A stretch of 64,000 nucleotides of DNA, taken from NCBI RefSeq assembly GCF_030408395.1, contig NZ_CP046980.1, positions 62,001 through 126,000 of the forward strand, in the 5' to 3' direction. The DNA is from Corynebacterium aquatimens. Lineage in GTDB: Bacteria; Actinomycetota; Actinomycetes; Mycobacteriales; Mycobacteriaceae. Below, piece after piece: positions 1 to 64,000 of the stretch. Within the stretch, counting starts at the first letter, position 1. Each line of letters opens with the position of its first letter. Made by a program: the position numbers and the translations under genes. The notes under the pieces are model-generated. The model saw only the letters and a program-made list of their open reading frames with translations, was not told where the DNA came from and made no database searches.

Positions 1-270
1 AAGGATGCTCGACACCTCGCGGAGAATCCGCCCACGAGTAAGAACCGTCCTTGGCGCGAGTGTTCGCGCTGCAGTCCGCAAAAACCCGTCGATGGTCATC
101 ACAGCGACATCCCTAAAGCTGCCTTGATGAGCCAACGCCACGATAGTGTCCGCGCGGGCTTTCGGGCCGCACACAACAACCACGGGCTTGTAGGGATCAG
201 AAGCTCGCAGATCACGGATAGTCTCTGCTAACAACCGGCCAAGTGGTTGTGAGGGTGCGTTACTTGCCAT
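1..270 (-). CDS. N-terminal part of an unrecognised protein (cut by window start)
   Basis: A minus-strand frame opens with ATG at 268-270 and stays open for 90 codons to the window edge, so only the N-terminus is visible. It begins MASNAPSQPLGRLLAETIRD and contains a hydrophobic strand (PVVVVCGP) followed by an Ala/Arg-rich helix and a second strand (VAVMTIDGFL). The alternation loosely recalls the N-terminal domain of actinobacterial AddB/RecB-like nuclease-helicases, but no catalytic motif is present in this piece. I therefore do not name it. It points away from the NTF2-like gene, which is on the same strand upstream. Confidence 0.5.
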   Translation of the reverse strand, partial: MASNAPSQPLGRLLAETIRDLRASDPYKPVVVVCGPKARADTIVALAHQGSFRDVAVMTIDGFLRTAARTLAPRTVLTRGRILREVSSIL

Positions 271-340
271 GTTAATACTTTTAGCAGGAAATAATGGCGG
301 CTGCGCTGTTTCCGCTGTCTTGGCAAGGAAGGTGCTGCGT

Positions 341-703
341 CTAGTGGGTGATTGTTGTCTGTTGGTAGAGCGTGAGTGCTGGGGAGCCGTCGATAAGCGT
401 GTAGGTGCTGCTCATGATGGCTTCGAAGGTGTCTTCACCGCGCTGGGACGTGGCGTGGTAAACCAGCGTGGCGGTCTCAATGCTGACGGGGATGAGCTGT
501 GCGTCGGTGATGGAGTAGCTGTCCCACGGCGGGGCGTCGTTGAGGCTGGCGGCGATGGTGGCGCGGTCGAGGATCATGCCGTTGACCAGGATCATGACGG
601 CGTCTTCGGTCATGAGTTCGCCGTAGAACGTGCCGCCGGTGCCATTGGTCAGGGAGTCCCAGCCGCGGTGTTCTAAGGCGAGGAGCGTATCGAAGTCGAG
701 CAT
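341..703 (-). CDS. NTF2-like (SnoaL/DUF4440-type) small protein
   Basis: A 120-residue protein with the pattern of DUF4440/SnoaL NTF2-like folds. It has an N-terminal helix (LLALEHRGWDSL), a short region around FYGELMTEDAVMIL, a central segment (DRATIAASL) and C-terminal beta strands ending YTLIDGSPALTLYQQTT. Such proteins are cytosolic cone-shaped barrels that act as small-molecule binders or minor enzymes, and the substrate cannot be read from sequence. The length matches the family. There is no signal peptide. The lipase gene downstream of its start points the opposite way, so the 264-bp gap at 704-966 is a divergent promoter region. One copy of the CGTCGATAAGC motif lies inside this gene at 388-398. 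Confidence 0.75.
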   Translation of the reverse strand: MLDFDTLLALEHRGWDSLTNGTGGTFYGELMTEDAVMILVNGMILDRATIAASLNDAPPWDSYSITDAQLIPVSIETATLVYHATSQRGEDTFEAIMSSTYTLIDGSPALTLYQQTTITH

Positions 704-966
704 GGGTCCGACTGTACTCGCCGCGCGATTCTATGAGTCCAGCAAAAGTTCACGGTCACCGAAGGCAAGCAGCCCACCCGCCGTTAGTCGATCACTGTCG
801 AGCCGTTAATATTCGCCGCGTCAAAACCCCAGGTCGCGTTCACAGGAATCGGCCCGAAACGCCGACGGCTCGACACTGGTCCGTTTTCATCGAATTTCAC
901 GCCAAGAACGCCGCCAAACCGCTAGTTTTGTAAGGAAAATAACAGATACTATCGGCGGGAGTTTCA

Positions 967-2268
967 ATGTGGTTCGAACGGAAACGACAAGTAGTAGCAG
1001 TGTTAAGCGCACTCGCGCTGACCAGCGGGTTCGGCGCCCCAGTCGCGGCAGCCCAGAGCTCGGGCCCGTCGCCGTTTGGGTCGGCGGCGGATCTCACACA
1101 CCAGTCATCGGTGAAGACGGGCGAGTCCATGCGCCCGGTCGCGCAGCGGACCAAGCCTATATATAGGAGTGATTTGCCGGAGGTTGGGCCGTCGTCACGC
1201 GTGGGCGAAGTTCTGGCGAAGGTTCCGCTTGACCCGCGCGCGGGCCTTGATAACGCGGGTGAGCAGGTGCGTTTCGCATACACGACTGTCGATCAGCACG
1301 GTCAGCCCGCGGTGAGCACGGGCGCGATGTACATGCCCAAGGGCCAAAAGCCCGCGGGTGGGTGGCCGGTGATCGCGTGGGCGCACGGCACCGTCGGGCT
1401 TGGCGACGAATGCGCGCCGTCCATCAACCCGCAGGTGGGAAATGACGCGCGGTACCTGAACAAGTGGCTGGATGAAGGCTACGCGATCGTGGCCACGGAC
1501 TACGTGGGTCTGGATTCGCCGGGGCTGCACAGCTACCTCAACGGCAAGGTGTCGGCGGCGAACGTTGTGGACTCGGTCGCCGCGGCGCATGAGATGTTCG
1601 GCGGTGAACTGTCGAAGAAGTGGGCGGTGGTCGGCCAGTCGCAGGGCGGGGGAGTGGCGCTGCACGTCGCGCGCCGGGCCACGCCGCTCAGCGAGAAACT
1701 CGGCCTGGATTACCGCGGGGCGGTGGCTACTGGCGCGCCCGCGTACATCGAGGAGATCGTGATCGCCGCGGGCCCGACCTTTCCGCCGATGCCTCTACCA
1801 GGCGGTTTGTCGGTGTTTGGCCTCTACATCCTTGCCGCGGTGCAGGAAGCCCACCCAGAGATCGACATGGACGCCGCGCTTAGCGACGAAGGGCGATTCA
1901 TGCTCGCCGAAGCCAAAAAGAGCTGTTTCCACGAGGTCCGCGACGGGGTCCAAGGTGTGAACCTGGCCCGCGCGTTTACTAAACCGCTGCGCTCAGTGCC
2001 GGGGCTGGATAAAGCCATCCGTGAGTTCATGGCCACACCCACCAGCGGATACGACAAGCCGGTGTTTGTCGGCCACGGGCTCAAAGACATGGATGTGCCC
2101 AGCCCCATCGGGATGCTGCTGAACACGGAGATGTGGTTTAACCAGTTCTTCGGAATGCCGCGCAACACGCGCGTGGATGTGAAGTGGTACCTGTCTGACC
2201 ACGGCACGACACCTAACGTGGCGTTTCCGGATTCCTCGGCATTCCTGGCTGAAATCTTCCGAGACTAG
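967..2268 (+). CDS. Secreted lipase-family alpha/beta hydrolase
   Basis: This 433-residue protein has a signal peptide (basic MWFERKRQ, hydrophobic VVAVLSALALTSGFG, then a cut near VAAAQS). It is followed by an alpha/beta-hydrolase of the secretory lipase (LIP) family. The nucleophile elbow GQSQGGG lies near residue 224, with the oxyanion-strand motif WAHGT near residue 140. A late acidic residue (GLKDMDVP) and a late His (LSDHGTTP) complete a plausible Ser-Asp-His triad. It should cleave ester or lipid substrates outside the membrane. The ATG at 967 follows a weak purine-rich sequence (gggag). It stands alone, with a 360-bp gap downstream holding two palindromes. Confidence 0.85.
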   Translation: MWFERKRQVVAVLSALALTSGFGAPVAAAQSSGPSPFGSAADLTHQSSVKTGESMRPVAQRTKPIYRSDLPEVGPSSRVGEVLAKVPLDPRAGLDNAGEQVRFAYTTVDQHGQPAVSTGAMYMPKGQKPAGGWPVIAWAHGTVGLGDECAPSINPQVGNDARYLNKWLDEGYAIVATDYVGLDSPGLHSYLNGKVSAANVVDSVAAAHEMFGGELSKKWAVVGQSQGGGVALHVARRATPLSEKLGLDYRGAVATGAPAYIEEIVIAAGPTFPPMPLPGGLSVFGLYILAAVQEAHPEIDMDAALSDEGRFMLAEAKKSCFHEVRDGVQGVNLARAFTKPLRSVPGLDKAIREFMATPTSGYDKPVFVGHGLKDMDVPSPIGMLLNTEMWFNQFFGMPRNTRVDVKWYLSDHGTTPNVAFPDSSAFLAEIFRD

Positions 2269-2377
2269 GCAGGCCGCGCTGCTGAGTTGAAGAATTCGTG
2301 GCCTGCACCATGTTGGCTAGCTAAACACGGTGAGTGTCTAACTTTCGGGGGGCGGTCCACGGGGATCAACGCGGTTG

Positions 2378-2398
2378 CGTGATTGGCAGTGCCAATCA
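2378..2398. repeat. Palindrome copy 1 (GATTGGCAGTGCCAATC)
   Basis: The core GATTGGCA-G-TGCCAATC has perfect 8-bp arms, extended to 9 bp by flanking T and A. A second, nearly identical copy lies 66 bp downstream. They sit between the lipase stop and the small surface protein start, in the gap 2269-2629, which holds nothing else I recognise. This looks like a paired operator or a short dispersed repeat. Confidence 0.6.
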
Positions 2399-2443
2399 GC
2401 GGTAGTTGCCGCGGAAACACGCTGGTCGCGCGGGAAAAAAATA

Positions 2444-2464
2444 CGTGATTGGCACTGCCAATCA
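2444..2464. repeat. Palindrome copy 2 (GATTGGCACTGCCAATC)
   Basis: Same palindrome as at 2378-2398, with the same CGT prefix and the centre base changed from G to C. Keeping both arms while the centre varies is typical of a dimeric protein-binding site. It lies 166 bp upstream of the surface-protein start at 2630. Confidence 0.6.
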
Positions 2465-2629
2465 AATGAAGCCCACGAAATGAAGTCTATGTAACGGTTG
2501 ACGCGGTGGTTTAGACTTAGCAGACAGAACCGACTTAATAGTCAATGTCTTATGAAGGTCGTATGAAGTCGGGCGGCGCGCACCCCGTGCAGTGCATGCC
2601 CGGAAGCGCGTCCGATGTGGAGGATCACC

Positions 2630-3307
2630 GTGAAGAAGATTATGGCAGCCGCACTCGCTGCGGCCCTGACGTTCACCACCGCTGCCCCGGTTACGCCTGG
2701 GGTGGCTGCAGCCGAAACGCCGACTGCCAGCAAAAAGTACTCGGAGATCTACCCAGTAACAATGTATGGCTCGGTCAAAAAGGCCGGACCGGTCACTCAA
2801 TCGTTTGAAGTCACTGTTGATGACGGCATTGGCGGGAAGTCCGTCAAGGCAATTGAAGAGGTCACAGACAAGCGGAGCAGTCAAGAAAACGTCATCTTCA
2901 CGTTGAAAACATATTCTGCCGGAAAAGCGAGGGGCGAAATAACCCTCGGTAACGAAGCGATCTACCCGGCGCAATTCTATGCCAGCTATGAAGTCACAAT
3001 TGTTTACACCGATAACAGCAGAGCGAAGGCAACTGGCAGCCTCTCCATTGAGCCCATGGATACGTTGGTGGATCGGTCGAAGCCGCGAGAAGACACGCCT
3101 ACAGGCGGCACCGGAAACCAAGGCGGCACGGGCAACCAAGGCGGCACGGGCAACCAGGGCGGCGGGAACGCGCTGAGCAGCGCGGATGGCACGCCAACAG
3201 AGTTGGGGCGCACGCTATCGATTGTTGGGGGGATTGTCGCGGCGTTGGCGGTTGTGTTGGGTGTGGGTGCGTTGTTTATGAATGCGCAGGTACCGTTCCG
3301 CAGGTAA
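2630..3307 (+). CDS. Secreted protein with Gly-rich linker and C-terminal membrane anchor
   Basis: I choose GTG at 2630 because GGAGG lies 6 nt upstream; an ATG at 2615 would place that site inside the gene. The 225-residue product has a signal peptide (VKKIMAAALAAALTFTTAAP, cut near VAAAE) and a roughly 130-residue extracellular domain rich in beta-strand patterns. A low-complexity linker with three GGTGNQG-type units follows, then a C-terminal membrane helix (IVGGIVAALAVVLGVGALFM) with a basic tail. This is a common corynebacterial cell-surface layout. I recognise no functional domain. The Gly-rich repeats are in-frame 15-bp units and could vary in number between strains. Confidence 0.75.
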   Translation: MKKIMAAALAAALTFTTAAPVTPGVAAAETPTASKKYSEIYPVTMYGSVKKAGPVTQSFEVTVDDGIGGKSVKAIEEVTDKRSSQENVIFTLKTYSAGKARGEITLGNEAIYPAQFYASYEVTIVYTDNSRAKATGSLSIEPMDTLVDRSKPREDTPTGGTGNQGGTGNQGGTGNQGGGNALSSADGTPTELGRTLSIVGGIVAALAVVLGVGALFMNAQVPFRR

Positions 3308-3357
3308 GAAGAGCGTAATTCGCTTCGTTGTTGGCCCGCTGCGCTACTGTGTTATAA

Positions 3358-3443
3358 GGACACGGGGTGCCGCGGGTCTTGTGCGTGCGGCTGAGAAATA
3401 CCCGTTGAACCTGATCCAGGTAATGCTGGCGAAGGGATGTTCG
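3358..3443 (+). promoter_or_regulatory. TPP riboswitch (THI element)
   Basis: The conserved thiamine-pyrophosphate aptamer is readable. There is an ACGGGGTGC 5' arm, the GGCTGAGAAATACCC core, TGAACCTGATC, then CAGGTAATGCTGGCGAAGGGA as the 3' half. It lies 65 bp upstream of thiM. High TPP is expected to switch off thiM, thiE and probably the three transporter genes that follow with little spacing. I did not fold the expression platform. Confidence 0.95.
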
Positions 3444-3507
3444 GGTGCATTGACCGCGCGTTTCTTCGTTGGCGTTTAAGAAATCGAACGAAGAATGGGA
3501 GCGGCAA

Positions 3508-4332
3508 ATGACGGTGACAAATGCGGGTGCGGCGCAGCTTTTGGCAGCAGTGCGGGAGCAGACCCCTTTGGTGCAGTGCATTACTAACTCGGTGGTGACC
3601 AATTTCACGGCGAACGTGCTGTTGGCGTCGGGTGCGGCGCCGGCGATGACGGACATCGTGGGGGAGGCGGGTCTGTTCGCGGGTATCGCTAGCGGTGTGC
3701 TGATCAATCTGGGTACGCCGACGCCGGAGCAGCGGGAGGCGTCGCGTGAGGCAGTGGCGGGTGCCGCGGAGGCGGGCACACCGTGGGTGCTGGACCCGGT
3801 GGCTGTCGGCGCGTTGCCGGTGCGTACGGAGCTCGCCCGCGAGCTGGTCGCGGCTGGTCCGACGGCGATTCGTGGCAACGCCAGCGAGATCATGGCGCTT
3901 GCAGGTGCGGGCGCGGGCGGCCGCGGCGTGGAGTCTTCCGATGAGGTCGATGCCGCGGTGGAGGCCGCCGTCGCTTTGGCGCAGCAGTCCGGCGCGGTCG
4001 TTGCGGTGTCCGGACCGAAAGACTTCATCACTGATGGTCAGAACGCGGTGTGGGTAGATGGCGGTAGTGAGTTATTGACCAAGGTCACGGGCGGCGGGTG
4101 CGCGCTCGGCGCGCTGATCGCGGCATTTTTGGGGGCCCGCGGTGAGGCTTCGGCGCTCGAGGCGGTTGCGGCCACGCACGCGTTCTACTCGCTCGTCGCG
4201 GAGCGCGCCGCGGCGAAGGCTCACGGCCCCGGCACGTTCGCAGTCGCGCTTATCGACGAATTGTCGTCCGTGACCCCGGATGACCTCGCCGCGGTGACGA
4301 GCATCAGCGCAACGACAACGAGTGAGAACTAA
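3508..4332 (+). CDS. thiM: Hydroxyethylthiazole kinase
   Basis: ThiM phosphorylates 4-methyl-5-(2-hydroxyethyl)thiazole so it can be joined to the pyrimidine by ThiE. The 274-residue product starts [20 protein letters not shown] and shows the family signatures [21 protein letters not shown] and GAAPAMTDI. It also has [10 protein letters not shown], the [10 protein letters not shown] segment and the C-terminal [17 protein letters not shown] anion hole with its catalytic Cys. Length is normal for the family. I prefer ATG 3508 with the upstream GGGAGCGG to a TTG at 3469. Its stop overlaps the thiE start (TAATG). It is the first gene after the TPP riboswitch. Confidence 0.95.
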
Positions 4333-4979
4333 TGAATATTCCAGAAGGTATTTACCTGGTCACGGACAAGGCTTTATGCGGTGAGCGTGGCGTTGTGGAG
4401 ACGGTCCGCCTGGCCGTTGACGGTGGGGTGACCACGGTACAGCTGCGCGATAAAGATGCAGGCCGCGATGATCTTGTGCGCCAACTCGAGGAGCTGGCGG
4501 GCGTAATTGATGGCCGCGCAACGCTCGTGGTCAATGACGCCTTAGACGCTGCGGTGGAAGCGCGTCGTCGGGGCATTCCTATCGACGGTGTGCACGTAGG
4601 CCAATCCGATGAGGACGCAACGGTGGCGCGTGCGCATCTCGGGCCGGACGCTGTCGTGGGCCTGTCGGCGAGCAACCGGGAGGAATTCGCTGAGATCAGC
4701 ACCTGGCCTGCCGGAACGGTGGACTACGTCGGTGTTGGTGTTATCCGGCCGACGGCGACGAAGAAAAACCACCCGCCGGCGCTCGGCATCGAGGGATTCG
4801 GCGAGCTCACCCGCATTGCGCCGGTGCCGACGGTGGCGATTGGCGGTGTCGGTGCCGGAGACATCGTTGGCCTTCGCCAGGCGGGAGCGCACGCGGTGGC
4901 GGTGGTGTCCGCGATCTGTGCAGCAGAAGATCCCCGGGGTGTTGCTGAGCAAATGTCTGCCCTGTGGATAAGTGCTTAG
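4332..4979 (+). CDS. thiE: Thiamine-phosphate synthase
   Basis: ThiE couples HMP-pyrophosphate with thiazole phosphate to make thiamine phosphate. The 215-residue TIM barrel carries the usual motifs: YLVTD at the first strand, TTVQLRDKDA (phosphate/substrate contacts) and LVVNDALDAAVE. Further along are GVHVGQSDED, the VGLSAS strand, GVIRPTATKKN (pyrophosphate loop) and VAIGGVGAGDI near the C-terminus. The start codon overlaps the thiM stop by one base, so the pair is translationally coupled. The next gene follows after 43 bp. Confidence 0.95.
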   Translation: MNIPEGIYLVTDKALCGERGVVETVRLAVDGGVTTVQLRDKDAGRDDLVRQLEELAGVIDGRATLVVNDALDAAVEARRRGIPIDGVHVGQSDEDATVARAHLGPDAVVGLSASNREEFAEISTWPAGTVDYVGVGVIRPTATKKNHPPALGIEGFGELTRIAPVPTVAIGGVGAGDIVGLRQAGAHAVAVVSAICAAEDPRGVAEQMSALWISA

Positions 4980-5022
4980 GCACGTGTCCGGTGGTGTCAC
5001 CCCCGGCCGATAGGATGCAGCC

Positions 5023-6063
5023 ATGACTCACACGAGATCCCGGGTATCCCAGTTCTTTGCCATGGTGATGGCGCTGCTCACCGTCGCGGCGCTCGCGACA
5101 ACACTCGCGGCGTGCAGCGACGGCGGCGCGGGCGAGGGGGAGAAGATCCTCTTCGCTCCGGACTGGACGCCGAACACGAACCAGACCGGGTTATTCGTGG
5201 CCAAGGCGAAGGGATTCTTCGAAGACACCGGGATCGACGTGGAGATCCTGCCGTACAACGAAGCCGGCACCGATGTTCTGGTGGACTCCGGCCAGGCGAC
5301 GTTCGGGATGGGAACCCAGGATCGATTGACCATTGCCAAATCTGCGGGGGCGGACATCAAGTCGGTCATGGCAGTTGAGCAGCATTGGGCAACCGAGATC
5401 GCGGTCTTGGCAGACCGGGCTGATATTAAAAGCCCCAAAGACCTGGACGGAAAGACCTTCGGCGGCTTCGGTGAACCCGCGGATGAAGCAATCCTCAAAG
5501 GCGTCATCCAGGCCGCTGGCGGCAAGGGCGAGTTCGACTCCGTGGTGCTAAACACCAACGCCTATGAAGCGCTGTACAACAAGGAAGTGGATTTCACCAT
5601 TCCGTACGTGGCCTGGGAGTCCATTGAGGCTAAAAAGCGCGGCATCGATCTGAAAGGCTGGCGCTATACGGACTTCGGTTTCCCGGATAACTACCAGATC
5701 ATCATCTTTGGCAACCAGGACTGGATGGCGCAGCACCCAGAAGAAACAACAAAATTCGTCCAGGCAGTGCAGCGCGGCTACCAGTACGCCATCGACAACC
5801 CGGAAGACGCTGCGAAGATCCTCCAGGAGGAAAACCCCGAGTTGCTCACAGACCTGGACCTATTAATTGAGAGTCAAAAGACGCTTTCCGGTGAGTTCAT
5901 GCGAGACGCCGACGGCAAGTTCGGCCGTCAAACCGAAAAGCAGTGGGCAGACCTGGGTGCCTTCTTATACGACAACAATCTGCTGGTAGACCGTGACGGT
6001 AAGCCCTTGGCCAACCAGCCGGAGTGGAAGAACTTCTTCACCAATGAGTACCTCGCCGACTAA
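5023..6063 (+). CDS. thiY: Thiamine-precursor ABC transporter, substrate-binding lipoprotein
   Basis: A 346-residue NMT1/THI5-like periplasmic-type binding protein. The N-terminus has a lipoprotein signal with lipobox LAAC (Cys near residue 30), so it is tethered outside the membrane. The mature part has the family pattern WTPNTNQTGLFVAKAKGFF, VEILPYNEAGTDVLVDSGQATFG and FTIPYVAWE. Members bind hydroxymethylpyrimidine or formyl-aminopyrimidine. Position behind thiM-thiE and the TPP riboswitch supports a thiamine-pyrimidine ligand. The permease gene begins 20 bp before this stop. Confidence 0.88.
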   Translation: MTHTRSRVSQFFAMVMALLTVAALATTLAACSDGGAGEGEKILFAPDWTPNTNQTGLFVAKAKGFFEDTGIDVEILPYNEAGTDVLVDSGQATFGMGTQDRLTIAKSAGADIKSVMAVEQHWATEIAVLADRADIKSPKDLDGKTFGGFGEPADEAILKGVIQAAGGKGEFDSVVLNTNAYEALYNKEVDFTIPYVAWESIEAKKRGIDLKGWRYTDFGFPDNYQIIIFGNQDWMAQHPEETTKFVQAVQRGYQYAIDNPEDAAKILQEENPELLTDLDLLIESQKTLSGEFMRDADGKFGRQTEKQWADLGAFLYDNNLLVDRDGKPLANQPEWKNFFTNEYLAD

Positions 6064-6871
6064 AACCGCCCCCAGGCCCAGCCGCACCCGGATCCTGCGC
6101 GGGGACACGGCATCGAACATCATTGTGCCGGTGGTGTTCCTCGCCATCGGACTGGTCATTTGGGAGATAGCCGTCCGCGCAAGCGGGGTGCGCCCGCAGG
6201 TGATGCCTGCCCCAAGCCGCGTGGTGGAAGCCGGATGGTCGCAGCGTGAGGTGATCGGCCAACACGCACTCGCCACAATCCAGGTCACCCTGGCCGGTTT
6301 CACGCTGTCGTTGATCTTGGCGTGGCTCATCGCCATCGCCATTGACTTCTCGCCGGCCTTGCGCCGCGGGTTGATTCCGATTCTGGTGGCGTCGCAGACC
6401 ATTCCCGTCGTCGCCATCGCACCGCTCATGATTATTTGGTTCGGCTTCGGCCTCGTGCCAAAGATGCTGGTCGTTGCGCTTGTGACGTTCTTCCCCATGA
6501 CCGTCGGGTTGGTGGAAGGTTTCAGCCGCGCGGACGCGGAATCGTCTAATCTTCTGCGTTCCATGGGCGCGGGAAGGATAAAGGAATTCCTCTATGTGCG
6601 CTTGCCGTCGGCGATGCCGCAATTCTTCACGTCGTTACGCATTGGCATTACCTACGCGATGACCGGCGCGATTTTCGCGGAGTATGTGGGCGCGCGTCGG
6701 GGCCTGGGCATCTACATGAGCGTGCAGAAAAACGCGTTCCGCACGGACCTTGTTCTCGCAGCCGTCGCGGTCACTGCGTTCATCTCGATCCTGCTGTACA
6801 TGTCTACTTACCTGCTGGAACGCGCCACAATCCCGTGGCACATCAAAGAGAGGCGGGCGCGCAATGTCTGA
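6044..6871 (+). CDS. thiX: Thiamine-precursor ABC transporter, permease
   Basis: A 275-residue inner-membrane permease of the taurine/nitrate/pyrimidine class with about six membrane helices. The first is near NIIVPVVFLAIGLVIWEIAV. The coupling loop EAA signature reads ESSNLLRSMGAGRIKEFLYVRLPSA. I choose ATG 6044, which overlaps the binding-protein stop; an earlier in-frame start would lie deeper in that gene. The stop is shared with the ATPase start (ATGTCTGA). It moves the pyrimidine precursor together with the preceding lipoprotein and following ATPase. Confidence 0.88.
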   Translation: MSTSPTKTAPRPSRTRILRGDTASNIIVPVVFLAIGLVIWEIAVRASGVRPQVMPAPSRVVEAGWSQREVIGQHALATIQVTLAGFTLSLILAWLIAIAIDFSPALRRGLIPILVASQTIPVVAIAPLMIIWFGFGLVPKMLVVALVTFFPMTVGLVEGFSRADAESSNLLRSMGAGRIKEFLYVRLPSAMPQFFTSLRIGITYAMTGAIFAEYVGARRGLGIYMSVQKNAFRTDLVLAAVAVTAFISILLYMSTYLLERATIPWHIKERRARNV

Positions 6872-7640
6872 CACAGGTTCGACTCCCCGTCTGCGGGTGG
6901 ACGGAATCACGCGAGAGTTTGTCGTCGATAAGCATGAGCGGCGCCTTGTGTTAGATGACATCTCTTTCGATGTCGCGCCGGGCGAGTTCATTTCCCTCGT
7001 CGGCCCCTCGGGCGCGGGCAAATCCACGCTGTTCAACATCATCGCGGGCCTTGATACGCCCACGTCGGGCCGCGTGCTTATCGACGGCCGGGAGGCGACA
7101 GGCAGCACCGAACACGCTGCGTACATGCCACAAAAAGACTTGCTTTTCCCGTGGCGCACCATCGCCGCGAATGCTGCGCTGGGCCTTGAGGTGCAGGGGA
7201 TGAATCGCCAGGAGGCACGCGCGAGGGTGCGCGAGTGGTTCCCGCGCTTCGGCCTTGAGGGTTATGAGGACGCTCATCCGTTTGAGCTCTCCGGCGGTAT
7301 GCGTCAGCGCGCGGCTCTGCTACGCACAGTGGTTCAAGATCGTCGCATCTTGCTTCTCGACGAACCGTTTGGCGCCTTGGATTCCCTGACCCGCCAACAG
7401 CTTCACGCGTGGTTGCAGGGCGTGTGGGCTGAAAATGATTGGACGGCGATCTTGATTACGCATGATGTGCGGGAGGCTGTCGCGCTGTCCGATCGCGTGA
7501 TTGTGTTAAGCCCGCGCCCGGCGCGTATCCGCGGGATTATTGACGTGGATTTGCCGCGACCGCGGTCGATTGAAGACACGGCGAGCCGGGAATTTGCATC
7601 GGTCGAAAAGCAGATCTTTGACACACTTCTGGCTGAGTAA
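6864..7640 (+). CDS. thiZ: Thiamine-precursor ABC transporter, ATP-binding protein
   Basis: A 258-residue ABC ATPase. Walker A is GPSGAGKSTL, the Q-loop is in MPQKDLLFPW, and the signature ELSGGMRQRAALLR is followed by Walker B ILLLDEPFGALD and the switch His in LITHDVREA. All catalytic motifs are intact. It overlaps the permease gene by 8 bp, closing the five-gene thiamine operon. Two CGTCGATAAGC motifs fall in this gene at 6923 and 7076. No clear terminator follows; the next 297 bp hold a GlxR-type site and the promoter region of the surface protein. Confidence 0.88.
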   Translation: MSDTGSTPRLRVDGITREFVVDKHERRLVLDDISFDVAPGEFISLVGPSGAGKSTLFNIIAGLDTPTSGRVLIDGREATGSTEHAAYMPQKDLLFPWRTIAANAALGLEVQGMNRQEARARVREWFPRFGLEGYEDAHPFELSGGMRQRAALLRTVVQDRRILLLDEPFGALDSLTRQQLHAWLQGVWAENDWTAILITHDVREAVALSDRVIVLSPRPARIRGIIDVDLPRPRSIEDTASREFASVEKQIFDTLLAE

Positions 7641-7658
7641 GTCCCGTGTACCTCAGCA

Positions 7659-7674
7659 TGTGAGGCAAATCACA
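7659..7674. promoter_or_regulatory. Putative GlxR/CRP binding site
   Basis: TGTGAGGCAAATCACA matches the GlxR consensus TGTGA-N6-TCACA in both half-sites. GlxR is the cAMP-responsive global regulator of corynebacteria. The site is 264 bp upstream of the large surface-protein gene and 19 bp past the transporter stop. It could act on the former, although the distance is large for direct activation. Confidence 0.6.
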
Positions 7675-7937
7675 TATTAGATGTTGGTGATTACTTGTGC
7701 CTGCGACTACGCAACCTGCCCTGCATTTTCGCTCTGCTCTGACCGACGCCCTGCCTGCCCCCGGCGGTACGGGCGGGCCCTGAGTGTCCTAGACCTTTGA
7801 AATTCCCTGACGATTCTCTACATTCTTAACCAGAACTTAGAAAACATTAAGTCCTAATGTGGGTTTAGTAAGAAAATCCTCACAGCTGCATAAAATGCGC
7901 TAGGGGATGCTCACGTGAGTGAAAGGGAATACCGAAA

Positions 7938-10391
7938 ATGAACCGCAAATCGACCTCGCCGCTGGCGCCGCGCCTATCGCGCAAGCTGGTTGCGGCCGTA
8001 CTGGCTGGCTGCCTCACCGTCAGTGGCACTGTCGCCGTCGGGCCCACAACGCCTGTCGCTGCGGCGCGGAGTGCCGTGGCTAACGCGGACCTGAGCAGCT
8101 ACGAGCCCCTGCCTTCTTCCGTCGACACCTCCCTGCTGATGCAGACCCCCAAGGTCAACGACTCGAACCTTCTTGAAGTCCCCGGCCTGGGCAATGGCTG
8201 GTGTATCGATGCCGGCGTTCCCACTCCGGGCACCAATGAGTACGTTCCCGCGAAGCTCACCGGCGCCTCCGGCCGCTGGTACACCCCTGGCACCACCAGG
8301 ATCGAGCCGGACCTTCTCAAGTCCGCCATCGCTGTGATGAAACTCCTCCAGGTCGACTACAACAACCGCGACCTAGACGGCGTGAAGAAGAAGACTGCAA
8401 CCCTCCAAGCCCTGTTGGGCAACGAGGGCGGACACCTCAACAACCTTCGCTACGAGATCCAGCACAACGGCAAGCCCGGCTGGCAGTCCTTCCGCGACAA
8501 GCCCACCTACGAAGAGTTCCGCGCCTGGACCGGCTTCGACATCTTCAGAAAGGAATCTCTAACCAGGGCGGACCGCGACCGCTACGCGATCAACCACCAG
8601 CTTGTGAAGAACCGCAACTTCGACTCCGTGACCAAAAACGTCGGCGCCTCCGAGTACCTCACCGTCCTCGTCCCGAAGAGCTACACCACCTTCCCACGCG
8701 ACGCTAAGAAAACGACCCAGCGCATCATCACCATCTACCAGCCGGGCATCACCATCACTGGCGGCGGGAACAACACCGGCGGCGGCACCGACAACACGAA
8801 CACGAACACGAACACGAACACCAACACGAACACCAACACGAACACGAACACGAACACCAACACGAACACCAACACGAACACCAACACGAACACCAACACG
8901 AACACCAACACGAACACGAACACCGTGACCATCGTGAACGGTGGCACCACGGAGCCGAACAAACCGGTCTCTGTCAACGTTGGCGTGAACGTCACCAATC
9001 TCGTGGTGGTCAACAATGGTGGTGGAAATGTCCAGGTGAACCAGGACGGCAAGGGCAACGTGGTTGTGAACCCGGGCAGCGGCACCAGCGGCGTGGTGGT
9101 TGTTGAAGGTACGGCGGCCGACGGCAGCACCGTTCAGGTCCACGTCACCGTGAACAACAATGTGAACGTCAACACCGGCGGCAGCACCGGCGGCAACAAC
9201 GGCGGCGGCACGGTGGTCACCCCGCCGACGACTGGCAGTGAGCACGAGTACTCGATCTACACCAACCAGCTGGTCCGCATCGATTTCAACACCACTAACT
9301 ACACGGTCACGCAGGGCAGCAATCTGGTTACCGTGAAGCTGGAGAACGGCAAGATCGTCGTTCGCCCGGTTGATGGTGCGAATGGCACCGCCGTGATCGT
9401 GGTGACGGATTCCAACGGTGGCAAGCACAAGTACACCTTCCACATCACCCCGTACAACGCACCGAAGGTGTCCCAGCAGGTCACTGTCGGATCCACCGTG
9501 AACGTGAACATCGATTCCCAACACACGCTCACCGTTGAAAGTGGCGGCGGCAACGTGTCCATCTCCAACACGGGCGGCGGTTACATCATCACTGCTAAGA
9601 ACCCGGGCACCACGGTGTTGGTTGAGCGCAACCCATGGGGCGTCGTGGTCAAGCGATACGAGATCATCATCACCCAGGTAAACACACCTGCGCCGAAACC
9701 CACCCCCACCCCCAATCCCAACCCCAACCCGAACCCCACCCCGAACCCATCCAACGGCTCCGGCAAGGTTGAAATCAAGGACAACGGGAACGGCTCCTGG
9801 ACCGTCACCAACCCGGGCGGCGGCAAGATAGACGTCGAGTTCACCACCGGCGGCGATTTGGTCGACGTGATCAAGAACCCTGACGGCTCGCTCACCATCC
9901 GCTACAAGGAGGGCAAGCAGGGCAACGTGACCTTCTACGTGCTCATTAACGGTGTGCGCGAAGGCGGCGACAAAAAGATCACCAACAACTTCAACCAAGT
10001 CATCAACAACAACGGAAGCAGCGTCAACAGCGAACAATCCTCCAGGAGCGAATGCATCGGCCCGATCATCGGTCTCCTCGCTCCGCTGTTGTTCCTGATC
10101 CCAGTGGCAATCCTGTCCCAGGTGCGTATCCCAGGCCTGGAGTTCATCAGCGAGGGCATTCGCCGCTTCAACGACGATCTGCAGCGCGGCGTCGGCATCT
10201 ACGATCAGCGGAAGGCTGAGGCAGCGGGCAACTTCTTTGCTGGTATCGACGGCCGCACGATTGGCCTCGGACTCGGCTCCTTCGCGGTTATCGCCTACGT
10301 GCTGGGCATGATGGATCTGGCACTGAAGAACTGCGGCAAGCCGGAGTTCACGTCATCCCACGCCATCGAGCAGGCGAGGAACAAGAAGTAA
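7938..10391 (+). CDS. Large secreted, membrane-anchored surface protein with Thr-Asn repeat
   Basis: An 817-residue protein. It has a signal peptide (residues about 1-42, basic start, LVAAVLAGCLTVSGTVAV, cut near VAAARS). An N-terminal domain (about 45-275) holds an isolated Cys in GNGWCIDAG. A pure Thr-Asn stretch (about 286-328) is followed by Gly/Asn/Val-rich beta repeats, a Pro-rich linker (KPTPTPNPNPNP, about 592-612) and another beta domain. Two hydrophobic segments lie near the C-terminus (IIGLLAPLLFLIPVAIL and TIGLGLGSFAVIAYVLGMM). This suggests an adhesin or cell-envelope protein anchored by its C-terminus. The WCIDAG motif vaguely recalls actinobacterial thioester domains, but I cannot support that. 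A terminator follows. Confidence 0.75.
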   Translation: MNRKSTSPLAPRLSRKLVAAVLAGCLTVSGTVAVGPTTPVAAARSAVANADLSSYEPLPSSVDTSLLMQTPKVNDSNLLEVPGLGNGWCIDAGVPTPGTNEYVPAKLTGASGRWYTPGTTRIEPDLLKSAIAVMKLLQVDYNNRDLDGVKKKTATLQALLGNEGGHLNNLRYEIQHNGKPGWQSFRDKPTYEEFRAWTGFDIFRKESLTRADRDRYAINHQLVKNRNFDSVTKNVGASEYLTVLVPKSYTTFPRDAKKTTQRIITIYQPGITITGGGNNTGGGTDNTNTNTNTNTNTNTNTNTNTNTNTNTNTNTNTNTNTNTNTNTNTVTIVNGGTTEPNKPVSVNVGVNVTNLVVVNNGGGNVQVNQDGKGNVVVNPGSGTSGVVVVEGTAADGSTVQVHVTVNNNVNVNTGGSTGGNNGGGTVVTPPTTGSEHEYSIYTNQLVRIDFNTTNYTVTQGSNLVTVKLENGKIVVRPVDGANGTAVIVVTDSNGGKHKYTFHITPYNAPKVSQQVTVGSTVNVNIDSQHTLTVESGGGNVSISNTGGGYIITAKNPGTTVLVERNPWGVVVKRYEIIITQVNTPAPKPTPTPNPNPNPNPTPNPSNGSGKVEIKDNGNGSWTVTNPGGGKIDVEFTTGGDLVDVIKNPDGSLTIRYKEGKQGNVTFYVLINGVREGGDKKITNNFNQVINNNGSSVNSEQSSRSECIGPIIGLLAPLLFLIPVAILSQVRIPGLEFISEGIRRFNDDLQRGVGIYDQRKAEAAGNFFAGIDGRTIGLGLGSFAVIAYVLGMMDLALKNCGKPEFTSSHAIEQARNKK
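8793..8923 (+). repeat. In-frame hexanucleotide repeat encoding (Thr-Asn)n
   Basis: About 130 bp made of AACACG and AACACC units. The third codon position of Thr alternates G and C while the amino acids stay Thr-Asn. Because the unit is 6 bp, slippage changes length but not frame. It lies between the N-terminal domain and the beta-rich region of the surface protein, a typical stalk position. Confidence 0.9.
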
Positions 10392-10404
10392 ATAGCAACG
10401 CGCA

Positions 10405-10450
10405 AGCCCTGCTAGTGACCTGGTGATGACCTGGTCCTAGCAGGGCTCTT
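10405..10450 (+). terminator. Rho-independent terminator after the surface protein
   Basis: Perfect 11-bp arms AGCCCTGCTAG (10405-10415) and CTAGCAGGGCT (10437-10447), a 21-nt loop, then a T-rich tail. It begins 14 bp past the stop codon of the surface protein. Confidence 0.85.
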
Positions 10451-10496
10451 TGCTTTTGGGGGCGCATCCCCGCTGCCGCATGCCCGACGGCGTATG

Positions 10497-10504
10497 CCCG
10501 GTCC
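10497..10504. repeat. Target-site duplication, left (CCCGGTCC)
   Basis: Eight bases directly outside the left 24-bp inverted repeat. They are repeated exactly outside the right one at 17252-17259. Eight base pairs is the usual duplication size for IS256-group elements. Confidence 0.85.
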
Positions 10505-10528
10505 GGGTTAAGTAGCAAAATGTGTGTC
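10505..10528 (+). repeat. Left terminal inverted repeat of the IS1249-like element
   Basis: Twenty-four bases starting GGGTTAAGTAGCAAAA. They match the reverse complement of 17228-17251 without mismatch; identity stops at the next base. Confidence 0.9.
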
Positions 10529-10666
10529 TGAGTTTCGGCGTTCTTGCTGATCAGTCTAGGTAAATCGGACGGATATAAGCAGCAAGACCTTATATCCGCC
10601 CGATTTGTGTTCAATCCACCGGAATGGCACTCGCATGTGCTAATCGGGGGTTGGTGTGCTTTCCGG

Positions 10667-10698
10667 GTGAGTAAAAACAGACCACGATGCCCAGTAGA
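10667..10698 (+). pseudogene. IS1249-type transposase, N-terminal fragment
   Basis: GTG 10667 opens VSKNRPRCPV, the start of the zinc-ribbon N-terminus typical of IS1249-type transposases. The frame is broken after ten codons by the end of an IS256-like element at 10699. The matching C-terminus lies 6.2 kb downstream at about 16946-17193. Confidence 0.65.
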
Positions 10699-12132
10699 GG
10701 GTGTCAGGAAGTTTGTGTGTGAGGCTCTGATCTAGAAGGAGTTTCACCGATAATGACTACGGTGTCACCGAAGAAAAACCATGACCCGGCGAGGGTCAAC
10801 GAGATCAGCGAGAAGCTGATGGAAAATCCTGAGCTCGCCAGCCTGATCAGCGAGCTGTCGACCACTGCTGATGATGCCAGCGAGCTGGTCAAAGGCCTGC
10901 TGCAGGCATCGATCAACGCTGGTATTAAGGCAGAGATGGATGCGCATTTGGGCTATAGCCATTCCGACCGCAAGGCCAAAGCCCAGGTGGAAACCGCGCA
11001 GGAGAGCAATCACCGCAACGGGTCGTACACCAAAACCGTCAATTCTGGCTACGGCGCGGTGGAAGTGACCGTGCCCAGGGATCGTGCCGGCACGTTTACT
11101 CCCCGGATGGTGCCCAAGGGCGCACACCGGCTCACAGAACTCGACGACATGATCGTCTCGCTCTACGCCGGCGGGATGACAGTGCGCGATATCCAGCATC
11201 ACCTCGCGACCACCCTTGGGGTGGATATGAGCCCGGATACGATCAGCACCATTACCGATGCGGTGTTAGACGAGGTCATGATCTGACAAAACCGTCAGCT
11301 CGACGAGTTTTACCCGGTGATCTTCCTCGACGCGCTACGCGTGAAAATCCGTGACGGCCACCGCGTGGTCAACAAAGCCTGCTATATGGCGGTTGGTGTC
11401 GACATGGACGGCATCAAGCACATCCTGGGATTGTGGATCGCCGACAATGAAGACGCTGCATTCTGGGCATCGGTGTGCGCGGATCTGGCCAACCGCGGTG
11501 TCCAGGACGTGTTCATTGTGTGCTGTGACGGGCTCAAAGGCTTGCCGGAAGCCGTGGAGGCAACCTGGCCGAATTCCATGGTGCAGACCTGCATTGTGCA
11601 CCTGATTCGGGCTGCGAACCGGTGGGTGTCGTATCAGGACCGCAAAGGTGTCTCCCGGGCGCTGCGTGAGGTCTACACGGCCGCAAACGAGGACACCGCC
11701 CGTGCCGCCTTGGATGCGTTCGAAGCCAGTGAACTGGGCCGGAAATACCCGCAGTCGGTCAAAGTCTGGCGCGACGCTTGGGAGCGGTTCGTGCCGTTTC
11801 TGCAGTTTCCGCCGGCGGCACGCCGGGTGCTCTACACCACCAATTCAATCGAGTCGCTGAATGCTGAACTGCGTAAAGCTACCCGCAACAGGGGCCAATT
11901 CCCGAACGATACCGCGGCGCAGAAAACGCTGTGGCTGATGATCTGCAACATCGAACAAGCGTGCCGCCCAGCGGGCGAAGAAAGCAAAGCGCGACATTGA
12001 ATGCAACGGCTATATTGAAGGAGCGAAAGCCACCGGGTGGAAACAAGCCATCAACCAACTAGCCGTGGCTTACCCCGACCGATTCGCGGACTACTTGTAA
12101 ACCACCCCCCGCACACAAACAATCGGACACCC
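10699..12132 (+). mobile_element. IS256-like insertion sequence, copy 1
   Basis: Ends are imperfect inverted repeats: GGGTGTCAGGAAGTTTGTGT on the left against the reverse complement of a right end that finishes ACACAAACAATCGGACACCC. The element is about 1.43 kb, normal for IS256 members. I find no matching target duplication (left flank CCAGTAGA, right flank TCTGCCCG). This suggests recombination with another copy after insertion. It interrupts the N-terminus of the IS1249-like transposase. Confidence 0.8.
10753..12100 (+). pseudogene. IS256-like transposase with in-frame TGA and a frameshift
   Basis: The reading frame encodes an IS256/MULE transposase of about 448 residues, with IS256 motifs VTVPRDRAGTF, DDMIVSLYAGGMTVRDI, FLDALRVKIRDG and TTNSIESLNAELRK. 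Two lesions are visible. TGA at 11284-11286 replaces the Trp codon expected in the conserved WQNRQLD motif. A 2-base loss near 11957 (NIE-DKRAAQ region) shifts the frame, so the original C-terminus (EGAKATGWKQAINQLAV...DYL) continues in another frame to 12100. The first lesion is shared with copy 2; the frameshift region is missing from copy 2. Confidence 0.85.
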
Positions 12133-12249
12133 TCTGCCCGGTATGCGCCTGCTCGCGCGCGCAAGCCGCACACTTGGCGAATACCTAGGCCGCGCCGGAT
12201 GGCCGCCCTCGGACCGCGACGCTGCGGCTGGCGAGGGAGCGGACCAGGG

Positions 12250-12648
12250 TCAGACCGAGGAGAGCGCCCTTGCCTTGATCTGGTCGAACTCCTGCTGGGT
12301 AATCGCTCCCGAGTCGAGAAGGGCCTTCGCCGAGGCGATCTCATCGGTCGGGCTCGATCCGGCGGAGCCGCCGGCGACGGACTTGATGTACTCATCCTGC
12401 CGCTGCTGGAGCTCCTGGTGCGCCTCGACCGCGCGGTCGGTCATCCCCCGACCTCGAACAAGCAGGTACGCGAGCATTCCGATGAACGGCAGCGCGACGA
12501 TGAACACCACCCACAGCGCCTTCGCGAAGCCGCCGAGGTCCTTGCTGCGGAAGAGATCTCCGAAGATCCACCACAGGGACATGAACCATGCGAAGAAGAT
12601 AAAGAACTCGAACATGGCGAGTAGGAATGAGCCGTTGTCGCCGAACAT
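12250..12648 (-). CDS. Captured PLDc_N/SHOCT-type small membrane protein
   Basis: A 132-residue protein starting MFGDNGSFLLAM, preceded by AGGAGG 11 nt upstream. It has two membrane helices (AMFEFFIFFAWFMSLWWIFG and ALWVVFIVALPFIGMLAYLLV), the pattern of PLDc N-terminal membrane domains. An acidic/Gln-rich linker follows, then a C-terminal SHOCT motif (EIASAKALLDSGAITQQEFDQIKARAL). SHOCT segments mediate oligomerisation or membrane association; the exact role is unknown. It is the only non-transposon gene in the island and runs against the surrounding transposases. Its high-GC codons look like those of another actinobacterium. Stretches 12133-12249 and 12649-12754 hold nothing else recognisable. 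Confidence 0.75.
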   Translation of the reverse strand: MFGDNGSFLLAMFEFFIFFAWFMSLWWIFGDLFRSKDLGGFAKALWVVFIVALPFIGMLAYLLVRGRGMTDRAVEAHQELQQRQDEYIKSVAGGSAGSSPTDEIASAKALLDSGAITQQEFDQIKARALSSV

Positions 12649-12880
12649 CTGCTGACTGCCTCCTGACTGGATGGACGCTGGCCGAGCGGTCCACGCGGAC
12701 CCCAGCGCACGACGGTTAGGAACAAGGACGTGCCCGGGCCGTCGCCTAACCACGTTAGCAGCTCTTCCTCACCAAGCGTGGTAGCCGGGTTGCGACGCGC
12801 TGACCGGGTTGGGCTGGTGAAGACGGGCCTGGGACTCCACGATTCGTAGCGACCAAGCAACGGATCGAGAGGAGTCCCAG

Positions 12881-13155
12881 GTGAGTGTTGAGGCTACCGT
12901 CCTGCCCGCTGCGATGCTCGGCATCTCGGGGTTGGTGGTGCTTGCCGTCGGTGAGTACGGCGGTGAGCTGGAGCTGTTGGTGGAGACCTCCGAGTCGGTG
13001 ACCGGGTGCCCGCGGTGCGGGGTGGTCGCGGTGGCCCACGGCCGGCGTGAGCATCTGGTGCGTGACATCCCCTCGGCGGGGCGGCCGGTGCTGCTGGTGT
13101 GGCGCAAGCGGCTGTGGCGGTGCGCCGAACCGGCGTGCCCGCAACGTACCCGGTC
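12881..13155 (+). pseudogene. ISL3-family transposase, N-terminal fragment
   Basis: GTG at 12881, following GAGGAG, opens a frame that matches the ISL3 N-terminus. It has a zinc-finger pair CPRCG and C-x4-CPQRT, with LVRDIPSAGRPVLLVWRKRLWRC between them. Homology ends at about residue 90 (CPQRTRS), where a full protein would continue for roughly 300 residues. The rest is lost. GC content is higher than that of neighbouring IS elements and like that of the captured SHOCT gene, so the two may have arrived together. Confidence 0.75.
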
Positions 13156-13365
13156 AGTACACCTAATAAAGCGACGTCAGTACGTTCGCTAATGCTCGAG
13201 CTGATCTTTCATCGCTCGTACCTCTTGGCTGCCAGCGTGGTCACTTATTCGCAACCGCCCACCGTGCGTTCTCTACACCCCTCACCGTTGCACTCATGTG
13301 AGACATTTGAACGCGCTGTGGCCTTATCCGTCCCCGCGGATTGCTCCTCGCCTGTCATTCCTGAA
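13156..13365. other. Unassigned spacer inside the IS island
   Basis: Between the ISL3 break and the left end of IS256-like copy 2. I see no gene, inverted repeat or similarity to other parts of the window. It may be remnant of another element or of the former host locus. Confidence 0.4.
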
Positions 13366-14097
13366 GGGTGTCAGGAAGTTTGTGTGTGAGGCTCTGATCT
13401 AGAAGGAGTTTCACCGATAATGACTACGGTGTCACCGAAGAAAAACCATGACCCGGCGAGGGTCAACGAGATCAGCGAGAAGCTGATGGAAAATCCTGAG
13501 CTCGCCAGCCTGATCAGCGAGCTGTCGACCACTGCTGATGATGCCAGCGAGCTGGTCAAAGGCTTGTTGCAGGCATCGATCAACGCTGGTATTAAGGCAG
13601 AGATGGATGTGCATTTGGGCTATAGCCATTCCGACCGCAAGGCCAAAGCCCAGGTGGAAACCGCGCAGGAGAGCAATCACCGCAACGGGTCGTACACCAA
13701 GACCGTCAATTCTGGCTACGGCGCGGTGGAAGTGACCGTGCCCAGGGATCGTGCCGGCACGTTTACTCCCCGGATGGTGCCCAAGGGCGCACACCGGCTC
13801 ACAGAACTCGACGACATGATCGTCTCGCTCTACGCCGGCGGGATGACAGTGCGCGATATCCAGCATCACCTCGCGACCACCCTTGGGGTGGATATGAGCC
13901 CGGATACGATCAGCACCATTACCGATGCGGTGTTAGACGAGGTCATGATCTGACAAAACCGTCAGCTCGACGAGTTTTACCCGGTGATCTTCCTCGACGC
14001 GCTACGCGTGAAAATCCGTGACGGCCACCGCGTGGTCAACAAAGCCTGCTATATGGCGGTTGGTGTCGACATGGACGGCATCAAGCACATCCTGGGA
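13366..14097 (+). mobile_element. IS256-like insertion sequence, copy 2 (3'-truncated)
   Basis: Collinear with copy 1 at an offset of 2667 bp, from the left end GGGTGTCAGG to CATCCTGGGA at 14097, where it joins an IS21 remnant. The copies differ at several points (for example GATGCG/GATGTG near 13609, CTGCTG/TTGTTG near 13564 and AAA/AAG near 13700), so they are not a recent perfect duplicate. The transposase part (13420 onward) has the same TGA, at 13951-13953. Confidence 0.85.
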
Positions 14098-14192
14098 CGG
14101 CACCCGCAGCACCAATCGTCGACATCACCGCAGTCGCCGACTCGGTGTTCATCCGCCCAGCCGACTACTACGACACCACAAAGGAGGGCTAA
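14098..14192 (+). pseudogene. istA (IS21 transposase), 3' remnant
   Basis: Frame 14100-14192 reads APAAPIVDITAVADSVFIRPADYYDTTKEG then TAA. It ends 6 bp before istB with a shared ribosome-binding region (AAGGAGG). Position and sequence fit the last 30 codons of an IS21 istA. The rest was removed at the junction with IS256-like copy 2. Confidence 0.6.
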
Positions 14193-14198
14193 CCAACC

Positions 14199-14948
14199 AT
14201 GATCGACATCGACGAGACCACACGCGTGAAACTGCGGGCCCTGCGCCTGTCAACCTTCGCTGACATCTACTTCGCACTCCTCAACGACGACGCCAACGCA
14301 GACGAGCTTCCCGAAAACATCTTCCTCGCCGCCGTAGACGAGGCACTCGAACAACGCCGGCAACGCAACGTGGCTAAAGCAATCGCCCAAGCCCACCTGT
14401 TTTACCCGCACGCCACCATCGCAGACATCTCCCGCCCAAGCGAACGCGGCATCAACGAGCGGCAACTCAAACGCCTCGCGGCCACCAAATGGCGCGAAGA
14501 GCCCACCAACATACACATCCTCGCACCCACTGGTGCAGGAAAAACCTACATCGCCTGCGCACTCGGCGTCGAAGCCTGCCACACCGGGCACAGCGTCGCC
14601 TACTTCCGGCTCGACCAACTCACCGCGAAGCTCGCAGTCCTCCCGACCACACACCCCGACTACACCGCCCTGATGAGAAAGCTCATTAACGTCGATGTCC
14701 TCATCATCGACGACTTTCTCACCATGAGCATCGACCTGCGTGGACAAGAGGACCTCACCAAAATCGTAATCGAGCGAGACGGGCGCCTGCCGACCATCAT
14801 CGCCTCCCAATCCACCGCCGCGTACTGGGTGCAAACCATGCCGAACAGAATCGCAGCCGAGTCCCTCGTAAGCAGACTCAACACAGGCCTACGAATCGAC
14901 ATAGGCGACTACGACATGAGAAAAGCTCTCAGCCACCCCACCAACTAA
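14199..14948 (+). CDS. istB: IS21 helper ATPase IstB (element 1)
   Basis: A 249-residue AAA+/DnaA-like ATPase of the IstB family, which assembles on target DNA and delivers the IstA transposase. Walker A is APTGAGKTY near residue 110, Walker B VLIIDDF near residue 168, and the sensor region is TIIASQSTAAYW. The start is 7 bp after the istA remnant stop, with AAGGAGG upstream. It looks full length, but without istA the element cannot move alone. Downstream, 14949-15000 is GC-rich and without a gene. Confidence 0.9.
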   Translation: MIDIDETTRVKLRALRLSTFADIYFALLNDDANADELPENIFLAAVDEALEQRRQRNVAKAIAQAHLFYPHATIADISRPSERGINERQLKRLAATKWREEPTNIHILAPTGAGKTYIACALGVEACHTGHSVAYFRLDQLTAKLAVLPTTHPDYTALMRKLINVDVLIIDDFLTMSIDLRGQEDLTKIVIERDGRLPTIIASQSTAAYWVQTMPNRIAAESLVSRLNTGLRIDIGDYDMRKALSHPTN

Positions 14949-14999
14949 CCCACCCCGCACAAGCCGGCGCACAACCAGCGCCGGCCACCCCAGTACCAA

Positions 15000-15277
15000 C
15001 AACACAGAAGCCACCAGTACCACCTACGCAAACCACCGGTACCAACCGACCGGGCTCAGCAATTTCCCGCATGGTGCCGTCGGTGCGCAAAGTCCACGAC
15101 ACCATCAAAGACCTCGAAACTCGCACCGCCACTGCCACAGGTGGTGCGCAATCACCAACATCATCTGCTGCGTCAACTAGGCCGGTGGCGCGTCGCGCTC
15201 CAGCTGCGCAGGTGTCGCATGTACGGGGCAAAGCAGCGTTCGAGTTCAGTGAGCTTGAATTCGGTGAGGAGGCGTAG
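15000..15277 (+). pseudogene. Possible 3' remnant of a second istA
   Basis: An open frame ends KAAFEFSELEFGEEA then TAG at 15277, 7 bp before the second istB and sharing GAGGAGG with it. The region SRMVPSVRKVHDTIKDLETR followed by an Ala/Thr/Pro-rich linker resembles the C-terminal extension of some IS21 transposases. The upstream boundary is unclear (about 15000-15070). This is inferred mostly from position in front of istB. Confidence 0.4.
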
Positions 15278-15284
15278 AAGCATC

Positions 15285-16082
15285 ATGGCGTTAACCGATG
15301 AAGATTTCGACAAGCTCGGCTCGCTGCGCGGCATGCGCGTGTTCGCCGCGACGATCCAAGAGATCGTCAACGACCCCTCGCGCGATAACGACTCCTTCGA
15401 AGACAAGATCAAAGAAGCCCTCGAAGCCCAACTCACCGCCCGCGACAACAAGGTCATCCAGACAAGGTTGCGTGAAGCGAAACTCCTTGGCTCAACCGCC
15501 GCACTCGAGCGCTTCGATGCCTATCCCGGCCGCGGTGTAACCCAAGACCGCATCGACCGGCTCGCCACCTGCGAATGGGTCGACTACGGCAAAGACCTCA
15601 TCATCGTGGGAGCTACCGGCACCGGTAAAAGTTTTCTCGCTCAAGCCCTGGCCGTCGCGGCGTGCCGCAAAAAGCTCACCGCCCGTTACTACAGGCTCAA
15701 CGACCTGGCCAACGATTTCGACGCTGCGGCTGAGCATCCCCAGGCCCGCAAACAACTCCTCGCCGACTTGCAGGCCCCGGCACTTGTCGTCATCGATGAC
15801 TTCCTCGCCACCGATGTCTCAGCGCACGCGTTGAACCAAGTGTTCAACCTGCTCGTCGGGCGTGAGCATGCCTCTACCGTGATCGCCAGCCAGCACGAAC
15901 CCGATTACTGGTACGACGTCTTCTCAGAGGCAGCACTGGCGGACGCGGTGATGTCCCGTCTTGCCAACCACGGCTCGAAACTCACCCTGACGGGAGAAGA
16001 CATGCGAACCCGCAACGACATCAAACAAGAAAGGATGGGCCCTGCCACACCCAAACGGCTGCGTCAACCCCAGAAGCCGTAA
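15285..16082 (+). CDS. istB: IS21 helper ATPase IstB (element 2)
   Basis: A 265-residue IstB-family ATPase, clearly different in sequence from the one at 14199. Walker A is GATGTGKSF, Walker B LVVIDDF, and the sensor is STVIASQHEPDYW. I choose ATG 15285 (MALTDEDFDKLGSLRGM), which follows GAGGAGGCGTAGAAGC; upstream in-frame codons belong to the putative istA remnant. It is apparently intact but without its transposase partner. 16083-16140 holds no gene. Confidence 0.9.
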   Translation: MALTDEDFDKLGSLRGMRVFAATIQEIVNDPSRDNDSFEDKIKEALEAQLTARDNKVIQTRLREAKLLGSTAALERFDAYPGRGVTQDRIDRLATCEWVDYGKDLIIVGATGTGKSFLAQALAVAACRKKLTARYYRLNDLANDFDAAAEHPQARKQLLADLQAPALVVIDDFLATDVSAHALNQVFNLLVGREHASTVIASQHEPDYWYDVFSEAALADAVMSRLANHGSKLTLTGEDMRTRNDIKQERMGPATPKRLRQPQKP

Positions 16083-16139
16083 CCGGGGGTAAAAAACGGG
16101 TACCGGCAACCACCAACACCCCGGTACCCGATACCGCCC

Positions 16140-16945
16140 TACCGGTACCGAAAAGAAACGCCCGTCACCCTGCAACCTACTTGGATGATCTGCTCGCCCA
16201 AGCCTCCCCTGACCTGATGCGGCAGATGCTGCAAGGGTTTATCAACCAGATCCTCTCCGCCCAGGCCGACACCGTCTGCGGCGCCGAATACGGCGTTGCT
16301 TCCACCGAGCGGGTCAACCACCGCAACGGGTACCGCCACCGCGACCTCGACACCCGTGTCGGCACGATCGACGTGGCAGTGCCGAAACTGCGCCACGCAC
16401 GCGTTCTTCCCCGACTGGCTACTAGAGCGCCGCTCACGAGCAGAACGCGCGCTGTCGACCGTGATCGCGACGTGCTACCTCAAAGGGGTCTCCACCCGCC
16501 GAATGAACGATCTGGTGGCAACCCTTGGGATTTCTAACCTGTCGAAATCGCAAGTCTCGCGGATGTCGGAAGAACTTGACGAGATGGTCGCAGACTTCAA
16601 AAACCGCCCACTCGACCCCGGCGGGTACGCCTACCTGTCGTGTGACGCACTCACGATCAAAGTGCGTGAAGGCGGACGTGTGGTCAAATGCTGCGTGCTG
16701 CTAGCTACCGGGGTCAACGCCGACGGCTACCGGGAAATGCTCGGCATGCACGTTGCCACTGCGGAATCCAACGCGTCGTGGAAGGGCTTCTTCCAAGACC
16801 TCAAGGCCCGCGGGCTTTGCGGGGTCTTCCTTATCACCAGTGATGCTCATGAGGGCATCCAGCACGCCATTTCTGAAGTGCTGCCTGATGCGTCGTGGCA
16901 GCGCTGTCGCACCCACTTCGCCAAAAACCTCTACGAAAAGGTGCG
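16140..16945 (+). pseudogene. IS256-type transposase (second kind), frameshifted and truncated
   Basis: The N-terminal part reads ATYLDDLLAQASPDLMRQML, then NHRNGYRHRDLDTRVGTI and VAVPKLR. After 16395 the frame shifts, and homology resumes as FFPDWLLERRSRAERALSTV, STRRMNDLVATLGI, LSCDALTIKVREGG and RCRTHFAKNLYEKV. At about 16945 the sequence jumps to the C-terminus of the IS1249-like transposase. The gene has lost its start region, carries a frameshift and lacks its last third. It is not closely related to the IS256-like copies at 10.7 and 13.4 kb. Confidence 0.8.
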
Positions 16946-17193
16946 GGTCCGGAGAACGTCAACGGAAAATGCTCGAGTGGTACCTCCACACCAAAAAGCA
17001 ACTGCCTGACGACCCACTAGACATCGCCAGGCAGTGCGATTTTGGCCAAGATCAACTCGTCAAAGTCAACGATCTTGCCGAAGAAGACCACAACAAAGCC
17101 GACCAGGAAACAGGACGACCAGCCTTCTACGACAACGCTATCCCAACCGAATACGAACACTCGATAGGAATCAGAAAAGGCCCCATGAAATAA
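16946..17193 (+). pseudogene. IS1249-type transposase, C-terminal fragment
   Basis: The frame ending at 17193 reads SGERQRKMLEWYLHTKKQL, DPLDIARQCDFGQDQLVKV and RPAFYDNAIPTEYEHSIGIRK. This is a typical C-terminus of IS1249-type transposases. It lies 34 bp inside the right inverted repeat and pairs with the N-terminal fragment at 10667. Confidence 0.7.
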
Positions 17194-17227
17194 CAAACGG
17201 TGTGCCCGCCCCACGACACGCCGAGCG

Positions 17228-17251
17228 GACACACATTTTGCTACTTAACCC
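17228..17251 (-). repeat. Right terminal inverted repeat of the IS1249-like element
   Basis: Reverse complement of 10505-10528. It starts 34 bp after the stop of the transposase C-terminal fragment, as expected for an intact right end. Confidence 0.9.
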
Positions 17252-17259
17252 CCCGGTCC
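17252..17259. repeat. Target-site duplication, right (CCCGGTCC)
   Basis: Exact copy of 10497-10504. Joining the two flanks at this octamer restores the presumed empty site. Confidence 0.85.
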
Positions 17260-17277
17260 GGCTCCATTCCTCTAAAG

Positions 17278-17296
17278 CGGCGATCGAGCCGTTGAG
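17278..17296 (-). repeat. Inverted copy of the 21-bp repeat unit
   Basis: GCGGCGATCGAGCCGTTGA is the reverse complement of most of the unit found five times at 17348-17452. A shorter second inverted piece (GATCGAGCCGT) follows near 17302. A single-stranded form could fold this copy onto any of the direct copies. Confidence 0.75.
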
Positions 17297-17347
17297 TTTT
17301 TGATCGAGCCGTAGCCTGCAAAACTCCAGGTCAGATTTTGCGGAAGT

Positions 17348-17452
17348 TCAACGGCTCGATCGCCGCGGTCAACGGCTCGATCGCCGCGGTCAACGGCTCG
17401 ATCGCCGCGGTCAACGGCTCGATCGCCGCGGTCAACGGCTCGATCGCCGCGG
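17348..17452 (+). repeat. Five tandem copies of a 21-bp unit
   Basis: Five exact contiguous units beginning TCAACGGCTCGATCGCCGCG start at 17348, 17369, 17390, 17411 and 17432, followed by a degenerate partial copy. The unit contains the palindromes CGATCG and CCGCGG. The array lies between the IS island and the YhgE-type gene, in a 367-bp stretch (17260-17626) with no supported gene. Confidence 0.95.
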
Positions 17453-17492
17453 TGAACGGCTTGTTCGATCAGCGCGTGATGGGTTAGACCCT

Positions 17493-17574
17493 TGAGTGGT
17501 GCCACTCAGCGCTAGTCGACACGGAAACCTGCAGGTCGTGGCCGACTGATTCTCTTGAGTGGCGTGGCCACTCA
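17493..17574. repeat. Pair of related palindromes (TGAGTGG...CCACTCA)
   Basis: TGAGTGG-TG-CCACTCA at 17493-17508 and TGAGTGGC-GTG-GCCACTCA at 17556-17574. Both sit in the context CT-palindrome-GCG. They lie 53 bp upstream on the plus strand of the 3' end of the YhgE-type gene. Neither has a T-tract, so they are not obvious terminators. Confidence 0.6.
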
Positions 17575-17626
17575 GCGAAATCGGCATTGGGCGGCGAGAA
17601 GCGGCGGGTACACCGCGGGCTGTGGG

Positions 17627-19750
17627 TTATACCTGCAGCTCGGGGTGGATGTCCTTCATGCGTACGGTGCGCTGCAGGCGATAGCCAATGCTGCCGGCGA
17701 TGAAGGACAGGACGCCGATGATGGCCAGGATGATTAACGCCTGGTGGGGACGGTGGTTGCCTTCGGCGCCGCCGAAGAGGCAGAAGCGGACAAGGTCGAC
17801 GGAGAAGCGCATCGGGTCGATGGTGTGCATCCACTGGATGAACTTCGGCTGGACTTCCGGCGGATAGAGGCCGTTGGAAGAGACCAACTGCAAAGACATC
17901 AGGATCATTGCTAAGAACCTGGCGATGGCGGCACCGAGGAGGGAGTTGAGCGCCAGGATCAGGGTCATAAACACCGCGGAGACGAAGACTAGGATGCCCA
18001 GCATTTCTGCAGGGTGGACGGGATCCACCTTGAGCAGGAGGGTTTGCACCCACCACAGGTTGAATGCTTGGACCGCGCCGATCAGGACGGCCGGAATCAG
18101 GTTGGCCATCATCATGCGCGCCGGGTTCGCGCCGGAATCGATGATGCGGCGGGTCAGTGGATTGTAGATCATGAAAGTGATCAGGCCACCGAACCAGAGC
18201 GACAGGGAGAGGAAGAAGGGGGAGAGACCCTGGCCGAAGGTGGTGACATCTTCACCGGTGTTGACCATCCGCACGGGGGAGCTGGCTGCTTCAGACGCCT
18301 TGTCTAGACGTTCGCCGTGCCAGCGGGGGAGTTCCTCAGCGCCCTCGGTGATCTTCAGAGCCAGCTCGCCGGAGCCGTCGTCAAGCTGAATCAAGCCGTC
18401 GTTGAGCTGGTCCACGCCGACAACCAGTTGGTCGGAACCATCGGCGAGACGTGAGGTGCCGTCGGCAAGCGTGCGTGCGCCCACGACGAGCTGGCTCGTG
18501 CCGTCTTTGAGCTGCGTAGTTGCGGCGAGCAGTTGGCCGGAGCCGTCAGAGAGTTGGTGGAGGGCCTGAGCGAGCGTGTCGGCGCCGTTGCCCGCCCGCG
18601 CGATGCCGGAACGGAAGTCACTGCCCGGGTCGCCCAGCTGGTACGCCAGCTCATGCGTGCCGTCCTGGAGCGCCTTGACCTGCGCGTAGACGTCGGGGCC
18701 GAGGGCAGCGAACTCGCCGCTCGGAGCCAGCTGGCGTTGCAGTTCACGGATCTGGGCGGCGACCTGCTGGGCCGCCGGAACGGGGGAGGCCTCCAGATCA
18801 CGCAGAGCCTGTTCAAACTGGACGTTGACCTGGCCAAGAGCTCCTGCCACGGCGGCGAGCTGGTCTGTGACGCCGGCGATCTTGTCCACGCCGCCAGCGA
18901 TCTGGCCTGCGCCATCACCTAGGCGATCGGCCCCGCCCTTAAGAGCACCGAGTCCGTTTGCCAGCTGGTCAGCGCCGTCAGAGGCCTGACTCAGGCCGTC
19001 GTTAAGCCGGGCCGCGCCGTCGTGGAGCTGGCCAGCACCGTTGTCCAGCTTCTCAATGCCGCCGACGAGCTCCGGGATTTTGTCGTTCGCGGTGTTCAGA
19101 CCCTCGTTGAGCTGGCCAGCACCATCGCGCAGTTTCACGCCGCCGTCCTTGGCTTTGCTCGTGCCGTCGTGGAGCTTATTTGCGCCGTCGGAGGCCTGAT
19201 CCATGCCCTCACCCACGGTGTTGAAGCCGACGAAGAGCTGGTGGGTGATTGTCTCACCGACTGTTTCACTAATCACACTCGTCATCACGCGCGTGACCTG
19301 ATTTCCCAGCATGGTGGGGATGAAGCCGTTGGTGTTGTTCAGCGTGACGTTGAGTTTGGCAGGATGGGGGTCGTCTTCTTGCACGCTGGTGACGGCCTCG
19401 GAGAAGTCGGTGGGGATTTCTACGCCGAGGTAGTACGTGCCGTCGGCGATGCCTTTTTTGGCTTCTTCCGGGCTGACCAGCTCAAAGTGCATGGGCTGAA
19501 CCTCTAAGAGCTTCTCTTCGACCTCCTTTCCCGCGTACAGCATCTCCCCATCGGGGCCTGGTGCGCCCTTGTCGGAGTTGACCAGCGCGACGGGGACCTT
19601 GTTCAGGTTGCCGATTGGGTCGTAGTAGCTCCACACGAACAGGCCACCGAAAAGCAGTGGCAGGATCGTGATGGCTACCAATGCCAGCGGTGGGAGAGTG
19701 CCGTGAAGCAGGCGTTTGAAGTGTGTTCCTATGTAAGTTCCGCTGATCAT
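17627..19750 (-). CDS. YhgE/Pip-type membrane protein with ABC-2 permease-like C-terminus
   Basis: A 707-residue protein of the YhgE/Pip (phage-infection-protein-like) family. The N-terminal membrane helix is LVAITILPLLFGGLFVWSYY, followed by an extracytoplasmic domain. A long stretch of heptad-like repeats (LHDG, LNDG, LADG variants, residues about 190-470) predicts an extended helical stalk. Five C-terminal helices (such as SLSLWFGGLITFMIY, MANLIPAVLIGAVQAFNL and ALIILAIIGVLSFIAG) resemble ABC-2 permeases. Members act as envelope proteins or exporters; none of the biochemistry is readable here. It overlaps the ATPase-like gene by 4 bp (ATGA), so the two are coupled. Confidence 0.85.
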   Translation of the reverse strand: MISGTYIGTHFKRLLHGTLPPLALVAITILPLLFGGLFVWSYYDPIGNLNKVPVALVNSDKGAPGPDGEMLYAGKEVEEKLLEVQPMHFELVSPEEAKKGIADGTYYLGVEIPTDFSEAVTSVQEDDPHPAKLNVTLNNTNGFIPTMLGNQVTRVMTSVISETVGETITHQLFVGFNTVGEGMDQASDGANKLHDGTSKAKDGGVKLRDGAGQLNEGLNTANDKIPELVGGIEKLDNGAGQLHDGAARLNDGLSQASDGADQLANGLGALKGGADRLGDGAGQIAGGVDKIAGVTDQLAAVAGALGQVNVQFEQALRDLEASPVPAAQQVAAQIRELQRQLAPSGEFAALGPDVYAQVKALQDGTHELAYQLGDPGSDFRSGIARAGNGADTLAQALHQLSDGSGQLLAATTQLKDGTSQLVVGARTLADGTSRLADGSDQLVVGVDQLNDGLIQLDDGSGELALKITEGAEELPRWHGERLDKASEAASSPVRMVNTGEDVTTFGQGLSPFFLSLSLWFGGLITFMIYNPLTRRIIDSGANPARMMMANLIPAVLIGAVQAFNLWWVQTLLLKVDPVHPAEMLGILVFVSAVFMTLILALNSLLGAAIARFLAMILMSLQLVSSNGLYPPEVQPKFIQWMHTIDPMRFSVDLVRFCLFGGAEGNHRPHQALIILAIIGVLSFIAGSIGYRLQRTVRMKDIHPELQV

Positions 19751-20433
19751 GCCAGCTCCTCTTCATCCGTAGACCAGTGGTGGCCGCGGAGGTCGATCAC
19801 GTTAACCGGGGCTTCGCCGGGAAATTCTTTTGGTACGTCGTTGACGGTCAGGGCCAATACTGGGACTTTTTCCGCGATGCGGGAGAGGTTGCCCAAAAGT
19901 TGGTCGCGTAGTTCCAGGCTGCGCAGCTGGTCGACATCGTCGACGATGAGGAGGCGCGCGTCCGGTCGCGCCACCAGAGCTAAAAGGACACGCAGCTGCA
20001 GGCGCGTGGTGGGGTGGAGGTCGCCGACCTTATCGTTGACGTCTAAGTCAGATAATTCGAGGTCCTCGACCCATGGGGCAAGGCGGGAGTGTTGAAGGAG
20101 ATCGTGGCGGGGAACCGGCACGAAGAAGCGCTGGGACCAGGAGATTTGTTCCCGGATTAGGTCGCGGACGGGGACGAGCCGATCCAGGTCGTCGATAAGC
20201 TCCTTGCCCGCGAGAGCGACAGCTGAAAACCTCTCCTTGGGCGTGGACGGGCTTCCGAGCAGATCGACGCTCCCAGCGGTGGGGCGGAAACGCCCGGCGA
20301 GAGCGAGGGCAAGCGTAGAAGAGCCTGCCTCGCGGTCATTGATCAAAATGTTGAGGCCTTCTTCTGCATCGAAGGCGTAGGACGAGCCGGTCTTGGTCAC
20401 AGCCAAGTCGTGCACTCGTAAGACGGGGTCCAC
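19747..20433 (-). CDS. Degenerate ABC-type ATPase partner of the YhgE/Pip protein
   Basis: A 228-residue protein with ABC-ATPase layout but missing key residues. Where Walker A should read GxxGxGKST it has NDREAGSSTLALALAG, so the nucleotide-binding Lys is Ser. The Walker B-like strand LLIVDDVDQL has Asp where the catalytic Glu is normal. The signature is weak (HPTTRLQLRVLLALVA). It may bind nucleotide poorly or act as a structural partner. It is translationally coupled to the membrane protein, and the ordinary family arrangement suggests they form one complex. Confidence 0.75.
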   Translation of the reverse strand: MDPVLRVHDLAVTKTGSSYAFDAEEGLNILINDREAGSSTLALALAGRFRPTAGSVDLLGSPSTPKERFSAVALAGKELIDDLDRLVPVRDLIREQISWSQRFFVPVPRHDLLQHSRLAPWVEDLELSDLDVNDKVGDLHPTTRLQLRVLLALVARPDARLLIVDDVDQLRSLELRDQLLGNLSRIAEKVPVLALTVNDVPKEFPGEAPVNVIDLRGHHWSTDEEELA

Positions 20434-20539
20434 TGGACCAACCTCCCCAAGGTTGATTAGTACTACGCCCTACAACTTAGCCTTCCGCGGCCATAAGTGT
20501 TAGTTCGATTTTGAGCCACTAACTGGTTCTTTGCACAAA

Positions 20540-21223
20540 CTAGTGGCGCGGATCGGTAGCCTGACGCTGGTCATCGTCGAGCGTGTCCAGGGTGGACAAC
20601 TGGTCTTCGATGGAGCTCAGCAAGGCCTCATCGCGCTCGGCCGGCTCCTCGCTCAGCGGGCCGTGGGTGGGCTCCTTCTTCACGGGCGCGTTCTTCACAG
20701 GCTTCACAGGCGCGGGGTTCAGATTCTTGCGCTCGTGCGTCGGCGCAGAGCTGGGCGCGGAATCTTTGCGGTCATCGCGCACGAAGAAGTAGTAGACCGC
20801 CGCGGCGATCGCGGACAACAGGGCGAGGATGCCTACGCCAGCGCCCACTTTGGTGCTCTTTTGCTTGCGCTGCTCCTTCCTTGCCTTCTTCTCCAGCTTG
20901 GCGGCGACCTTCTTGTCCTGCACAGCCTGCGCGAATGCGAGACGGCGCTCGTCCAAGCGGTCGTGCGCGGCGCGAGTCACGGCGCCAGCCTGGCGGCGCG
21001 CAGCAGCTGCTTCACGCGCCTTCTTGCCGCGCTTCGGCGTGCGCGAGCTCAACGCAGCGATCTGTGCCGCGCGTTCCTCGTCCTCGTGGGCGCGGCCCTC
21101 GTTGAGCGCCATCGCGCGCACAGCTTCGTACAGGTCGCGCTGCTTCTCTTTGTCCAGGTTGCGGTAGCGGCCGTATGCCATGCTTGCCAGGCGGTACGCC
21201 ATGCGGGCGGTGCGGAGGTTCAT
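20540..21223 (-). CDS. Hypothetical protein, single membrane helix with charged cytoplasmic domain
   Basis: I choose ATG at 21223 (MNLRTARMAYRLASMAYGRY), preceded by GAAAGG, giving 227 residues; an upstream in-frame start lacks a ribosome site. Residues 20-115 are highly charged and Ala/Arg-rich, probably helical. A basic block (KLEKKARKEQRKQKS) then precedes one membrane helix (VGAGVGILALLSAIAAAVYYFFV) and a Pro/Glu-rich tail ending DDDQRQATDPRH. I recognise no domain. It is divergent from metF, with 276 bp between the starts. The gap to the next gene on the same strand (20434-20539) carries no clear signal. Confidence 0.65.
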   Translation of the reverse strand: MNLRTARMAYRLASMAYGRYRNLDKEKQRDLYEAVRAMALNEGRAHEDEERAAQIAALSSRTPKRGKKAREAAAARRQAGAVTRAAHDRLDERRLAFAQAVQDKKVAAKLEKKARKEQRKQKSTKVGAGVGILALLSAIAAAVYYFFVRDDRKDSAPSSAPTHERKNLNPAPVKPVKNAPVKKEPTHGPLSEEPAERDEALLSSIEDQLSTLDTLDDDQRQATDPRH

Positions 21224-21499
21224 GCTGGTGCCTTTCGTTGGAAATCGTGTTGCCACCAGCGTAGTGGTAATGAACGGACTTAGTGGACAGCTCTGTTCAT
21301 TTTCTGTTTCGACGGGGCATTTAAATTCACGTAGTCGTGAAGCGATGTCCTGCGGATTCAGCGCCGCGCGAGGCAGTGACTTGTTAAGCCCGCGGACCGT
21401 TCGTTACATTGCGTAACTGAATTGAACCCAAAGCGCTGAGCCCAGCCACCCGATCGCGTGTTTTAAGTACAGCACGCTTAACGACGAAAGGATTCCTTC

Positions 21500-22468
21500 G
21501 TGCAAGGAGGAACTGAATCGTCGAGGTTGTCCCGCCTTTCAGCTTCCGCGCCACTGGATTCCCTCGACGAGGCGCCGGAAGCAAACCGGCGTCCAAGGCG
21601 CGCCCGCACGGCGCTGAGTTTTGAGATGATCCCCCCGCGCCACGACGCGGACGAGGCGAAATTAACCGAGCTAATCGAGGGCTTGGCGGCCTACAACCCC
21701 GACTACCTTGCGGTGACGAGCTCACGGCGTTCCGGCTGGCTGGAAGGCACAGCGAAATTCATCGAGCGCTTGAGCACCACCACGAACTTTCCCACGATCG
21801 CGCACCTCGCGTGCACGGCGGGGACCGAAGAGGAGCTGTCCGAGTGGATCCGCCGGCTCATTGACTCGGGCGTACGCGGATTCTTGGCGCTGCGCGGTGA
21901 CTTGCCGGAAGGCGAAGACCATCTGCCGGAGGGATACCTCCAGTACGCGACGCAGCTGCTGGTGCTCATCCGCGAGATCGAAGAAGAAAACGCCTACCGG
22001 CTGGCGGCGGGCAAGCTGGCGCTGTCGGTGGCCTGCTACCCGTCAGGGCACGCGGAGTCCGCGACCCCGGACCTGGATTTGGACGTCCTTTTGTCCAAGC
22101 AGCGCCTCGGCGCGGATTTCGCGATCACCCAGCTCTTCTTCGACGCCGAGGACTTCCTGCGTTTTGCGCAAGAAACCCGCATGGCGGGCGTCCGGATCCC
22201 CATCATCCCCGGGATTATGCCCATGACAAGCCTGAAACGGGTTGAGCGCATGGGCGTACTGTCGGGGATCGAGGTGCCTGCGCACGTGCGCGACGCCTTC
22301 GAGGCGTGCTCCGACGCGGAAGAAGAGTATGAGGTAGGCATGCAGATGTCTACGGACATCGTGCAGACGCTTCTCGACGCCGGGGTGGGCGGCCTGCACA
22401 TCTACACGCACAATAATCTTGCAGTAACGGCAGACCTCCTGTCGCGCTGCGGCATCGAACCGAAATAA
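21500..22468 (+). CDS. metF: Methylenetetrahydrofolate reductase
   Basis: MetF reduces 5,10-methylene-THF to 5-methyl-THF, the methyl donor used by the next gene product. The 322-residue protein has the family motifs LSFEMIPPR (catalytic Glu), YLAVTSSRRSGW and HLACTAGTEEEL. It also has FLALRGD near the flavin site, and DFAITQLFFD and IPIIPGIMP near the C-terminus. The start is GTG with GAAAGG upstream. The 276-bp divergent region before it contains GTTACATTGCGTAAC but no McbR-type TAGAC-N6-GTCTA site that I can see. It is 25 bp upstream of metE, so the two form an operon. Confidence 0.93.
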   Translation: MQGGTESSRLSRLSASAPLDSLDEAPEANRRPRRARTALSFEMIPPRHDADEAKLTELIEGLAAYNPDYLAVTSSRRSGWLEGTAKFIERLSTTTNFPTIAHLACTAGTEEELSEWIRRLIDSGVRGFLALRGDLPEGEDHLPEGYLQYATQLLVLIREIEEENAYRLAAGKLALSVACYPSGHAESATPDLDLDVLLSKQRLGADFAITQLFFDAEDFLRFAQETRMAGVRIPIIPGIMPMTSLKRVERMGVLSGIEVPAHVRDAFEACSDAEEEYEVGMQMSTDIVQTLLDAGVGGLHIYTHNNLAVTADLLSRCGIEPK

Positions 22469-22493
22469 ACCACACGAGAAGGATAGAAACCGG

Positions 22494-24758
22494 ATGGCTA
22501 CTTTCCCTAAAGCAACAATCGAGGGTTACCCGCGTATCGGCGCTAACCGCGAGCTCAAGCGCGCGCTTGAGTCCTACTGGGCTGGACGTATTGACGCTGA
22601 GACGTTCCGTTCCACCACCCGCGCCCTGCGCATCGACACCTACAACCACCTGCGTGACCTGGGCCTGGATGAGGAGTACGCGATCCCGGCTGACGTCGCT
22701 TACTACGACCAGGTTCTGGAAACCGGCTTGACCGTGGGTCTTATCCCGGGCGGCACGGACCTGGACGAGGAATTCGCTCTTGCCCGCGGTAACGACACCC
22801 GCGTGCCGCTGGAGATGACCAAGTGGTTTGACACCAACTACCACTACCTCGTTCCGGAGCTTGAGGGCGTCACCGAGATCACCCCGGCCCCGGAGCGCGT
22901 CCTTCGCCTGGTTGAGGAAGCCCGCGAGGCTGGCCACGCCGTCCGCCCAGTGCTGGTCGGCCCGATCACGATTCTGGCGCTGTCCAAGCCCGCGGACTTC
23001 TCCTTGCTGGACAAGCTTGTCGACGCCTACGCAACCGTCTTTGCCGCGCTTGCCGACGCTGGTGTTGAGTGGGTCCAGGTCGCCGAGCCGGCCCTGGTTG
23101 CTGACCTGTCCACCCCGGACGCGGACCTGGCTAAGTACACCGAGCAGGCATGGTCCACGCTTCTGGGCGCCGACAACCGCCCGAACGTCTACATCACCAC
23201 GCCGTACGGTTCTGCGCGCGAGGGCCTGAAGGCTCTGGCTTCGGTCAAGCCGGAGGCCGTGCACGTGGACCTGTCCCCGTGGACGCTTGACGCCGATGCT
23301 GACTACCCGGCACGCGTGGCCGCTGCATTCGAGGGCACCGACACCACGATCGTCGCTGGTCTTATCGACGGCCGTAACGTCTGGGCTGCCGACCTGCGCA
23401 CCAAGGCCGAGATCCTCAACTCCCTTTCTGCTGACGGAAATGCTCCGATTTCCGTCAGCACCAGCACCTCTTTGCAGCACGTTCCGCACACGCTGAACGC
23501 GGAGAAGAACCTGCCGGTCGACGTTGCTACCTGGCTGTCGTTCGCCGATGAGAAGATCGGCGAGATCAAGGCCCTCGTTGCTGGCGAGGAGAACGCACCG
23601 GAGGCCTTCGGCCGTTCCGATCGTGCTGTTCGCACCCGCACCGAGTCCACGAAGATTCACAACGCGGACGTTGTTGCTCGCGTCGATAAGCTTCCTGCTG
23701 GCGAAGTCAAGCGTGCGCCGGAATTCGCGGAGCGCAAGAAGATCCAGGGTGAGGTTCTGGGCCTTCCGGCTCTGCCGACCACCACGATCGGTTCCTTCCC
23801 GCAGACTACCGAGATCCGCCAGGCCCGCGCCGCGCACCGGAACGGTGAGCTCAATGATGAGCAGTACACCGAGGCCCTGAAGCAGGAAGTCAAGCAGGTC
23901 ATCGAGCTGCAGGAGCGCCTCGGCCTCGACGTTCTGGTTCACGGCGAGCCGGAGCGCAACGACATGGTGCAGTACTTCGCCGAGCTTCTCGACGGCTTCG
24001 TGGTCACCGAGAACGGCTGGGTCCAGTCCTACGGCTCCCGCTGCACCCGCCCGCCGATCGTCGTCGGCGACGTTTCCCGTCCGAACGCCATGACCACCGA
24101 GTGGTCCGCGTTCGCGCAGTCCCTGTCCGAGAAGCCGGTCAAGGGCATGCTCACCGGCCCGGTGACCATCCTGGCCTGGTCCTTCAAGCGCGATGACGTG
24201 CCGGTCTCCGTTTCCGCTGACCAGATCGGTGTTGCTCTCGCCGACGAGGTCGCTGACTTGGAGGCTGCTGGCATCCAGGTGATCCAGATCGACGAGCCCG
24301 CCCTGCGCGAGCTCCTGCCTCTGCGCGCCGACGCACGCCCGGAGTACCTGGCATGGGCCGTGCGCGCCTTCCGCCTGGTCGCGTTGAACGCACAGCCTTC
24401 AACGCAGATCCACACGCACCTCTGCTACTCCGAGTTCGGCCAGATCATCGAGGCCGTCGCCGGCCTGGACGCAGACGTTACCTCCATCGAGGCAGCGCGC
24501 TCCAAGATGGAACTGCTGGAAGACATCGATGAGACCTTCCACTCCGAAATCGGCCCGGGCGTGTGGGACATCCACTCCCCGCGCGTGCCCAGCAAGGAAG
24601 AGATGGTCGAGCTGATCAAGGCCGCTCTGGAAAACGTGCCGACCGACCGCCTCTGGGTCAACCCGGACTGCGGCCTGAAGACCCGCGGCTACGCCGAGGT
24701 CGAGCCGTCGCTGACCAACATGGTCGCCGCCCGCGACGAGGTTGTCTCCGGCCTCTAA
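22494..24758 (+). CDS. metE: Cobalamin-independent methionine synthase
   Basis: A 754-residue MetE, the zinc enzyme that transfers a methyl group from 5-methyl-THF-polyglutamate to homocysteine. It shows the two-domain layout: the N-terminal half begins [19 protein letters not shown], and the catalytic C-terminal half begins at [10 protein letters not shown]. Substrate and zinc motifs follow: [29 protein letters not shown] and [12 protein letters not shown]. Length is normal. It follows metF after 25 bp, and a terminator follows. I see no cobalamin riboswitch in the short intergenic gap. Confidence 0.95.
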
Positions 24759-24772
24759 AAAACCACCACGAA

Positions 24773-24820
24773 GCCCCGCTGGCGCTCGACCTAATTGTCC
24801 TGCACCGGCGGGGTTTTGCG
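24773..24820 (+). terminator. Terminator after metE
   Basis: Hairpin with left arm AAGCCCCGCTGG and right arm CCGGCGGGGTTTT about 20 nt apart, ending in TTTT. It starts about 15 bp past the metE stop and precedes glpD. Confidence 0.7.
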
Positions 24821-24846
24821 TTGCCGTTTTCGCCTAGACTGTTCCT

Positions 24847-26472
24847 ATGTCAAACACACCCGCCTTTGATCCCGCGCGTACCATCCTTTCTCCCGCTTAC
24901 CGTGAGCAGCTCCTCAGCTCGCTCACAAAAGGCCAGGATCAGTACGACCTGATTGTCATCGGTGCCGGCATCACCGGCGCTGGCGTCGCCCTTGACGCCG
25001 CCAGCCGTGGTTTAAAAATCCTGGTTGTTGAAGCGCGCGACATTGCTTTTGGCACGTCGCGGTGGTCGTCGAAACTAGCCCACGGCGGGTTGCGGTACCT
25101 CGCCACCGGCAGCGCGGGTGTGGCTCGCCGCAGCGCAATCGAACGCGGCAAACTCATGGACACCATCGCCCCCCACCTGGTCCGCGCGCTGCCGCAGGTG
25201 GTTCCTCTCACCGAGGCGAACAAAGAAGCCGTGCTGCAACGCCTCGGCTTCGCGGCCGGCGATGCGTTACGCGTCGCTGCCGGGACGTCGTCAAGCGTGC
25301 TCCCTCGCTCCCGCGTGATTTCCGCCGAGCGGGTCAAAGAACTCTGCCCCACCGTGCGCAAGGATGTGAAGTGGGGATTCCTTAACTACGACGGCCAGCT
25401 TATCGACGACGCCCGCCTCGTCACCGCCGTCATCCGCACCGCCATGGGCTACGGCGCGGACGTCCTCCTCGGCGCGCGTGCTAGCGTCGCCCCGGGCCGC
25501 CGCGACGGCGCGAAGGTTGTCACACTCGACATCGACGACCGCACTATCGACGTTCCGACCATCGACGTGGCGGCCGCCGGCGTAGTCAACGCAACCGGCG
25601 TCTGGGCCGGCGAGCTTGAAAACAAAGTGACCATCATCCCCAGCCGCGGCACGCACCTGGTGATCGACGCCGAAAAAGTAGGCAACCCCACAGGCGCACT
25701 CACCGTCGCCGTGCCGGGATCACCAACTAGGTTTTGTTTCATTCTCCCAGCTCAAATGGGGCATTGCTACCTGGGAATCACCGACGACCTCGCGACAATC
25801 GAGGACGAACCTTCCGTCCCCGAAGAAGACATCACGTTCATCCTGGACGTGGTCAACGGCGGCCTTGAGACCAAACTCACCCGCGACGACGTCATCGGCG
25901 CCTTCGCCGGCCTACGCCCGCTAGTGAAGTTCGGGGACGGCGAAAGCTCTGCCGAGGAAGAAATCAAAACCTCCGACCTCTCCCGCGACCACCTCATCCT
26001 CACCACCGATGGCGTGGTCACGGTTACAGGTGGCAAGCTCACGGAATATCGACTCATGGCGGAGCAAACGGTCGACGCCATGCTTAACGACGAATCCATC
26101 TCCACCAACCTCACCTCCCCCGCGTCCGAGTGCCAGACCAAGCGCATTCCCTTGGTCGGTGCATCCTATGAACGCTCCCCGCACGAGGCCTGGGCCTCCA
26201 CCGGCGCGAACGCGGAAGAACTACCGGAATCCCTGGTTGCCCGCTACGGCGCCGAGGCCCGCAACGTTCTGGCTGCGAGCATCATCCCTAACGGCGCAGA
26301 CCGCGTCGCGGACCTGGACCTCACGCGCGCCGAGATCTCCTACGCCGTCACCCATGAAGGCGCCCGCAGCGTGGACGACATCCTCGACCGCCGCACCCGC
26401 GTTGGTTTCGTCGCCGCCGACCGCGCCGCCGCCGAGCCCGTCGCCCGCGAAGTCTTCGACGCCTTGCCTTGA
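24847..26472 (+). CDS. glpD: Aerobic glycerol-3-phosphate dehydrogenase
   Basis: A 541-residue FAD-dependent enzyme that oxidises glycerol-3-phosphate to dihydroxyacetone phosphate and passes electrons to the quinone pool at the membrane surface. The Rossmann FAD motif is VIGAGITGAGVALDAASRGL near residue 38. Family blocks GTSRWSSKLAHGGLRYL, NATGVWAG, GVVTVTGGKLTEYR and the C-terminal helical domain (ISYAVTHEGARSVDDILDRRTR) are all present. It is a single gene. The following 270 bp contain GC-rich CCCGCGCGGG-type repeats and then the ppiA terminator. Confidence 0.93.
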   Translation: MSNTPAFDPARTILSPAYREQLLSSLTKGQDQYDLIVIGAGITGAGVALDAASRGLKILVVEARDIAFGTSRWSSKLAHGGLRYLATGSAGVARRSAIERGKLMDTIAPHLVRALPQVVPLTEANKEAVLQRLGFAAGDALRVAAGTSSSVLPRSRVISAERVKELCPTVRKDVKWGFLNYDGQLIDDARLVTAVIRTAMGYGADVLLGARASVAPGRRDGAKVVTLDIDDRTIDVPTIDVAAAGVVNATGVWAGELENKVTIIPSRGTHLVIDAEKVGNPTGALTVAVPGSPTRFCFILPAQMGHCYLGITDDLATIEDEPSVPEEDITFILDVVNGGLETKLTRDDVIGAFAGLRPLVKFGDGESSAEEEIKTSDLSRDHLILTTDGVVTVTGGKLTEYRLMAEQTVDAMLNDESISTNLTSPASECQTKRIPLVGASYERSPHEAWASTGANAEELPESLVARYGAEARNVLAASIIPNGADRVADLDLTRAEISYAVTHEGARSVDDILDRRTRVGFVAADRAAAEPVAREVFDALP

Positions 26473-26666
26473 CCCGTTCCAGCCCCGCGCGGGCTCGCCC
26501 GGGCCCCGCGCAGGCCCAGCGCGGGCCCCGTCGTTGAGGGCGATACGCGAAATTCTGCTTTGTTGAACTATCACCATAAAGCCGCAAGGCCGTGACCAGG
26601 TGTTTTAGAAGCGCTATCGAAAGTTGGATACAAATTTCGCGAATCGGGTCAAGCGCGCCTGGGCCT

Positions 26667-26728
26667 AAAAAAGGAGACCCACCGGTCCGCCCAGATAAGG
26701 AGTTGGGCAGGACCTGAGGGTCTCCGTG
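26667..26728 (-). terminator. Terminator of the ppiA transcript
   Basis: Read on the minus strand, GGAGACCC and GGGTCTCC arms enclose an inner GGACC/GGTCC stem, and the hairpin ends in TTTTTT. It lies 14 bp beyond the ppiA stop codon. Confidence 0.85.
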
Positions 26729-26741
26729 GGGAGGTCGTGCG

Positions 26742-27269
26742 TTAAGACACGGAAATGGAGTTGATCACAACGTCTTCGACTGGGCGGTCCATGCGGCCGG
26801 TCTGAACGCCAGCGATTTCATCGACGACCTTCTTCGAGGCCTCATCGGTGACTTCGCCGAAGATGGTGTGGCGGTTGTTCAACCACGGGGTGGCATCGAC
26901 AGTGATGAAGAACTGGGAGCCGTTGGTGCCTGGGCCGGCGTTGGCCATGGCCAGCAGGTAGGGGCGGTCGAAGGAGAGCTCTGGGTGGAACTCGTCGCCG
27001 AACTGGTAACCCGGGCCACCGGTACCGGTGCCGGTCGGGTCACCGCCCTGAATCATGAAGCCCGGGATGATGCGGTGGAAGATTGCGCCGTCGTAGAACG
27101 GGCCTTCGCTCGCACCGGAAGCGTTCTTCGTGGAGTAGTCCTTTTCGCCCTTGGCCAGGCCCACGAAGTTGTTCACGGTCTCCGGGGCGTGGTTGCCAAA
27201 GAGCTCGATGACGATGTCACCGTGGTTGGTGTGCAGAGTAGCTGTTTGCGTAGAAATGTTGTTAGCCAT
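26742..27269 (-). CDS. ppiA: Peptidyl-prolyl cis-trans isomerase, cyclophilin type
   Basis: A 175-residue cyclophilin. I choose ATG 27269 ([15 protein letters not shown]); an upstream frame has no family similarity. Active-site motifs are [31 protein letters not shown] and [12 protein letters not shown], with the catalytic Arg and Trp present. There is no signal peptide, so it should be cytosolic. It catalyses proline isomerisation in protein folding. It lies immediately downstream of crgA, as in many Actinobacteria, where ppiA flanks the pknAB cluster. Confidence 0.93.
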
Positions 27270-27286
27270 GCACGCCAGTGTAGCTA

Positions 27287-27562
27287 CTAACGCCACCCCA
27301 TGGTCATCAGCAGCCCCAGGATGAAGCCGCCGAAGCCGATCGCGTAGTTCCACGGGCCGAGCTCCACCATGAACGGGATGTTCGGGCCCGCCAGGTAGTT
27401 GACAACCAGCCACAGCAGGCCAAACAGCATGAGGCCAAACATGATGACCTTGTACCAGACTGGGGTGCCGCCGGTGTTGATTTTCACCGGGGTGCGGGTG
27501 GTGCCCGTCGACGTGGTCAGCGGGGTAGAGACCGAGTCTTTGGAGACCTTTGCCTTTGGCAT
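27287..27562 (-). CDS. crgA: Cell division protein CrgA
   Basis: A 91-residue septal membrane protein found only in Actinobacteria. The N-terminus is polar and Thr-rich. It is followed by two membrane helices ([21 protein letters not shown] and [20 protein letters not shown]) joined by a short loop with PNIPFM, the family pattern. It helps place FtsZ-dependent division machinery and recruits penicillin-binding proteins. It sits next to pknB as in other corynebacteria and mycobacteria. Confidence 0.93.
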
Positions 27563-27613
27563 GACGTTTATCGTCCTTTGTGAGTAGTTGTTACTGTGCT
27601 GGGACTCTACCAG

Positions 27614-29725
27614 TTAGGGCAGCAAGTCCCGAACTCCTAATTCCCAAACATCGACGGTGATGTCTTGGTCCTTGCGGATCGTTTCACCGGCGCCCGGTCG
27701 GGAACCGGAGATGCGCTCGTGATCGTCCGGCACCAACGTGCTGAATCGCTCACCTTCACGGAGTCTGCCGGACCAGCCTTGGGAACGCAGGGTTTCCTCA
27801 GCGCGGGACTTGGTCATTTTCACCAGGTTCGGCATCTTCATCAGGATTCCGTTGGAAACTTGCAGGTTAACCTTCGTTCCCTCGGTGACTTCCTTGCCTT
27901 CATCCGCGACGGCGAGGACTTCACCCTTGGGGTTTTCAGAGTCGATTTCGGTGACGGTCGCTTCCAACCCAAGCGAGGACAGGGTCGCGCGGGCCTGATC
28001 CACTTTCATGCCGCTTAACGACGGAATACGGATCTTCTCTTTACCCGTCGAAACCTTGATGGAGACCTTGGAGCCCTTCGACAGCTGGGAGCCTGCCACC
28101 GGAGTTTGGGAAATGATCTTGCCTTCCTCGACGTTGTCGCTGGAATCGCGCTCAATGTCGTCGTTAAGCGTGAGCCCCGCTTTCTTCAGTAGATCCTTCG
28201 CTTCCTGCGGCGTCTTGCCGGTGATGTCAGGGACGTCGGTGATTTCGCGGCCGGACGACACGGTCAGAGTGACTTGCGCGCCGGGCTTGAGCTGCGAGCC
28301 GGCGTTGGGGTTGACCGCCATGACCTCGCCGCGCGGCACGTCAGGCGATGGTTTCTCGCTGATGTTGACCTGGAGGCCTAGAGCTTCAATCGATCGAATT
28401 GCCTCCTCGCGTGGCTTTCCAATCACGTTGGGGACGGTGACGACGTTATTTTCCACCTCTTCTTCCTTGCCACCGAATTCATTGATGGCGTACAGGCTGC
28501 CGCCCACGATCGCCAGCGCAGCGAGTACCGCTAGCAGCCACTTCCATATGGAGCCGTTCTTGCGGTTCTGCGCGAGGCGGTGCTGGGAATAACGCGATTC
28601 GCCGCTAGCTAGCGGGGCCTCTTCGTACTCGTCATACTCCGGGTCGTAGGCGCCGAACTCATCGTCGTACTCGTCGCTGTATTCGTAGTAATTGCCGTCT
28701 TCGTCGTAGTACCCGTTCTCGTCGTAGTACTCGTCGTAGTCGTCTTGATCGCTTTCCTCGGGCTGCTCGGCTGCGCTCACCACGCGCGTTGAGCTGCCTT
28801 CGACAGTGGCAGCAGGAGTAACCACCTGGGTAGTCGGCTCGGACTCAGTAACGTGGTTGCGCGCGGCCTTGGTTACAGCCCCGCGCTCAAGGCGTTGCAG
28901 GTCTTCCGACATTTCATCCGCTGATTGGTACCGGTCAGCGGGGTGTTTTGCCATGGCGGTAAGGATCACCGCATCAACGTTCACGGCCTGGGTGTCGGTG
29001 AGGTTCAGCTCCCCCATGTGGCTGCTCGGCGGCTCCGCGTCTTCTTGAACGTGCTGGTACGCCACCGCGAAGGGGGTCTCACCAGAAAACGGCGGCGTGC
29101 CCGTCACGGCTTCGTACATCACGCAGCCCAACGCGTAGATGTCGCTGCGTGCGTCCGCGTTCTTGCCGCGGGCTTGCTCCGGGGAGAGGTACTGGGCGGT
29201 GCCGATCACAGCGGAGGTCTGCGTCATCGCGGCGGTGGAATCATCCAGCGCACGCGCGATACCGAAGTCCATGACCTTCACTTCGCCGGTGTTAGTCACC
29301 ATGATGTTCGCCGGCTTCACGTCACGGTGAATGATGCCCGCGTCGTGGCTTGCCTGAAGCGCCGCAGTCACCGGGATCATCAACGCCGCGGCTTCCTCCG
29401 GGCGCAGCGGACCGTCCTCGCGCACAATGTCGCGCAGGTTACGGCCCTTGATGTGCTCCATCACGATGTAGGGCACGCTAATGCCATCAACTTCCGTGGC
29501 CCCTGTGTCGTACACAGCCACGATGTTGGGGTGGTTCAACCGCGCAGAGTTCTGTGCTTCTTTGCGGAAACGCTCGCGGAAGTTCTCGTCGCGGGCCATG
29601 TCGACTTTGAGCATCTTCACGGCGACTTCGCGCCCCAGCAGGGTATCCGTGGCGACATAAACGTCCGACATCCCGCCGGTACCAATCATGTCTCCTAGTT
29701 GGTAGCGGTCTCCAACGAGAGTCAT
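27614..29725 (-). CDS. pknB: Ser/Thr protein kinase with PASTA domains, PknB type
   Basis: A 703-residue transmembrane kinase controlling cell-wall growth and division. The kinase domain (about 8-275) is complete: GTGGMSDVY glycine loop, VAVKML Lys, IIHRDVKPANI and VMDFGIARA. An acidic Tyr/Asp/Glu-rich juxtamembrane region (about 320-370) is unusual for its length of DEYD repeats. One membrane helix lies near 393-414. Four PASTA domains follow to the C-terminus (starting VPNVIG, VPDITG, IPSLSG and MPNLVK), which sense peptidoglycan fragments or lipid II. The start is directly downstream of pknA on the same strand. Confidence 0.95.
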   Translation of the reverse strand: MTLVGDRYQLGDMIGTGGMSDVYVATDTLLGREVAVKMLKVDMARDENFRERFRKEAQNSARLNHPNIVAVYDTGATEVDGISVPYIVMEHIKGRNLRDIVREDGPLRPEEAAALMIPVTAALQASHDAGIIHRDVKPANIMVTNTGEVKVMDFGIARALDDSTAAMTQTSAVIGTAQYLSPEQARGKNADARSDIYALGCVMYEAVTGTPPFSGETPFAVAYQHVQEDAEPPSSHMGELNLTDTQAVNVDAVILTAMAKHPADRYQSADEMSEDLQRLERGAVTKAARNHVTESEPTTQVVTPAATVEGSSTRVVSAAEQPEESDQDDYDEYYDENGYYDEDGNYYEYSDEYDDEFGAYDPEYDEYEEAPLASGESRYSQHRLAQNRKNGSIWKWLLAVLAALAIVGGSLYAINEFGGKEEEVENNVVTVPNVIGKPREEAIRSIEALGLQVNISEKPSPDVPRGEVMAVNPNAGSQLKPGAQVTLTVSSGREITDVPDITGKTPQEAKDLLKKAGLTLNDDIERDSSDNVEEGKIISQTPVAGSQLSKGSKVSIKVSTGKEKIRIPSLSGMKVDQARATLSSLGLEATVTEIDSENPKGEVLAVADEGKEVTEGTKVNLQVSNGILMKMPNLVKMTKSRAEETLRSQGWSGRLREGERFSTLVPDDHERISGSRPGAGETIRKDQDITVDVWELGVRDLLP

Positions 29726-31195
29726 TTACGCTCCTCCTTGGTCTAAGTTCACTACACCGATCTTTGTACCTATTCCCAATACATCTTCTCTTAACTGGGG
29801 GAATGGCATGGCAGGGGGGTCCTGGTTTGGTGTTGGCACCGGCTGGTTGTCCTCGACATCCGGCTGAGGCGCCGGCTGCGTGCGGCGGGGCAATTCCCGC
29901 TCGCGTGGCGTCGGCCTTTCTGGCTCCGGCTCACGCACTGAAGGCCTCTCCGGTGGCGTGTAGCGCGGCTGTTCTTCCGGTTCCGGTTCGGGTTCCGGCT
30001 CCACCGTCGGCTCTTCCTGCGTCGGTTCGGGGGCCGGGGGCATTTCGCTTGTCGACGACTCCGTACCCGTCCCGCCGAGATACCCCTGCGAGTAGGCGAA
30101 CACACCGCCGCCGAGCAAGAGCAACGCCAAGACACCAGCACCAATCCACAGGCCAGTGCTGCTTTTCTCTTCCGGGGGTGGCGGTGGCGGTTGGTACGGG
30201 CGGCGCTGTTGTGGCGGGCGCTGCTGCGGCGGAAGCTGCTGCGGCGGGCGCTGCTGCTGTGGCGGGCGCTGGCGGGGCAATTCGCCGGTAGCCACGCTGG
30301 TGGGCAGGGCCGGCGTCCGCGTCGTCGTTGGGCGTGGGGCGGTGGGGCGCTCGCCGGCCTGGGCTTGGCGGATCGCGCGGAGGAATTCGCTGCCGTTGGC
30401 GTAGCGGGTTGCAGGATCTTTGCGCAATCCAATGCCAATTAGTTCGCGCGACGGTGCGGAAATCGCCGTCGACATCGGCGGCGGTGTCTGAGAGACGTGG
30501 GCCATCGCGATGGAGACGGAGGACTCGCCGGTGAAAGGGCGGCGTCCGCACAGCATTTCGTAGCCGACGACGGACAGGGAGTACACGTCAGAAGTTGCGG
30601 TCACCGGCAGGCCTTGCGCTTGCTCAGGGGAGACGTACTGGGCCGTGCCCACCACCATTCCGGTTTTGGTCAATGGGACGGCCGCGGCTGCTTTGGCAAT
30701 ACCGAAGTCGGTGATTTTGACCTGGCCGTTCTGGGTGATCATGAGGTTACCGGGCTTAATATCCCTGTGGACAAGACCCATCTGGTGGATCACCGCGAGG
30801 CCGTTGGAGGCCTGCGCCAGGACGTCGAGCGCCAAGGATTCTGTGAGACGCCCTTCGCGCGCAATCATGTCGGCCAGCGATTCACCGCGGATGTATTCCA
30901 TGACGATGTAGCACATGGAGAAACCCTCAGTGGTGTCCACTTCGCGGTAGTCGTAGGTGGCAACCACGTTGTCGGATTCAATGCCCTCAGCCGCAATGGC
31001 CTCGTTGCGGAAACGGGTGAGAAATTCCTCATGGCCTGTGTATTCAGGGCGTAGGACCTTGATGGCGACTTCCCGGTCGTTGACCTTGTCGTCGGCAAGC
31101 CACACCGTGGACATTCCGCCCTGACCCACGACCCACTGGAGCTGATAGTCCGCGCCGATGAGGCGCTGGAGCTCGTGTCGGTTATCGGTGTTCAC
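29726..31195 (-). CDS. pknA: Ser/Thr protein kinase, PknA type
   Basis: I choose GTG at 31195 (VNTDNRHELQRLIGADYQL), preceded by GGGAGG, giving 489 residues. The kinase domain (about 1-265) has VGQGGMSTV, VAIKVL, LVHRDIKPGNLM and ITDFGIAKA. It is followed by a very Pro/Gln-rich cytoplasmic linker (PPQQQRPPQQLPP region). A membrane helix (GLWIGAGVLALLLLGGGVFAY) and an acidic Pro/Glu extracellular tail without PASTA domains complete it. It phosphorylates growth and division proteins. The start overlaps the pbpA 3' end by 14 bp, and pknB follows without a gap. Confidence 0.93.
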   Translation of the reverse strand: MNTDNRHELQRLIGADYQLQWVVGQGGMSTVWLADDKVNDREVAIKVLRPEYTGHEEFLTRFRNEAIAAEGIESDNVVATYDYREVDTTEGFSMCYIVMEYIRGESLADMIAREGRLTESLALDVLAQASNGLAVIHQMGLVHRDIKPGNLMITQNGQVKITDFGIAKAAAAVPLTKTGMVVGTAQYVSPEQAQGLPVTATSDVYSLSVVGYEMLCGRRPFTGESSVSIAMAHVSQTPPPMSTAISAPSRELIGIGLRKDPATRYANGSEFLRAIRQAQAGERPTAPRPTTTRTPALPTSVATGELPRQRPPQQQRPPQQLPPQQRPPQQRRPYQPPPPPPEEKSSTGLWIGAGVLALLLLGGGVFAYSQGYLGGTGTESSTSEMPPAPEPTQEEPTVEPEPEPEPEEQPRYTPPERPSVREPEPERPTPRERELPRRTQPAPQPDVEDNQPVPTPNQDPPAMPFPQLREDVLGIGTKIGVVNLDQGGA

Positions 31196-32636
31196 CGTCG
31201 CCTCCCTTCTCTGCGGCGGGCGCGGCGCGCAAGATGGTGCGGCCGATGGGAGAGCAGACCTGACCACCGGTGGCCTTGAGCCCTAGGCCGCCACCATTTT
31301 TCACCACCACTGCTACGGCAACGTCCTTGTCAGGGTCGAAGGCCACGTACCAGACGTGCGGTGGAAGCCCCTCGCCGTGCTCGGCGGTGCCGGTCTTCGA
31401 CGCGAAACCGTTGCCGTCGTAGCCCCAGGTCTGGGACTCGGAGCCGTACATCAGGTCTGTCACTGCTTTGGCTACCTCGGGCTTCAGTGCCTTCGCCGCC
31501 TCATTCGGGCGCGTCTGGCGCAAGGTCTTCAAATCCGGGGTGACTACGCGTTTCACAATGTAGGGGCTCATCCGAGTGCCCTCATTAGCCACCGTCGCCG
31601 CCATGACCGCAGCTTGCAACGCGGTCATCGTGACATCAGCCTGGCCGATGGCAGACATTGCCGCGCGTGCCGGATCCTGCAGATCGCCCAGCGAACCCGC
31701 GGAAGAGTTGATGCCTAAATCGTATTTCTCGCCGACGCCAAACTTCGTCGCGGCTTTCTCAAGCTCCTCCGAGCCGATCTTCTCCTCGATCTCTACGAAC
31801 GCCGTGTTGCAGGAGTTCACAAACGCGTTGCGTAGTGTCGTCGTTTGGCCGCCGCAGCCTTGGCCGTCATAGTTGGTCAGCTGCTGGTTTGTGCCGGGAA
31901 GCGTGATCGACGGCGCGCCGGTCACCGGGGATTCTGCGCGGTAACCGTTGTCTAAAGCGGCGGCGGTGGTGATGATTTTGAAGATTGATCCGGGCGGGAG
32001 TTGGTCCTGCGCCGCGACGTTCACCAGCGGTTTTCCGGGATCATTCGTCGTGGCTTCCCACGCCTTCTTGGCCACTTCGTCGTCCGCGCTGGAGATCGCG
32101 TTGGGGTCGTAAGAAGGGTTCGACGCCATCGCGAGCACTTCGCCTGACGACGGCCGGATCGCTACCACAGCACCGTTGTAACCGGAGTTGCTCAACTGGT
32201 CATAGGCCGTTGCTTGGAGCTGCGGATCAATGGTGAGCTCAACGGAGTTACCTACCCGGGTTTCTTTGCTCGTGCGGAAGAACCGTGAGCTTGCCAGCGA
32301 AGATTCCCCGCTGAGTTCTGTATTGAATCCGGCCTCTAGGCCAGCCGTGCCGTAGATGTCCGACATGTAGCCGGTCAAAGGCGCGAAAGACACTGGCATG
32401 TTGGGGTAGGAGCGGTGGAAGTTGCCGTTCTCATCCGGGTGGGATTCCGCCAGGATGGTCTCGCCAGAGAAGATGCTGCCGCGGTCCACTTTCTTCGCCT
32501 CAAAGTTGTTGCGGCGGTTTTCCGGGTGACCTGCGTATTCATCTTCGTGGAAGACCTGAACCCAGGAGAAGTTAAGCAGCAAGATCAGCGTCAGGAGAAG
32601 GGAGCCGATGGCGCCAACGCGTATGGACGAATTCAT
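31182..32636 (-). CDS. pbpA: Penicillin-binding protein PbpA (transpeptidase)
   Basis: A 484-residue class B-type penicillin-binding protein that cross-links peptidoglycan. It has an N-terminal membrane anchor (IGSLLLTLILLLNFSWVQVF), a dimerisation region, then the transpeptidase domain. Active-site motifs are SIFK (in PPGSIFKII), SCN (in VNSCNTAF) and KTGTAEHG. It forms a bipartite enzyme with the SEDS glycosyltransferase encoded just upstream; the two genes overlap by 4 bp. The position inside the pknAB cluster is typical. Confidence 0.95.
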   Translation of the reverse strand: MNSSIRVGAIGSLLLTLILLLNFSWVQVFHEDEYAGHPENRRNNFEAKKVDRGSIFSGETILAESHPDENGNFHRSYPNMPVSFAPLTGYMSDIYGTAGLEAGFNTELSGESSLASSRFFRTSKETRVGNSVELTIDPQLQATAYDQLSNSGYNGAVVAIRPSSGEVLAMASNPSYDPNAISSADDEVAKKAWEATTNDPGKPLVNVAAQDQLPPGSIFKIITTAAALDNGYRAESPVTGAPSITLPGTNQQLTNYDGQGCGGQTTTLRNAFVNSCNTAFVEIEEKIGSEELEKAATKFGVGEKYDLGINSSAGSLGDLQDPARAAMSAIGQADVTMTALQAAVMAATVANEGTRMSPYIVKRVVTPDLKTLRQTRPNEAAKALKPEVAKAVTDLMYGSESQTWGYDGNGFASKTGTAEHGEGLPPHVWYVAFDPDKDVAVAVVVKNGGGLGLKATGGQVCSPIGRTILRAAPAAEKGGDGEHR

Positions 32637-33964
32637 CGCGCCACCTCCAGCTGCGGCGCCTTGGCCGCCGGATCGTGGTCGATTGGCCGGTTAGCGTTGT
32701 TGGAGATGCGCAGCAGCAGACCCAGCAAGATGTAGTTGGCCATGACGGCCGAACCGCCGGCGGACACAAACGGGGTGGTCATACCGGTCATGGGCAGCAA
32801 CCCGCTGACACCACCGGCGACGAGGAAGACCTGCACCGCAATCGTCAGGGCCAGGCCGGAGGCAACCAACTTGCCGTATGCGTCGCGCACCGTCAGCGCG
32901 GTGGCAAACCCGCGGGTGATGAAGATGGCGTAGAGCACTAACACTGCGGCCACGCCGACGAGCCCGAGTTCCTCACCGATGGAGGAGAGAATGTAGTCCG
33001 ACCACGCAACGGGCACGACCTGCGGGTAACCGAATCCAAGGCCGGTGCCGGTCACGCCGCCCCAACTCAAACCAAACAGGGCCTGGGACGCCTGGTAGCC
33101 CGTTCCGTTGATGTCCGCGAAGGGGTCAAGGAAGTTGGCCACACGGGTCTGGATCTTGTCGGAGATCTGGTAAATCGCGTACGCACCCACAGCGGTGAGT
33201 CCACCGCCGATCACGAGCCAACTTGTCCGGCCGGTGGCGAAGTACACCAAGCCCAGCACCGTGGTGAACAGCAGCAGCGCCGGCCCGAAGTCATTCGTCG
33301 CAGCCATGATGAACAGCGCGATCGCCCAGACCAGCAAGATCGGCGCGAGGTCTCTCAAGCGGGGCAGCGTCAGCCCAAAGATCCGGTACCCCGCCACGGT
33401 GAACAGCGCGCGTTTTTGGGTGAGCAGCTGCGCGAAGAACAGCAGCAGCAAGATCTTGGAGAACTCACCAGGTTGCACAGAAAACGGCCCAAGCTTGATC
33501 CAAATCCGTGCATCCGCATCAGCCGGTTGCGGCGCGATTAGCGGCAGCGCCAACAGCACGAGGCCTAAAAGCCCAAGCAGATACGAAAAGCGTGAAAGCT
33601 CACGGTGATCGCGCACGATCAGCAACGTCGCCGTCATCAGCACCACGCCCACCAACGACCACAGCACCTGCCGTTCCGCAAGCCCGCTATCGCGGGCCAG
33701 GTCAAGGCGATACACAATCACCAGCCCAATCGCGTTCAGCGTCGCCGCAACCGGCAGCAACACCTGGTCCGCGCTAGGGGCGGCGAAACACATCGCTAGG
33801 TGCGCAATCGCGAACACGCCCACGAAGCCGCCGGCAAGATACACAATCTCAATCCCAGGGGCATTTCCTTGGGACAGCTCCAAACTTAAGAGCATGATCA
33901 AAAGCAGGACGGCGGAAAAAATCAGCAGGAAGAGTTCGCGGCCGCGGGTAAAAAGTTTTCGCAT
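32633..33964 (-). CDS. rodA: SEDS peptidoglycan polymerase, RodA/FtsW family
   Basis: A 443-residue polytopic membrane protein with about ten helices. Family motifs are WIKLGPFSVQPGEFSKILLL, QTRVANFLDPFADINGTGYQ, GVTGTGLGFGYPQVVPV and ILSSIGEELGLVG. It also has LPMTGMTTPFVSAGGSAVMANY. It polymerises lipid II into glycan strands, and its partner transpeptidase PbpA is encoded next (4-bp overlap). Its start lies one base from the pstP stop, so the cluster is tightly coupled. Confidence 0.94.
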   Translation of the reverse strand: MRKLFTRGRELFLLIFSAVLLLIMLLSLELSQGNAPGIEIVYLAGGFVGVFAIAHLAMCFAAPSADQVLLPVAATLNAIGLVIVYRLDLARDSGLAERQVLWSLVGVVLMTATLLIVRDHRELSRFSYLLGLLGLVLLALPLIAPQPADADARIWIKLGPFSVQPGEFSKILLLLFFAQLLTQKRALFTVAGYRIFGLTLPRLRDLAPILLVWAIALFIMAATNDFGPALLLFTTVLGLVYFATGRTSWLVIGGGLTAVGAYAIYQISDKIQTRVANFLDPFADINGTGYQASQALFGLSWGGVTGTGLGFGYPQVVPVAWSDYILSSIGEELGLVGVAAVLVLYAIFITRGFATALTVRDAYGKLVASGLALTIAVQVFLVAGGVSGLLPMTGMTTPFVSAGGSAVMANYILLGLLLRISNNANRPIDHDPAAKAPQLEVAR

Positions 33965-35326
33965 TTACTTTTCCTCCCGGCAGGAATCGGCACCGCCGTC
34001 CACGCACACCGGAAGCGCCTCTTGGCCCATGCGCTCAAGCTGGCTCGTGACTACGCTGTAGTCCCCGCTTTCGAGGTTGTCCACGGCACCGCGCGCGGAT
34101 TCAGGCAGGTCATCGACGGTGAACACCTGGCAGTCCGCGGGTTGCTGGTCGATGTTGAAAGTCCGAATTTCGTTGTCCTTATTGATGCACACTTTCTGCA
34201 CTGGCGTGTGCGTCCCAGAACCGAGCACAGAGCTGTCAAAGCCCTGCTCAATAACAAACTCATTTTCCTCATTCGTGGAGATGAAGTAGCGGTTTTCCTT
34301 CGCGCTATTCATCCACGCCCACGCGCCACCAAGCACCATCACAACGACCACAGCTAGGGTCAAAGCGGGCCACAGCCAGCGAGGAGCAGTTCGCTTATCG
34401 ACGGTCTCTTCGACCGCTTCGTCCTCAACCGGCTCATTGTCGGGCTCGTCGGAATCCGGCTTTTCCTCCTTCGCGCGTGGTCGCACGAGAGCTGCTGCGC
34501 GCGAAGCTGCCGTGTCCGGGTGGGTATCCTCAGTGGTCAAGGCGAGCGCCCCGGCTAGTGCCGGCTTGTTCGGTAACTGCGCCTTCTCATCGTTGCCAGA
34601 GTCCACAACATCCGCCACGACGACCGTGACGTTGTCGGGCCCACCGGAACGAAGCGCGAGTTCGATGAGCTTCTCACCGGCCTCACGCGGGGTGCCTCCA
34701 GCCAGGGTGTTCTCGATGGTCTCCGCGGTAACCGGGTCAGACAACCCGTCGGAGCACAGCAGGTAGCGGTCGCCCGGCTGCGCATCAAAGTATTCGAAGT
34801 GCGGCTCTACGGGGCGACCGGTGTACGCCTTTAAGATCAGCGATTTCTGCGGGTGCGTCGACACATCCTCGGGCGCGAGCTTCCCTTCGTCGACAAGCGA
34901 CTGCACGAAAGTGTCATCCACGGTGATCTGGCTGAGCGTGCCGTCGCGCAGACGGTACCCGCGCGAGTCACCAACGTGGATCAAACACAGCTGAGATCCG
35001 TTGAACATCAACGCCGTGAGCGTCGTGCCCATCCCGTTGTAGGCAGGGTTTTCATCAATGGCTGCATCAATAGCCGCGTTGGCGTCATCAGCGGCGGCAC
35101 CAAGGAGCGCCTGAAGGTCCGCGTCCTCGGGGTTGCGGTCCAAGTGCTCCATGCGCTCGACCATTATCTGAGACGCGACCTCACCCGCAGCATGGCCGCC
35201 CATCCCGTCAGCCAACAGAAGCAGGTACGGGCCTGCGTACGCGGAGTCCTCGTTGTTACCGCGGACCAGCCCGCGGTCAGACAGTGCCACGTAGTTGAGC
35301 TGGTATTTCACGTTCTGATCGCTCAC
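33965..35326 (-). CDS. pstP: PP2C-family phosphoprotein phosphatase
   Basis: A 453-residue membrane phosphatase that reverses phosphorylation by PknA and PknB. The PP2C domain (about 8-240) has metal-binding motifs RGNNEDSAYAG, LADGMGGHAAGEVAS, GDSRGYRL and LCSDGLSDPV. A cytoplasmic linker rich in acidic residues precedes one membrane helix (LWPALTLAVVVVMVLGGAWAWM) and a small extracellular domain with Cys residues near the C-terminus (VCVDGGADSCREE). The start overlaps the upstream FHA gene by 4 bp. Confidence 0.94.
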   Translation of the reverse strand: MSDQNVKYQLNYVALSDRGLVRGNNEDSAYAGPYLLLLADGMGGHAAGEVASQIMVERMEHLDRNPEDADLQALLGAAADDANAAIDAAIDENPAYNGMGTTLTALMFNGSQLCLIHVGDSRGYRLRDGTLSQITVDDTFVQSLVDEGKLAPEDVSTHPQKSLILKAYTGRPVEPHFEYFDAQPGDRYLLCSDGLSDPVTAETIENTLAGGTPREAGEKLIELALRSGGPDNVTVVVADVVDSGNDEKAQLPNKPALAGALALTTEDTHPDTAASRAAALVRPRAKEEKPDSDEPDNEPVEDEAVEETVDKRTAPRWLWPALTLAVVVVMVLGGAWAWMNSAKENRYFISTNEENEFVIEQGFDSSVLGSGTHTPVQKVCINKDNEIRTFNIDQQPADCQVFTVDDLPESARGAVDNLESGDYSVVTSQLERMGQEALPVCVDGGADSCREEK

Positions 35327-35772
35327 GGCATCAACCTCACGATCGTGCGGCCCATCTTGATGTCAGTTCCCACCGATACCCGTTCCGGCTGGTCAATGCG
35401 GTTACCCGCCACAAACGTACCGTTGCGGGAATCCAGGTCTTCGACGAACCAATCGGAACCGCGACGGAACAGGCGGGCATGGCTTGACGACGTGAAATCA
35501 TCGCCGAGCACAAAGTCATTTTCCTGCGAACGGCCAAGGGTGAAGGCGTTCAGCTGCGCGATCTCCATGTGTGAGCCGCGCAGCGGGCCATCGACCACCA
35601 CGATTTCCCGCGCCTTCTCTTTACGAACCTGGCTGGGAACCGGAGCCGCCTGGCGCGGTGCTCCCGCAGCGGCTTTGACGTCCCTCCGCAGCGCCATCAT
35701 CACTAGGAAGATGAACAGCCACAGCAGGGCAAGGAGGCCAAACCTCGTGGCCAGCATTAGTGCTGCATCCAT
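35323..35772 (-). CDS. fhaB: FHA-domain protein, FhaB type
   Basis: A 149-residue protein with an N-terminal membrane helix (FGLLALLWLFIFLVMMALR) and a C-terminal forkhead-associated domain. The FHA domain reads FTLGRSQENDFVLGDDFTSSSHARLF, then LDSRNGTFVAGNRI. It should bind phospho-Thr peptides made by PknA or PknB and link them to the wall-synthesis machinery. It is coupled to pstP by a 4-bp overlap and preceded by fhaA after 15 bp. Confidence 0.92.
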   Translation of the reverse strand: MDAALMLATRFGLLALLWLFIFLVMMALRRDVKAAAGAPRQAAPVPSQVRKEKAREIVVVDGPLRGSHMEIAQLNAFTLGRSQENDFVLGDDFTSSSHARLFRRGSDWFVEDLDSRNGTFVAGNRIDQPERVSVGTDIKMGRTIVRLMP

Positions 35773-35787
35773 ACGCGTCTCTCCTGC

Positions 35788-36651
35788 CTACCGCCAGAAC
35801 TCCGGGATTTCACCTTCGGGCGCGGCTGGCGCCTGCTGCGCCGCCGGTGCCGGCTGGCCCTGGCGCGGTTCCACGATCCGTACCTCGATCGTTGAGTGAC
35901 CCATAGAGATCACGTCCCCGTCCGCGAGCATCCAGTTGTCCACCTGCTGGTCATTCACCGTCGTGCCATTCGTGGACTGCAGATCCACCAGCACCGCCAC
36001 TGAACCATCCCAGGTGATCTCCGCGTGGTGACGGGAGACACCCGTGTCAGGCACGCGGAAGTCCGCATCGTTGGAGCGGCCTAAAATCGTGGATCCTTCC
36101 TTGACCTGGTAGCTGCGCGAGGAGCCATCCTGGAGGATCAGGATCACATTGGCGCCGCCGCCACTAGTCGGCTGCGCAGGCGCGTGCGGCATGCGGGAGT
36201 CCGGTGGGAATTGCATAGCTGAGCCTTCCTGCGCTTCAGAATTAATTACGTCGAATCCGCTGTCTACATCAGGTGCATCATCAATATAGGAAGAAACCCG
36301 CAGCTGACCAGTTCGCAGTCCGGATTCTTCCGCGACACGCACCACGGCGGGGCCATACAGACTCCAGCCTTGATTGCGGACGTAGCGTGTGAGTTGTGAG
36401 GCCAGGTGGGAGGGAAGGTTCGTGTCTTGGGACAGGTTGGTTAGATCCTTCTTGGAAACACCCACGGCGTAGACGTTGGGCACCACCAATTCGTCATACT
36501 CATTGGTGACAATGCTGTCTTGGGCCTCCTGCTTCAAGATCTCTTCGATTTCCGCAGGAACCACGCGTCCGCCGAACACTGCCGCGAAGCCGTTATCCAG
36601 CCCGCGCTGCATCGCACTGTCTAGCTTGGCCAGGCGCTCCATAATCGCCAC
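35788..36651 (-). CDS. fhaA: FHA-domain protein with DUF3662, FhaA type
   Basis: I choose GTG at 36651 because GGAGG lies 8 nt upstream; an ATG follows three codons later (MERLAKLDSAM). The 287-residue product has the N-terminal DUF3662 domain (FGGRVVPAEIEEILKQEAQD, about 20-120). A linker and a C-terminal FHA domain follow (ILGRSNDADFRVPDTGVSRHHAEI, then LQSTNGTTVNDQQV, about 190-265). It is a phospho-Thr reader in the cell-wall pathway. It is the first gene of the fhaA-fhaB-pstP-rodA-pbpA-pknA-pknB run. Confidence 0.93.
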   Translation of the reverse strand: MAIMERLAKLDSAMQRGLDNGFAAVFGGRVVPAEIEEILKQEAQDSIVTNEYDELVVPNVYAVGVSKKDLTNLSQDTNLPSHLASQLTRYVRNQGWSLYGPAVVRVAEESGLRTGQLRVSSYIDDAPDVDSGFDVINSEAQEGSAMQFPPDSRMPHAPAQPTSGGGANVILILQDGSSRSYQVKEGSTILGRSNDADFRVPDTGVSRHHAEITWDGSVAVLVDLQSTNGTTVNDQQVDNWMLADGDVISMGHSTIEVRIVEPRQGQPAPAAQQAPAAPEGEIPEFWR

Positions 36652-36873
36652 GAACCTCACCTCCTTCCAAATAAGCCTCAACTGCATACAGCGTTATCCC
36701 ACGGGTCGAAGCGTTTTCTGCGTGTTCCGTGGGATTACTCCTGTGACAGTATAAAGGTGTAAACGACATCCACCTACACGCTGGCGCGAATCTCCTGTGA
36801 ACGTATAGGAAAATCCCAGGTAGTAGACGGATTTGGTGATTGAGTACTCCGCCGTGCTATGTTTATTTAGCCC

Positions 36874-36957
36874 GCCCGGGTGGCGGAATTGGCAGACGCG
36901 CTGGCTTCAGGTGCCAGTGTTCGCAAGGACGTGGGGGTTCAAGTCCCCCCCCGGGCA
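36874..36957 (+). tRNA. tRNA-Leu, anticodon CAG
   Basis: Acceptor arms GCCCGGG (36874-36880) and CCCGGGC (36950-36956) pair fully, with discriminator A at 36957. The anticodon stem-loop CTGGC-TTCAGGT-GCCAG carries CAG. A long class II variable arm (TGTTCGCAAGGACG region) and the T-loop GGGGGTTCAAGTCCCCC identify Leu. CCA is not encoded. A strong terminator follows. Confidence 0.95.
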
Positions 36958-36964
36958 CGGTCGG

Positions 36965-37010
36965 AAGTCCCGTGACATCGTTCCTACGGTGTCACGGGAC
37001 TTCTTCTTTT
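36965..37010 (+). terminator. Terminator after tRNA-Leu
   Basis: Thirteen-bp perfect stem AAGTCCCGTGACA (36965-36977) with TGTCACGGGACTT (36990-37002), a 12-nt loop, then TCTTCTTTT. Confidence 0.93.
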
Positions 37011-37021
37011 ACTCCCGGCCC

Positions 37022-37110
37022 TGCAGAGTTGTTTAAAACAACTCCCACAACAACTAACTGGCTTTGGGCCCTAAAAAAGCAGGTCAGGATAGTTGTTTGA
37101 AGTTGTTAAA
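37022..37110. repeat. Direct repeat flanking the AlbA-type gene, downstream copy
   Basis: It contains the 17-bp palindrome AGTTGTTTAAAACAACT (37027-37043), the string GCAGGTCAGG and two 10-bp iterons starting AGTTGTT at 37091 and 37101. The same order of elements occurs upstream of the gene at 38840-38970. The last iteron covers the stop codon of the AlbA-type gene. Confidence 0.85.
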
Positions 37111-38817
37111 TCCCGATCCACCGGACGCTTGGTCCACGCGATTTCCCGGATGGGTCGATTTTTGCCCGACCCAGGTCACGAAGGTGGCTCAAGATTCGGG
37201 TGATGTCGGTCCGGTCGACTCCGAGTTCTTCCGCTACCTCACGGGAAGACAAAGACTTGCCCTCTCGTAGCTGGGTTTCGATCCATTCTTGGATTGTGAC
37301 GGTAGCGATCATCCCTTCCTCACCTGGCTTCATTTCTTCACGGGCTGTTTCAGAAAGAATCCATTCTGGGGCATCCCGCAGTTGCTCAATGAATCCGGCA
37401 TTGGCGTAAAACGCCAGAACATCTTCGGCTTGATCGAGAGAGAGCTGCATGAGATGGGCTGCAGTAGACGCGGTGAGGATTGGGTTATGCATGAGATGAC
37501 GCGCGATTACCAGTCCGTTGACGCTGTCAAAAAGCTCATGGCCATACACTTCTCTCAAGTTCGCAAGGCCGATGACGAAATCCCGGTCGACGTTGCCGGA
37601 AGAAAGAGAAACCTCAACGAAGTTCTCGCTCGCATTTACTGTCGGTGGAGTACGGCCGGTTGACAGCATTGACGCCCACATTCGGTCAAATCCGCGAGAT
37701 GCCTGCTCTGCTAATCCGAGCATGCGAAGTGCCGTCATCAGCGTGGGATTGCGGGGTACTGACGGGATTGTTAGAACGTTGTCGACTGTCACGCCCACCG
37801 GGAGAGAGCCTGGAGACCACACCTTGAGTTCGGTGGGCGATTGTTCGACCACGATAGGGGAGGTGGCATCCCAATCCCTGTGGGCGGCCGCGTTGGCGAT
37901 TACCTCATCAACCGCGCTTTCAGGGAAAGCGGGGATGATGACTTCTTGGCCGTTAGAAAGGGAGATCGTTGCAACCTCCCTGCTCGCGTTGGTGTCAATC
38001 AAAGGGCCGAGCCGTAAAAAGGCAGTCACTAGCGGCGCAGAGATTCTAGAAATCTTGGGCTCGCCGCCAGGCACTGTGCGGAGCTGGTGTTGGACCGTGA
38101 TGCGTCCGTGCGGAGGGTTCATGAAGAGCACTTCCCCGGCGAAGCTGATTGCCCCATCCGGAGTCAGCAGCGCGAGTTCATGTAAAAGCTCAGTTGTAGT
38201 GTTCGGGGCGGGGAGCGCGTTTCCTGAAAGTGCTTTCCGGGAGGCTAGAAGCTGGCGGGCTTGATCGACCGCTAGGGTTCAATATCTGACATTGGCCGAG
38301 CCGATGGGAACGCAGAAAAGTCCGGGTTGGCACGGCGAAATACGATATCCCGCCTTTGTTCTTCAGTCAGGGAAACACAATTCTTACCTACTCGTTTCCC
38401 CGCCTGCCCCTTTCGTCGTGTGTACAGGGCAAGACCCCGGGGAACGCGAAGAGCCACGAGGCGGGTGTTTTCCCAGGTTAGCTCGGTAGCTTCCACGCTG
38501 ATACTGGGGCGCGTGTTATCGAAGATCTTCTTCTCAAACCACTCCGTGCGGCGATTGGTGCCGGTGAAAGCCTCCGCTCCAGACTTCTTGTCGGAAACGC
38601 CCACGACAATGTAAGAAATCCCGCCTTCGCTGTTGGAAAAGCACACGGCTTCATCGGCAAGAACATCAGCGAGGATGGCGTCAGGGTTTCGGTTGTTGGG
38701 GTGTACGGCTGGGTCTTCTTTGAACTCCAGGCACTCGGATTCCTGGCTGTCCCCAGTCGCGCCAGCGCTAATGGCCTCAAGAGCTGCATAAATGGCTGCT
38801 AGTTCCCGCTCACTCAT
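37106..38817 (-). pseudogene. AlbA_2/Schlafen-type ATP-binding regulator, broken by a one-base frameshift
   Basis: Two adjacent frames form one gene of about 570 codons. The first (38817 down to 38272) starts MSERELAAIYAALEA. It carries an AlbA_2/Schlafen-type domain: ESECLEFKEDP, CFSNSEGGISYIVVGVSD and RVGKNCVSL. It stops right after PMSDIEP. The second continues as LAVDQARQLLASRKALSGN and includes an HATPase_c_4-like helix (VDEVIANAAAHRDW) and a C-terminal winged helix (SSREVAEELGVDRTDITRIL). Restoring one C in the run at 38275-38277 would join them. Intact homologues are predicted DNA-binding regulators. It may be a true mutation or a sequencing error in a homopolymer. Confidence 0.8.
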
Positions 38818-38839
38818 AGTTTGAAGACTACCAAAACCC

Positions 38840-38970
38840 CAGGAAGTTGTTTAAAACAACTCTTGCAACAACTATGAAACACTTTGAGTGGAAAAGAAGC
38901 AGTATGTGCAGGTCAGAATAGTTGTTTGTAGTTGTTTACAGTTGTTTTGAGTTGTTTATGGTTGTACTGT
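38840..38970. repeat. Direct repeat with palindrome and 10-bp iterons, upstream copy
   Basis: It includes the identical 17-bp palindrome AGTTGTTTAAAACAACT at 38845-38861. Four near-perfect iterons GTTGTTTNNN start at 38921, 38931, 38941 and 38951, with a fifth degenerate one at 38961 (GTTGTACTGT). The 10-bp period places all sites on one helix face. The region separates the divergent AlbA-type and CMD-family genes. Confidence 0.9.
38942..38970 (+). promoter_or_regulatory. Putative leaderless promoter within the iterons
   Basis: A -35-like TTGTTT (38942-38947) and -10-like TACTGT (38965-38970) are separated by exactly 17 bp. The ATG of the CMD-family gene begins 7 nt after the -10 box, and there is no Shine-Dalgarno sequence, so the transcript probably starts at the ATG. 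The iterons cover the -35 region, consistent with repression by a protein bound there. Confidence 0.55.
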
Positions 38971-38976
38971 GGGCCC

Positions 38977-39570
38977 ATGCAGTTTTTTGAGCAAAACAAT
39001 TTGGGCTCGGATTTCCCTTTGGCGAAGCTGCCGGTGGATTCATCAACGCGGCCGGGCCCGGGGCGCGGTAAAGAGATCGCGGTGTTGGCGCGGGTGGCGG
39101 ACAAGATCGGTGGGCTGGTGCAGGGCAGTAAGACACTGAACTTGTTTCCAGCAATCGGCCGGGCGCGGCGCAATTTCCTGCCGTGGTTGCTCTACTCCGG
39201 CATGCTGATGCCGTTTGGGATTTTGTCGCGCAAGGAGTCGGAGCTAATCATTTTGCGTGTCGCGGCGTTGCGCGGGGCGACGTATGAGCTTGAGCATCAC
39301 AAAAAGTTGGGCAAGAAAGCCGGGCTTAGCAATGACGAAATTGCGCGGGTGCAACGCCAGGAGCACGGTTTCGACGGTCGCACAAAAGCGGTGCTTGACG
39401 CAGCGGATGACGTTGTCCGCTACCGCCAGGTGAGCGACGAGGTATGGGCGCGGCTCGCCGACCGCTTGAGCGATAAGGAGATCACCGCGCTGCTGTTGCT
39501 GGTGACCAACTATGACGGGCTGGCCACGGTGATGGACGTCCTAAACATCCCGCTGGATGAACCCCGCTAG
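38977..39570 (+). CDS. Carboxymuconolactone decarboxylase (AhpD-like) family protein
   Basis: I choose ATG 38977 (MQFFEQNNLGSDFPL), giving 197 residues; upstream codons lie in the iteron array. The fold signature is SRKESELIILRVAALRGATYELEHHKKLGKKAGLSNDEI. The CxxC of true AhpD peroxidase partners is absent and replaced by YELEHH, as in the non-redox CMD subgroup. The substrate is unknown. Its 3' end overlaps the convergent SDR gene by 4 bp. The iteron array at the start indicates dedicated control, possibly by the neighbouring AlbA-type protein. Confidence 0.8.
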   Translation: MQFFEQNNLGSDFPLAKLPVDSSTRPGPGRGKEIAVLARVADKIGGLVQGSKTLNLFPAIGRARRNFLPWLLYSGMLMPFGILSRKESELIILRVAALRGATYELEHHKKLGKKAGLSNDEIARVQRQEHGFDGRTKAVLDAADDVVRYRQVSDEVWARLADRLSDKEITALLLLVTNYDGLATVMDVLNIPLDEPR

Positions 39571-40502
39571 GGGCTTTCAATCCACGCGTCCTTCGCGGCC
39601 CACTGGAAGGCTTTATTGATTCCGGTCAGAACGGCTTTGTACGCAAACGGCGCGTTCACCTGTGCCCAGCGGCCGACTTTGATGTCCGCGCTCGTGGCAA
39701 TCAGGTACTTGCCTTTGTCCACGTCGCGCAAGATGATCTCTGCGCACTTCGCGGGGGAAATCGCGTGGCGTTGGAAGGCCTCTTTTGCAAGGCGGACGCG
39801 CTTTTGGCTCTGGTCGATGCCGTGGATGTCAATGGAGTGGACCAACTGGGAATCGACCGCGCCGGGCGCGACCGCATGGACGGTAATCCCGTAGGGCGCG
39901 AGGTCAAAGCGCAGGACTTCTAACATTCCCAGCACACCGGCTTTGGAGGCAGAGTAAGCGGCGTGCCAGGGCAGACCAATGATTCCAGCGGAGCTGGACA
40001 CACACGCTAATCGACGGGGGCCAATCGCGCGTTTCGTGTCCTTGTCCACTGGGCCGGCCTTCATCATCGACGGTGTGAACGCGCGAATGACGTGGACGGT
40101 GCCCATCAAGTTGACGTCGATAAGCTTCTGCCATTTCTCCAGTGGGAACAGGTCAACCGCGCCCCACATGGAAATGCCCCCGACGTGGTGGATGGTGTGT
40201 GCTGCGCCGAAGCGTTCCTCAAGCGCGCGTGCCCATGTATCCACCGCTTCATGGTCGGAGATGTCCACGGGTGTGGCGTCGATGACCTCGCCGGGGCTGG
40301 TCCGAATTTCCTTCACGGTGGCGTTGAGCCCCTCGGCGTTAATGTCGGTGATTGCCACGCGCCAGCCCTTCGCCGCTAGTTGCAACGCAACCTCTTTGCC
40401 GATCCCCGAGGCGGCGCCTGTGACCACCGCATAATTTCCCCTCAAGGCACTTTCGACGGCGCTGGCTGGAACCTTGCTAAATCGTTTCTTAAACAAAAGC
40501 AT
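39567..40502 (-). CDS. Short-chain dehydrogenase/reductase
   Basis: A 311-residue SDR. The cofactor motif is VVTGAASGIGKEVA (TGxxxGIG). The structural motif reads HHVGG in place of NNAG, the catalytic Ser lies in ACVSSSAG and the catalytic YxxxK in AYSASKAG. The N-terminal 30 residues are basic (MLLFKKRFSKVPAS) and the C-terminus is extended, as in membrane-associated SDRs of lipid or steroid metabolism. The substrate cannot be read. It is convergent with the CMD-family gene. Confidence 0.87.
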   Translation of the reverse strand: MLLFKKRFSKVPASAVESALRGNYAVVTGAASGIGKEVALQLAAKGWRVAITDINAEGLNATVKEIRTSPGEVIDATPVDISDHEAVDTWARALEERFGAAHTIHHVGGISMWGAVDLFPLEKWQKLIDVNLMGTVHVIRAFTPSMMKAGPVDKDTKRAIGPRRLACVSSSAGIIGLPWHAAYSASKAGVLGMLEVLRFDLAPYGITVHAVAPGAVDSQLVHSIDIHGIDQSQKRVRLAKEAFQRHAISPAKCAEIILRDVDKGKYLIATSADIKVGRWAQVNAPFAYKAVLTGINKAFQWAAKDAWIESP

Positions 40503-40560
40503 TCTTCAATAGTACCCAGGAAGCCGTGACGTAGGGCGTGGTTAGCCGTAGTGTTGAGAC

Positions 40561-40713
40561 ATGCTGTCTAATGAAGAATTCGTCGCGCGCACCACGGTGG
40601 CCGTCACTCGCGGCCCGCGTGAAGCAGCGTTTGCCGCAGATGCGCCAACGACGGTGTTCGAATGGCACGTAGACACGGAGCTTGTCGACGATGATAGTAA
40701 CGTGAGCGAATAG
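40561..40713 (+). CDS. Small acidic protein, first gene of the VWA-PP2C-kinase-Hsp70 operon
   Basis: A 50-codon frame (MLSNEEFVARTTVAVTRGPR ... VFEWHVDTELVDDDSNVSE). It ends 14 bp before the VWA gene, whose GGAGG follows the stop. Codon use and spacing fit a real gene. I recognise no family. Its position suggests an accessory or anchoring peptide of the system. There is no clear ribosome site; the sequence TAGTGTTGAGACATG leaves room for a leaderless start. Confidence 0.6.
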   Translation: MLSNEEFVARTTVAVTRGPREAAFAADAPTTVFEWHVDTELVDDDSNVSE

Positions 40714-40727
40714 TTAGGAGGCAGCAG

Positions 40728-41405
40728 GTGCAGAACTTTGAGCCACGGGGAAATGTTCTACCCATCTATTTCATCGCGGACGAGTCCGGTTCGATGGCGC
40801 CGGACGTGGGCCAGCTCACGGACGGTTTGGCCTCACTGTTAGACCAAATTCGACGCGAGCCATTCGCGGCGTCGTCAGTGCGCTTTTCCGTCATCGGCTT
40901 TAATGAAGAGGCGCGTTTGTACCTCAACATCGTTGACCTGCGCGACGTGCGTGAAATGCCGTCGCTTATTGCGCAGGGGGCGACGTATTTTTCTGCGGCG
41001 TTAGACATGCTCGCACAGGTCATTCCAGACAACGTCGCGGCGTTGAAGGCGGAGGGCTACCGCGTGAACCGGCCGACGGTCTTTTTGCTTACCGACGGCT
41101 ACCCCATGGAAGACGACGAATGGCGCGAGGCCCTCGACGACCTGATGTCCTTACCAGCGCGCCCGAACATCCTAGCGTTCGGTATTGGTGACGCGGATCC
41201 GCAGATCATTTCCGGCCTGGCGACGCAGCCGGGATACGCGTTCATCGCAGCGCAAGGTGCGGATACGGGCAGGATGCTCACGGAGTTTATGGGCAGCCTG
41301 ACGCAATCCGTGATTAGCTCCGGAACCGCTATTGGCAGTGGCCGCGGAATGATTCAGCCGGAGATCCCAGAGGGCTTCGTTGCTATTTCCGCCGACGAGG
41401 TTTAG
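40728..41405 (+). CDS. VWA-domain protein, TerY-like
   Basis: A 225-residue von Willebrand factor A protein with an intact metal-ion-dependent adhesion site. It has DESGSM (D-x-S-x-S) near residue 18, the Thr in GATYFSAALDM and the Asp in FLLTDGYPMEDDEW. This resembles TerY of tellurium/stress loci. It starts at GTG 40728 after TAGGAGG. It has no signal peptide. Directly followed by a PP2C phosphatase (7-bp gap) and an atypical kinase, it matches the TerY-P triad described by comparative genomics, a predicted phosphorylation-controlled stress module. Confidence 0.87.
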   Translation: MQNFEPRGNVLPIYFIADESGSMAPDVGQLTDGLASLLDQIRREPFAASSVRFSVIGFNEEARLYLNIVDLRDVREMPSLIAQGATYFSAALDMLAQVIPDNVAALKAEGYRVNRPTVFLLTDGYPMEDDEWREALDDLMSLPARPNILAFGIGDADPQIISGLATQPGYAFIAAQGADTGRMLTEFMGSLTQSVISSGTAIGSGRGMIQPEIPEGFVAISADEV

Positions 41406-41412
41406 GTGAGCC

Positions 41413-42330
41413 ATGACTCACGCGAAGCCTGATTCTGAGGATCCATACACGGTGGACGCGTCCCGCTTCCGGATTGTTATCGGTGAACCCGCGGTGGAGG
41501 TTGCGCCGCAGCCGGTTCATGCCAGCTACCGCACGGGCAACAAGGTGCCCGACACCGTTGTGGACGGCTGGGACGGGGATTTTCTTGGGGTTCGTGCGGC
41601 AGCGATCCGTGGGCGCATGCACAGGCACGGCGGCCAGCCGCGCCAGGACGCGTTCGCGGTGAAGGTCAGTGAGGATGACCAGCAGTTGTTCATCGCCGTC
41701 GCGGATGGGGTGTCCTCCGCGCGGTTTGCGCACGCGGGGGCGCAGGCCGCCACCGAGTACGCTGTGTCCTATCTTTCCCAAAGCTACACGCTGGACTTTG
41801 ATGAGAAGAATGGATGGGACTTGGTCAAGGGCGCATCCTGGGAGATCACCCAGCGCGCCGAACGTGCCTCCGCGGCGCCAGAGGACCTGTCCACCACATT
41901 GATCTGCGCCGCAATCACGGCGACGTCCGATGGCATGGTTGGCCACGTGGTCTCCGTGGGAGATTCCGGCGCCTGGCTGCTTGGTGCTGATGACGCGCTG
42001 GTGCAGGTGACCAGGGGAAAGGCATCGGAGGAAGGAATCGATAACGTCCGCGTCCACCCACTGCCGTTCCTCCCCGAGTCGCTGGAAATCCACGCTTTCA
42101 CCGCGTCGGCGGATGAGGTCTTGTTGGTTGGTTCGGACGGGATTGGTGATCCTCTTGGCGGCGGCGGTGGCCCGCTGACCATGCTGTTGTCTGACATGCT
42201 GTACCGCAGCAAGCCAAGCATCTTGGATTTCGCTCACCTGGTGGACTTCACCAAGGTGGGATTCGATGATGACCGCAGCTTGATCGCGGTCTGGCCCCAG
42301 CACGTCTATTACGACACGGGTGAGAACTAG
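41413..42330 (+). CDS. PP2C-type Ser/Thr phosphatase of the TerY-P-like operon
   Basis: A 305-residue soluble PP2C-like phosphatase. Motifs are RQDAFAVKV (first metal ligand), FIAVADGVSSARFAHAGAQAAT, STTLICAAI, VSVGDSGAWLLG and LVGSDGIGDPLGGGGGP. It is shorter and quite different from the cell-wall phosphatase pstP at 34 kb, and has no membrane helix. It presumably dephosphorylates targets of the kinase encoded 3 bp downstream. Confidence 0.87.
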   Translation: MTHAKPDSEDPYTVDASRFRIVIGEPAVEVAPQPVHASYRTGNKVPDTVVDGWDGDFLGVRAAAIRGRMHRHGGQPRQDAFAVKVSEDDQQLFIAVADGVSSARFAHAGAQAATEYAVSYLSQSYTLDFDEKNGWDLVKGASWEITQRAERASAAPEDLSTTLICAAITATSDGMVGHVVSVGDSGAWLLGADDALVQVTRGKASEEGIDNVRVHPLPFLPESLEIHAFTASADEVLLVGSDGIGDPLGGGGGPLTMLLSDMLYRSKPSILDFAHLVDFTKVGFDDDRSLIAVWPQHVYYDTGEN

Positions 42331-42333
42331 GCG

Positions 42334-43452
42334 ATGGCGGGCGGGCGTACACAGACGATCCAAGAATCCGCGCTGGGCGGCACCGGCAAACAGCTGGGCA
42401 AGGGCGGCGAAGGCGCAATCTATGAGCTTGAAGGCGCGCTGAGCACGGGCCAGGCTGCGGTGCTGAAGAAGTACCACACCGTTCCCTCCCGCGTGTCCCA
42501 GAACCACTTGGCTAAGCTCACCGGTGCGCTGTATTCGTTTCCCCCGCAGGTCCGCTCGTGGATTTTGTCCCACTCCGCGTGGCCCACGTGCCTCGTGCTC
42601 AACTCAGACCAGGAAGTCGCGGGCTTCATCATGCCGCGCATTCCCTCGCGGTTCTTCCATGACTTCCCGTCCAAGGACGGCTTCGTGTCAGGCCCGCGGG
42701 ACATCCAGTACCTGTTTGAGCCAGCGCACCGGGCGGAGTGGATCGGATTGACTCTGACGGTCAAAGACCGCTACCAAGTGCTGGCAGCCATCGCGGAGGG
42801 ATTCGCCATCCTGCACGGTGCCGGGGTCACGGTAGGGGATGTCTCCCCGAAGAACCTGTTGTTTTCCACCGCACGCAGCGGCGGGGTAGACGTCTTCTTT
42901 CTTGACTGCGACTCAATGAGCATCGCAGTGAGCCCGAATCCAACCAGTATTGAGACCGCGAGCTGGGAAGCCCCCGACTTCGTGGAAAAGGGCACGCGCG
43001 AATCTGACCAGTACAAATACGCGCTGATCGTGCTACGTACCTTGGCCGGTGATCAAGTGACGCGTAACCTCGCCGACGTCCCGGCTGAGACCCCTGAGCA
43101 AGTCAGGGCGCTGCTTACCCGGGCGCTCGAACCCGACGGTGCTGTGCCCAGTTTCGAGGAATGGGCGATGCTCCTGCGCCGGGTCTCGCGCTCCCACGCA
43201 GTTCGTGAACTGTCCGAACCGGTCGAGGAGTCTCGCCCGGCCCCGCCAGCGTCCACCGTGTCGCGGCGTGTGGTGGTGGCGCAGCAGCAGGAGGGCGTCG
43301 ATAAGCCTGCTGCTCTTCCGTCGAGTGTGAAGGCGCGGTCAGCGGTGCCGAAGGCGAAGCCGAAGAAAAACATGACCATGCGCGTTATTGTGATTCTGGT
43401 GGTTGTGATTCTGGTGGTGGCAGCGGGGGCGTGGAGCATGGGTTATGTCTAG
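42334..43452 (+). CDS. Atypical protein kinase with C-terminal membrane anchor (TerY-P type)
   Basis: A 372-residue kinase-like protein. The Gly loop is GKGGEGAIYE and the Lys is in AAVLKKYH. The catalytic loop is VGDVSPKNLL, in which HRD has become VGD but the Asp and Asn remain. The DFG motif is DCD in FFLDCDSM. After residue 280 there is a Pro/Ser/Lys-rich linker and a C-terminal membrane helix (VIVILVVVILVVAAGAWSM). It is probably active but divergent, and tethered to the membrane. The stop overlaps the Hsp70-like gene start by 8 bp. Confidence 0.83.
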   Translation: MAGGRTQTIQESALGGTGKQLGKGGEGAIYELEGALSTGQAAVLKKYHTVPSRVSQNHLAKLTGALYSFPPQVRSWILSHSAWPTCLVLNSDQEVAGFIMPRIPSRFFHDFPSKDGFVSGPRDIQYLFEPAHRAEWIGLTLTVKDRYQVLAAIAEGFAILHGAGVTVGDVSPKNLLFSTARSGGVDVFFLDCDSMSIAVSPNPTSIETASWEAPDFVEKGTRESDQYKYALIVLRTLAGDQVTRNLADVPAETPEQVRALLTRALEPDGAVPSFEEWAMLLRRVSRSHAVRELSEPVEESRPAPPASTVSRRVVVAQQQEGVDKPAALPSSVKARSAVPKAKPKKNMTMRVIVILVVVILVVAAGAWSMGYV

Positions 43453-44626
43453 TCACTGGGCTTTGTCGATTGACTTCGGGACGTCCAACACGTCCGCGGC
43501 ACACACCAATCCGTTCAAGGGCACGGTGGAGCCAGCGACGCTGAGCGACGACCACCATTCCATGGCGTCCAGCGTGCTGGTGAGCAATACGGGAGCAATC
43601 TCCGCTGGTCCGGTGGCGTTAGCGAATGCGGAGGGTTTTCCGGAAGGCTTCATCCGCTCACCGAAGAGGCTCATTGGGCAGGATACGGCGTGGCTCGGCG
43701 GGGGCCAGGTTGCCGTGCAGTCGATGGTCAGCGAGGTGTTTCGGGAAACCATCCGTCGCGCCTCGCGCGCCCACAATAACCTCCCGCCGCGATACCTCGT
43801 GGTCACGCACCCGGAGGTGTGGTCGCCCGATGAGATCGCGGTGCTGAAGAAGGCGGCGGCGGACGCGGGTATGCCGCCGAATGCTGTGGCCACGTTGTCC
43901 GAGCCGAAAGCAGCGATCGCGCACTACACCCAGGACCGCGCTTTAGTGCCCGGCCAGAAGATCGCCGTGTTTGACATCGGCGGTGGCACGCTCGACATCG
44001 CGGTGCTGAACTGCCGCGCACCCGGGGCGTATGACGTTCTTGCTGCGGAAGGCGATGGTTCCATCGGCGGGCGAAGTTTTGATCAATTGCTTCGTCGCTG
44101 GTTGGAGCGCCACTTGGACGAGGATGAGCCGGATGTCCTCGACGCCCTGCGCAGGCACGCAACGTTTGATGAGCAGCGCAAACTTGAGCAACGCATTACC
44201 GACGCCAAGGAGTTGTTGTCCGACACTGACCGGGCCGTCATCCCCGTTGACGTGGACGGTAAGTCCCACCGCGTTCAGATCACTCGGGGTGAGTTTGAGG
44301 ACCTGATTTCGCCCAGCGTCGACCGCGCGGTGGGGCTCGCGCGCGCGGCACTGGCGCAAGCCGGCCTCACCCCGCATGACCTCCACGCGTTGTACCTCAC
44401 TGGCGGCACCTCCCGTGTTCCGCTGCTACAGGAAAAGCTCAAAGACATCGGGCCCGTCGCCCAGCTCGACAACCCCAAGACCGTGGTGTGCCAAGGTGCC
44501 CTGGTCTCACTCATCGCGGCGGTTGAAGCGCGCCGGGCTCACGAACCGGTGAAAACCTCCGGCCCGCGCCGCGCCGCTCATCCGCAACCCCAGAGGGTGG
44601 TCTCACCGCGCCGTCGTCGCACCTAG
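43445..44626 (+). CDS. Hsp70-family (DnaK-like) ATPase without full substrate domain
   Basis: A 393-residue actin-fold protein with Hsp70 phosphate and adenosine motifs: SIDFGTSNTSAAH, VVTHPEVWSPDEI, AVFDIGGGTLDIAVL and LYLTGGTSRVPLLQEKL. The nucleotide-binding domain fills most of the protein. The C-terminal tail is short and basic (RRAAHPQPQRVVSPRRRRT), so the usual DnaK substrate-binding and lid domains are missing. It overlaps the kinase gene by 8 bp, making it part of the same operon. It may couple ATP-driven conformational change to the signalling triad. Confidence 0.83.
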   Translation: MSSHWALSIDFGTSNTSAAHTNPFKGTVEPATLSDDHHSMASSVLVSNTGAISAGPVALANAEGFPEGFIRSPKRLIGQDTAWLGGGQVAVQSMVSEVFRETIRRASRAHNNLPPRYLVVTHPEVWSPDEIAVLKKAAADAGMPPNAVATLSEPKAAIAHYTQDRALVPGQKIAVFDIGGGTLDIAVLNCRAPGAYDVLAAEGDGSIGGRSFDQLLRRWLERHLDEDEPDVLDALRRHATFDEQRKLEQRITDAKELLSDTDRAVIPVDVDGKSHRVQITRGEFEDLISPSVDRAVGLARAALAQAGLTPHDLHALYLTGGTSRVPLLQEKLKDIGPVAQLDNPKTVVCQGALVSLIAAVEARRAHEPVKTSGPRRAAHPQPQRVVSPRRRRT

Positions 44627-44631
44627 GACGT

Positions 44632-46314
44632 ATGCTTGCTCGCATGCGCTCTCCCATTTCGTCCTACCTCTCCGCGATCTTGGATGAAGTCCGTGACAAC
44701 GATAGCGGTGCGGTCGCCGATTACATTGGGGCCTTGAAAAGCGCTGACCCAGACAAGCTCGGCTTGGCGTTGTGTACGCGCAGCGGCCACCTGTACGCCG
44801 TGGGGGACACGAGCTATGAGTTCTCCATCCAGTCGATTTCCAAGCCCTTCATCTACGCGCTCGCACTCGACGAGGTAGGGGTGCTCGGCGTCCACGAGGT
44901 CGTGGGCGTGGAACCCTCCGGTGAAGCGTTTAATGAGCTGTCGCTCGATGAGGAAACGAAGCGCCCAGCAAACCCCATGATCAACGCTGGGGCAATCGCG
45001 GTGAATCAGTTGATAGCAGGCGTTGACGCGACCGTCGAGAAGCGTGGGGCCCGCATCCTCGACTACTTCTCGCAGCTCGCGGGGCGTGAAATGCGTATCG
45101 ACGAGACGGTGAAGGCCGACGAGCTCTCCAGCGCGGACCGCAACATGGCGCTCGCGCACATGCTGAAGGAATACGGCATCCTGCGCGACAGCGTCCACGA
45201 CGCGGTGGAAACCTACGTCTTCCAGTGCTCCGTGCTGGTGACCGTGAAAGACCTCGCGATCATGGCCGCGACCTTAGCATCGGGTGGAATCCAACCGATC
45301 ACCCGTGAGCGCGTGCTCAGCAACGAAGCCTGCCGTTTAGCTCTCGCCGTGATGGCCTCATCCGGAATGTACGACGGCTCGGGGCGGTGGATGTCCTCGG
45401 TGGGCATCCCTGCGAAATCCGGGGTGGCCGGTGGCCTCATCGGCACGCTGCCCGGCCAGCTGGGCATCGCGAGCTTGAGCCCCCGGCTCAACGACAAGGG
45501 GAACTCCGTTCGCGGCGTCGAGATCTTCCGCCGGATGTCCAAGACCCTTGGTTTGCACATGATGAGCTCTAATTTCTACGCCGCGCCGGGCATCCGCTCG
45601 GTGGAGCGCCACGGGGACACGAACGTGGTCCAGCTCCAGGGCATGATCAACTTCACCGCCGCTGAAAACATCCTGCATGACCTGGTGGAACGCAAACTGG
45701 TGGGTGAAAAACTCGTCCTGGATGTGTCGAACGTGACGTCGTTCAACCCCGCGGGGCGGCGCCTGGTCAAAGAGGGCCTGCGCCAATTCCGTGAGGACGG
45801 CTTTGACGTGGCTATTTATGACCCGGATTCCGCGCTGCCGGACTACCAGTTCTCTGACGGCACGCATGCGGAAAGCGTGAAAGACTTCTCCGAATCCTTC
45901 ACCGTTCCCGTGTCCGCCGTGGATGCCTACGAGGCGATCGCGCACCCGAAGGACTGGTGGGATGAAGAGAACCAGGACTCTACCGTCGAAGGCAATGCGG
46001 ACGAGCAAGGCGCCGAGTTCCAGATGGACACCGAGGATGGTTCGAACCTCTACGTTGTGCAAGAGGCCGACGAGGGCGAGCGCCTGGTCTGGAGCGTGGA
46101 GCAGTCCGGCGAGTCCAATGAGGATGAAGAGTGGCGCGACACCAACATCATCTTTGATTTGGAAGAAGCCGACGACGGATCCACCCGCGTTCGCGTCACC
46201 CACCGCGGGCTCAAACCCCACGACCGCAACTATGACCAGGCCGTTCGCGATTGGCGCAAGCGCATCACCCAGCGCCTCAAGCCGCTCATGGCGAACTCAG
46301 AGGAAGAAGGTTAG
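44632..46314 (+). CDS. glsA: Glutaminase fused to STAS and SRPBCC domains
   Basis: A 560-residue three-domain protein. The glutaminase (about 1-310) has SIQSISKPFIYALAL (catalytic SxxK), NPMINAGAIAV, SDRNMALAHML-type and KSGVAGGLIGTLPG blocks; it hydrolyses glutamine to glutamate. A STAS domain follows (about 322-415; VVQLQGMINFTAAENIL, LVLDVSNVTSFNPAGRRLV). The C-terminus (about 418-555) resembles an SRPBCC/AHSA1-like fold (FTVPVSAVDAYEAIAHPKDWW, LVWSVEQ, TRVRVTHRGL). Glutaminase-STAS fusions are known; the third domain is unusual. An in-frame ATG at 44644 is an alternative start. The stop overlaps the convergent TetR gene. Confidence 0.85.
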   Translation: MLARMRSPISSYLSAILDEVRDNDSGAVADYIGALKSADPDKLGLALCTRSGHLYAVGDTSYEFSIQSISKPFIYALALDEVGVLGVHEVVGVEPSGEAFNELSLDEETKRPANPMINAGAIAVNQLIAGVDATVEKRGARILDYFSQLAGREMRIDETVKADELSSADRNMALAHMLKEYGILRDSVHDAVETYVFQCSVLVTVKDLAIMAATLASGGIQPITRERVLSNEACRLALAVMASSGMYDGSGRWMSSVGIPAKSGVAGGLIGTLPGQLGIASLSPRLNDKGNSVRGVEIFRRMSKTLGLHMMSSNFYAAPGIRSVERHGDTNVVQLQGMINFTAAENILHDLVERKLVGEKLVLDVSNVTSFNPAGRRLVKEGLRQFREDGFDVAIYDPDSALPDYQFSDGTHAESVKDFSESFTVPVSAVDAYEAIAHPKDWWDEENQDSTVEGNADEQGAEFQMDTEDGSNLYVVQEADEGERLVWSVEQSGESNEDEEWRDTNIIFDLEEADDGSTRVRVTHRGLKPHDRNYDQAVRDWRKRITQRLKPLMANSEEEG

Positions 46315-46910
46315 CCCCAGTCGCCCAACGCGCCCTCAAGCGCGCCCAGGGCGGTCTCAATGAGGGCATGACGCTTATCGACGGGGCACCCGGCGTCCGC
46401 CCAATCAACACAGATCGCGTCAACGAAACCGAAAAACCCGGTCACGGCGAATTCCGCGCGCGGGTGTCCCATCGCGCCCGAAAGCAGCTCGCGCAACTGG
46501 GAAACGCTGCGATCCCGTTGATCAATGCGGACGAACAAAGCCTCCGCCGGAATGTCATTGCCCCGCGTCTCCGCCACCCAGGCCGCTGGACGTTGGGCAA
46601 TGTAGTCCAGGTAGACCCCTACGGCCGCCTTTAAGGTTTCCCGCGCGGGCGTGTTCGGTGGAAGGCCCTCGGTACACTGGGCGATGCTGGCGCGCAGGTG
46701 AGCGAACCGCTGCTCCAACACCGCGGCGTAGAGCCCCGCCTTGGATTCGAAATAGTGGAAGATGAGGCCTTGGGAGATCCCGCATTGCGTAGCGATCTGA
46801 GTCGTTGAAATCTCATTGAACGGTGCAGCGTCAAAGATGCTCGCGGCGGTGTCTAAGATCTCTGCGCGGCGTTGCTCAACCGTCAAGCGGGTACGTGTGC
46901 GGGATGCCAT
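46311..46910 (-). CDS. TetR-family transcriptional regulator
   Basis: A 199-residue repressor. The N-terminal helix-turn-helix reads RAEILDTAASIFDAAPFNEISTTQIATQCGISQGLIFHYFESKAGLYAAVLEQRF. The C-terminal ligand/dimerisation domain is helical with no recognised ligand signature. It is divergent from a glycoside hydrolase with only 37 bp between the start codons. That gap contains the 17-bp palindrome at 46921-46937, so it most likely regulates itself and the neighbour. Confidence 0.9.
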   Translation of the reverse strand: MASRTRTRLTVEQRRAEILDTAASIFDAAPFNEISTTQIATQCGISQGLIFHYFESKAGLYAAVLEQRFAHLRASIAQCTEGLPPNTPARETLKAAVGVYLDYIAQRPAAWVAETRGNDIPAEALFVRIDQRDRSVSQLRELLSGAMGHPRAEFAVTGFFGFVDAICVDWADAGCPVDKRHALIETALGALEGALGDWG

Positions 46911-46920
46911 ACGGCATATC

Positions 46921-46937
46921 CTACCGGAAACCGGTAG
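46921..46937. promoter_or_regulatory. Probable TetR operator (CTACCGGAAACCGGTAG)
   Basis: Perfect 7-bp arms CTACCGG and CCGGTAG around AAA. It lies in the 37-bp gap between the TetR gene (start 46910) and the glycoside hydrolase (start 46948). The -10-like TAGAGT at 46935-46940 overlaps its right arm and is 7 nt before the ATG, suggesting a leaderless hydrolase transcript blocked by the repressor. Confidence 0.8.
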
Positions 46938-46947
46938 AGTATTGAGT

Positions 46948-48120
46948 ATGACTCAATACAAAACCATCTGGTGGCACGTCTACCCCCTCGGCGCCACCGG
47001 TGCCCCCATTCGCAACCGGCCCGAAGGCGATTCTGACCACCGGCTTCGCGCACTGGAGCCGTGGCTCGACTACCTGATCGAACTCGGCTGCGATGGTCTG
47101 CTGCTCGCCCCGATCTTCGAGTCAGTAGCGCACGGCTACGATACTCTTGACCACTACTCAATTGATTCCCGCTTAGGCACCAACGAGGACTTCGACTGGC
47201 TGGTCGAACAATGCAACACCCGCGGTATCAAGGTGATGCTCGATGGCGTGTTCAACCACGTCGCCGACAGCCACCCTGCTGTGGCCGAGGGGCTGGCTGG
47301 TAACACCAACTGGGAGGGTCATGGTGAGCTGGCGACCCTTCACCACGATGATCAGCGCGTGAAAGACATGGTGGTTGACATCATGGAGTTCTGGCTGGCC
47401 AAGGGCATCGCGGGGTGGCGCTTGGACGTGGCCTACTCCGTGCCACCGGAGTTCTGGCGCGACGTCATCGGCCGAGTCCGCGAGAAGTACCCCGACGCGC
47501 TGTTCCTGGGCGAAGTCATCCACGGCGACTACGCCCAGATTGCCAGCGACGGAACGCTTGATTCCGTCACGCAGTACGAGCTATGGAAAGCGATCTGGAG
47601 CTCGCTGAATGATGAAAACTTCTGGGAACTGGACCACGCCCTGACCCGTCACCAGGCGGTCAGCGAACAGCTTCTGACCAACACCTTCATTGGCAACCAC
47701 GACGTGGACCGCATCGCCAGCAAGGTCGGCCACGACAAGGCGATCCTGGCTGCAGCGATCCTGTTCACCCTGCCCGGAATGCCCAGCATCTACTACGGCG
47801 ATGAGCAGGGCTTCGAAGGCATTCGCGGTGAAGGCTTTGCCGCGGACGACGCGGTGCGCCCACCTCTGCCCGCCACCCCAGACGAGCTGTCCCCGCTAGG
47901 GCAGTGGGTCAAGCGCGAATACCAAGGTCTCATTGGCCTGCGCCGACGCAACGAATGGCTCACCACCGCAACCGTCGACGTGCTGGACAAAACCAATGAG
48001 ACAATCAGCTACCGGCTCCACGCCGACGGCCATGAGATGCAGGTAGACCTCTGGCTGTCTCCGGCGCCTGGTGTGCGCATCCACTCCGCCGGTGAGACGC
48101 TCTACGAGTGGACGCCGTAA
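46948..48120 (+). CDS. GH13 alpha-amylase-family glycoside hydrolase
   Basis: I choose ATG 46948 (MTQYKTIWWHVYPLGATGA), giving 390 residues; upstream frame lies in the TetR gene. The TIM barrel has GH13 conserved regions: LDGVFNHV (region I), GWRLDVAYSV (nucleophile Asp), LFLGEVIHGDY (acid/base Glu) and FIGNHDVDRIAS. There is no signal peptide, so it acts in the cytosol on maltodextrin- or trehalose-like sugars. It resembles short intracellular GH13 enzymes. It is probably repressed by the divergent TetR protein through the palindrome. Confidence 0.88.
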   Translation: MTQYKTIWWHVYPLGATGAPIRNRPEGDSDHRLRALEPWLDYLIELGCDGLLLAPIFESVAHGYDTLDHYSIDSRLGTNEDFDWLVEQCNTRGIKVMLDGVFNHVADSHPAVAEGLAGNTNWEGHGELATLHHDDQRVKDMVVDIMEFWLAKGIAGWRLDVAYSVPPEFWRDVIGRVREKYPDALFLGEVIHGDYAQIASDGTLDSVTQYELWKAIWSSLNDENFWELDHALTRHQAVSEQLLTNTFIGNHDVDRIASKVGHDKAILAAAILFTLPGMPSIYYGDEQGFEGIRGEGFAADDAVRPPLPATPDELSPLGQWVKREYQGLIGLRRRNEWLTTATVDVLDKTNETISYRLHADGHEMQVDLWLSPAPGVRIHSAGETLYEWTP

Positions 48121-48126
48121 ACGGGG

Positions 48127-49623
48127 TTAACGCATGAGGTCGCGGCCGTACTTCAGGGCCACGGTGAGCAGCCCAGCCCACTTCTCCGGGTCAAGCGCGG
48201 TCGGGCCGGAGATCGGCACAATGCGCTGCTCGGCGACGGTGCGGGCTTCGGTGTACTTGAGCAGACCGCCGTCAGCGTGGCGGCGGCCGACACCAGAACG
48301 CTTCCAGCCACCCATCGGGGCGCCGATGGAGGACCAGCCCGCCGCGTAGCCCTCATTGATGTTCACGGTGCCGGCCTCAATTTGGCTCGCAATCTCGCGC
48401 GCTGTGGATGGCTTGCCAAAGATGGAGGCGTTCAAGCCGTAGGACGTGTCATTTGCACGGCGGATAGCTTCCTCGTGGGAATTCACGACTTCGATGTACA
48501 CGACCGGGCCAAAGACCTCGCCGCGGTACAGCTCGGCGTCTTCCGGAACGTCTTTGAGGACGGTCGGCGCGAAGAAGGCAGGGCCCAGTTCCGGGAGGCG
48601 CTTACCACCCGTAAGAACGGTCGCGCCCTTTGCCACCGCGTCGTTCACCATCTCCTCAACGTGGTCCGCGTGGTCCTCGCTAATCAACGAGCCCATGTCC
48701 GTATCCCAGTCGTGGCCAGCACCGATGCGCATTTTTTCCACGGACTTGATGAACGCCGGGATGAACTGGTCCGCCACGTCACGGTGGACGTACATGCGCT
48801 CAATGGAGATGCAGAGCTGGCCGGTGTTAGAGAAGCACGCGTGGCGCACGCCACTGACAATCTTCTCCGGGTCCGCATCAGCCGTGACGATAAGCGGGTT
48901 CTTGCCGCCCAACTCACCGGAGAAGCCAATGAGCCGCTCACCGCACTGCGCGGCCAGCTGCGAACCGGTCTCGGAAGAACCGGTGAACATCAGGTAATCC
49001 ACGCCGTTGACCAGCGCCTGGCCCACCTTGCGGCCGGAGCCCGGGATGACCTGGAACACGTCCTTCGGCAACCCAGCTTCAGCCATCAGCTCAGCGGCAC
49101 GCAGCGCGGACATCGGGGTAGCGGAGTCCGGCTTGAGCACTACCGTGTTGCCGGCCAGCAGCGCGGGAATCGCGTCAGAAATGGCCAGGGACAGCGGGTA
49201 GTTCCACGGTGCGATAATGCCCACCACACCGACGGGGGAGTGCTGCACCTGCGTCTTCGTTGCAATGGGCAACGCCACCTTTGCGCTCTTCGGCTTCAGC
49301 AGCTTCGCGGTGCGGTACGCGTAGTGGCGCGCGGTCAGCGCGGTGTCCAGGATCTCTTCAAACGCGGAGCGGCGGTTCTTGCCGTTCTCATCCTGGATGA
49401 TGTCCAGCATCTCTTTCTGGTGCTTGAGCACCAAATCATGGAAGCGCAGGAAGATCTTTTTGCGCTCCGCAATCGGGGTTTTCGCCCACTCGCCTTGCTT
49501 GGCGCGGGCGCGCTCGATTGCCTGCTGCGCAACCTCGGCGTCGTAGTAGTTGGTGGTGCCCACGACTTTGCCGGTCGCCGGGCTTTTGATGGTGATCGTC
49601 TCAGTGTTCAGGCTGGTAGTCAT
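48127..49623 (-). CDS. Aldehyde dehydrogenase, succinate-semialdehyde type
   Basis: I choose ATG 49623 (MTTSLNTETITIKSPATGKVVG), preceded by AGGGGC, giving 498 residues. NAD(P)-binding and catalytic motifs are intact: WNYPLSLAISDAIPALLAGNTVVLKPDS, FTGSSETGSQLA, SGELGGKNPLIV (Glu) and FSNTGQLCISIERMYV (catalytic Cys). NEGYAAGWSSIGAPMGGWKRSGVGRRH lies near the end. Closest in style to mycobacterial GabD2-like succinate-semialdehyde dehydrogenases, though substrate assignment is tentative. It is convergent with the GH13 gene and 22 bp downstream of the M20 peptidase gene. Confidence 0.87.
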   Translation of the reverse strand: MTTSLNTETITIKSPATGKVVGTTNYYDAEVAQQAIERARAKQGEWAKTPIAERKKIFLRFHDLVLKHQKEMLDIIQDENGKNRRSAFEEILDTALTARHYAYRTAKLLKPKSAKVALPIATKTQVQHSPVGVVGIIAPWNYPLSLAISDAIPALLAGNTVVLKPDSATPMSALRAAELMAEAGLPKDVFQVIPGSGRKVGQALVNGVDYLMFTGSSETGSQLAAQCGERLIGFSGELGGKNPLIVTADADPEKIVSGVRHACFSNTGQLCISIERMYVHRDVADQFIPAFIKSVEKMRIGAGHDWDTDMGSLISEDHADHVEEMVNDAVAKGATVLTGGKRLPELGPAFFAPTVLKDVPEDAELYRGEVFGPVVYIEVVNSHEEAIRRANDTSYGLNASIFGKPSTAREIASQIEAGTVNINEGYAAGWSSIGAPMGGWKRSGVGRRHADGGLLKYTEARTVAEQRIVPISGPTALDPEKWAGLLTVALKYGRDLMR

Positions 49624-49645
49624 GCCCCTAGATGTTACGCGGATG

Positions 49646-50980
49646 TCACGCCCCAAGGAAGCGTTTTAGGAGGAAACGATATGCCCGAGTTGTCAGTTTC
49701 ACATCCGCTACGTCCACGTATTCATCATGGGAGTGCAGCTGGTCCAGCACATCACCGAACAATCGCTCGCGTTCATGCAGGGCGAAACCGTAGCCCACAC
49801 CACCCAAATTCCGGGCAAACCTCAAATCAGACCCGCCGGCAGCAATCGTCGGAACGATCGTCGCCTCAGGGAAAAACTCATGGATGGTCTCCACCATCGC
49901 GTCGTACAAGGGCCCCGAGGTCGGCGAAACCGTCGCGTCTTCTGTGATCAGATGCTCGATCTCCACGTCGAGATCCCCCAGAGCCGCACGCAACCCCTCG
50001 TCGATAAGCTGCTGGCTCTGTCCTGGTAGGGGCCGAACGTCGAGCTCAAGCTTAGCGACGGAAGGCAGCACATTAATCGCCCCACCTGCCTGCAACACCG
50101 TCGGCGCGATGGTCAGGTGGCTCATGGCGTGGCTGTACCGCGCGAGCCCTCCGAGTGCCTCGTAATTTTCCCCGCGGAGCAGCTGCGCTTCCGTCTCCGG
50201 ATCGAAGCGAAACGCCTTGACGTAGCCTTCCCAAATGTCATCGCTCACGACGTCGGGCTCTACCGCGGCGACGCGCCGGGCGACCTCCCCGATCTTTCCC
50301 ACGGTGAGCTCACGCCCGTATGGCGCAGAACCATGACCGGCATCCCCGTGAACGCTCAGACGCCGCTGACCCGCGCCCTTCTCGCCCACGACCACGATCA
50401 CCGCGTCGGAACCGTCGTTGACGGGCAGGTGGGAGCCGCCGGTTTCGGACAGGCAGTTCTTCCAGCTAATCGCCTCTGGGTGATTGCGTGCCAGCCAGCC
50501 GGCGCCCAGGCCGCCGCGGGCTTCCTCGTCGGCGCAGGCAACGAACGTCAGCGTGCCCCGAGGCGGGGTCGCCGAGCGTGCGACATCGCGGGTGACCACC
50601 GCCATCGCGGCGGTAATGAAGAGCATGTCCATCGTGCCGCGGCCGTACATCTTGCCGTCTACGATCTCAGCGCCAAACGGATCGCGGGTCCACTTCGGCT
50701 CATCGACGGGAACCACGTCTGTGTGACCAAGCAGAGTAAGAGGTTCCGCGTTGTCATCGCTGCCTTTAACGGTGAACGCCACGGTCACGCGGCCGGGGTG
50801 CGGCTCAAAGCGCTGGTGAGTGACGGTTCCATCGGCGATCTCAGCCGCAAAGAACTCTTCCAAGGTCTCCGCGTTGCGGACTTCCTCGCCGGAGTCCGCG
50901 GTCAGGTCGTTCACGCACCCGTTGCGCACCATGCGCGCGAGCAGATCAACGGCCTGGTCTTCCAATTGAGCCTCACTCAT
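49646..50980 (-). CDS. M20-family metallopeptidase
   Basis: I choose ATG 50980 (MSEAQLEDQAVDLLARM), preceded by GGGAGG, giving 444 residues. Zinc-site motifs are LLGHTDVVPVDEPKWTRDPF (His, Asp), YGRGTMDMLFITAAM (bridging Asp), FVACADEEARGGLGAGWL (Glu-Glu) and a late His near GFALHERERLFG. It includes the M20 lid domain. It likely cleaves dipeptides or an N-acyl/succinyl amino acid; the family resembles ArgE/DapE. The start overlaps the stop of the beta-lactamase-fold lipoprotein by 8 bp, so both are in one operon. Confidence 0.88.
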   Translation of the reverse strand: MSEAQLEDQAVDLLARMVRNGCVNDLTADSGEEVRNAETLEEFFAAEIADGTVTHQRFEPHPGRVTVAFTVKGSDDNAEPLTLLGHTDVVPVDEPKWTRDPFGAEIVDGKMYGRGTMDMLFITAAMAVVTRDVARSATPPRGTLTFVACADEEARGGLGAGWLARNHPEAISWKNCLSETGGSHLPVNDGSDAVIVVVGEKGAGQRRLSVHGDAGHGSAPYGRELTVGKIGEVARRVAAVEPDVVSDDIWEGYVKAFRFDPETEAQLLRGENYEALGGLARYSHAMSHLTIAPTVLQAGGAINVLPSVAKLELDVRPLPGQSQQLIDEGLRAALGDLDVEIEHLITEDATVSPTSGPLYDAMVETIHEFFPEATIVPTIAAGGSDLRFARNLGGVGYGFALHERERLFGDVLDQLHSHDEYVDVADVKLTTRAYRFLLKRFLGA

Positions 50981-51848
50981 TAAATTCCTCCCACCACGGC
51001 GGTGACTCCGGATCAAAGTGCTTGAACTGCAAGGAAGAGTCCCACGAAACAATCAGCGCCGCCATCTTGTTCAACGCTTTAACGGTGTCCGTCATGGACC
51101 CCGCCTCAGAGCGCGCGCCAATGGACACGCCATACGTCGATCCCGCGACGGTGAAAAAACCCATCTGCCGGTCGTCGTACCCGCCGTCCAGCTCGGAATC
51201 GTTCCACCCGCCTTTAAAGTGCATTCCCTCAATGCGGCCTAAGCCCCACGACTGCTGTGGCACCACCTTGCTCATTGAATCCGTGACCAGGTTGTCCGCA
51301 GGCAACGTGGACAAGTAGTAGGCGTAATGCGCCTGGGAAGAGATCGGCCACTGCGTGACTCCCCACATCGGGTCCATGTACACGTCCGCGCCGCTTCGCC
51401 CAACCTGTTCCCCCACCAGTCGCGCCGCGGTCATCGAATCACCCAAGCACCCGTACAAGAGATCGGTTGAGGAATTATCGGACATCGTGATTGCATTCGT
51501 AATCAGCTGATCCAGCATCGCCCGATCCAGCGCGCAGTGCTCTTGCGCCGCCAAAGCAATCGGCACCTTTTCCGTCGACCACGCAGGCAGTGAACGCAAC
51601 GTTCCGCCGCGGATCTCATTCGTGCCGTCCCATAAAGAAAGCGCCACGGTCGTGTTCGTCTCCTGCGCGATGCTGGCCAGGGCTGCGTCTAATTCGCCCG
51701 CATCGATGCCCAGCGCCGGTTTCGGGGCAGCCACGCGCGCTGGGTCTGCGGCCTGCTCGGTCGAAGCACACCCGCCAAGCAGCATGAGAGCAAGCAGCGC
51801 GGCACCGATCGCGCGAGGAATGTGCTGCCCTTGTCTTTTCACGATCAC
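50973..51848 (-). CDS. Class A beta-lactamase-fold lipoprotein (serine hydrolase)
   Basis: A 291-residue lipoprotein with signal and lipobox LLGGC (Cys near residue 27). Active-site motifs are STEK (S-x-x-K, near residue 90), MSDNSS (SDN, near residue 122) and FKGGW (K-G-G in place of KTG, near residue 215). The omega-loop Glu typical of class A enzymes is not obvious. Members may be weak beta-lactamases or cell-wall D-peptidases. It is encoded directly upstream of the M20 peptidase, so both may act in peptide or wall turnover. It is divergent from the AMP nucleosidase gene. Confidence 0.8.
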   Translation of the reverse strand: MIVKRQGQHIPRAIGAALLALMLLGGCASTEQAADPARVAAPKPALGIDAGELDAALASIAQETNTTVALSLWDGTNEIRGGTLRSLPAWSTEKVPIALAAQEHCALDRAMLDQLITNAITMSDNSSTDLLYGCLGDSMTAARLVGEQVGRSGADVYMDPMWGVTQWPISSQAHYAYYLSTLPADNLVTDSMSKVVPQQSWGLGRIEGMHFKGGWNDSELDGGYDDRQMGFFTVAGSTYGVSIGARSEAGSMTDTVKALNKMAALIVSWDSSLQFKHFDPESPPWWEEFNE

Positions 51849-51881
51849 TCAGCTTATCGCGAATGTATATGGTGGAAAAGT

Positions 51882-53306
51882 ATGGAACGTGCGGATTCGG
51901 TTGAGGCGGCCGTCGATAAGCTCATTGCTCTGTATTCCGCGTCTTGCGAGAAGGCGCGTGAGGTGCTTCAGTCCGGTGCCTTTGAGGACTATGAACAGGT
52001 GCGCTACCCCAAGATTTCCGTGACGGTGAAGCAGTGGCACCCGATCGATCGCGCCGAGCCTTTCGGGTACGTCGATGAGGCTGGCGTGTACTCCGCGGAG
52101 CTCTCGCGGCCGGATCTGATGCAGAGCTACCTGCGCAAACAGCTCGAGTGCCTGACCAATAACTACGACTGCGAGATCGAGGTCGGCTATTCCGACACCC
52201 GCATCCCGCCCGAATACATCGACGGCGTTGAGGGGCTGTCGGAAGTTCGCCGGAGCGTGTCCAGTGCCGCCAGCATCCCGCGCCCAACCCTCGACGAGGT
52301 CCACGACGCGATCGTTGACGGTGACTGGGACGTTTTCCACGCCGCTGAAAAACCACTCTTCCACTTCGGCCCGCAGCGCTTCGACATCGCCTGCGCTCGC
52401 ATCCAGCATTACACCGGCATCACAGTCGACACCGTGCAAAAGTTCATACTCTTCACCAACTACGACATGCACGTGCGCGAATTCGTTGCGTTCGGCATAG
52501 AGCAATTGCTTAACGACGACTCCCGCTACACCGCCCTGCAACTCCCCAACGCCCAAAAAATTACCGCCCGGGACCTCCAAGGCGTGGATGCCCAGCAGCT
52601 CAAGGACGTGGGAATCGCGTCGAAGTACCAGATGCCGCGCATCGATTTGGTCACGCCGAACGGTGACGGGGTGACCATGATCAACATCGGTGTGGGCCCC
52701 TCGAACGCGAAGACAATCACGGACTGCCTCGCGGTGCTGCGCCCGGAGGCGTGGATCATGATCGGCCACTGCGCCGGACTGGACGCGCGCATGCGCATCG
52801 GCGATCTGATCCTCGGCAACGCCTACCAGCGCCACGACCACGTTTTGGACAGTCATCTACCCGTTGACCTGCCGATTCCCGCTGTCCCAGAGATCCAGCG
52901 CACCCTGGAAAAATCCGTGAAGAAGATCTACGGGGACGAAGAAGAATCACTCATGCGCACCGGCACGGTGCTGTCTACTGGTGACCGCAATTGGGAATGG
53001 AACTCGCCCAAGGAGCTGTGGGAGTGGCTGCGCGGCTCCACCGCCGCGGCCGTGGACATGGAATCCTGCACGATCGCCGCCAACGGCTACCGCTACCGAG
53101 TGCCCTACGGAACCCTGCTGGCGGTATCCGATCTTCCCCTGCATGCGGTGCCGAAGCTGCCGGCCGCAGCCCAGGCCTTCTATTCAAATTCCAAGCAAGC
53201 GCACGTGATCTGCGCCGTGCGCGCGATGGAGCGCCTGGCCAAGCACCCCGAGCGCCTGCGCACCCGCAAGCTGCGCCGCGCGATCGGTGAGCTTCCGTTC
53301 CGCTGA
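51882..53306 (+). CDS. amn: AMP nucleosidase
   Basis: I choose ATG 51882 (MERADSVEAAVDKLIAL), with GGTGG upstream, giving 474 residues. The product hydrolyses AMP to adenine and ribose-5-phosphate. The N-terminal domain (about 1-170) is family-specific (YPKISVTVKQWHPIDRAEPFGYVDEAG). The C-terminal nucleoside-phosphorylase-like domain has the phosphate/ribose motifs INIGVGPSNAKTITDCLAV, LRPEAWIMIGHCAGL and AVDMESCTIAANGYRY. Normal length. It begins a run of plus-strand genes with the HAD protein 17 bp downstream. Confidence 0.9.
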   Translation: MERADSVEAAVDKLIALYSASCEKAREVLQSGAFEDYEQVRYPKISVTVKQWHPIDRAEPFGYVDEAGVYSAELSRPDLMQSYLRKQLECLTNNYDCEIEVGYSDTRIPPEYIDGVEGLSEVRRSVSSAASIPRPTLDEVHDAIVDGDWDVFHAAEKPLFHFGPQRFDIACARIQHYTGITVDTVQKFILFTNYDMHVREFVAFGIEQLLNDDSRYTALQLPNAQKITARDLQGVDAQQLKDVGIASKYQMPRIDLVTPNGDGVTMINIGVGPSNAKTITDCLAVLRPEAWIMIGHCAGLDARMRIGDLILGNAYQRHDHVLDSHLPVDLPIPAVPEIQRTLEKSVKKIYGDEEESLMRTGTVLSTGDRNWEWNSPKELWEWLRGSTAAAVDMESCTIAANGYRYRVPYGTLLAVSDLPLHAVPKLPAAAQAFYSNSKQAHVICAVRAMERLAKHPERLRTRKLRRAIGELPFR

Positions 53307-53323
53307 GCCCGCCATAGCCCGCC

Positions 53324-53695
53324 ATGACCGCGTTCCTGTTCGATCTCTTTGGCACTCTGCTGCCCGCTAACCCGTCCGCCGAGCTTGCCGCCCGCCAGGT
53401 CATGGCCCACGGCCACCCGTGCGGGGTGATCGCAACCTGCCCGGCAGCAACGACATCGCAGGTCCGCACTAGTTTTTCCCTGATCGCAGAACTCGATGCC
53501 GCGGTTTTCTCCAGCGACATCGGGGTTGGGCTTCCGGATCCCCGCGCCCTCCGCGTGGCAGTCGACGCGCTGGGCACCCGCGCTGAGCGAACGATCTTTT
53601 TCTCCACCGATTCCGCCCACCTGGCTGTGGCCGCCGGCGCCGGGCTCAACGCTGTCTTCTACACGGGACCCGAAGTCATCGTGGCTAACCTCTAG
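53324..53695 (+). CDS. Short HAD-like protein lacking a cap domain
   Basis: A 123-residue protein starting MTAFLFDLFGTLLPANPS. Motif I (FDLFGTL) has the nucleophile Asp, but the second Asp of DxDGT/DxFGT is Phe, as in some HAD subgroups. Later segments (SSDIGVGLPDPRALRVAVDALG, FFSTDSAHLAVAAGAGLNAVFY) match the second half of HAD hydrolases. The entire cap and motif II region of a normal 200-230-residue protein is missing. It may be a deletion derivative or a minimal phosphatase. Its stop abuts a 90-bp repeat. Confidence 0.7.
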   Translation: MTAFLFDLFGTLLPANPSAELAARQVMAHGHPCGVIATCPAATTSQVRTSFSLIAELDAAVFSSDIGVGLPDPRALRVAVDALGTRAERTIFFSTDSAHLAVAAGAGLNAVFYTGPEVIVANL

Positions 53696-53785
53696 CGTGA
53701 AAACGTTTGCTTCCAGCCGGTTCCAAATGCTCGTTTGCCCAGGTGGGATTTAGTTGCTGCGGCAAATCTGCAAACGTTTTCACGG
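53696..53785. repeat. 90-bp direct repeat with inverted ends, copy 1
   Basis: It begins CGTGAAAACGTTTGC and ends AAACGTTTTCACG, so its ends are inverted repeats. About 60 internal bases are identical to copy 2 at 54960-55048, including GGTTCCAAATGCTCGTTTG. It directly follows the HAD gene stop. The palindromic ends resemble LacI-family operator halves or a small MITE. Confidence 0.88.
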
Positions 53786-53848
53786 CTCCCCCCGATCCAC
53801 CCCCAAAATGTCCACTACAGTGAACAAAACCTGAGAATTCCGGGCGGC

Positions 53849-54964
53849 ATGGAACCTGGAACCGGTGGCATGAGTCCAATGGGTATGAGAAAACCTTTCA
53901 CTCGTACCCCCAAGCACCTAGTTAACGGAATGCACGTGCATTCATGGATACCCGGACGCCTCAACACAGACGGCAACGGCATCCGCGTTTCCCAGCATCA
54001 ATTCGCCACGGGCATTTCTGCCAGACCCCCTGAACTGGTCAGATACCAAGCCCAGTTTCATCCCGCCAACATTGGTTACGCCGCCGATGCTGGCATTCGC
54101 GCCGTCGCCGCCGCGATCGATCACCCTGGACATGTGGTCACTGGGCTCAGCGCTCTCGCGCTTTTCGGGTTGCCGTACTTCGCGGACGGCTGCGACACGA
54201 CCCTGGGCGGGCCAATCAACAAGACCCGGCCGGCGGGGGTTGTGGCGCCAAGAATTGTTCGTCGTAAAGCGGAAAATGCCTGGTGCGTGCGTTGGCGGGG
54301 GTACGAGATTGATGTCAGTCCGCCTGCTGATGCAGTGGTAGATGCGATTCGCAACATCAGGGATGGCGTGTGCACGTGGGCTGTCCCAAGTTGGGTTTCT
54401 GATCACAAAAGCTTCAGGGCAATTTCGCTTATCGACGCCATCCGCCGCTTCCTCGATATTTCCCTCGATTCCGTTCTGGAAGCCGCCCGGGGGAAAATAA
54501 ACAAGAAATGGCTTGAGAAGGTGATCAGTTTATCGAGCAACTTGGCTGATTCCCCGATGGAGACCGAGATGAGGCTGATGACCCGGGCGTTGTTGGAGGG
54601 GCCGGGCCAGCTTCCTTTGCAACTGATTCATCCTGATTCAACGGACCGGACTGCCCAGGCGATTATTCAATTGTCGGAACGGATCAGCCACCTGGGTTTG
54701 AAACTCACGGAGCAGGTGGAAGTCCGCGATGGAAACAGGCTGATTACCGTTTTTGACCTGGCGATTGAATCGTTGAAGATCGGGCTGATGTACGACGGTG
54801 AACACCATCTTTTGCGGAGCCAGCGGGACCAGGATTCAGAGATCACGCTGGACTGCGCCTTTGAGGACTGGTTTCCGCTCCGGTTTTCCGCGGGGACCCT
54901 ACCAAACCTGCCGATTTATCTGTACAGATTGATCGTTGCTCGGTCCGACAGGTTGGCCGCGTGA
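53849..54964 (+). CDS. Orphan AbiEi/DUF559-like (VSR-type nuclease-like) protein
   Basis: A protein of up to 371 residues from ATG 53849; other ATGs follow at 53870-53885, so the true start is uncertain. Upstream in-frame codons belong to the repeat and were excluded. The N-terminal half resembles AbiEi-type winged-helix proteins (RAVAAAIDHPGHVVTGLSALALFGLPYF). The C-terminal half carries a DUF559/VSR-like pattern (SPMETEMRLMTRALLEGPG, LIGLMYDGEHH, then QRDQDSEITLD). I see no partner AbiEii toxin. The gene sits exactly between two 90-bp repeats, and its TGA stop is inside the second. Confidence 0.65.
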   Translation: MEPGTGGMSPMGMRKPFTRTPKHLVNGMHVHSWIPGRLNTDGNGIRVSQHQFATGISARPPELVRYQAQFHPANIGYAADAGIRAVAAAIDHPGHVVTGLSALALFGLPYFADGCDTTLGGPINKTRPAGVVAPRIVRRKAENAWCVRWRGYEIDVSPPADAVVDAIRNIRDGVCTWAVPSWVSDHKSFRAISLIDAIRRFLDISLDSVLEAARGKINKKWLEKVISLSSNLADSPMETEMRLMTRALLEGPGQLPLQLIHPDSTDRTAQAIIQLSERISHLGLKLTEQVEVRDGNRLITVFDLAIESLKIGLMYDGEHHLLRSQRDQDSEITLDCAFEDWFPLRFSAGTLPNLPIYLYRLIVARSDRLAA

Positions 54965-55048
54965 AAACGTTTGCTTCCAGCCGGTTCCAAATGCTCGTTT
55001 GCCCAGGTGGGATTTAGTTGCCGAGGAAAATCATCAAACGTTTTCACG
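54960..55048. repeat. 90-bp direct repeat with inverted ends, copy 2
   Basis: Shares the first roughly 60 bases with 53696-53785 and has the same CGTGAAAACG and CGTTTTCACG ends, with a few changes in the 3' part. It contains the stop codons of both the nuclease-like gene (plus strand) and the ROK gene (minus strand, 55034-55036). Confidence 0.88.
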
Positions 55049-56131
55049 GCTCACACGCAACGGCTCCCGCAGAACAAGGTCCAACGCAACGGCCCGGGCA
55101 ATATCGCGCACTACCTCGCGGTGGGTCGGGATCATGCGAAGGTTGACAGCGCGCCGTTCGGCGGGATCGGGCAGATTGGAGCGTGCCACACGGGCGAAGA
55201 TGGCGGGGGCTTTCGGGTCATCCGTGAAAGCGGACCCGGCGACCACTAGCGTGGCCGGGGAATGGGCATTGACCAGGTCAGCAGCCAACTCCCCGAGTTG
55301 CACAATGCGCTGGTCAAGCGCTGCGCGTAGGGACGTGTTGGTATGGGCCGCCACCACGGCATCGCTGAGTTTTGCAATCCCGGTCTTTGTAGCCATCCCT
55401 TGGGTGGTCAGGTCTTCCCGGTCAATCGCGATGGGCAGGACCCCGGTTTCGTGGGAGACCGCCGCGCCGATCGAGTCATCCACGTACAGGGCCATGGTGG
55501 GCGGGGTGCTAATGGAGCCAGTCGATTGGATCTCCGACCCCACGATCCCCGCAACCGCCGCGGTCACGGTGACGGGAACACTGAATTGCTCCTGGAGTTG
55601 TGCGCCGATGTCTTCGCCGAACCAGCCCAGGTTGGGCGCTGTGACCACGCCATCGGGGGTGACAGATCCGGAGGTGGTCACGCCGACTGTCGCCAGGGGT
55701 TGCTTGAGGTCCGAAAGCATTCGGTTGAGGGCAGCCATGATGTGCTGGATGAAGTCGCCTTGGGCCAGGTTGGCAACGTCGGTGGGCACGTCGGTCTCAC
55801 GGATCGTGCGGCCTTTGATGTCAAACAGGGCGATGTATGTAGACGCTGTTGCCACGGCGATTCCTGCATAAATGGCGCCCGTGTCCGCCAGCTCAATTGG
55901 AATGATCGGACGGCCACGGCCCTGCGATTGGGCAAGGTCCGCGCGCTCAACCACGAATCCTGACTCGACCAGAGAGGACACTGCCCGGGTCACTGTTGGC
56001 TGCGACAGTCCGGTTGCGGAGACAAGCTCGCTTCTCGACGTCACCGAATTCAGCCGCACGAGGTGAAGACACTTGGCGGCCGGCGTGTGGGGCCGTGCGT
56101 AGGCGGACCACGTCGAACTCATGGGCGTCAT
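55034..56131 (-). CDS. ROK-family transcriptional regulator
   Basis: A 365-residue protein. The N-terminal winged helix-turn-helix reads VTSRSELVSATGLSQPTVTRAVSSLVESGFVVER. The ROK domain follows (TVGVTTSGSVTPDGVVTAPNLGW, VTVTAAVAGIVGSE, MALYVDDSIGAAV). The sugar-kinase phosphate motif DxGGT is absent (AGIAVATASTYIALFD), so it is likely a sugar-responsive regulator and not a kinase. The start overlaps the sirtuin gene by 4 bp. Its stop lies inside a 90-bp repeat. Confidence 0.85.
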   Translation of the reverse strand: MTPMSSTWSAYARPHTPAAKCLHLVRLNSVTSRSELVSATGLSQPTVTRAVSSLVESGFVVERADLAQSQGRGRPIIPIELADTGAIYAGIAVATASTYIALFDIKGRTIRETDVPTDVANLAQGDFIQHIMAALNRMLSDLKQPLATVGVTTSGSVTPDGVVTAPNLGWFGEDIGAQLQEQFSVPVTVTAAVAGIVGSEIQSTGSISTPPTMALYVDDSIGAAVSHETGVLPIAIDREDLTTQGMATKTGIAKLSDAVVAAHTNTSLRAALDQRIVQLGELAADLVNAHSPATLVVAGSAFTDDPKAPAIFARVARSNLPDPAERRAVNLRMIPTHREVVRDIARAVALDLVLREPLRVSRENV

Positions 56132-56877
56132 TCTAAACCGGCCAGGATTGTAGGTAAAACCTCCGCGGCGGTCCCTTCCACGGTGACCGTCGCCAGCCGG
56201 GACAGCTCAGTCGGCGCAGGCGTGACCTCAATGATCGGGGTGCCCATCTGGTGCGCCAGCATCGGCAGCCCAGCCGCCGGGTACACAACCCCGGACGTAC
56301 CCACGATGACCACGAGGTCGGCGGTGACCATGTCCATTTCCGCCCGTTCCCATTCGCGTTCCGGAAGAGCCTCGCCGAACCAGACAACGCCCGGCCGAAC
56401 GAGGTCCCCGCAGGACTCACACCGCGGCGGCGCAATGGATTCCGCCGGCTGGTCGGGGATGGTCACGCGATGAGGCTGACCGCACGAGGTGCAACGGAAC
56501 TCAAACAGGGATCCGTGGAGGTGCGTCACGTCCGTCGAGCCTGCGCGTTCGTGCAGGTTATCAATGTTTTGGGTGGTTACGCTGACAGAGGTACCGTCGA
56601 TAAGCGACCAGCGCGAAATGGCCACGTGACCCGCGTTTGGCTCCGCGAGGCTCGCGAGTTTGGTGCGCCACAGGTACCACGCGAACATCGGCTCCGGGTC
56701 CGCGCGCCACGCGTCGATGGAGGCCATGGCCTGCGGGTCAACGTTTTCCCACAGCCCCGTCACTGCGTCGCGGTACGTCTCCAGTCCGCTGTCCGCGCTC
56801 ATGCCAGCACCCGTGAAAACGTTGACGCGCCGGGCGCCGGCGGCGAGCTCGATTGCTTGGTCCAGTGGGGTTCCCAT
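56128..56877 (-). CDS. cobB: NAD-dependent protein deacylase, sirtuin (CobB type)
   Basis: I choose ATG 56877 (MGTPLDQAIELAAGARR), giving 249 residues. Motifs are VFTGAGMSADSGLETYRD (NAD), TTQNIDNLHERAGS and HLHGS (catalytic His), zinc pairs CTSCG and CESCG, and VIVGTSGVVYPAAGLP. The AWYLWR segment contains the Tyr-x-x-Arg seen in class III sirtuins that remove succinyl or malonyl groups. It acts in the cytosol on lysine acyl marks. It is coupled to the ROK regulator and divergent from the DUF885 gene, with only 25 bp between starts. Confidence 0.9.
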   Translation of the reverse strand: MGTPLDQAIELAAGARRVNVFTGAGMSADSGLETYRDAVTGLWENVDPQAMASIDAWRADPEPMFAWYLWRTKLASLAEPNAGHVAISRWSLIDGTSVSVTTQNIDNLHERAGSTDVTHLHGSLFEFRCTSCGQPHRVTIPDQPAESIAPPRCESCGDLVRPGVVWFGEALPEREWERAEMDMVTADLVVIVGTSGVVYPAAGLPMLAHQMGTPIIEVTPAPTELSRLATVTVEGTAAEVLPTILAGLE

Positions 56878-56902
56878 ACTAATGACGATAGACTGCCGTG
56901 GT

Positions 56903-58552
56903 ATGACTGCTAAACGCACGCCGTCGCTGTTGGACGCGACGTGTGAGGCCTTCGTCTATGACCTCGCGGAGATTTCGCCCACGCTGGGCACGGAGTTGGG
57001 GCTCGAAGGCTACGACGGTGAGCTTCAAGATTTCAGCCCGAACTACTGGTCGGCGATCGCTGATCGCATTCGCGAGCTCATCGCGGACGTTGATGCGCTT
57101 AACGACGGCACGGATGCTAGCGATGACGAAGACGACTTTGATTCGATCGACGAGCTGACGGCGGAGATCCTCCGCGAACGCATGTCGGTGGAGTTGGAGC
57201 TGCACCACCAGGGTGAAAACTTGCGGCAGCTGAACAACATCACCTCGCCCGTTCAAGAGATCCGCAAGGCGCTGACGGTGATGCCGAAAGACACGGCGGA
57301 CGACCTGGAAAACGTTGAGTCGCGCCTTCGCCAAGTTTCCGCGTCCCTTGCCGGTTACCGCGAGTCGCTGGCGGAGGCCGCGAGCCAAGGTGACGTCGCG
57401 TCCGCGCGTCAGATTGACTGTGTGACCAGCCAATGCGAGGCGCTTGCCGACGACGGGTCGCTGCTTGAAGACCTCGGTCTTGCGCCGGACAACGACGCCG
57501 TGCGCACGGCAAAGGGCGCGTTCGCGGACATGGGGGACTGGCTGTCCACGGAGCTGGCGCCGCTGGCCAAGCACTATGACGCGGTGGGCCGCGACCGCTA
57601 CGAGCTGTTCTCTGAGTACTTCCTGGGCCGTCAGATTGACCTGGATGAGGCCTACGATTGGTCGCTGGAGGAGCTGAAGAAGCTGGTTGAGCGGCAGGGG
57701 GCGGTGGCGAAGAAGCTGTACGGCGACGACGTCAACGTGCGCGGCGCGTACCGGCGACTGGACAATGACCCCGGCTATTCCTTGACCGACAGCGAGGTGT
57801 TTGTGTCCTGGATGCAGGACATGTCAGACCGGCTGATTGATCAGCTGGACGGGACGCTGTTCACTCTGCCGGAGGAGCTGCGCACCATTGAGTGTGCTTT
57901 GGGTGAGGCCGGCCACGGCGGGGTGGTGTATGCGCCGCCGTCGGAGGACCTCTCGCGGCCTGGGACCTTATGGTGGTCGACTCCGGGAGGCGAGACGATC
58001 CACGCTTGGCACGAACTGACAAAGATCTGCCACGAGGGCGTTCCTGGCCACCACGTGCAACAGGGCATCGCCATGGCTCAGCGCAACACGCTGAACCTGT
58101 GGCGCCGCACGATGAACTTCAACTCCGCCCACGGTGAGGGCTGGAGCGTGTACGCCGAAAACCTCATGGAAGAGGTCGGCTTCTTCGAAGACCCTGCGTA
58201 TGAAATGGGTCTGTTAGATAGTGTCCGGTTGCGCCTTGCCCGCGTGGCCGTAGACATTGGTGTCCACCTGCGCAAACAGACCCCGGACGGCACCGGCACC
58301 TGGGACGTGGCCTACGCGAAGGCCTTTTTGCGCGACAACACCGCGATGAATGAGGCCCGCCTAGGGTTCGAATTGGACCGCTACCTGGGCTGGCCCGGCC
58401 AGGCCACCAGCTACGCGCTGGGCTACCGGGACTGGTTGGACCTGCGTGACGCGGCGCTTGCTCAGGGCATGAGTCTCAAGGAGTTCCACGACAAGGCGCT
58501 TCGTCTGGGATCCATGCCCATGGATATCTTGCGCCGCCACGTGTTGAACTAA
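56903..58552 (+). CDS. DUF885-family protein (predicted metallopeptidase)
   Basis: I choose ATG 56903 (MTAKRTPSLLDATCEAFV), giving 549 residues; upstream codons lie in the sirtuin gene. It shows the DUF885 pattern: helical N-terminal half (acidic DASDDEDDFDSIDEL loop), then VYAPPSEDLSRPGTLWW and ICHEGVPGHHVQQGIA. The HEGxPGHH segment is a metal-binding signature. NSAHGEGWSVYAENLMEE follows, then a conserved C-terminus (LGYRDWLDLRDAALAQG). Function is unknown, probably peptide hydrolysis in the cytosol. A TAGACT sequence shortly before the ATG suggests a leaderless start. It is convergent with the AbrB-type gene. Confidence 0.85.
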   Translation: MTAKRTPSLLDATCEAFVYDLAEISPTLGTELGLEGYDGELQDFSPNYWSAIADRIRELIADVDALNDGTDASDDEDDFDSIDELTAEILRERMSVELELHHQGENLRQLNNITSPVQEIRKALTVMPKDTADDLENVESRLRQVSASLAGYRESLAEAASQGDVASARQIDCVTSQCEALADDGSLLEDLGLAPDNDAVRTAKGAFADMGDWLSTELAPLAKHYDAVGRDRYELFSEYFLGRQIDLDEAYDWSLEELKKLVERQGAVAKKLYGDDVNVRGAYRRLDNDPGYSLTDSEVFVSWMQDMSDRLIDQLDGTLFTLPEELRTIECALGEAGHGGVVYAPPSEDLSRPGTLWWSTPGGETIHAWHELTKICHEGVPGHHVQQGIAMAQRNTLNLWRRTMNFNSAHGEGWSVYAENLMEEVGFFEDPAYEMGLLDSVRLRLARVAVDIGVHLRKQTPDGTGTWDVAYAKAFLRDNTAMNEARLGFELDRYLGWPGQATSYALGYRDWLDLRDAALAQGMSLKEFHDKALRLGSMPMDILRRHVLN

Positions 58553-59565
58553 AGCTTGCGCAAGATCGTCGGTAAGGCCCCGGCGAAGACCAAGATGCAC
58601 AGCAGGCGGATCAGCTGGCATGCGATCACGGCTGGTCCGGCGCCGCCTTCCGTGGACAGGGCCAAGACGGTCTCGATCGCGCCGGGGCTCGTGGCCAAAT
58701 AGCCCTCGAAGTAGCTGATTCCCAGCCAGTGGGAGATCACCACGCCCATTGCCGCGCACGCAGACATGATCACGATGATGAAGGCGATCGTCGCTGGCAA
58801 AAGACGCGCGAAACGCTTGAGTGCGGGCACGTTGATGCCGCCGCCACAGACCCAGCCGATGGACAGAAACGCCATGACGGCCAGCGGTGTCGGCGGAATG
58901 ATGACTACGGGACTAAAAGCCGCGATGGCCGCGGTGATGAGCAACGGACCGAACACGCTGGGCGCCGGGATGCGTAGAAACCGCGCGACGGGGTCGCCAA
59001 CGACCGCGATCACCAGCACAGCGATCCACATCCACCACGGCGTCGCCGCGTTGGTGAGGTGATTTTCTCCTGGCGCCGGCAGCAGCGACGCAACGAACGG
59101 CAGCGTCGCGGACACCGCCAGGACGCGCAGGTACTGTGCCAAGGTCACGTAACGCATGTCTGCTTTGAACTCACTGGCCATCATGGTCATGATCGACGCC
59201 CCGCCCGCCAGCATGGACAACACTCCGGTTTCCCGGCTGACACCGCTGTGCCTAGCGAGCATCAGGCCGCCGGCAAAGCCGATGCCGATGATCACCACGG
59301 CCGAGACCAACCCCGGGATCAGATAATGCGCCAGATCCCTAAGCGGCACCCCGGCTAACGGCGCCGCCGCCAGCACGCCAATCACCCCGCGGCACAGCTT
59401 GTAAAAGTGCCCGCTGACGGGCAGATCTTGGCCGGTTCCTAGTGCCATCGCGCCAGAACATAAAATCGCGGCGAGGATCCACGCGGCCGGAACCCCCAGG
59501 GACGCAAAAAGCCACCCCAGCGCAATAGAGGCTGGGGCGACTATGCACCACCGGGCACTAATCAA
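58549..59565 (-). CDS. AbrB-family membrane protein (putative transporter)
   Basis: A 338-residue protein with about ten membrane helices and the two-fold AbrB/AmoB-type repeat. The pattern is PAAWILAAILCSGAMALG, MLAGGASIMTMMASEF and APSVFGPLLITAAIAAF. YFEGYLATSPGAIETVLALSTEGGAGPAV lies in the second half. Despite the family name it is not the AbrB DNA-binding protein. Substrate unknown. The start is a TTG at 59565, overlapping the permease gene by 8 bp; another start a few codons further in cannot be ruled out. Coupled translation with the permease suggests a shared transport role. Confidence 0.8.
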   Translation of the reverse strand: MISARWCIVAPASIALGWLFASLGVPAAWILAAILCSGAMALGTGQDLPVSGHFYKLCRGVIGVLAAAPLAGVPLRDLAHYLIPGLVSAVVIIGIGFAGGLMLARHSGVSRETGVLSMLAGGASIMTMMASEFKADMRYVTLAQYLRVLAVSATLPFVASLLPAPGENHLTNAATPWWMWIAVLVIAVVGDPVARFLRIPAPSVFGPLLITAAIAAFSPVVIIPPTPLAVMAFLSIGWVCGGGINVPALKRFARLLPATIAFIIVIMSACAAMGVVISHWLGISYFEGYLATSPGAIETVLALSTEGGAGPAVIACQLIRLLCILVFAGALPTILRKL

Positions 59566-61048
59566 GGGTCAGGGAGCCGTTGACCAACCCGAACACGGCG
59601 AATGCCGCCCCAATCACCACGACGGCGACGACTACCCACTCGAAGCTGTTGAACAGCTTTTCCTTCCGCGCAATGCGGGTCCAGATGTACGGAATCAGAC
59701 CAGGCAGAACCGCCAGCGCGCCGAGCAGAACAAACTTCGGATCAGCCGCGTAGATCAGCCACAGGGAGTACACGAACGCCAACACACCAACGGCCAGGTG
59801 GCGCTTGTTGTCGCCCGATGCGATTTCGGGGCCCGAGTCGTCGAAACGCGTGCCCGCGTGTGGGTGGGTAAGGCCGCGACCACGGATAGACAGCAGCACT
59901 AGGTACAGCGCGGAGAAGATGTACGGCAGCAGGTACATGATGGTGGCCAGCTGCACCATCGAGTTGTAGGTGGTCTCATTGGCAAAGAACACGATGACGA
60001 AGAACTGCACCACAGCAGTGGAGATCAGCTGCGCGATCCACGGGGCACCGGACGCGTTCGTAGTGGCCAGCTTCTTGGGCAGCAGGCCATCCGTAGCCAT
60101 AAGCACGATGGGTTCTGCGCACAGCATCTGCCAGGAAATGTAGGCGCCAAGGACGGACAGGCACAGGCCGATGGAGATCAGCACACCACCCCAGGGCCCA
60201 ACCACGGCTTCGAGCACGGAGGCCATAGAGTTGTCGGGCAGCGCCGCCAATTCCTCCTGCGTGAGCACACCGTAGGACAGCGTGGAGACCGCCACCAGCA
60301 GCGCCAGCACAGACAAGAAGCCGATCACGGTCGCGCGCCCGATATCGCTGCGGGACCGCGCCTGCTTGGAGTAGACCGAGGCGCCCTCAATACCGATGAA
60401 CACCCACACGGTGAACAGCATGATTCCCTGGATCTGCTCCATCAGCGGCATTCCGGAGCCCTTACCCCAGAAGTCAAGCGTGAACTTGTCCCAGCTGAAC
60501 CCCAAGAACGCCACGAGCACGATGAACGCGAAAATGGGCACGAGCTTAGCCACGGTCGTGACCAAGTTCATCGCCGCGGCCTGCTTAATGCCCATGGTCA
60601 GCGCCGCGAAGATTCCCCAGGTCAACACCGATACCGCGATGGCCATCGCCCACATGTTGTTCTGATCAAAGAACGGCAGGTAGTGGCCCAGCGTGCCAAA
60701 GAACAGCGTGGCGTACCCCACCTGCGCCATCACGGAACCAAGCCAGTAGCCCCATCCCGCGGTGAACCCAATGAAGTCGCCCAAGCCGGCGCGCACGTAG
60801 GAATACACGCCGGAATCCAGGTGCGGTTTCCGGTAGGCCAGGATCTGAAAAACGAATGCCACAGCGAGCATGCCCACGCCAGCGATGAGCCAACCGATGA
60901 GCATCGCGCCGGGGCTCGCGGTCGATGCGATATTTTGAGGCAGGGCAAAAATGCCCGAACCGACAGTGGAACCAATGATGAGTGAAACCAGCGTCCAAAT
61001 GGACACTGTGTGGGCGCGGTTCGTGCGCGCGGAATCGGCCGTAGTCAT
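59558..61048 (-). CDS. APC-superfamily amino-acid permease/antiporter
   Basis: A 496-residue polytopic protein with about 12 helices. APC signatures are VSLIIGSTVGSGIFALPQNIAS (helix 1 substrate loop), LDSGVYSYVRAGLGDFIGFTAGWGYW, FTVWVFIGIEGASVYSKQARSRSDIGRATVIGF and SGAPWIAQLIST. It resembles the basic amino acid/polyamine antiporter branch (ArcD-like), but the substrate is not certain. It overlaps the AbrB-type gene. The HrpB gene is 35 bp upstream of its 5' end on the same strand. Confidence 0.87.
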   Translation of the reverse strand: MTTADSARTNRAHTVSIWTLVSLIIGSTVGSGIFALPQNIASTASPGAMLIGWLIAGVGMLAVAFVFQILAYRKPHLDSGVYSYVRAGLGDFIGFTAGWGYWLGSVMAQVGYATLFFGTLGHYLPFFDQNNMWAMAIAVSVLTWGIFAALTMGIKQAAAMNLVTTVAKLVPIFAFIVLVAFLGFSWDKFTLDFWGKGSGMPLMEQIQGIMLFTVWVFIGIEGASVYSKQARSRSDIGRATVIGFLSVLALLVAVSTLSYGVLTQEELAALPDNSMASVLEAVVGPWGGVLISIGLCLSVLGAYISWQMLCAEPIVLMATDGLLPKKLATTNASGAPWIAQLISTAVVQFFVIVFFANETTYNSMVQLATIMYLLPYIFSALYLVLLSIRGRGLTHPHAGTRFDDSGPEIASGDNKRHLAVGVLAFVYSLWLIYAADPKFVLLGALAVLPGLIPYIWTRIARKEKLFNSFEWVVVAVVVIGAAFAVFGLVNGSLTLD

Positions 61049-61083
61049 AAACGCTTAATTTACTTGGTGTTCCCCATGAATCC

Positions 61084-63315
61084 CTAACGGCCCGCCGTGG
61101 CAGTCGCACTCCACGGGTCCTCGGGCCATGGGTGCTTCGGATACCGCCCGCGCATCTCTTTGCGCACACCGTCATATGGCCCGTCCCAAAAATTCCGCAG
61201 GTCATCGGTCACGGCCAGCTCGCGCCGCGCGGGGGAGAGCAAGTGAAAGAGCACGCGCACATTGCTTATCGACGGAGACTCCTCCAACCCGAAACACTCC
61301 TGCAACTTCACCCGGACGATCGGCCGCCCCGTTGCGTACTCAATTTTTGGCCGCGACCCGCTAGGCACTTCGAGCCTTTCCGGCGCAAGCGTGTCCAACT
61401 CAGCTGCCTCCGGCCACGGTAGTTGCCGCATCAGTGCGCCATACATATCTATTTCCCGCAGGGCCACGCCCTGCGCCAGCTGCTGAATCTCCGGGGAATA
61501 GTCACCCCGTTCCACGTCCGGCCATGGCTCGCCGAGCTGTGCGTGGAGAAAGTCAAGCCGGGCTTTCAGCGATTCCGCTTTCTCGGACAGGTGGAACTGA
61601 GAAAACTCGAACCCGTGCAGGGCTTCGATGGCCTCTTCAGGGGTGAGCCGCACCGGGGTTGAGCTCAGTTCAATAGCGCCGATAGCCTTCACTCGCCGCC
61701 CGCGCACCGCGCCGTTTTCATACGTTGCCCGTGTCTGTTCGACGATTCTGTCCGTGGGCATTTGTGTTGCCGCCCCGGAGCGAATAACGGCACCGCGCCC
61801 GGTTAACTGCACTTCCGCCGCCGCGATCCACTCGCTGACCGGAATTGCTGCATCCAACGTCGCCCTGGTGCCACTGGCCAGCAGGTACTCGCGTTCACTC
61901 ACCTGCATTCCCACCCACTCCGGGTACGCAGAACTGATAACTTCCCCCGCAGACACCGGGCCACGGTCCTTGACCAACCGCGCCAGCCTTTCAACACTGC
62001 GCTTTGGCGCCCGCGCCCGGTCCAGATCACCGTTCATGCCCTCCGCCATCGCCGCAACCGTCGTCGCAGCTCCCGCGCCGTGTGTCAGCAGAGCAGCCCC
62101 CATCCGAGGGTCCAGCGGCAACCGCGCCAGCCGCTCGCCGAACTCCGTAATCGCACCGTCAACGGCTCCGAGCGCCCTCAGCGTCGCCAGCGTCGCCAGC
62201 GCATCCTCCATCGCCTGCGCCGGCGGTTCCGACAGCAACGGCAGATCCGGTGAACCCCACGCCGCCATGGTCAACGCCGCTGAGGTCAGGTCACTCGACG
62301 CGATCTCCGGCACAATATCGGCCGCGAAGTGCTGATAATCCTCGCGCGAGTACGCACGCAATACAGTCCCCGGACCCAGGCGTCCCGCGCGTCCCGCGCG
62401 CTGATCAGCACTCGTCCGGGCCGCGGACACCGTGACGAGACCGGTCATCCCCCGCGCCGCATCACGCCGCGGCACGCGTGCAAGCCCGGCATCCACAACA
62501 CGCCGCACACCCGGCACCGTTATCGACGACTCCGCGATCGACGTCGCCACCACCACCCGCGCGTCGCCATTGAGCGCCGCGTCTTGCTCCGCAGAGCTCA
62601 ACCGCCCGTGCAGCGGCACCGCGTCACGACTCGCCCCGCACACCAGCTCCACCTCGCGGACACCGGGAACGAACACCAGGGTGCGATCGTCGCCGTCGGC
62701 AAGCGAAGCGACGTGCTCATAGAACTCCCGCGTTCCCTGCGCGCGCCCCGGATGCGGGTGGTAGCTCACCTCCACCGGGTGCGTCACCGCTTCAGTCGAG
62801 AGCACCTGCGCCCCCATGTGCGCGGCCAGGGCCTTCGCGTCCAGCGTCGCGGACATCGCCGCCAGATACAGGTCATCGCGCAGGTACGCGACCTCCATCG
62901 CCATCGCCAGCACCAGGTCCGTCTCCAGCCCGCGCTCGTGCACCTCATCGATCACGATCGCGCCGACGCCGGTCAGCTCCGGATCCGCGATCAGCCGGTT
63001 CAGCAGCACCCCCGGCGTCACAAACTCCACCAGCGAGCCATCGCGGTGCTCGCCCCGAATCGAGTACCCCACCCTATCGCCCAGCACCGATTCGTCGAGA
63101 AGCGCCAAGCGCCTCGCGGCCGCGCGCACAGCCACTCGCCGCGGCGCCGTCACGAGGGTCACCCCTTCCACACGATTGCTTATCGACGGCGGGAGCAACG
63201 TCGTCTTACCCGTTCCCGGTGGCGCTTCCACAACCAATGGCCCAGTTGGCGGCAGTGAATCGATCACATTCGCCACCGGCAACCCCGCGCCGATCTTTAG
63301 AAGGTCAAACATCAC
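61084..63315 (-). CDS. hrpB: ATP-dependent RNA helicase HrpB
   Basis: A 743-residue DEAH-box-type helicase. Motifs are APPGTGKTTLLP (I), VTAPRRVAVRAAA (Ia), IDEVHERGLETD (II, DEVH), MSATLDAKAL (III), LVFVPGVREVE (IV) and SADQRAGRAGRLGPG (VI). The HA2/HrpB C-terminal domains follow. It starts at GTG 63315 or the adjoining ATG 63312. It is likely an RNA/RNP remodeller. Two CGTCGATAAGC motifs lie in it (61264, 63178), read as SIS (TCG ATA AGC). A promoter-like region with an 18-bp palindrome lies upstream. Confidence 0.92.
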   Translation of the reverse strand: MMFDLLKIGAGLPVANVIDSLPPTGPLVVEAPPGTGKTTLLPPSISNRVEGVTLVTAPRRVAVRAAARRLALLDESVLGDRVGYSIRGEHRDGSLVEFVTPGVLLNRLIADPELTGVGAIVIDEVHERGLETDLVLAMAMEVAYLRDDLYLAAMSATLDAKALAAHMGAQVLSTEAVTHPVEVSYHPHPGRAQGTREFYEHVASLADGDDRTLVFVPGVREVELVCGASRDAVPLHGRLSSAEQDAALNGDARVVVATSIAESSITVPGVRRVVDAGLARVPRRDAARGMTGLVTVSAARTSADQRAGRAGRLGPGTVLRAYSREDYQHFAADIVPEIASSDLTSAALTMAAWGSPDLPLLSEPPAQAMEDALATLATLRALGAVDGAITEFGERLARLPLDPRMGAALLTHGAGAATTVAAMAEGMNGDLDRARAPKRSVERLARLVKDRGPVSAGEVISSAYPEWVGMQVSEREYLLASGTRATLDAAIPVSEWIAAAEVQLTGRGAVIRSGAATQMPTDRIVEQTRATYENGAVRGRRVKAIGAIELSSTPVRLTPEEAIEALHGFEFSQFHLSEKAESLKARLDFLHAQLGEPWPDVERGDYSPEIQQLAQGVALREIDMYGALMRQLPWPEAAELDTLAPERLEVPSGSRPKIEYATGRPIVRVKLQECFGLEESPSISNVRVLFHLLSPARRELAVTDDLRNFWDGPYDGVRKEMRGRYPKHPWPEDPWSATATAGR

Positions 63316-63377
63316 GATCCAGGGTACAAACCCAACCTAGTTAGACTCCCGAAACCCGAAAATGGTTCCCTCGGTTT

Positions 63378-63395
63378 TGCACACTATAGTGTGCA
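63378..63395. promoter_or_regulatory. 18-bp perfect palindrome TGCACACTATAGTGTGCA
   Basis: Perfect dyad with no central spacer, in the 141-bp divergent gap between hrpB (start 63315) and the next plus-strand gene (start 63457). This is a typical operator geometry for a dimeric repressor. Confidence 0.7.
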
Positions 63396-63456
63396 GAATT
63401 TCCTTGGCACCGCGTAGTACTGCCCGTAGCGTTAAAAAGCGAAGGGGGTACAACAC

Positions 63457-64000
63457 ATGCAAATTCCAAGTTTCACTATCCGTTACTGTCCGAACGACCA
63501 TTTCTACCTGCCCATCGGCCTTATAGCTATGGATTCCGAGTCGGGTGAAGTCGCAGTCCCGATCATGAACGGCATGCATCCTGCGGCACCGATTGGGTAC
63601 ACCGACGAGGCCGCCGCCGCAATCGCCGAGCGCATCGGTGATTTCCTCGAAGACAGCATGCTCAACGGCGGACCGAACCACGATCTTTTGGGCGATCACA
63701 TTGACCTCGTGGACAATCCCGTGGTCGAAGCTGATGACTTCGAAACCGGGCTGGACACGCTCATCGAACTTCATATCTTGAACCCGCGCGGGTTCGCCTC
63801 GGATATTTATGACACCTTTACTCTGGATATCCGGCGCGACCGTGCTCATGACCCGATGTGCACCTGCTACGAACCGATTGCGGTGTTTGCCATCAACCTC
63901 CGCAGCGGGGATCTTCACACCACGTGGCTCAGCGATAACTATCCACTCCATGATCCCCCGCTCACTCGTGAGGAACGGCGGATGGTGAAACGTGAACGCA
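63457..64000 (+). CDS. Hypothetical protein, cut by window end
   Basis: ATG 63457 with GAAGGGGG upstream opens a frame for 181 codons to the window edge without a stop. It starts MQIPSFTIRYCPNDHFYLPIG. The protein is acidic with MNGMHPAAPIGYTDEAAAAIAERIGDFLEDSM and CTCYEPIAVFAINLRSGDLHT. It has no signal peptide or membrane helix. I recognise no family. A minus-strand frame of similar length runs through it but lacks gene-like features; the plus-strand frame has better codon use and a ribosome site. Confidence 0.65.
   Translation, partial: MQIPSFTIRYCPNDHFYLPIGLIAMDSESGEVAVPIMNGMHPAAPIGYTDEAAAAIAERIGDFLEDSMLNGGPNHDLLGDHIDLVDNPVVEADDFETGLDTLIELHILNPRGFASDIYDTFTLDIRRDRAHDPMCTCYEPIAVFAINLRSGDLHTTWLSDNYPLHDPPLTREERRMVKRER

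Follow-up and report, generated by a model that had tools for sequence, protein, structure and literature searches.

A bipartite motif with dialects in Corynebacterium chromosomes, a candidate DNA uptake sequence

Why does one exact 11-mer recur throughout a Corynebacterium chromosome? The preliminary description of the 64-kb stretch of DNA analysed here (the window) listed 17 exact copies of CGTCGATAAGC, regarded it as a chromosome-wide motif beyond amino-acid bias, and offered an uptake sequence, a segregation or replication mark, or a methylation-linked HIP-like motif as its nature. The results presented here fully support a chromosome-wide motif, and the uptake sequence is the best fit among the three mechanisms, with uptake itself being inferred.

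An exact word beyond codon usage

All 17 copies of CGTCGATAAGC lie at the positions claimed, except that the site given as 50000 starts at 49999; dinucleotide shuffles of the window give 0.01. CGTCGATAAGC is the commonest of the 16 forms of a bipartite motif, CGTCG-NN-AAGC or CGTCGNNAAGC, which spans 11 bp with nine fixed bases and an exact 2-bp spacer of two free ones. With all NN forms counted, the window contains 47 sites (Table 1), and the gap described between 7.1 and 20.2 kb becomes a different empty stretch, 7363-18375. The site one base off near 23367 exists, at 23360-23370. Fifteen copies were said to read in frame as LID or VDK; this holds for 14 of the 17, in called genes, and is uncertain for the copy at 54427, which is outside any gene called here. 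Both copies attributed to hrpB have the reading described, the one at 63178 being within hrpB only if the gene starts at 63315.

Table 1. Sites of CGTCGNNAAGC, by spacer form, and the motif-free stretch in the window
Feature	Position	Strand	Remark
CGTCGATAAGC	388..398	+	
CGTCGCCAAGC	1398..1408	-	
CGTCGCTAAGC	1878..1888	-	
CGTCGATAAGC	4248..4258	-	
CGTCGATAAGC	6923..6933	+	
CGTCGATAAGC	7076..7086	-	
CGTCGAGAAGC	7352..7362	-	
motif-free stretch	7363..18375	no strand	site scan, all NN forms
CGTCGTCAAGC	18376..18386	+	
CGTCGGCAAGC	18460..18470	+	
CGTCGTTAAGC	18997..19007	+	
CGTCGATAAGC	20190..20200	+	
CGTCGTTAAGC	21476..21486	-	
CGTCGAGAAGC	22369..22379	-	
CGTCGACAAGC	23015..23025	-	
CGTCGGCAAGC	23048..23058	-	
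CGTCGATAAGC	23681..23691	+	
CGTCGAGAAGC	23984..23994	-	
CGTCGTCAAGC	25286..25296	+	
CGTCGATAAGC	25398..25408	-	
CGTCGTTAAGC	26082..26092	-	
CGTCGTTAAGC	28013..28023	-	
CGTCGTTAAGC	28159..28169	+	
CGTCGACAAGC	30047..30057	-	
CGTCGGCAAGC	31090..31100	+	
CGTCGATAAGC	34393..34403	-	
CGTCGACAAGC	34888..34898	+	
CGTCGTCAAGC	35482..35492	-	
CGTCGATAAGC	40115..40125	+	
CGTCGACAAGC	40680..40690	-	
CGTCGGTAAGC	41087..41097	-	
CGTCGATAAGC	43296..43306	+	
CGTCGAGAAGC	45033..45043	+	
CGTCGATAAGC	46373..46383	-	
CGTCGATAAGC	49999..50009	+	
CGTCGCTAAGC	50050..50060	-	
CGTCGATAAGC	51911..51921	+	
CGTCGTTAAGC	52508..52518	-	
CGTCGTAAAGC	54260..54270	+	
CGTCGATAAGC	54427..54437	-	
CGTCGAGAAGC	56030..56040	-	
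CGTCGATAAGC	56595..56605	+	
CGTCGTTAAGC	57097..57107	-	
CGTCGGCAAGC	57442..57452	-	
CGTCGATAAGC	61264..61274	-	in hrpB, read TCG ATA AGC
CGTCGGCAAGC	62694..62704	+	
CGTCGAGAAGC	63093..63103	+	
CGTCGATAAGC	63178..63188	-	hrpB frame if start 63315, read TCG ATA AGC

The 2.52-Mb chromosome carries 1,447 copies of CGTCGNNAAGC, compared to 48 of a reversed control, and 515 of CGTCGATAAGC, compared to 0. Further tests used 464 kb of its 2,524 kb, with genes called by a simple codon-usage caller made for this analysis. This sample holds 258 sites, of which 101 have AT as the spacer; spacers of 0, 1, 3, 4 and 5 bp give 5-16 sites each. Most sites are genic, 41 of the 258 lying outside called genes. 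The 217 genic sites compare with 18.1 after synonymous-codon shuffles (sd 4.1, maximum 28 of 100), an excess of roughly 12-fold over the codon-preserving expectation. The core is sharp. The 27 one-base variants of CGTCGNNAAGC total 245 in comparison with 243 (sd 14) in 40 shuffles, which is no general excess. The strongest exception is C at the second base past the spacer (42 vs 9.9), a position that is a dialect axis in its own right. The missing excess counts against an uptake sequence, whose decay by mutation might leave one-off copies.

The two strands share the 1,447 copies almost equally (719/728). Within the sample, replication-strand bias is absent (49/45 vs 46/47, Fisher p 0.77), KOPS-like polarity towards the terminus was not found, and the origin and terminus halves have 0.58 and 0.52 sites per kb, respectively; the proposed segregation or replication mark is thus disfavoured. 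Spacing in the sample is random and exponential (KS p 0.72), with no regular arrangement seen. The dispersion of density is 1.15 (p 0.30) without loci L017 and L018 and 1.68 (p 0.03) with both. A terminator role via close pairs was also rejected, as only four neighbouring pairs lie within 60 bp, where nine are expected, and two of the four are in opposite orientation.

Distribution, dialects and mobile DNA

Of 61 Corynebacterium genomes, 46 show enrichment of CGTCGNNAAGC, with hundreds to almost two thousand copies per motif-rich species, and comparable enrichment was found in 0 of the 246 other genomes of the order. Two genomes instead use a CATCG dialect, CATCGNNAAGC, with 1,021 copies in G006 and 680 in G077 (control 7 in each). 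Many genomes of the genus tolerate C in place of the second A after the spacer, forming an A/C axis. The remaining 13 genomes are at background and are termed motif-less; these counts include G065, which is ambiguous (CGTCGNNAAGC 108 vs control 49; CGTCGNNACGC 166 vs 31). The search for other dialects covered five of the 13, using 9- to 11-mers and gapped words. G010 has a weaker excess of CTGGTGGCGTCG, and no other dialect was found in 80-120 kb each of G014, G015, G030 and G033.

In a RodA tree of 78 rows, four of them left ambiguous, the five CATCG rows fall within the group containing C. aurimucosum and C. tuberculostearicum. The tree includes 30 of the 61 genomes (G077 is absent), and its motif classes are provisional since the named loci span 6-21 kb. 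Named Corynebacterium relatives in the tree place the window in this genus. Sites are conserved above background. Among 25 loci (those of L079-L120 with at least three sites), the share of aligned sites kept at 70-75% identity is 0.21, compared to 0.071 for windows matched in phase. Retention is 1.4- to 3-fold higher in all five identity bins, although pairs were counted both ways and are non-independent. It was also considered that sister dialects flip one base at the same sites. Five of the seven CATCG sites in MSK130 (L091) are alignable to C. tuberculostearicum (L092) and one is conserved, which leaves this idea unsupported.

Mobile DNA lacks the motif wherever it was tested. The motif-free stretch of the window holds a repeat-rich, apparently secreted ORF (7938-10391) and an IS nest that includes transposase genes of the Mutator and IS21 types. 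The reported absence of copies from the IS nest was borne out, with 0 sites of CGTCGNNAAGC in 7641-17626 where 5.7 are expected (Poisson 0.003). All eight distinct transposase frames likewise have 0 (4.7 expected, P 0.009); these frames derive from 23 loci, one without an open frame and 14 being duplicates of the eight counted. The C. aurimucosum plasmid has 0 sites where 11.4 are expected at host density (1,179 in 3.0 Mb, from G081, whose RodA is identical to that of C. aurimucosum L084), and the C. tuberculostearicum plasmid has 0 where 10.2 are expected (a rounded 900 in 2.4 Mb, from G005 and its kin, the G005 RodA being identical to that of L092). Two further Corynebacterium plasmids also have 0 sites, the hosts known to be motif-rich being those of the first two. 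The G+C of the four plasmids (0.52-0.56) is below that of the chromosomes, such that composition could account for part of the missing sites. Among phages, a search with a chromosomal protein as bait retrieved none from Corynebacterium.

Candidate function and the uptake machinery

It is most likely that CGTCGNNAAGC is a self-DNA recognition signal, in particular a DNA uptake sequence that serves natural transformation, with a probability of roughly 0.6. This reading fits best because the motif is equal on both strands, mostly genic, absent from the tested plasmids and IS elements, and divided into dialects between species. The half-sites CGTCG and AAGC, 2 bp apart, would be read by a competence protein that binds DNA at the cell surface or in the envelope. 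Word-bearing DNA would be taken up by a Flp/Tad-type pilus, passed to ComEA and through ComEC, and recombined into the chromosome. Such preferential uptake could spread the word and keep its copy number between hundreds and almost two thousand, leaving plasmids and IS elements without it. Changes in the recogniser protein may have produced the dialects (CATCGNNAAGC, and A or C second after the spacer), and some lineages may have lost the preference. Somewhat better than even odds are given to a broader proposal, in which CGTCGNNAAGC and its dialects serve as a password for a specificity factor of the Flp/Tad-ComEA-ComEC machine, and dialect switches split the genus into preferential DNA-exchange groups.

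Besides comEA-comEC and a Tad locus, the genome of the window encodes a prepilin peptidase. In M. luteus (Micrococcus luteus), every tad gene except tadB is essential for transformation, and tad together with comEA/comEC is frequent among actinobacteria (PMC4322843). ComEC and the Flp pilin (DUF4244) are found in all 61 Corynebacterium genomes, prepilin peptidase in 60 (the exception is motif-rich G082, 91% complete), and T2SSF in 59, both genomes without it being motif-less. None of these four families, as queried across the 61 genomes, tracks the motif. Stronger T2SSF scores in motif-rich genomes had suggested the machinery as a discriminator between motif-rich and motif-less species. This was dropped because tblastn revealed diverged tad genes in motif-less genomes, and because nearly every genome has the Flp pilin and prepilin peptidase; tad genes were present at the loci read in five motif-less genomes (G010, G014, G015, G030 and G063) and both CATCG genomes. 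The machinery is therefore not discriminating, which counts against the uptake reading, as do the lack of terminator-like pairs, the sister dialects whose sites do not simply flip one base, and the literature searched, in whose titles and abstract openings no transformation or uptake sequence was reported for the genus.

Other explanations are less probable. CGTCGNNAAGC could be bound by an abundant protein that organises or partitions the chromosome (a nucleoid protein, condensin guide or division-exclusion factor) and be kept by structural selection, consistent with a bipartite site restricted to the genus, conserved sites, and even density outside the islands L017 and L018. Nevertheless, this is unlikely, given the lack of replication-strand bias, the similar density in both chromosome halves, the random spacing, the background level in 13 genomes, the base-level dialects, and the four plasmids without sites. 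The HIP1 motif of cyanobacteria (GCGATCGC) is a highly iterated palindrome. Enrichment of that kind, by site-specific methylation or motif-directed mismatch repair with no uptake role, would agree with an exact motif repeated many hundred times throughout the genus, and, if slow, would likewise leave recently acquired DNA depleted. The methylation-linked suggestion is nonetheless weakened, and appears improbable, because CGTCGNNAAGC is non-palindromic, as judged from the sequence itself and its NN table, extends over 11 bp, two of them free spacer bases, and changes by dialect. Moreover, mutational bias should yield many one-off intermediates, of which there is no overall excess.

More doubtful still is a Chi-like site that governs a recombination or repair nuclease and marks self DNA. 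Self-marking, absence from plasmids and mainly genic placement would suit such a site. Chi sites have 5-8 bases and are strand-skewed, whereas CGTCGNNAAGC has nine fixed bases in 11, is unskewed, and is 12-fold above the codon-preserving expectation. Finally, the chance that the motif simply follows from amino-acid or codon usage (LID, VDK) is negligible. One codon phase does hold 175 of the 217 genic sample sites (130 antisense, 45 sense), yet 37 fall in the second phase and five in the third, sites occur outside called genes, and both hrpB copies use ATA. The codon-preserving shuffles (18 vs 217) refute this explanation, in agreement with the reversed control.

Comparison with known systems and implications

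KOPS and Chi are chromosome-wide motifs polarised by replication or repair. CGTCGNNAAGC resembles them as a short chromosome-wide motif and differs in having no strand polarity. Like HIP1 it is highly iterated and exact over a group of genomes, and unlike HIP1 it is not a palindrome. The presence of actinobacterial tad and comEA/comEC genes resembles the Flp/Tad-dependent transformation of Micrococcus luteus, but the link between machine and word in Corynebacterium is inferred, and the text of the M. luteus paper contains neither "uptake sequence" nor "Corynebacteri" (PMC4322843).

If the uptake reading is correct, a DNA-uptake-sequence system exists in a Gram-positive phylum, and transforming bacteria evolved sequence-specific recognition of self DNA more than once. 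Uptake words are established in two Gram-negative families. Natural transformation would also be predicted in Corynebacterium. In the titles and abstract openings searched, partly first matches only, no transformation or uptake sequence was reported for the genus and no described uptake sequence was found for the phylum. Among the matches listed, the letters of the exact word retrieved titles on unrelated subjects, and the N-form retrieved no match. Much of the genus belongs to the skin and mucosal flora of humans and animals. An uptake signal would help explain which bacteria exchange genes with which, and tagging DNA with the right dialect could ease the engineering of non-pathogenic strains. 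For the receptor search, the dialects offer a direct test.

The USS of Haemophilus has an exact core of about 9 bases, and its small genome carries more than a thousand copies. CGTCGNNAAGC is like the Pasteurellaceae USS in both respects, but it is unrelated in sequence, belongs to another phylum, and shows no overall excess of decayed one-offs. The DUS of Neisseriaceae occurs equally on both strands, is placed in genes and is absent from plasmids, as is the Corynebacterium motif in the tests presented here. Inverted DUS pairs commonly act as terminators, although this is not essential. The Corynebacterium motif differs from the DUS in its Gram-positive actinobacterial host, its bipartite form with a free 2-bp spacer, and its lack of terminator pairs. 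It would also differ in its machine, which is Flp/Tad rather than the Neisseria-type pilus with the minor pilin ComP, and for which the receptor is putative. Many uptake sequences are carried by Pasteurellaceae and Neisseriaceae (PMC7811141). Like the ComP-read DUS of Neisseriaceae, whose related species have dialects, some of them one base apart (PMC3630211), the Corynebacterium motif is a short exact word with very high copy number and dialects of its own.

Shape and abundance of the motif

The 17 copies of CGTCGATAAGC that the preliminary description counted in the window are all present where reported, compared with 0.01 in dinucleotide-preserving shuffles. When one mismatch is allowed, 41 matches are found versus 1.3 expected, and in 20 of the 24 additional matches the change is confined to the two central positions. 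Counting all variants in a 464-kb sample of the same genome, made up of the window and 20 stretches of 20 kb taken at even intervals, revealed that the motif leaves positions 6 and 7 free and fixes the remaining nine. The resulting bipartite motif, CGTCG-NN-AAGC, has 258 copies in the sample versus 12.2 under an order-4 Markov model, and 47 in the window. Its commonest spacer is AT (101 of 258 copies), which gives the original 11-mer; these 101 are preceded by a pyrimidine in 77 cases and followed by a purine in 76. Spacers of 0, 1, 3, 4 or 5 bases yield only 5-16 copies. On the full chromosome, a single contig of 2,524,396 bases in which the window spans bases 62,001-126,000, CGTCGATAAGC occurs 257 + 258 times by strand and CGTCG-NN-AAGC 719 + 728 times (1,447, one per 1.7 kb), versus 0 and 48 for the same words written backwards, the reversed controls.

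The core of the motif is sharp. Changing one base at a fixed position gives 27 variants, which together number 245 in genes versus 243 (sd 14) in 40 codon shuffles. One variant stands out, with C as the second base beyond the spacer (42 versus 9.9); T3 to G (23 versus 12.6) and A9 to G (13 versus 5.7) show a mild excess, and some others, such as A8 to C (13 versus 27.3), fall under expectation.

Besides CGTCGATAAGC, one more 11-mer, AACACGAACAC, is strongly over-represented in the window; it is probably accounted for by 21.8 units of the 6-base repeat AACACG in the ORF of an apparently secreted 817-aa protein that has no Pfam match.

Genic placement, position and mobile DNA

Genes hold 217 of the 258 sample copies (84%), compared with a coding fraction of 78% (348 called genes). 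One codon phase predominates among genic copies, read as L-x-D in the 130 antisense and as V-x-K in the 45 sense ones; 37 and 5 copies lie in the second and third phases. Codon usage as the source of the motif is ruled out by within-gene synonymous-codon shuffles, which leave 18.1 copies (sd 4.1, maximum 28 in 100) versus the 217 observed, and 2.9 versus 77 for the 11-mer alone. The earlier view that amino-acid bias is no sufficient cause is upheld, as is the reading of the hrpB copies as TCG ATA AGC. A segregation or replication mark, also offered in the preliminary description, would be expected to show replication polarity, and none is seen: strand counts are 49/45 on one arm and 46/47 on the other (p 0.77). 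A terminator role through close pairs of copies is unsupported because such pairs are rarer than chance (4 versus 9 expected). Spacing in the sample is exponential (KS p 0.72), and density is near uniform without two island-bearing stretches (dispersion 1.15, p 0.30), versus 1.68 (p 0.03) with them.

The insertion-sequence nest of the window is empty of the motif, as first described: 0 copies versus 5.7 expected (Poisson 0.003). Two of the emptiest sampled stretches, L017 and L018, inspected for being empty, bear transposase genes. A set chosen independently of emptiness, the 23 rve-domain transposases of the genome, reduces to 8 distinct open frames, in whose 8.2 kb no copy is found versus 4.7 expected (P 0.009). 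A C. aurimucosum plasmid and a C. tuberculostearicum plasmid likewise have 0 copies, versus 11.4 and 10.2 predicted from the density of their host chromosomes, and two more Corynebacterium plasmids have 0 each; G+C content is lower in all four than in the chromosomes.

Two further ORFs of the window share the phrase LPRWDLVA...QTFSRL near the N-terminus; the first has no NCBIfam match, and the pair is possibly a duplicated non-coding repeat instead of genes.

Coordinates of features in the window, in sampled stretches (L017, L018) and on the chromosome of the same genome (C1)
Feature	Location	Remark
ORF of apparently secreted protein	window 7938-10391	
AACACG repeat	window 8793-8923	within the preceding ORF
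Insertion-sequence nest	window 7641-17626	
Mutator-family transposase	window 10753-11286 and 11317-12000	two adjacent frames
Frame of 177 aa	window 13420-13953	as long as the first Mutator frame; followed by two IS21 IstB genes
ORFs with common phrase	window 53735-54964 and 54936-55871	
DNA methylase gene followed by a Mutator transposase between two oppositely oriented IS3 transposase copies	L017 9549-14429	motif-free
Transposase with Mu-type C-terminal domain	L018	motif-poor stretch
tad locus (tadA, tadB, tadC, DUF4244 Flp pilin, TadE-like genes)	C1:211,567-216,034	
comEA-comEC-holA	C1:667,808-670,860	

Distribution, dialects and conservation

The chromosome-wide motif first proposed is confirmed, and enlarged to a genus-wide, bipartite, self-marking one. 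CGTCG-NN-AAGC has 280-1,891 copies, with strands near equal, in 46 of 61 Corynebacterium genomes (this one included) and is at background (28-108 copies) in 15. Two of those 15 use CATCGNNAAGC, the CATCG form, in its place (1,021 copies in genome G006 and 680 in G077; control 7 each), so 13 of 61 have neither form in excess, the ambiguous G065 among them. CATCGNNAAGC is mildly raised (118-159) in six motif-rich genomes (G004, G005, G011, G036, G075, G076). Of 249 genomes drawn across the order from 68 genera, three are Corynebacterium and have 1,096-1,517 copies; none of the 246 others has a comparable excess (at most about 1.7-fold over its own control). Among named loci of 6-21 kb, the CGTCG form reaches high density in C. 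mucifaciens, C. pilosum, C. glaucum, C. lowii, C. gottingense and others, and has no copy in those of C. jeikeium, C. variabile, C. glyciniphilum, C. marambiense and C. pygosceleis. Loci dense in the CATCG form are those of Corynebacterium sp. MSK130, sp. J010B-136, an uncultured Corynebacterium (L090) and, with 3 copies, C. phoceense.

A RodA tree of 78 rows, 30 of which belong to the 61 genomes, puts the window among named Corynebacterium loci and so in that genus. The motif appears on deep as well as shallow branches of this tree; the CGTCG form requires at least 9 changes, absence 7 and the CATCG dialect 3. CATCG rows are nested in the group holding C. aurimucosum and C. tuberculostearicum, one clade being sister to that of C. 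tuberculostearicum. A second dialect axis concerns the base two places after the spacer, which is A or C: CGTCGNNACGC has 794, 623 and 602 copies in G027, G016 and G019 and 271 (control 66) in the genome of the window, and is at background in aurimucosum/tuberculostearicum-group genomes such as G004, G005, G011, G012, G076 and G081.

Motif sites are maintained. Between motif-rich loci, at each level of identity examined, a larger fraction of sites stays intact than of neighbouring windows matched for phase: 0.13 versus 0.044 below 70%, 0.21 versus 0.071 at 70-75%, 0.27 versus 0.129 and 0.54 versus 0.277 in the next two bins, and 0.83 versus 0.593 at 90-98%.

A different word, CTGGTGGCGTCG, is in apparent excess in motif-less G010 (loci L027-L030, L172, L173), with TGGTGGCGTCG at 12 copies in 80 kb versus 0.2 expected. 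It is often preceded by G, giving GCTGGTGG, the E. coli Chi word.

Uptake machinery and a possible role in DNA uptake

The genome encodes both comEA-comEC and a tad locus. According to PMC4322843, the two occur together frequently in actinobacteria, and transformation of the actinobacterium Micrococcus luteus needs every tad gene except tadB. Such genes are near-universal in the 61 genomes (ComEC 61, T2SSF 59, prepilin peptidase 60, DUF4244 61); their presence was therefore rejected as a discriminator of motif-bearing species and does not explain the motif distribution. Which species carry the motif is expected to be set by a putative specificity factor.

The ComEC stop-to-stop frame is 654-879 aa in 11 of 13 motif-less genomes and about 420-640 in most motif-rich ones, with G013, G019, G034 and G080 as exceptions; the longer form possibly reflects an extra domain following phylogeny. 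In G001, on contigs C10 and C4, RodA and ComEC are each represented by a pair of adjoining partial matches, which suggests frameshifts or assembly errors.

The motif is almost certainly a functional genome-wide signal of some kind, and we put the probability that it serves DNA uptake, as a word for natural transformation, at about 0.6. Among the matches listed in open-licence literature, there is no report of uptake or transformation in Corynebacterium. Equal strands, genic placement, absence from the tested mobile DNA, dialects, patchy loss and raised conservation jointly fit the DNA uptake sequences (DUS) of Neisseriaceae better than the rivals considered. Like the Corynebacterium motif, Neisseriaceae DUS come in species dialects, as described in PMC3630211.
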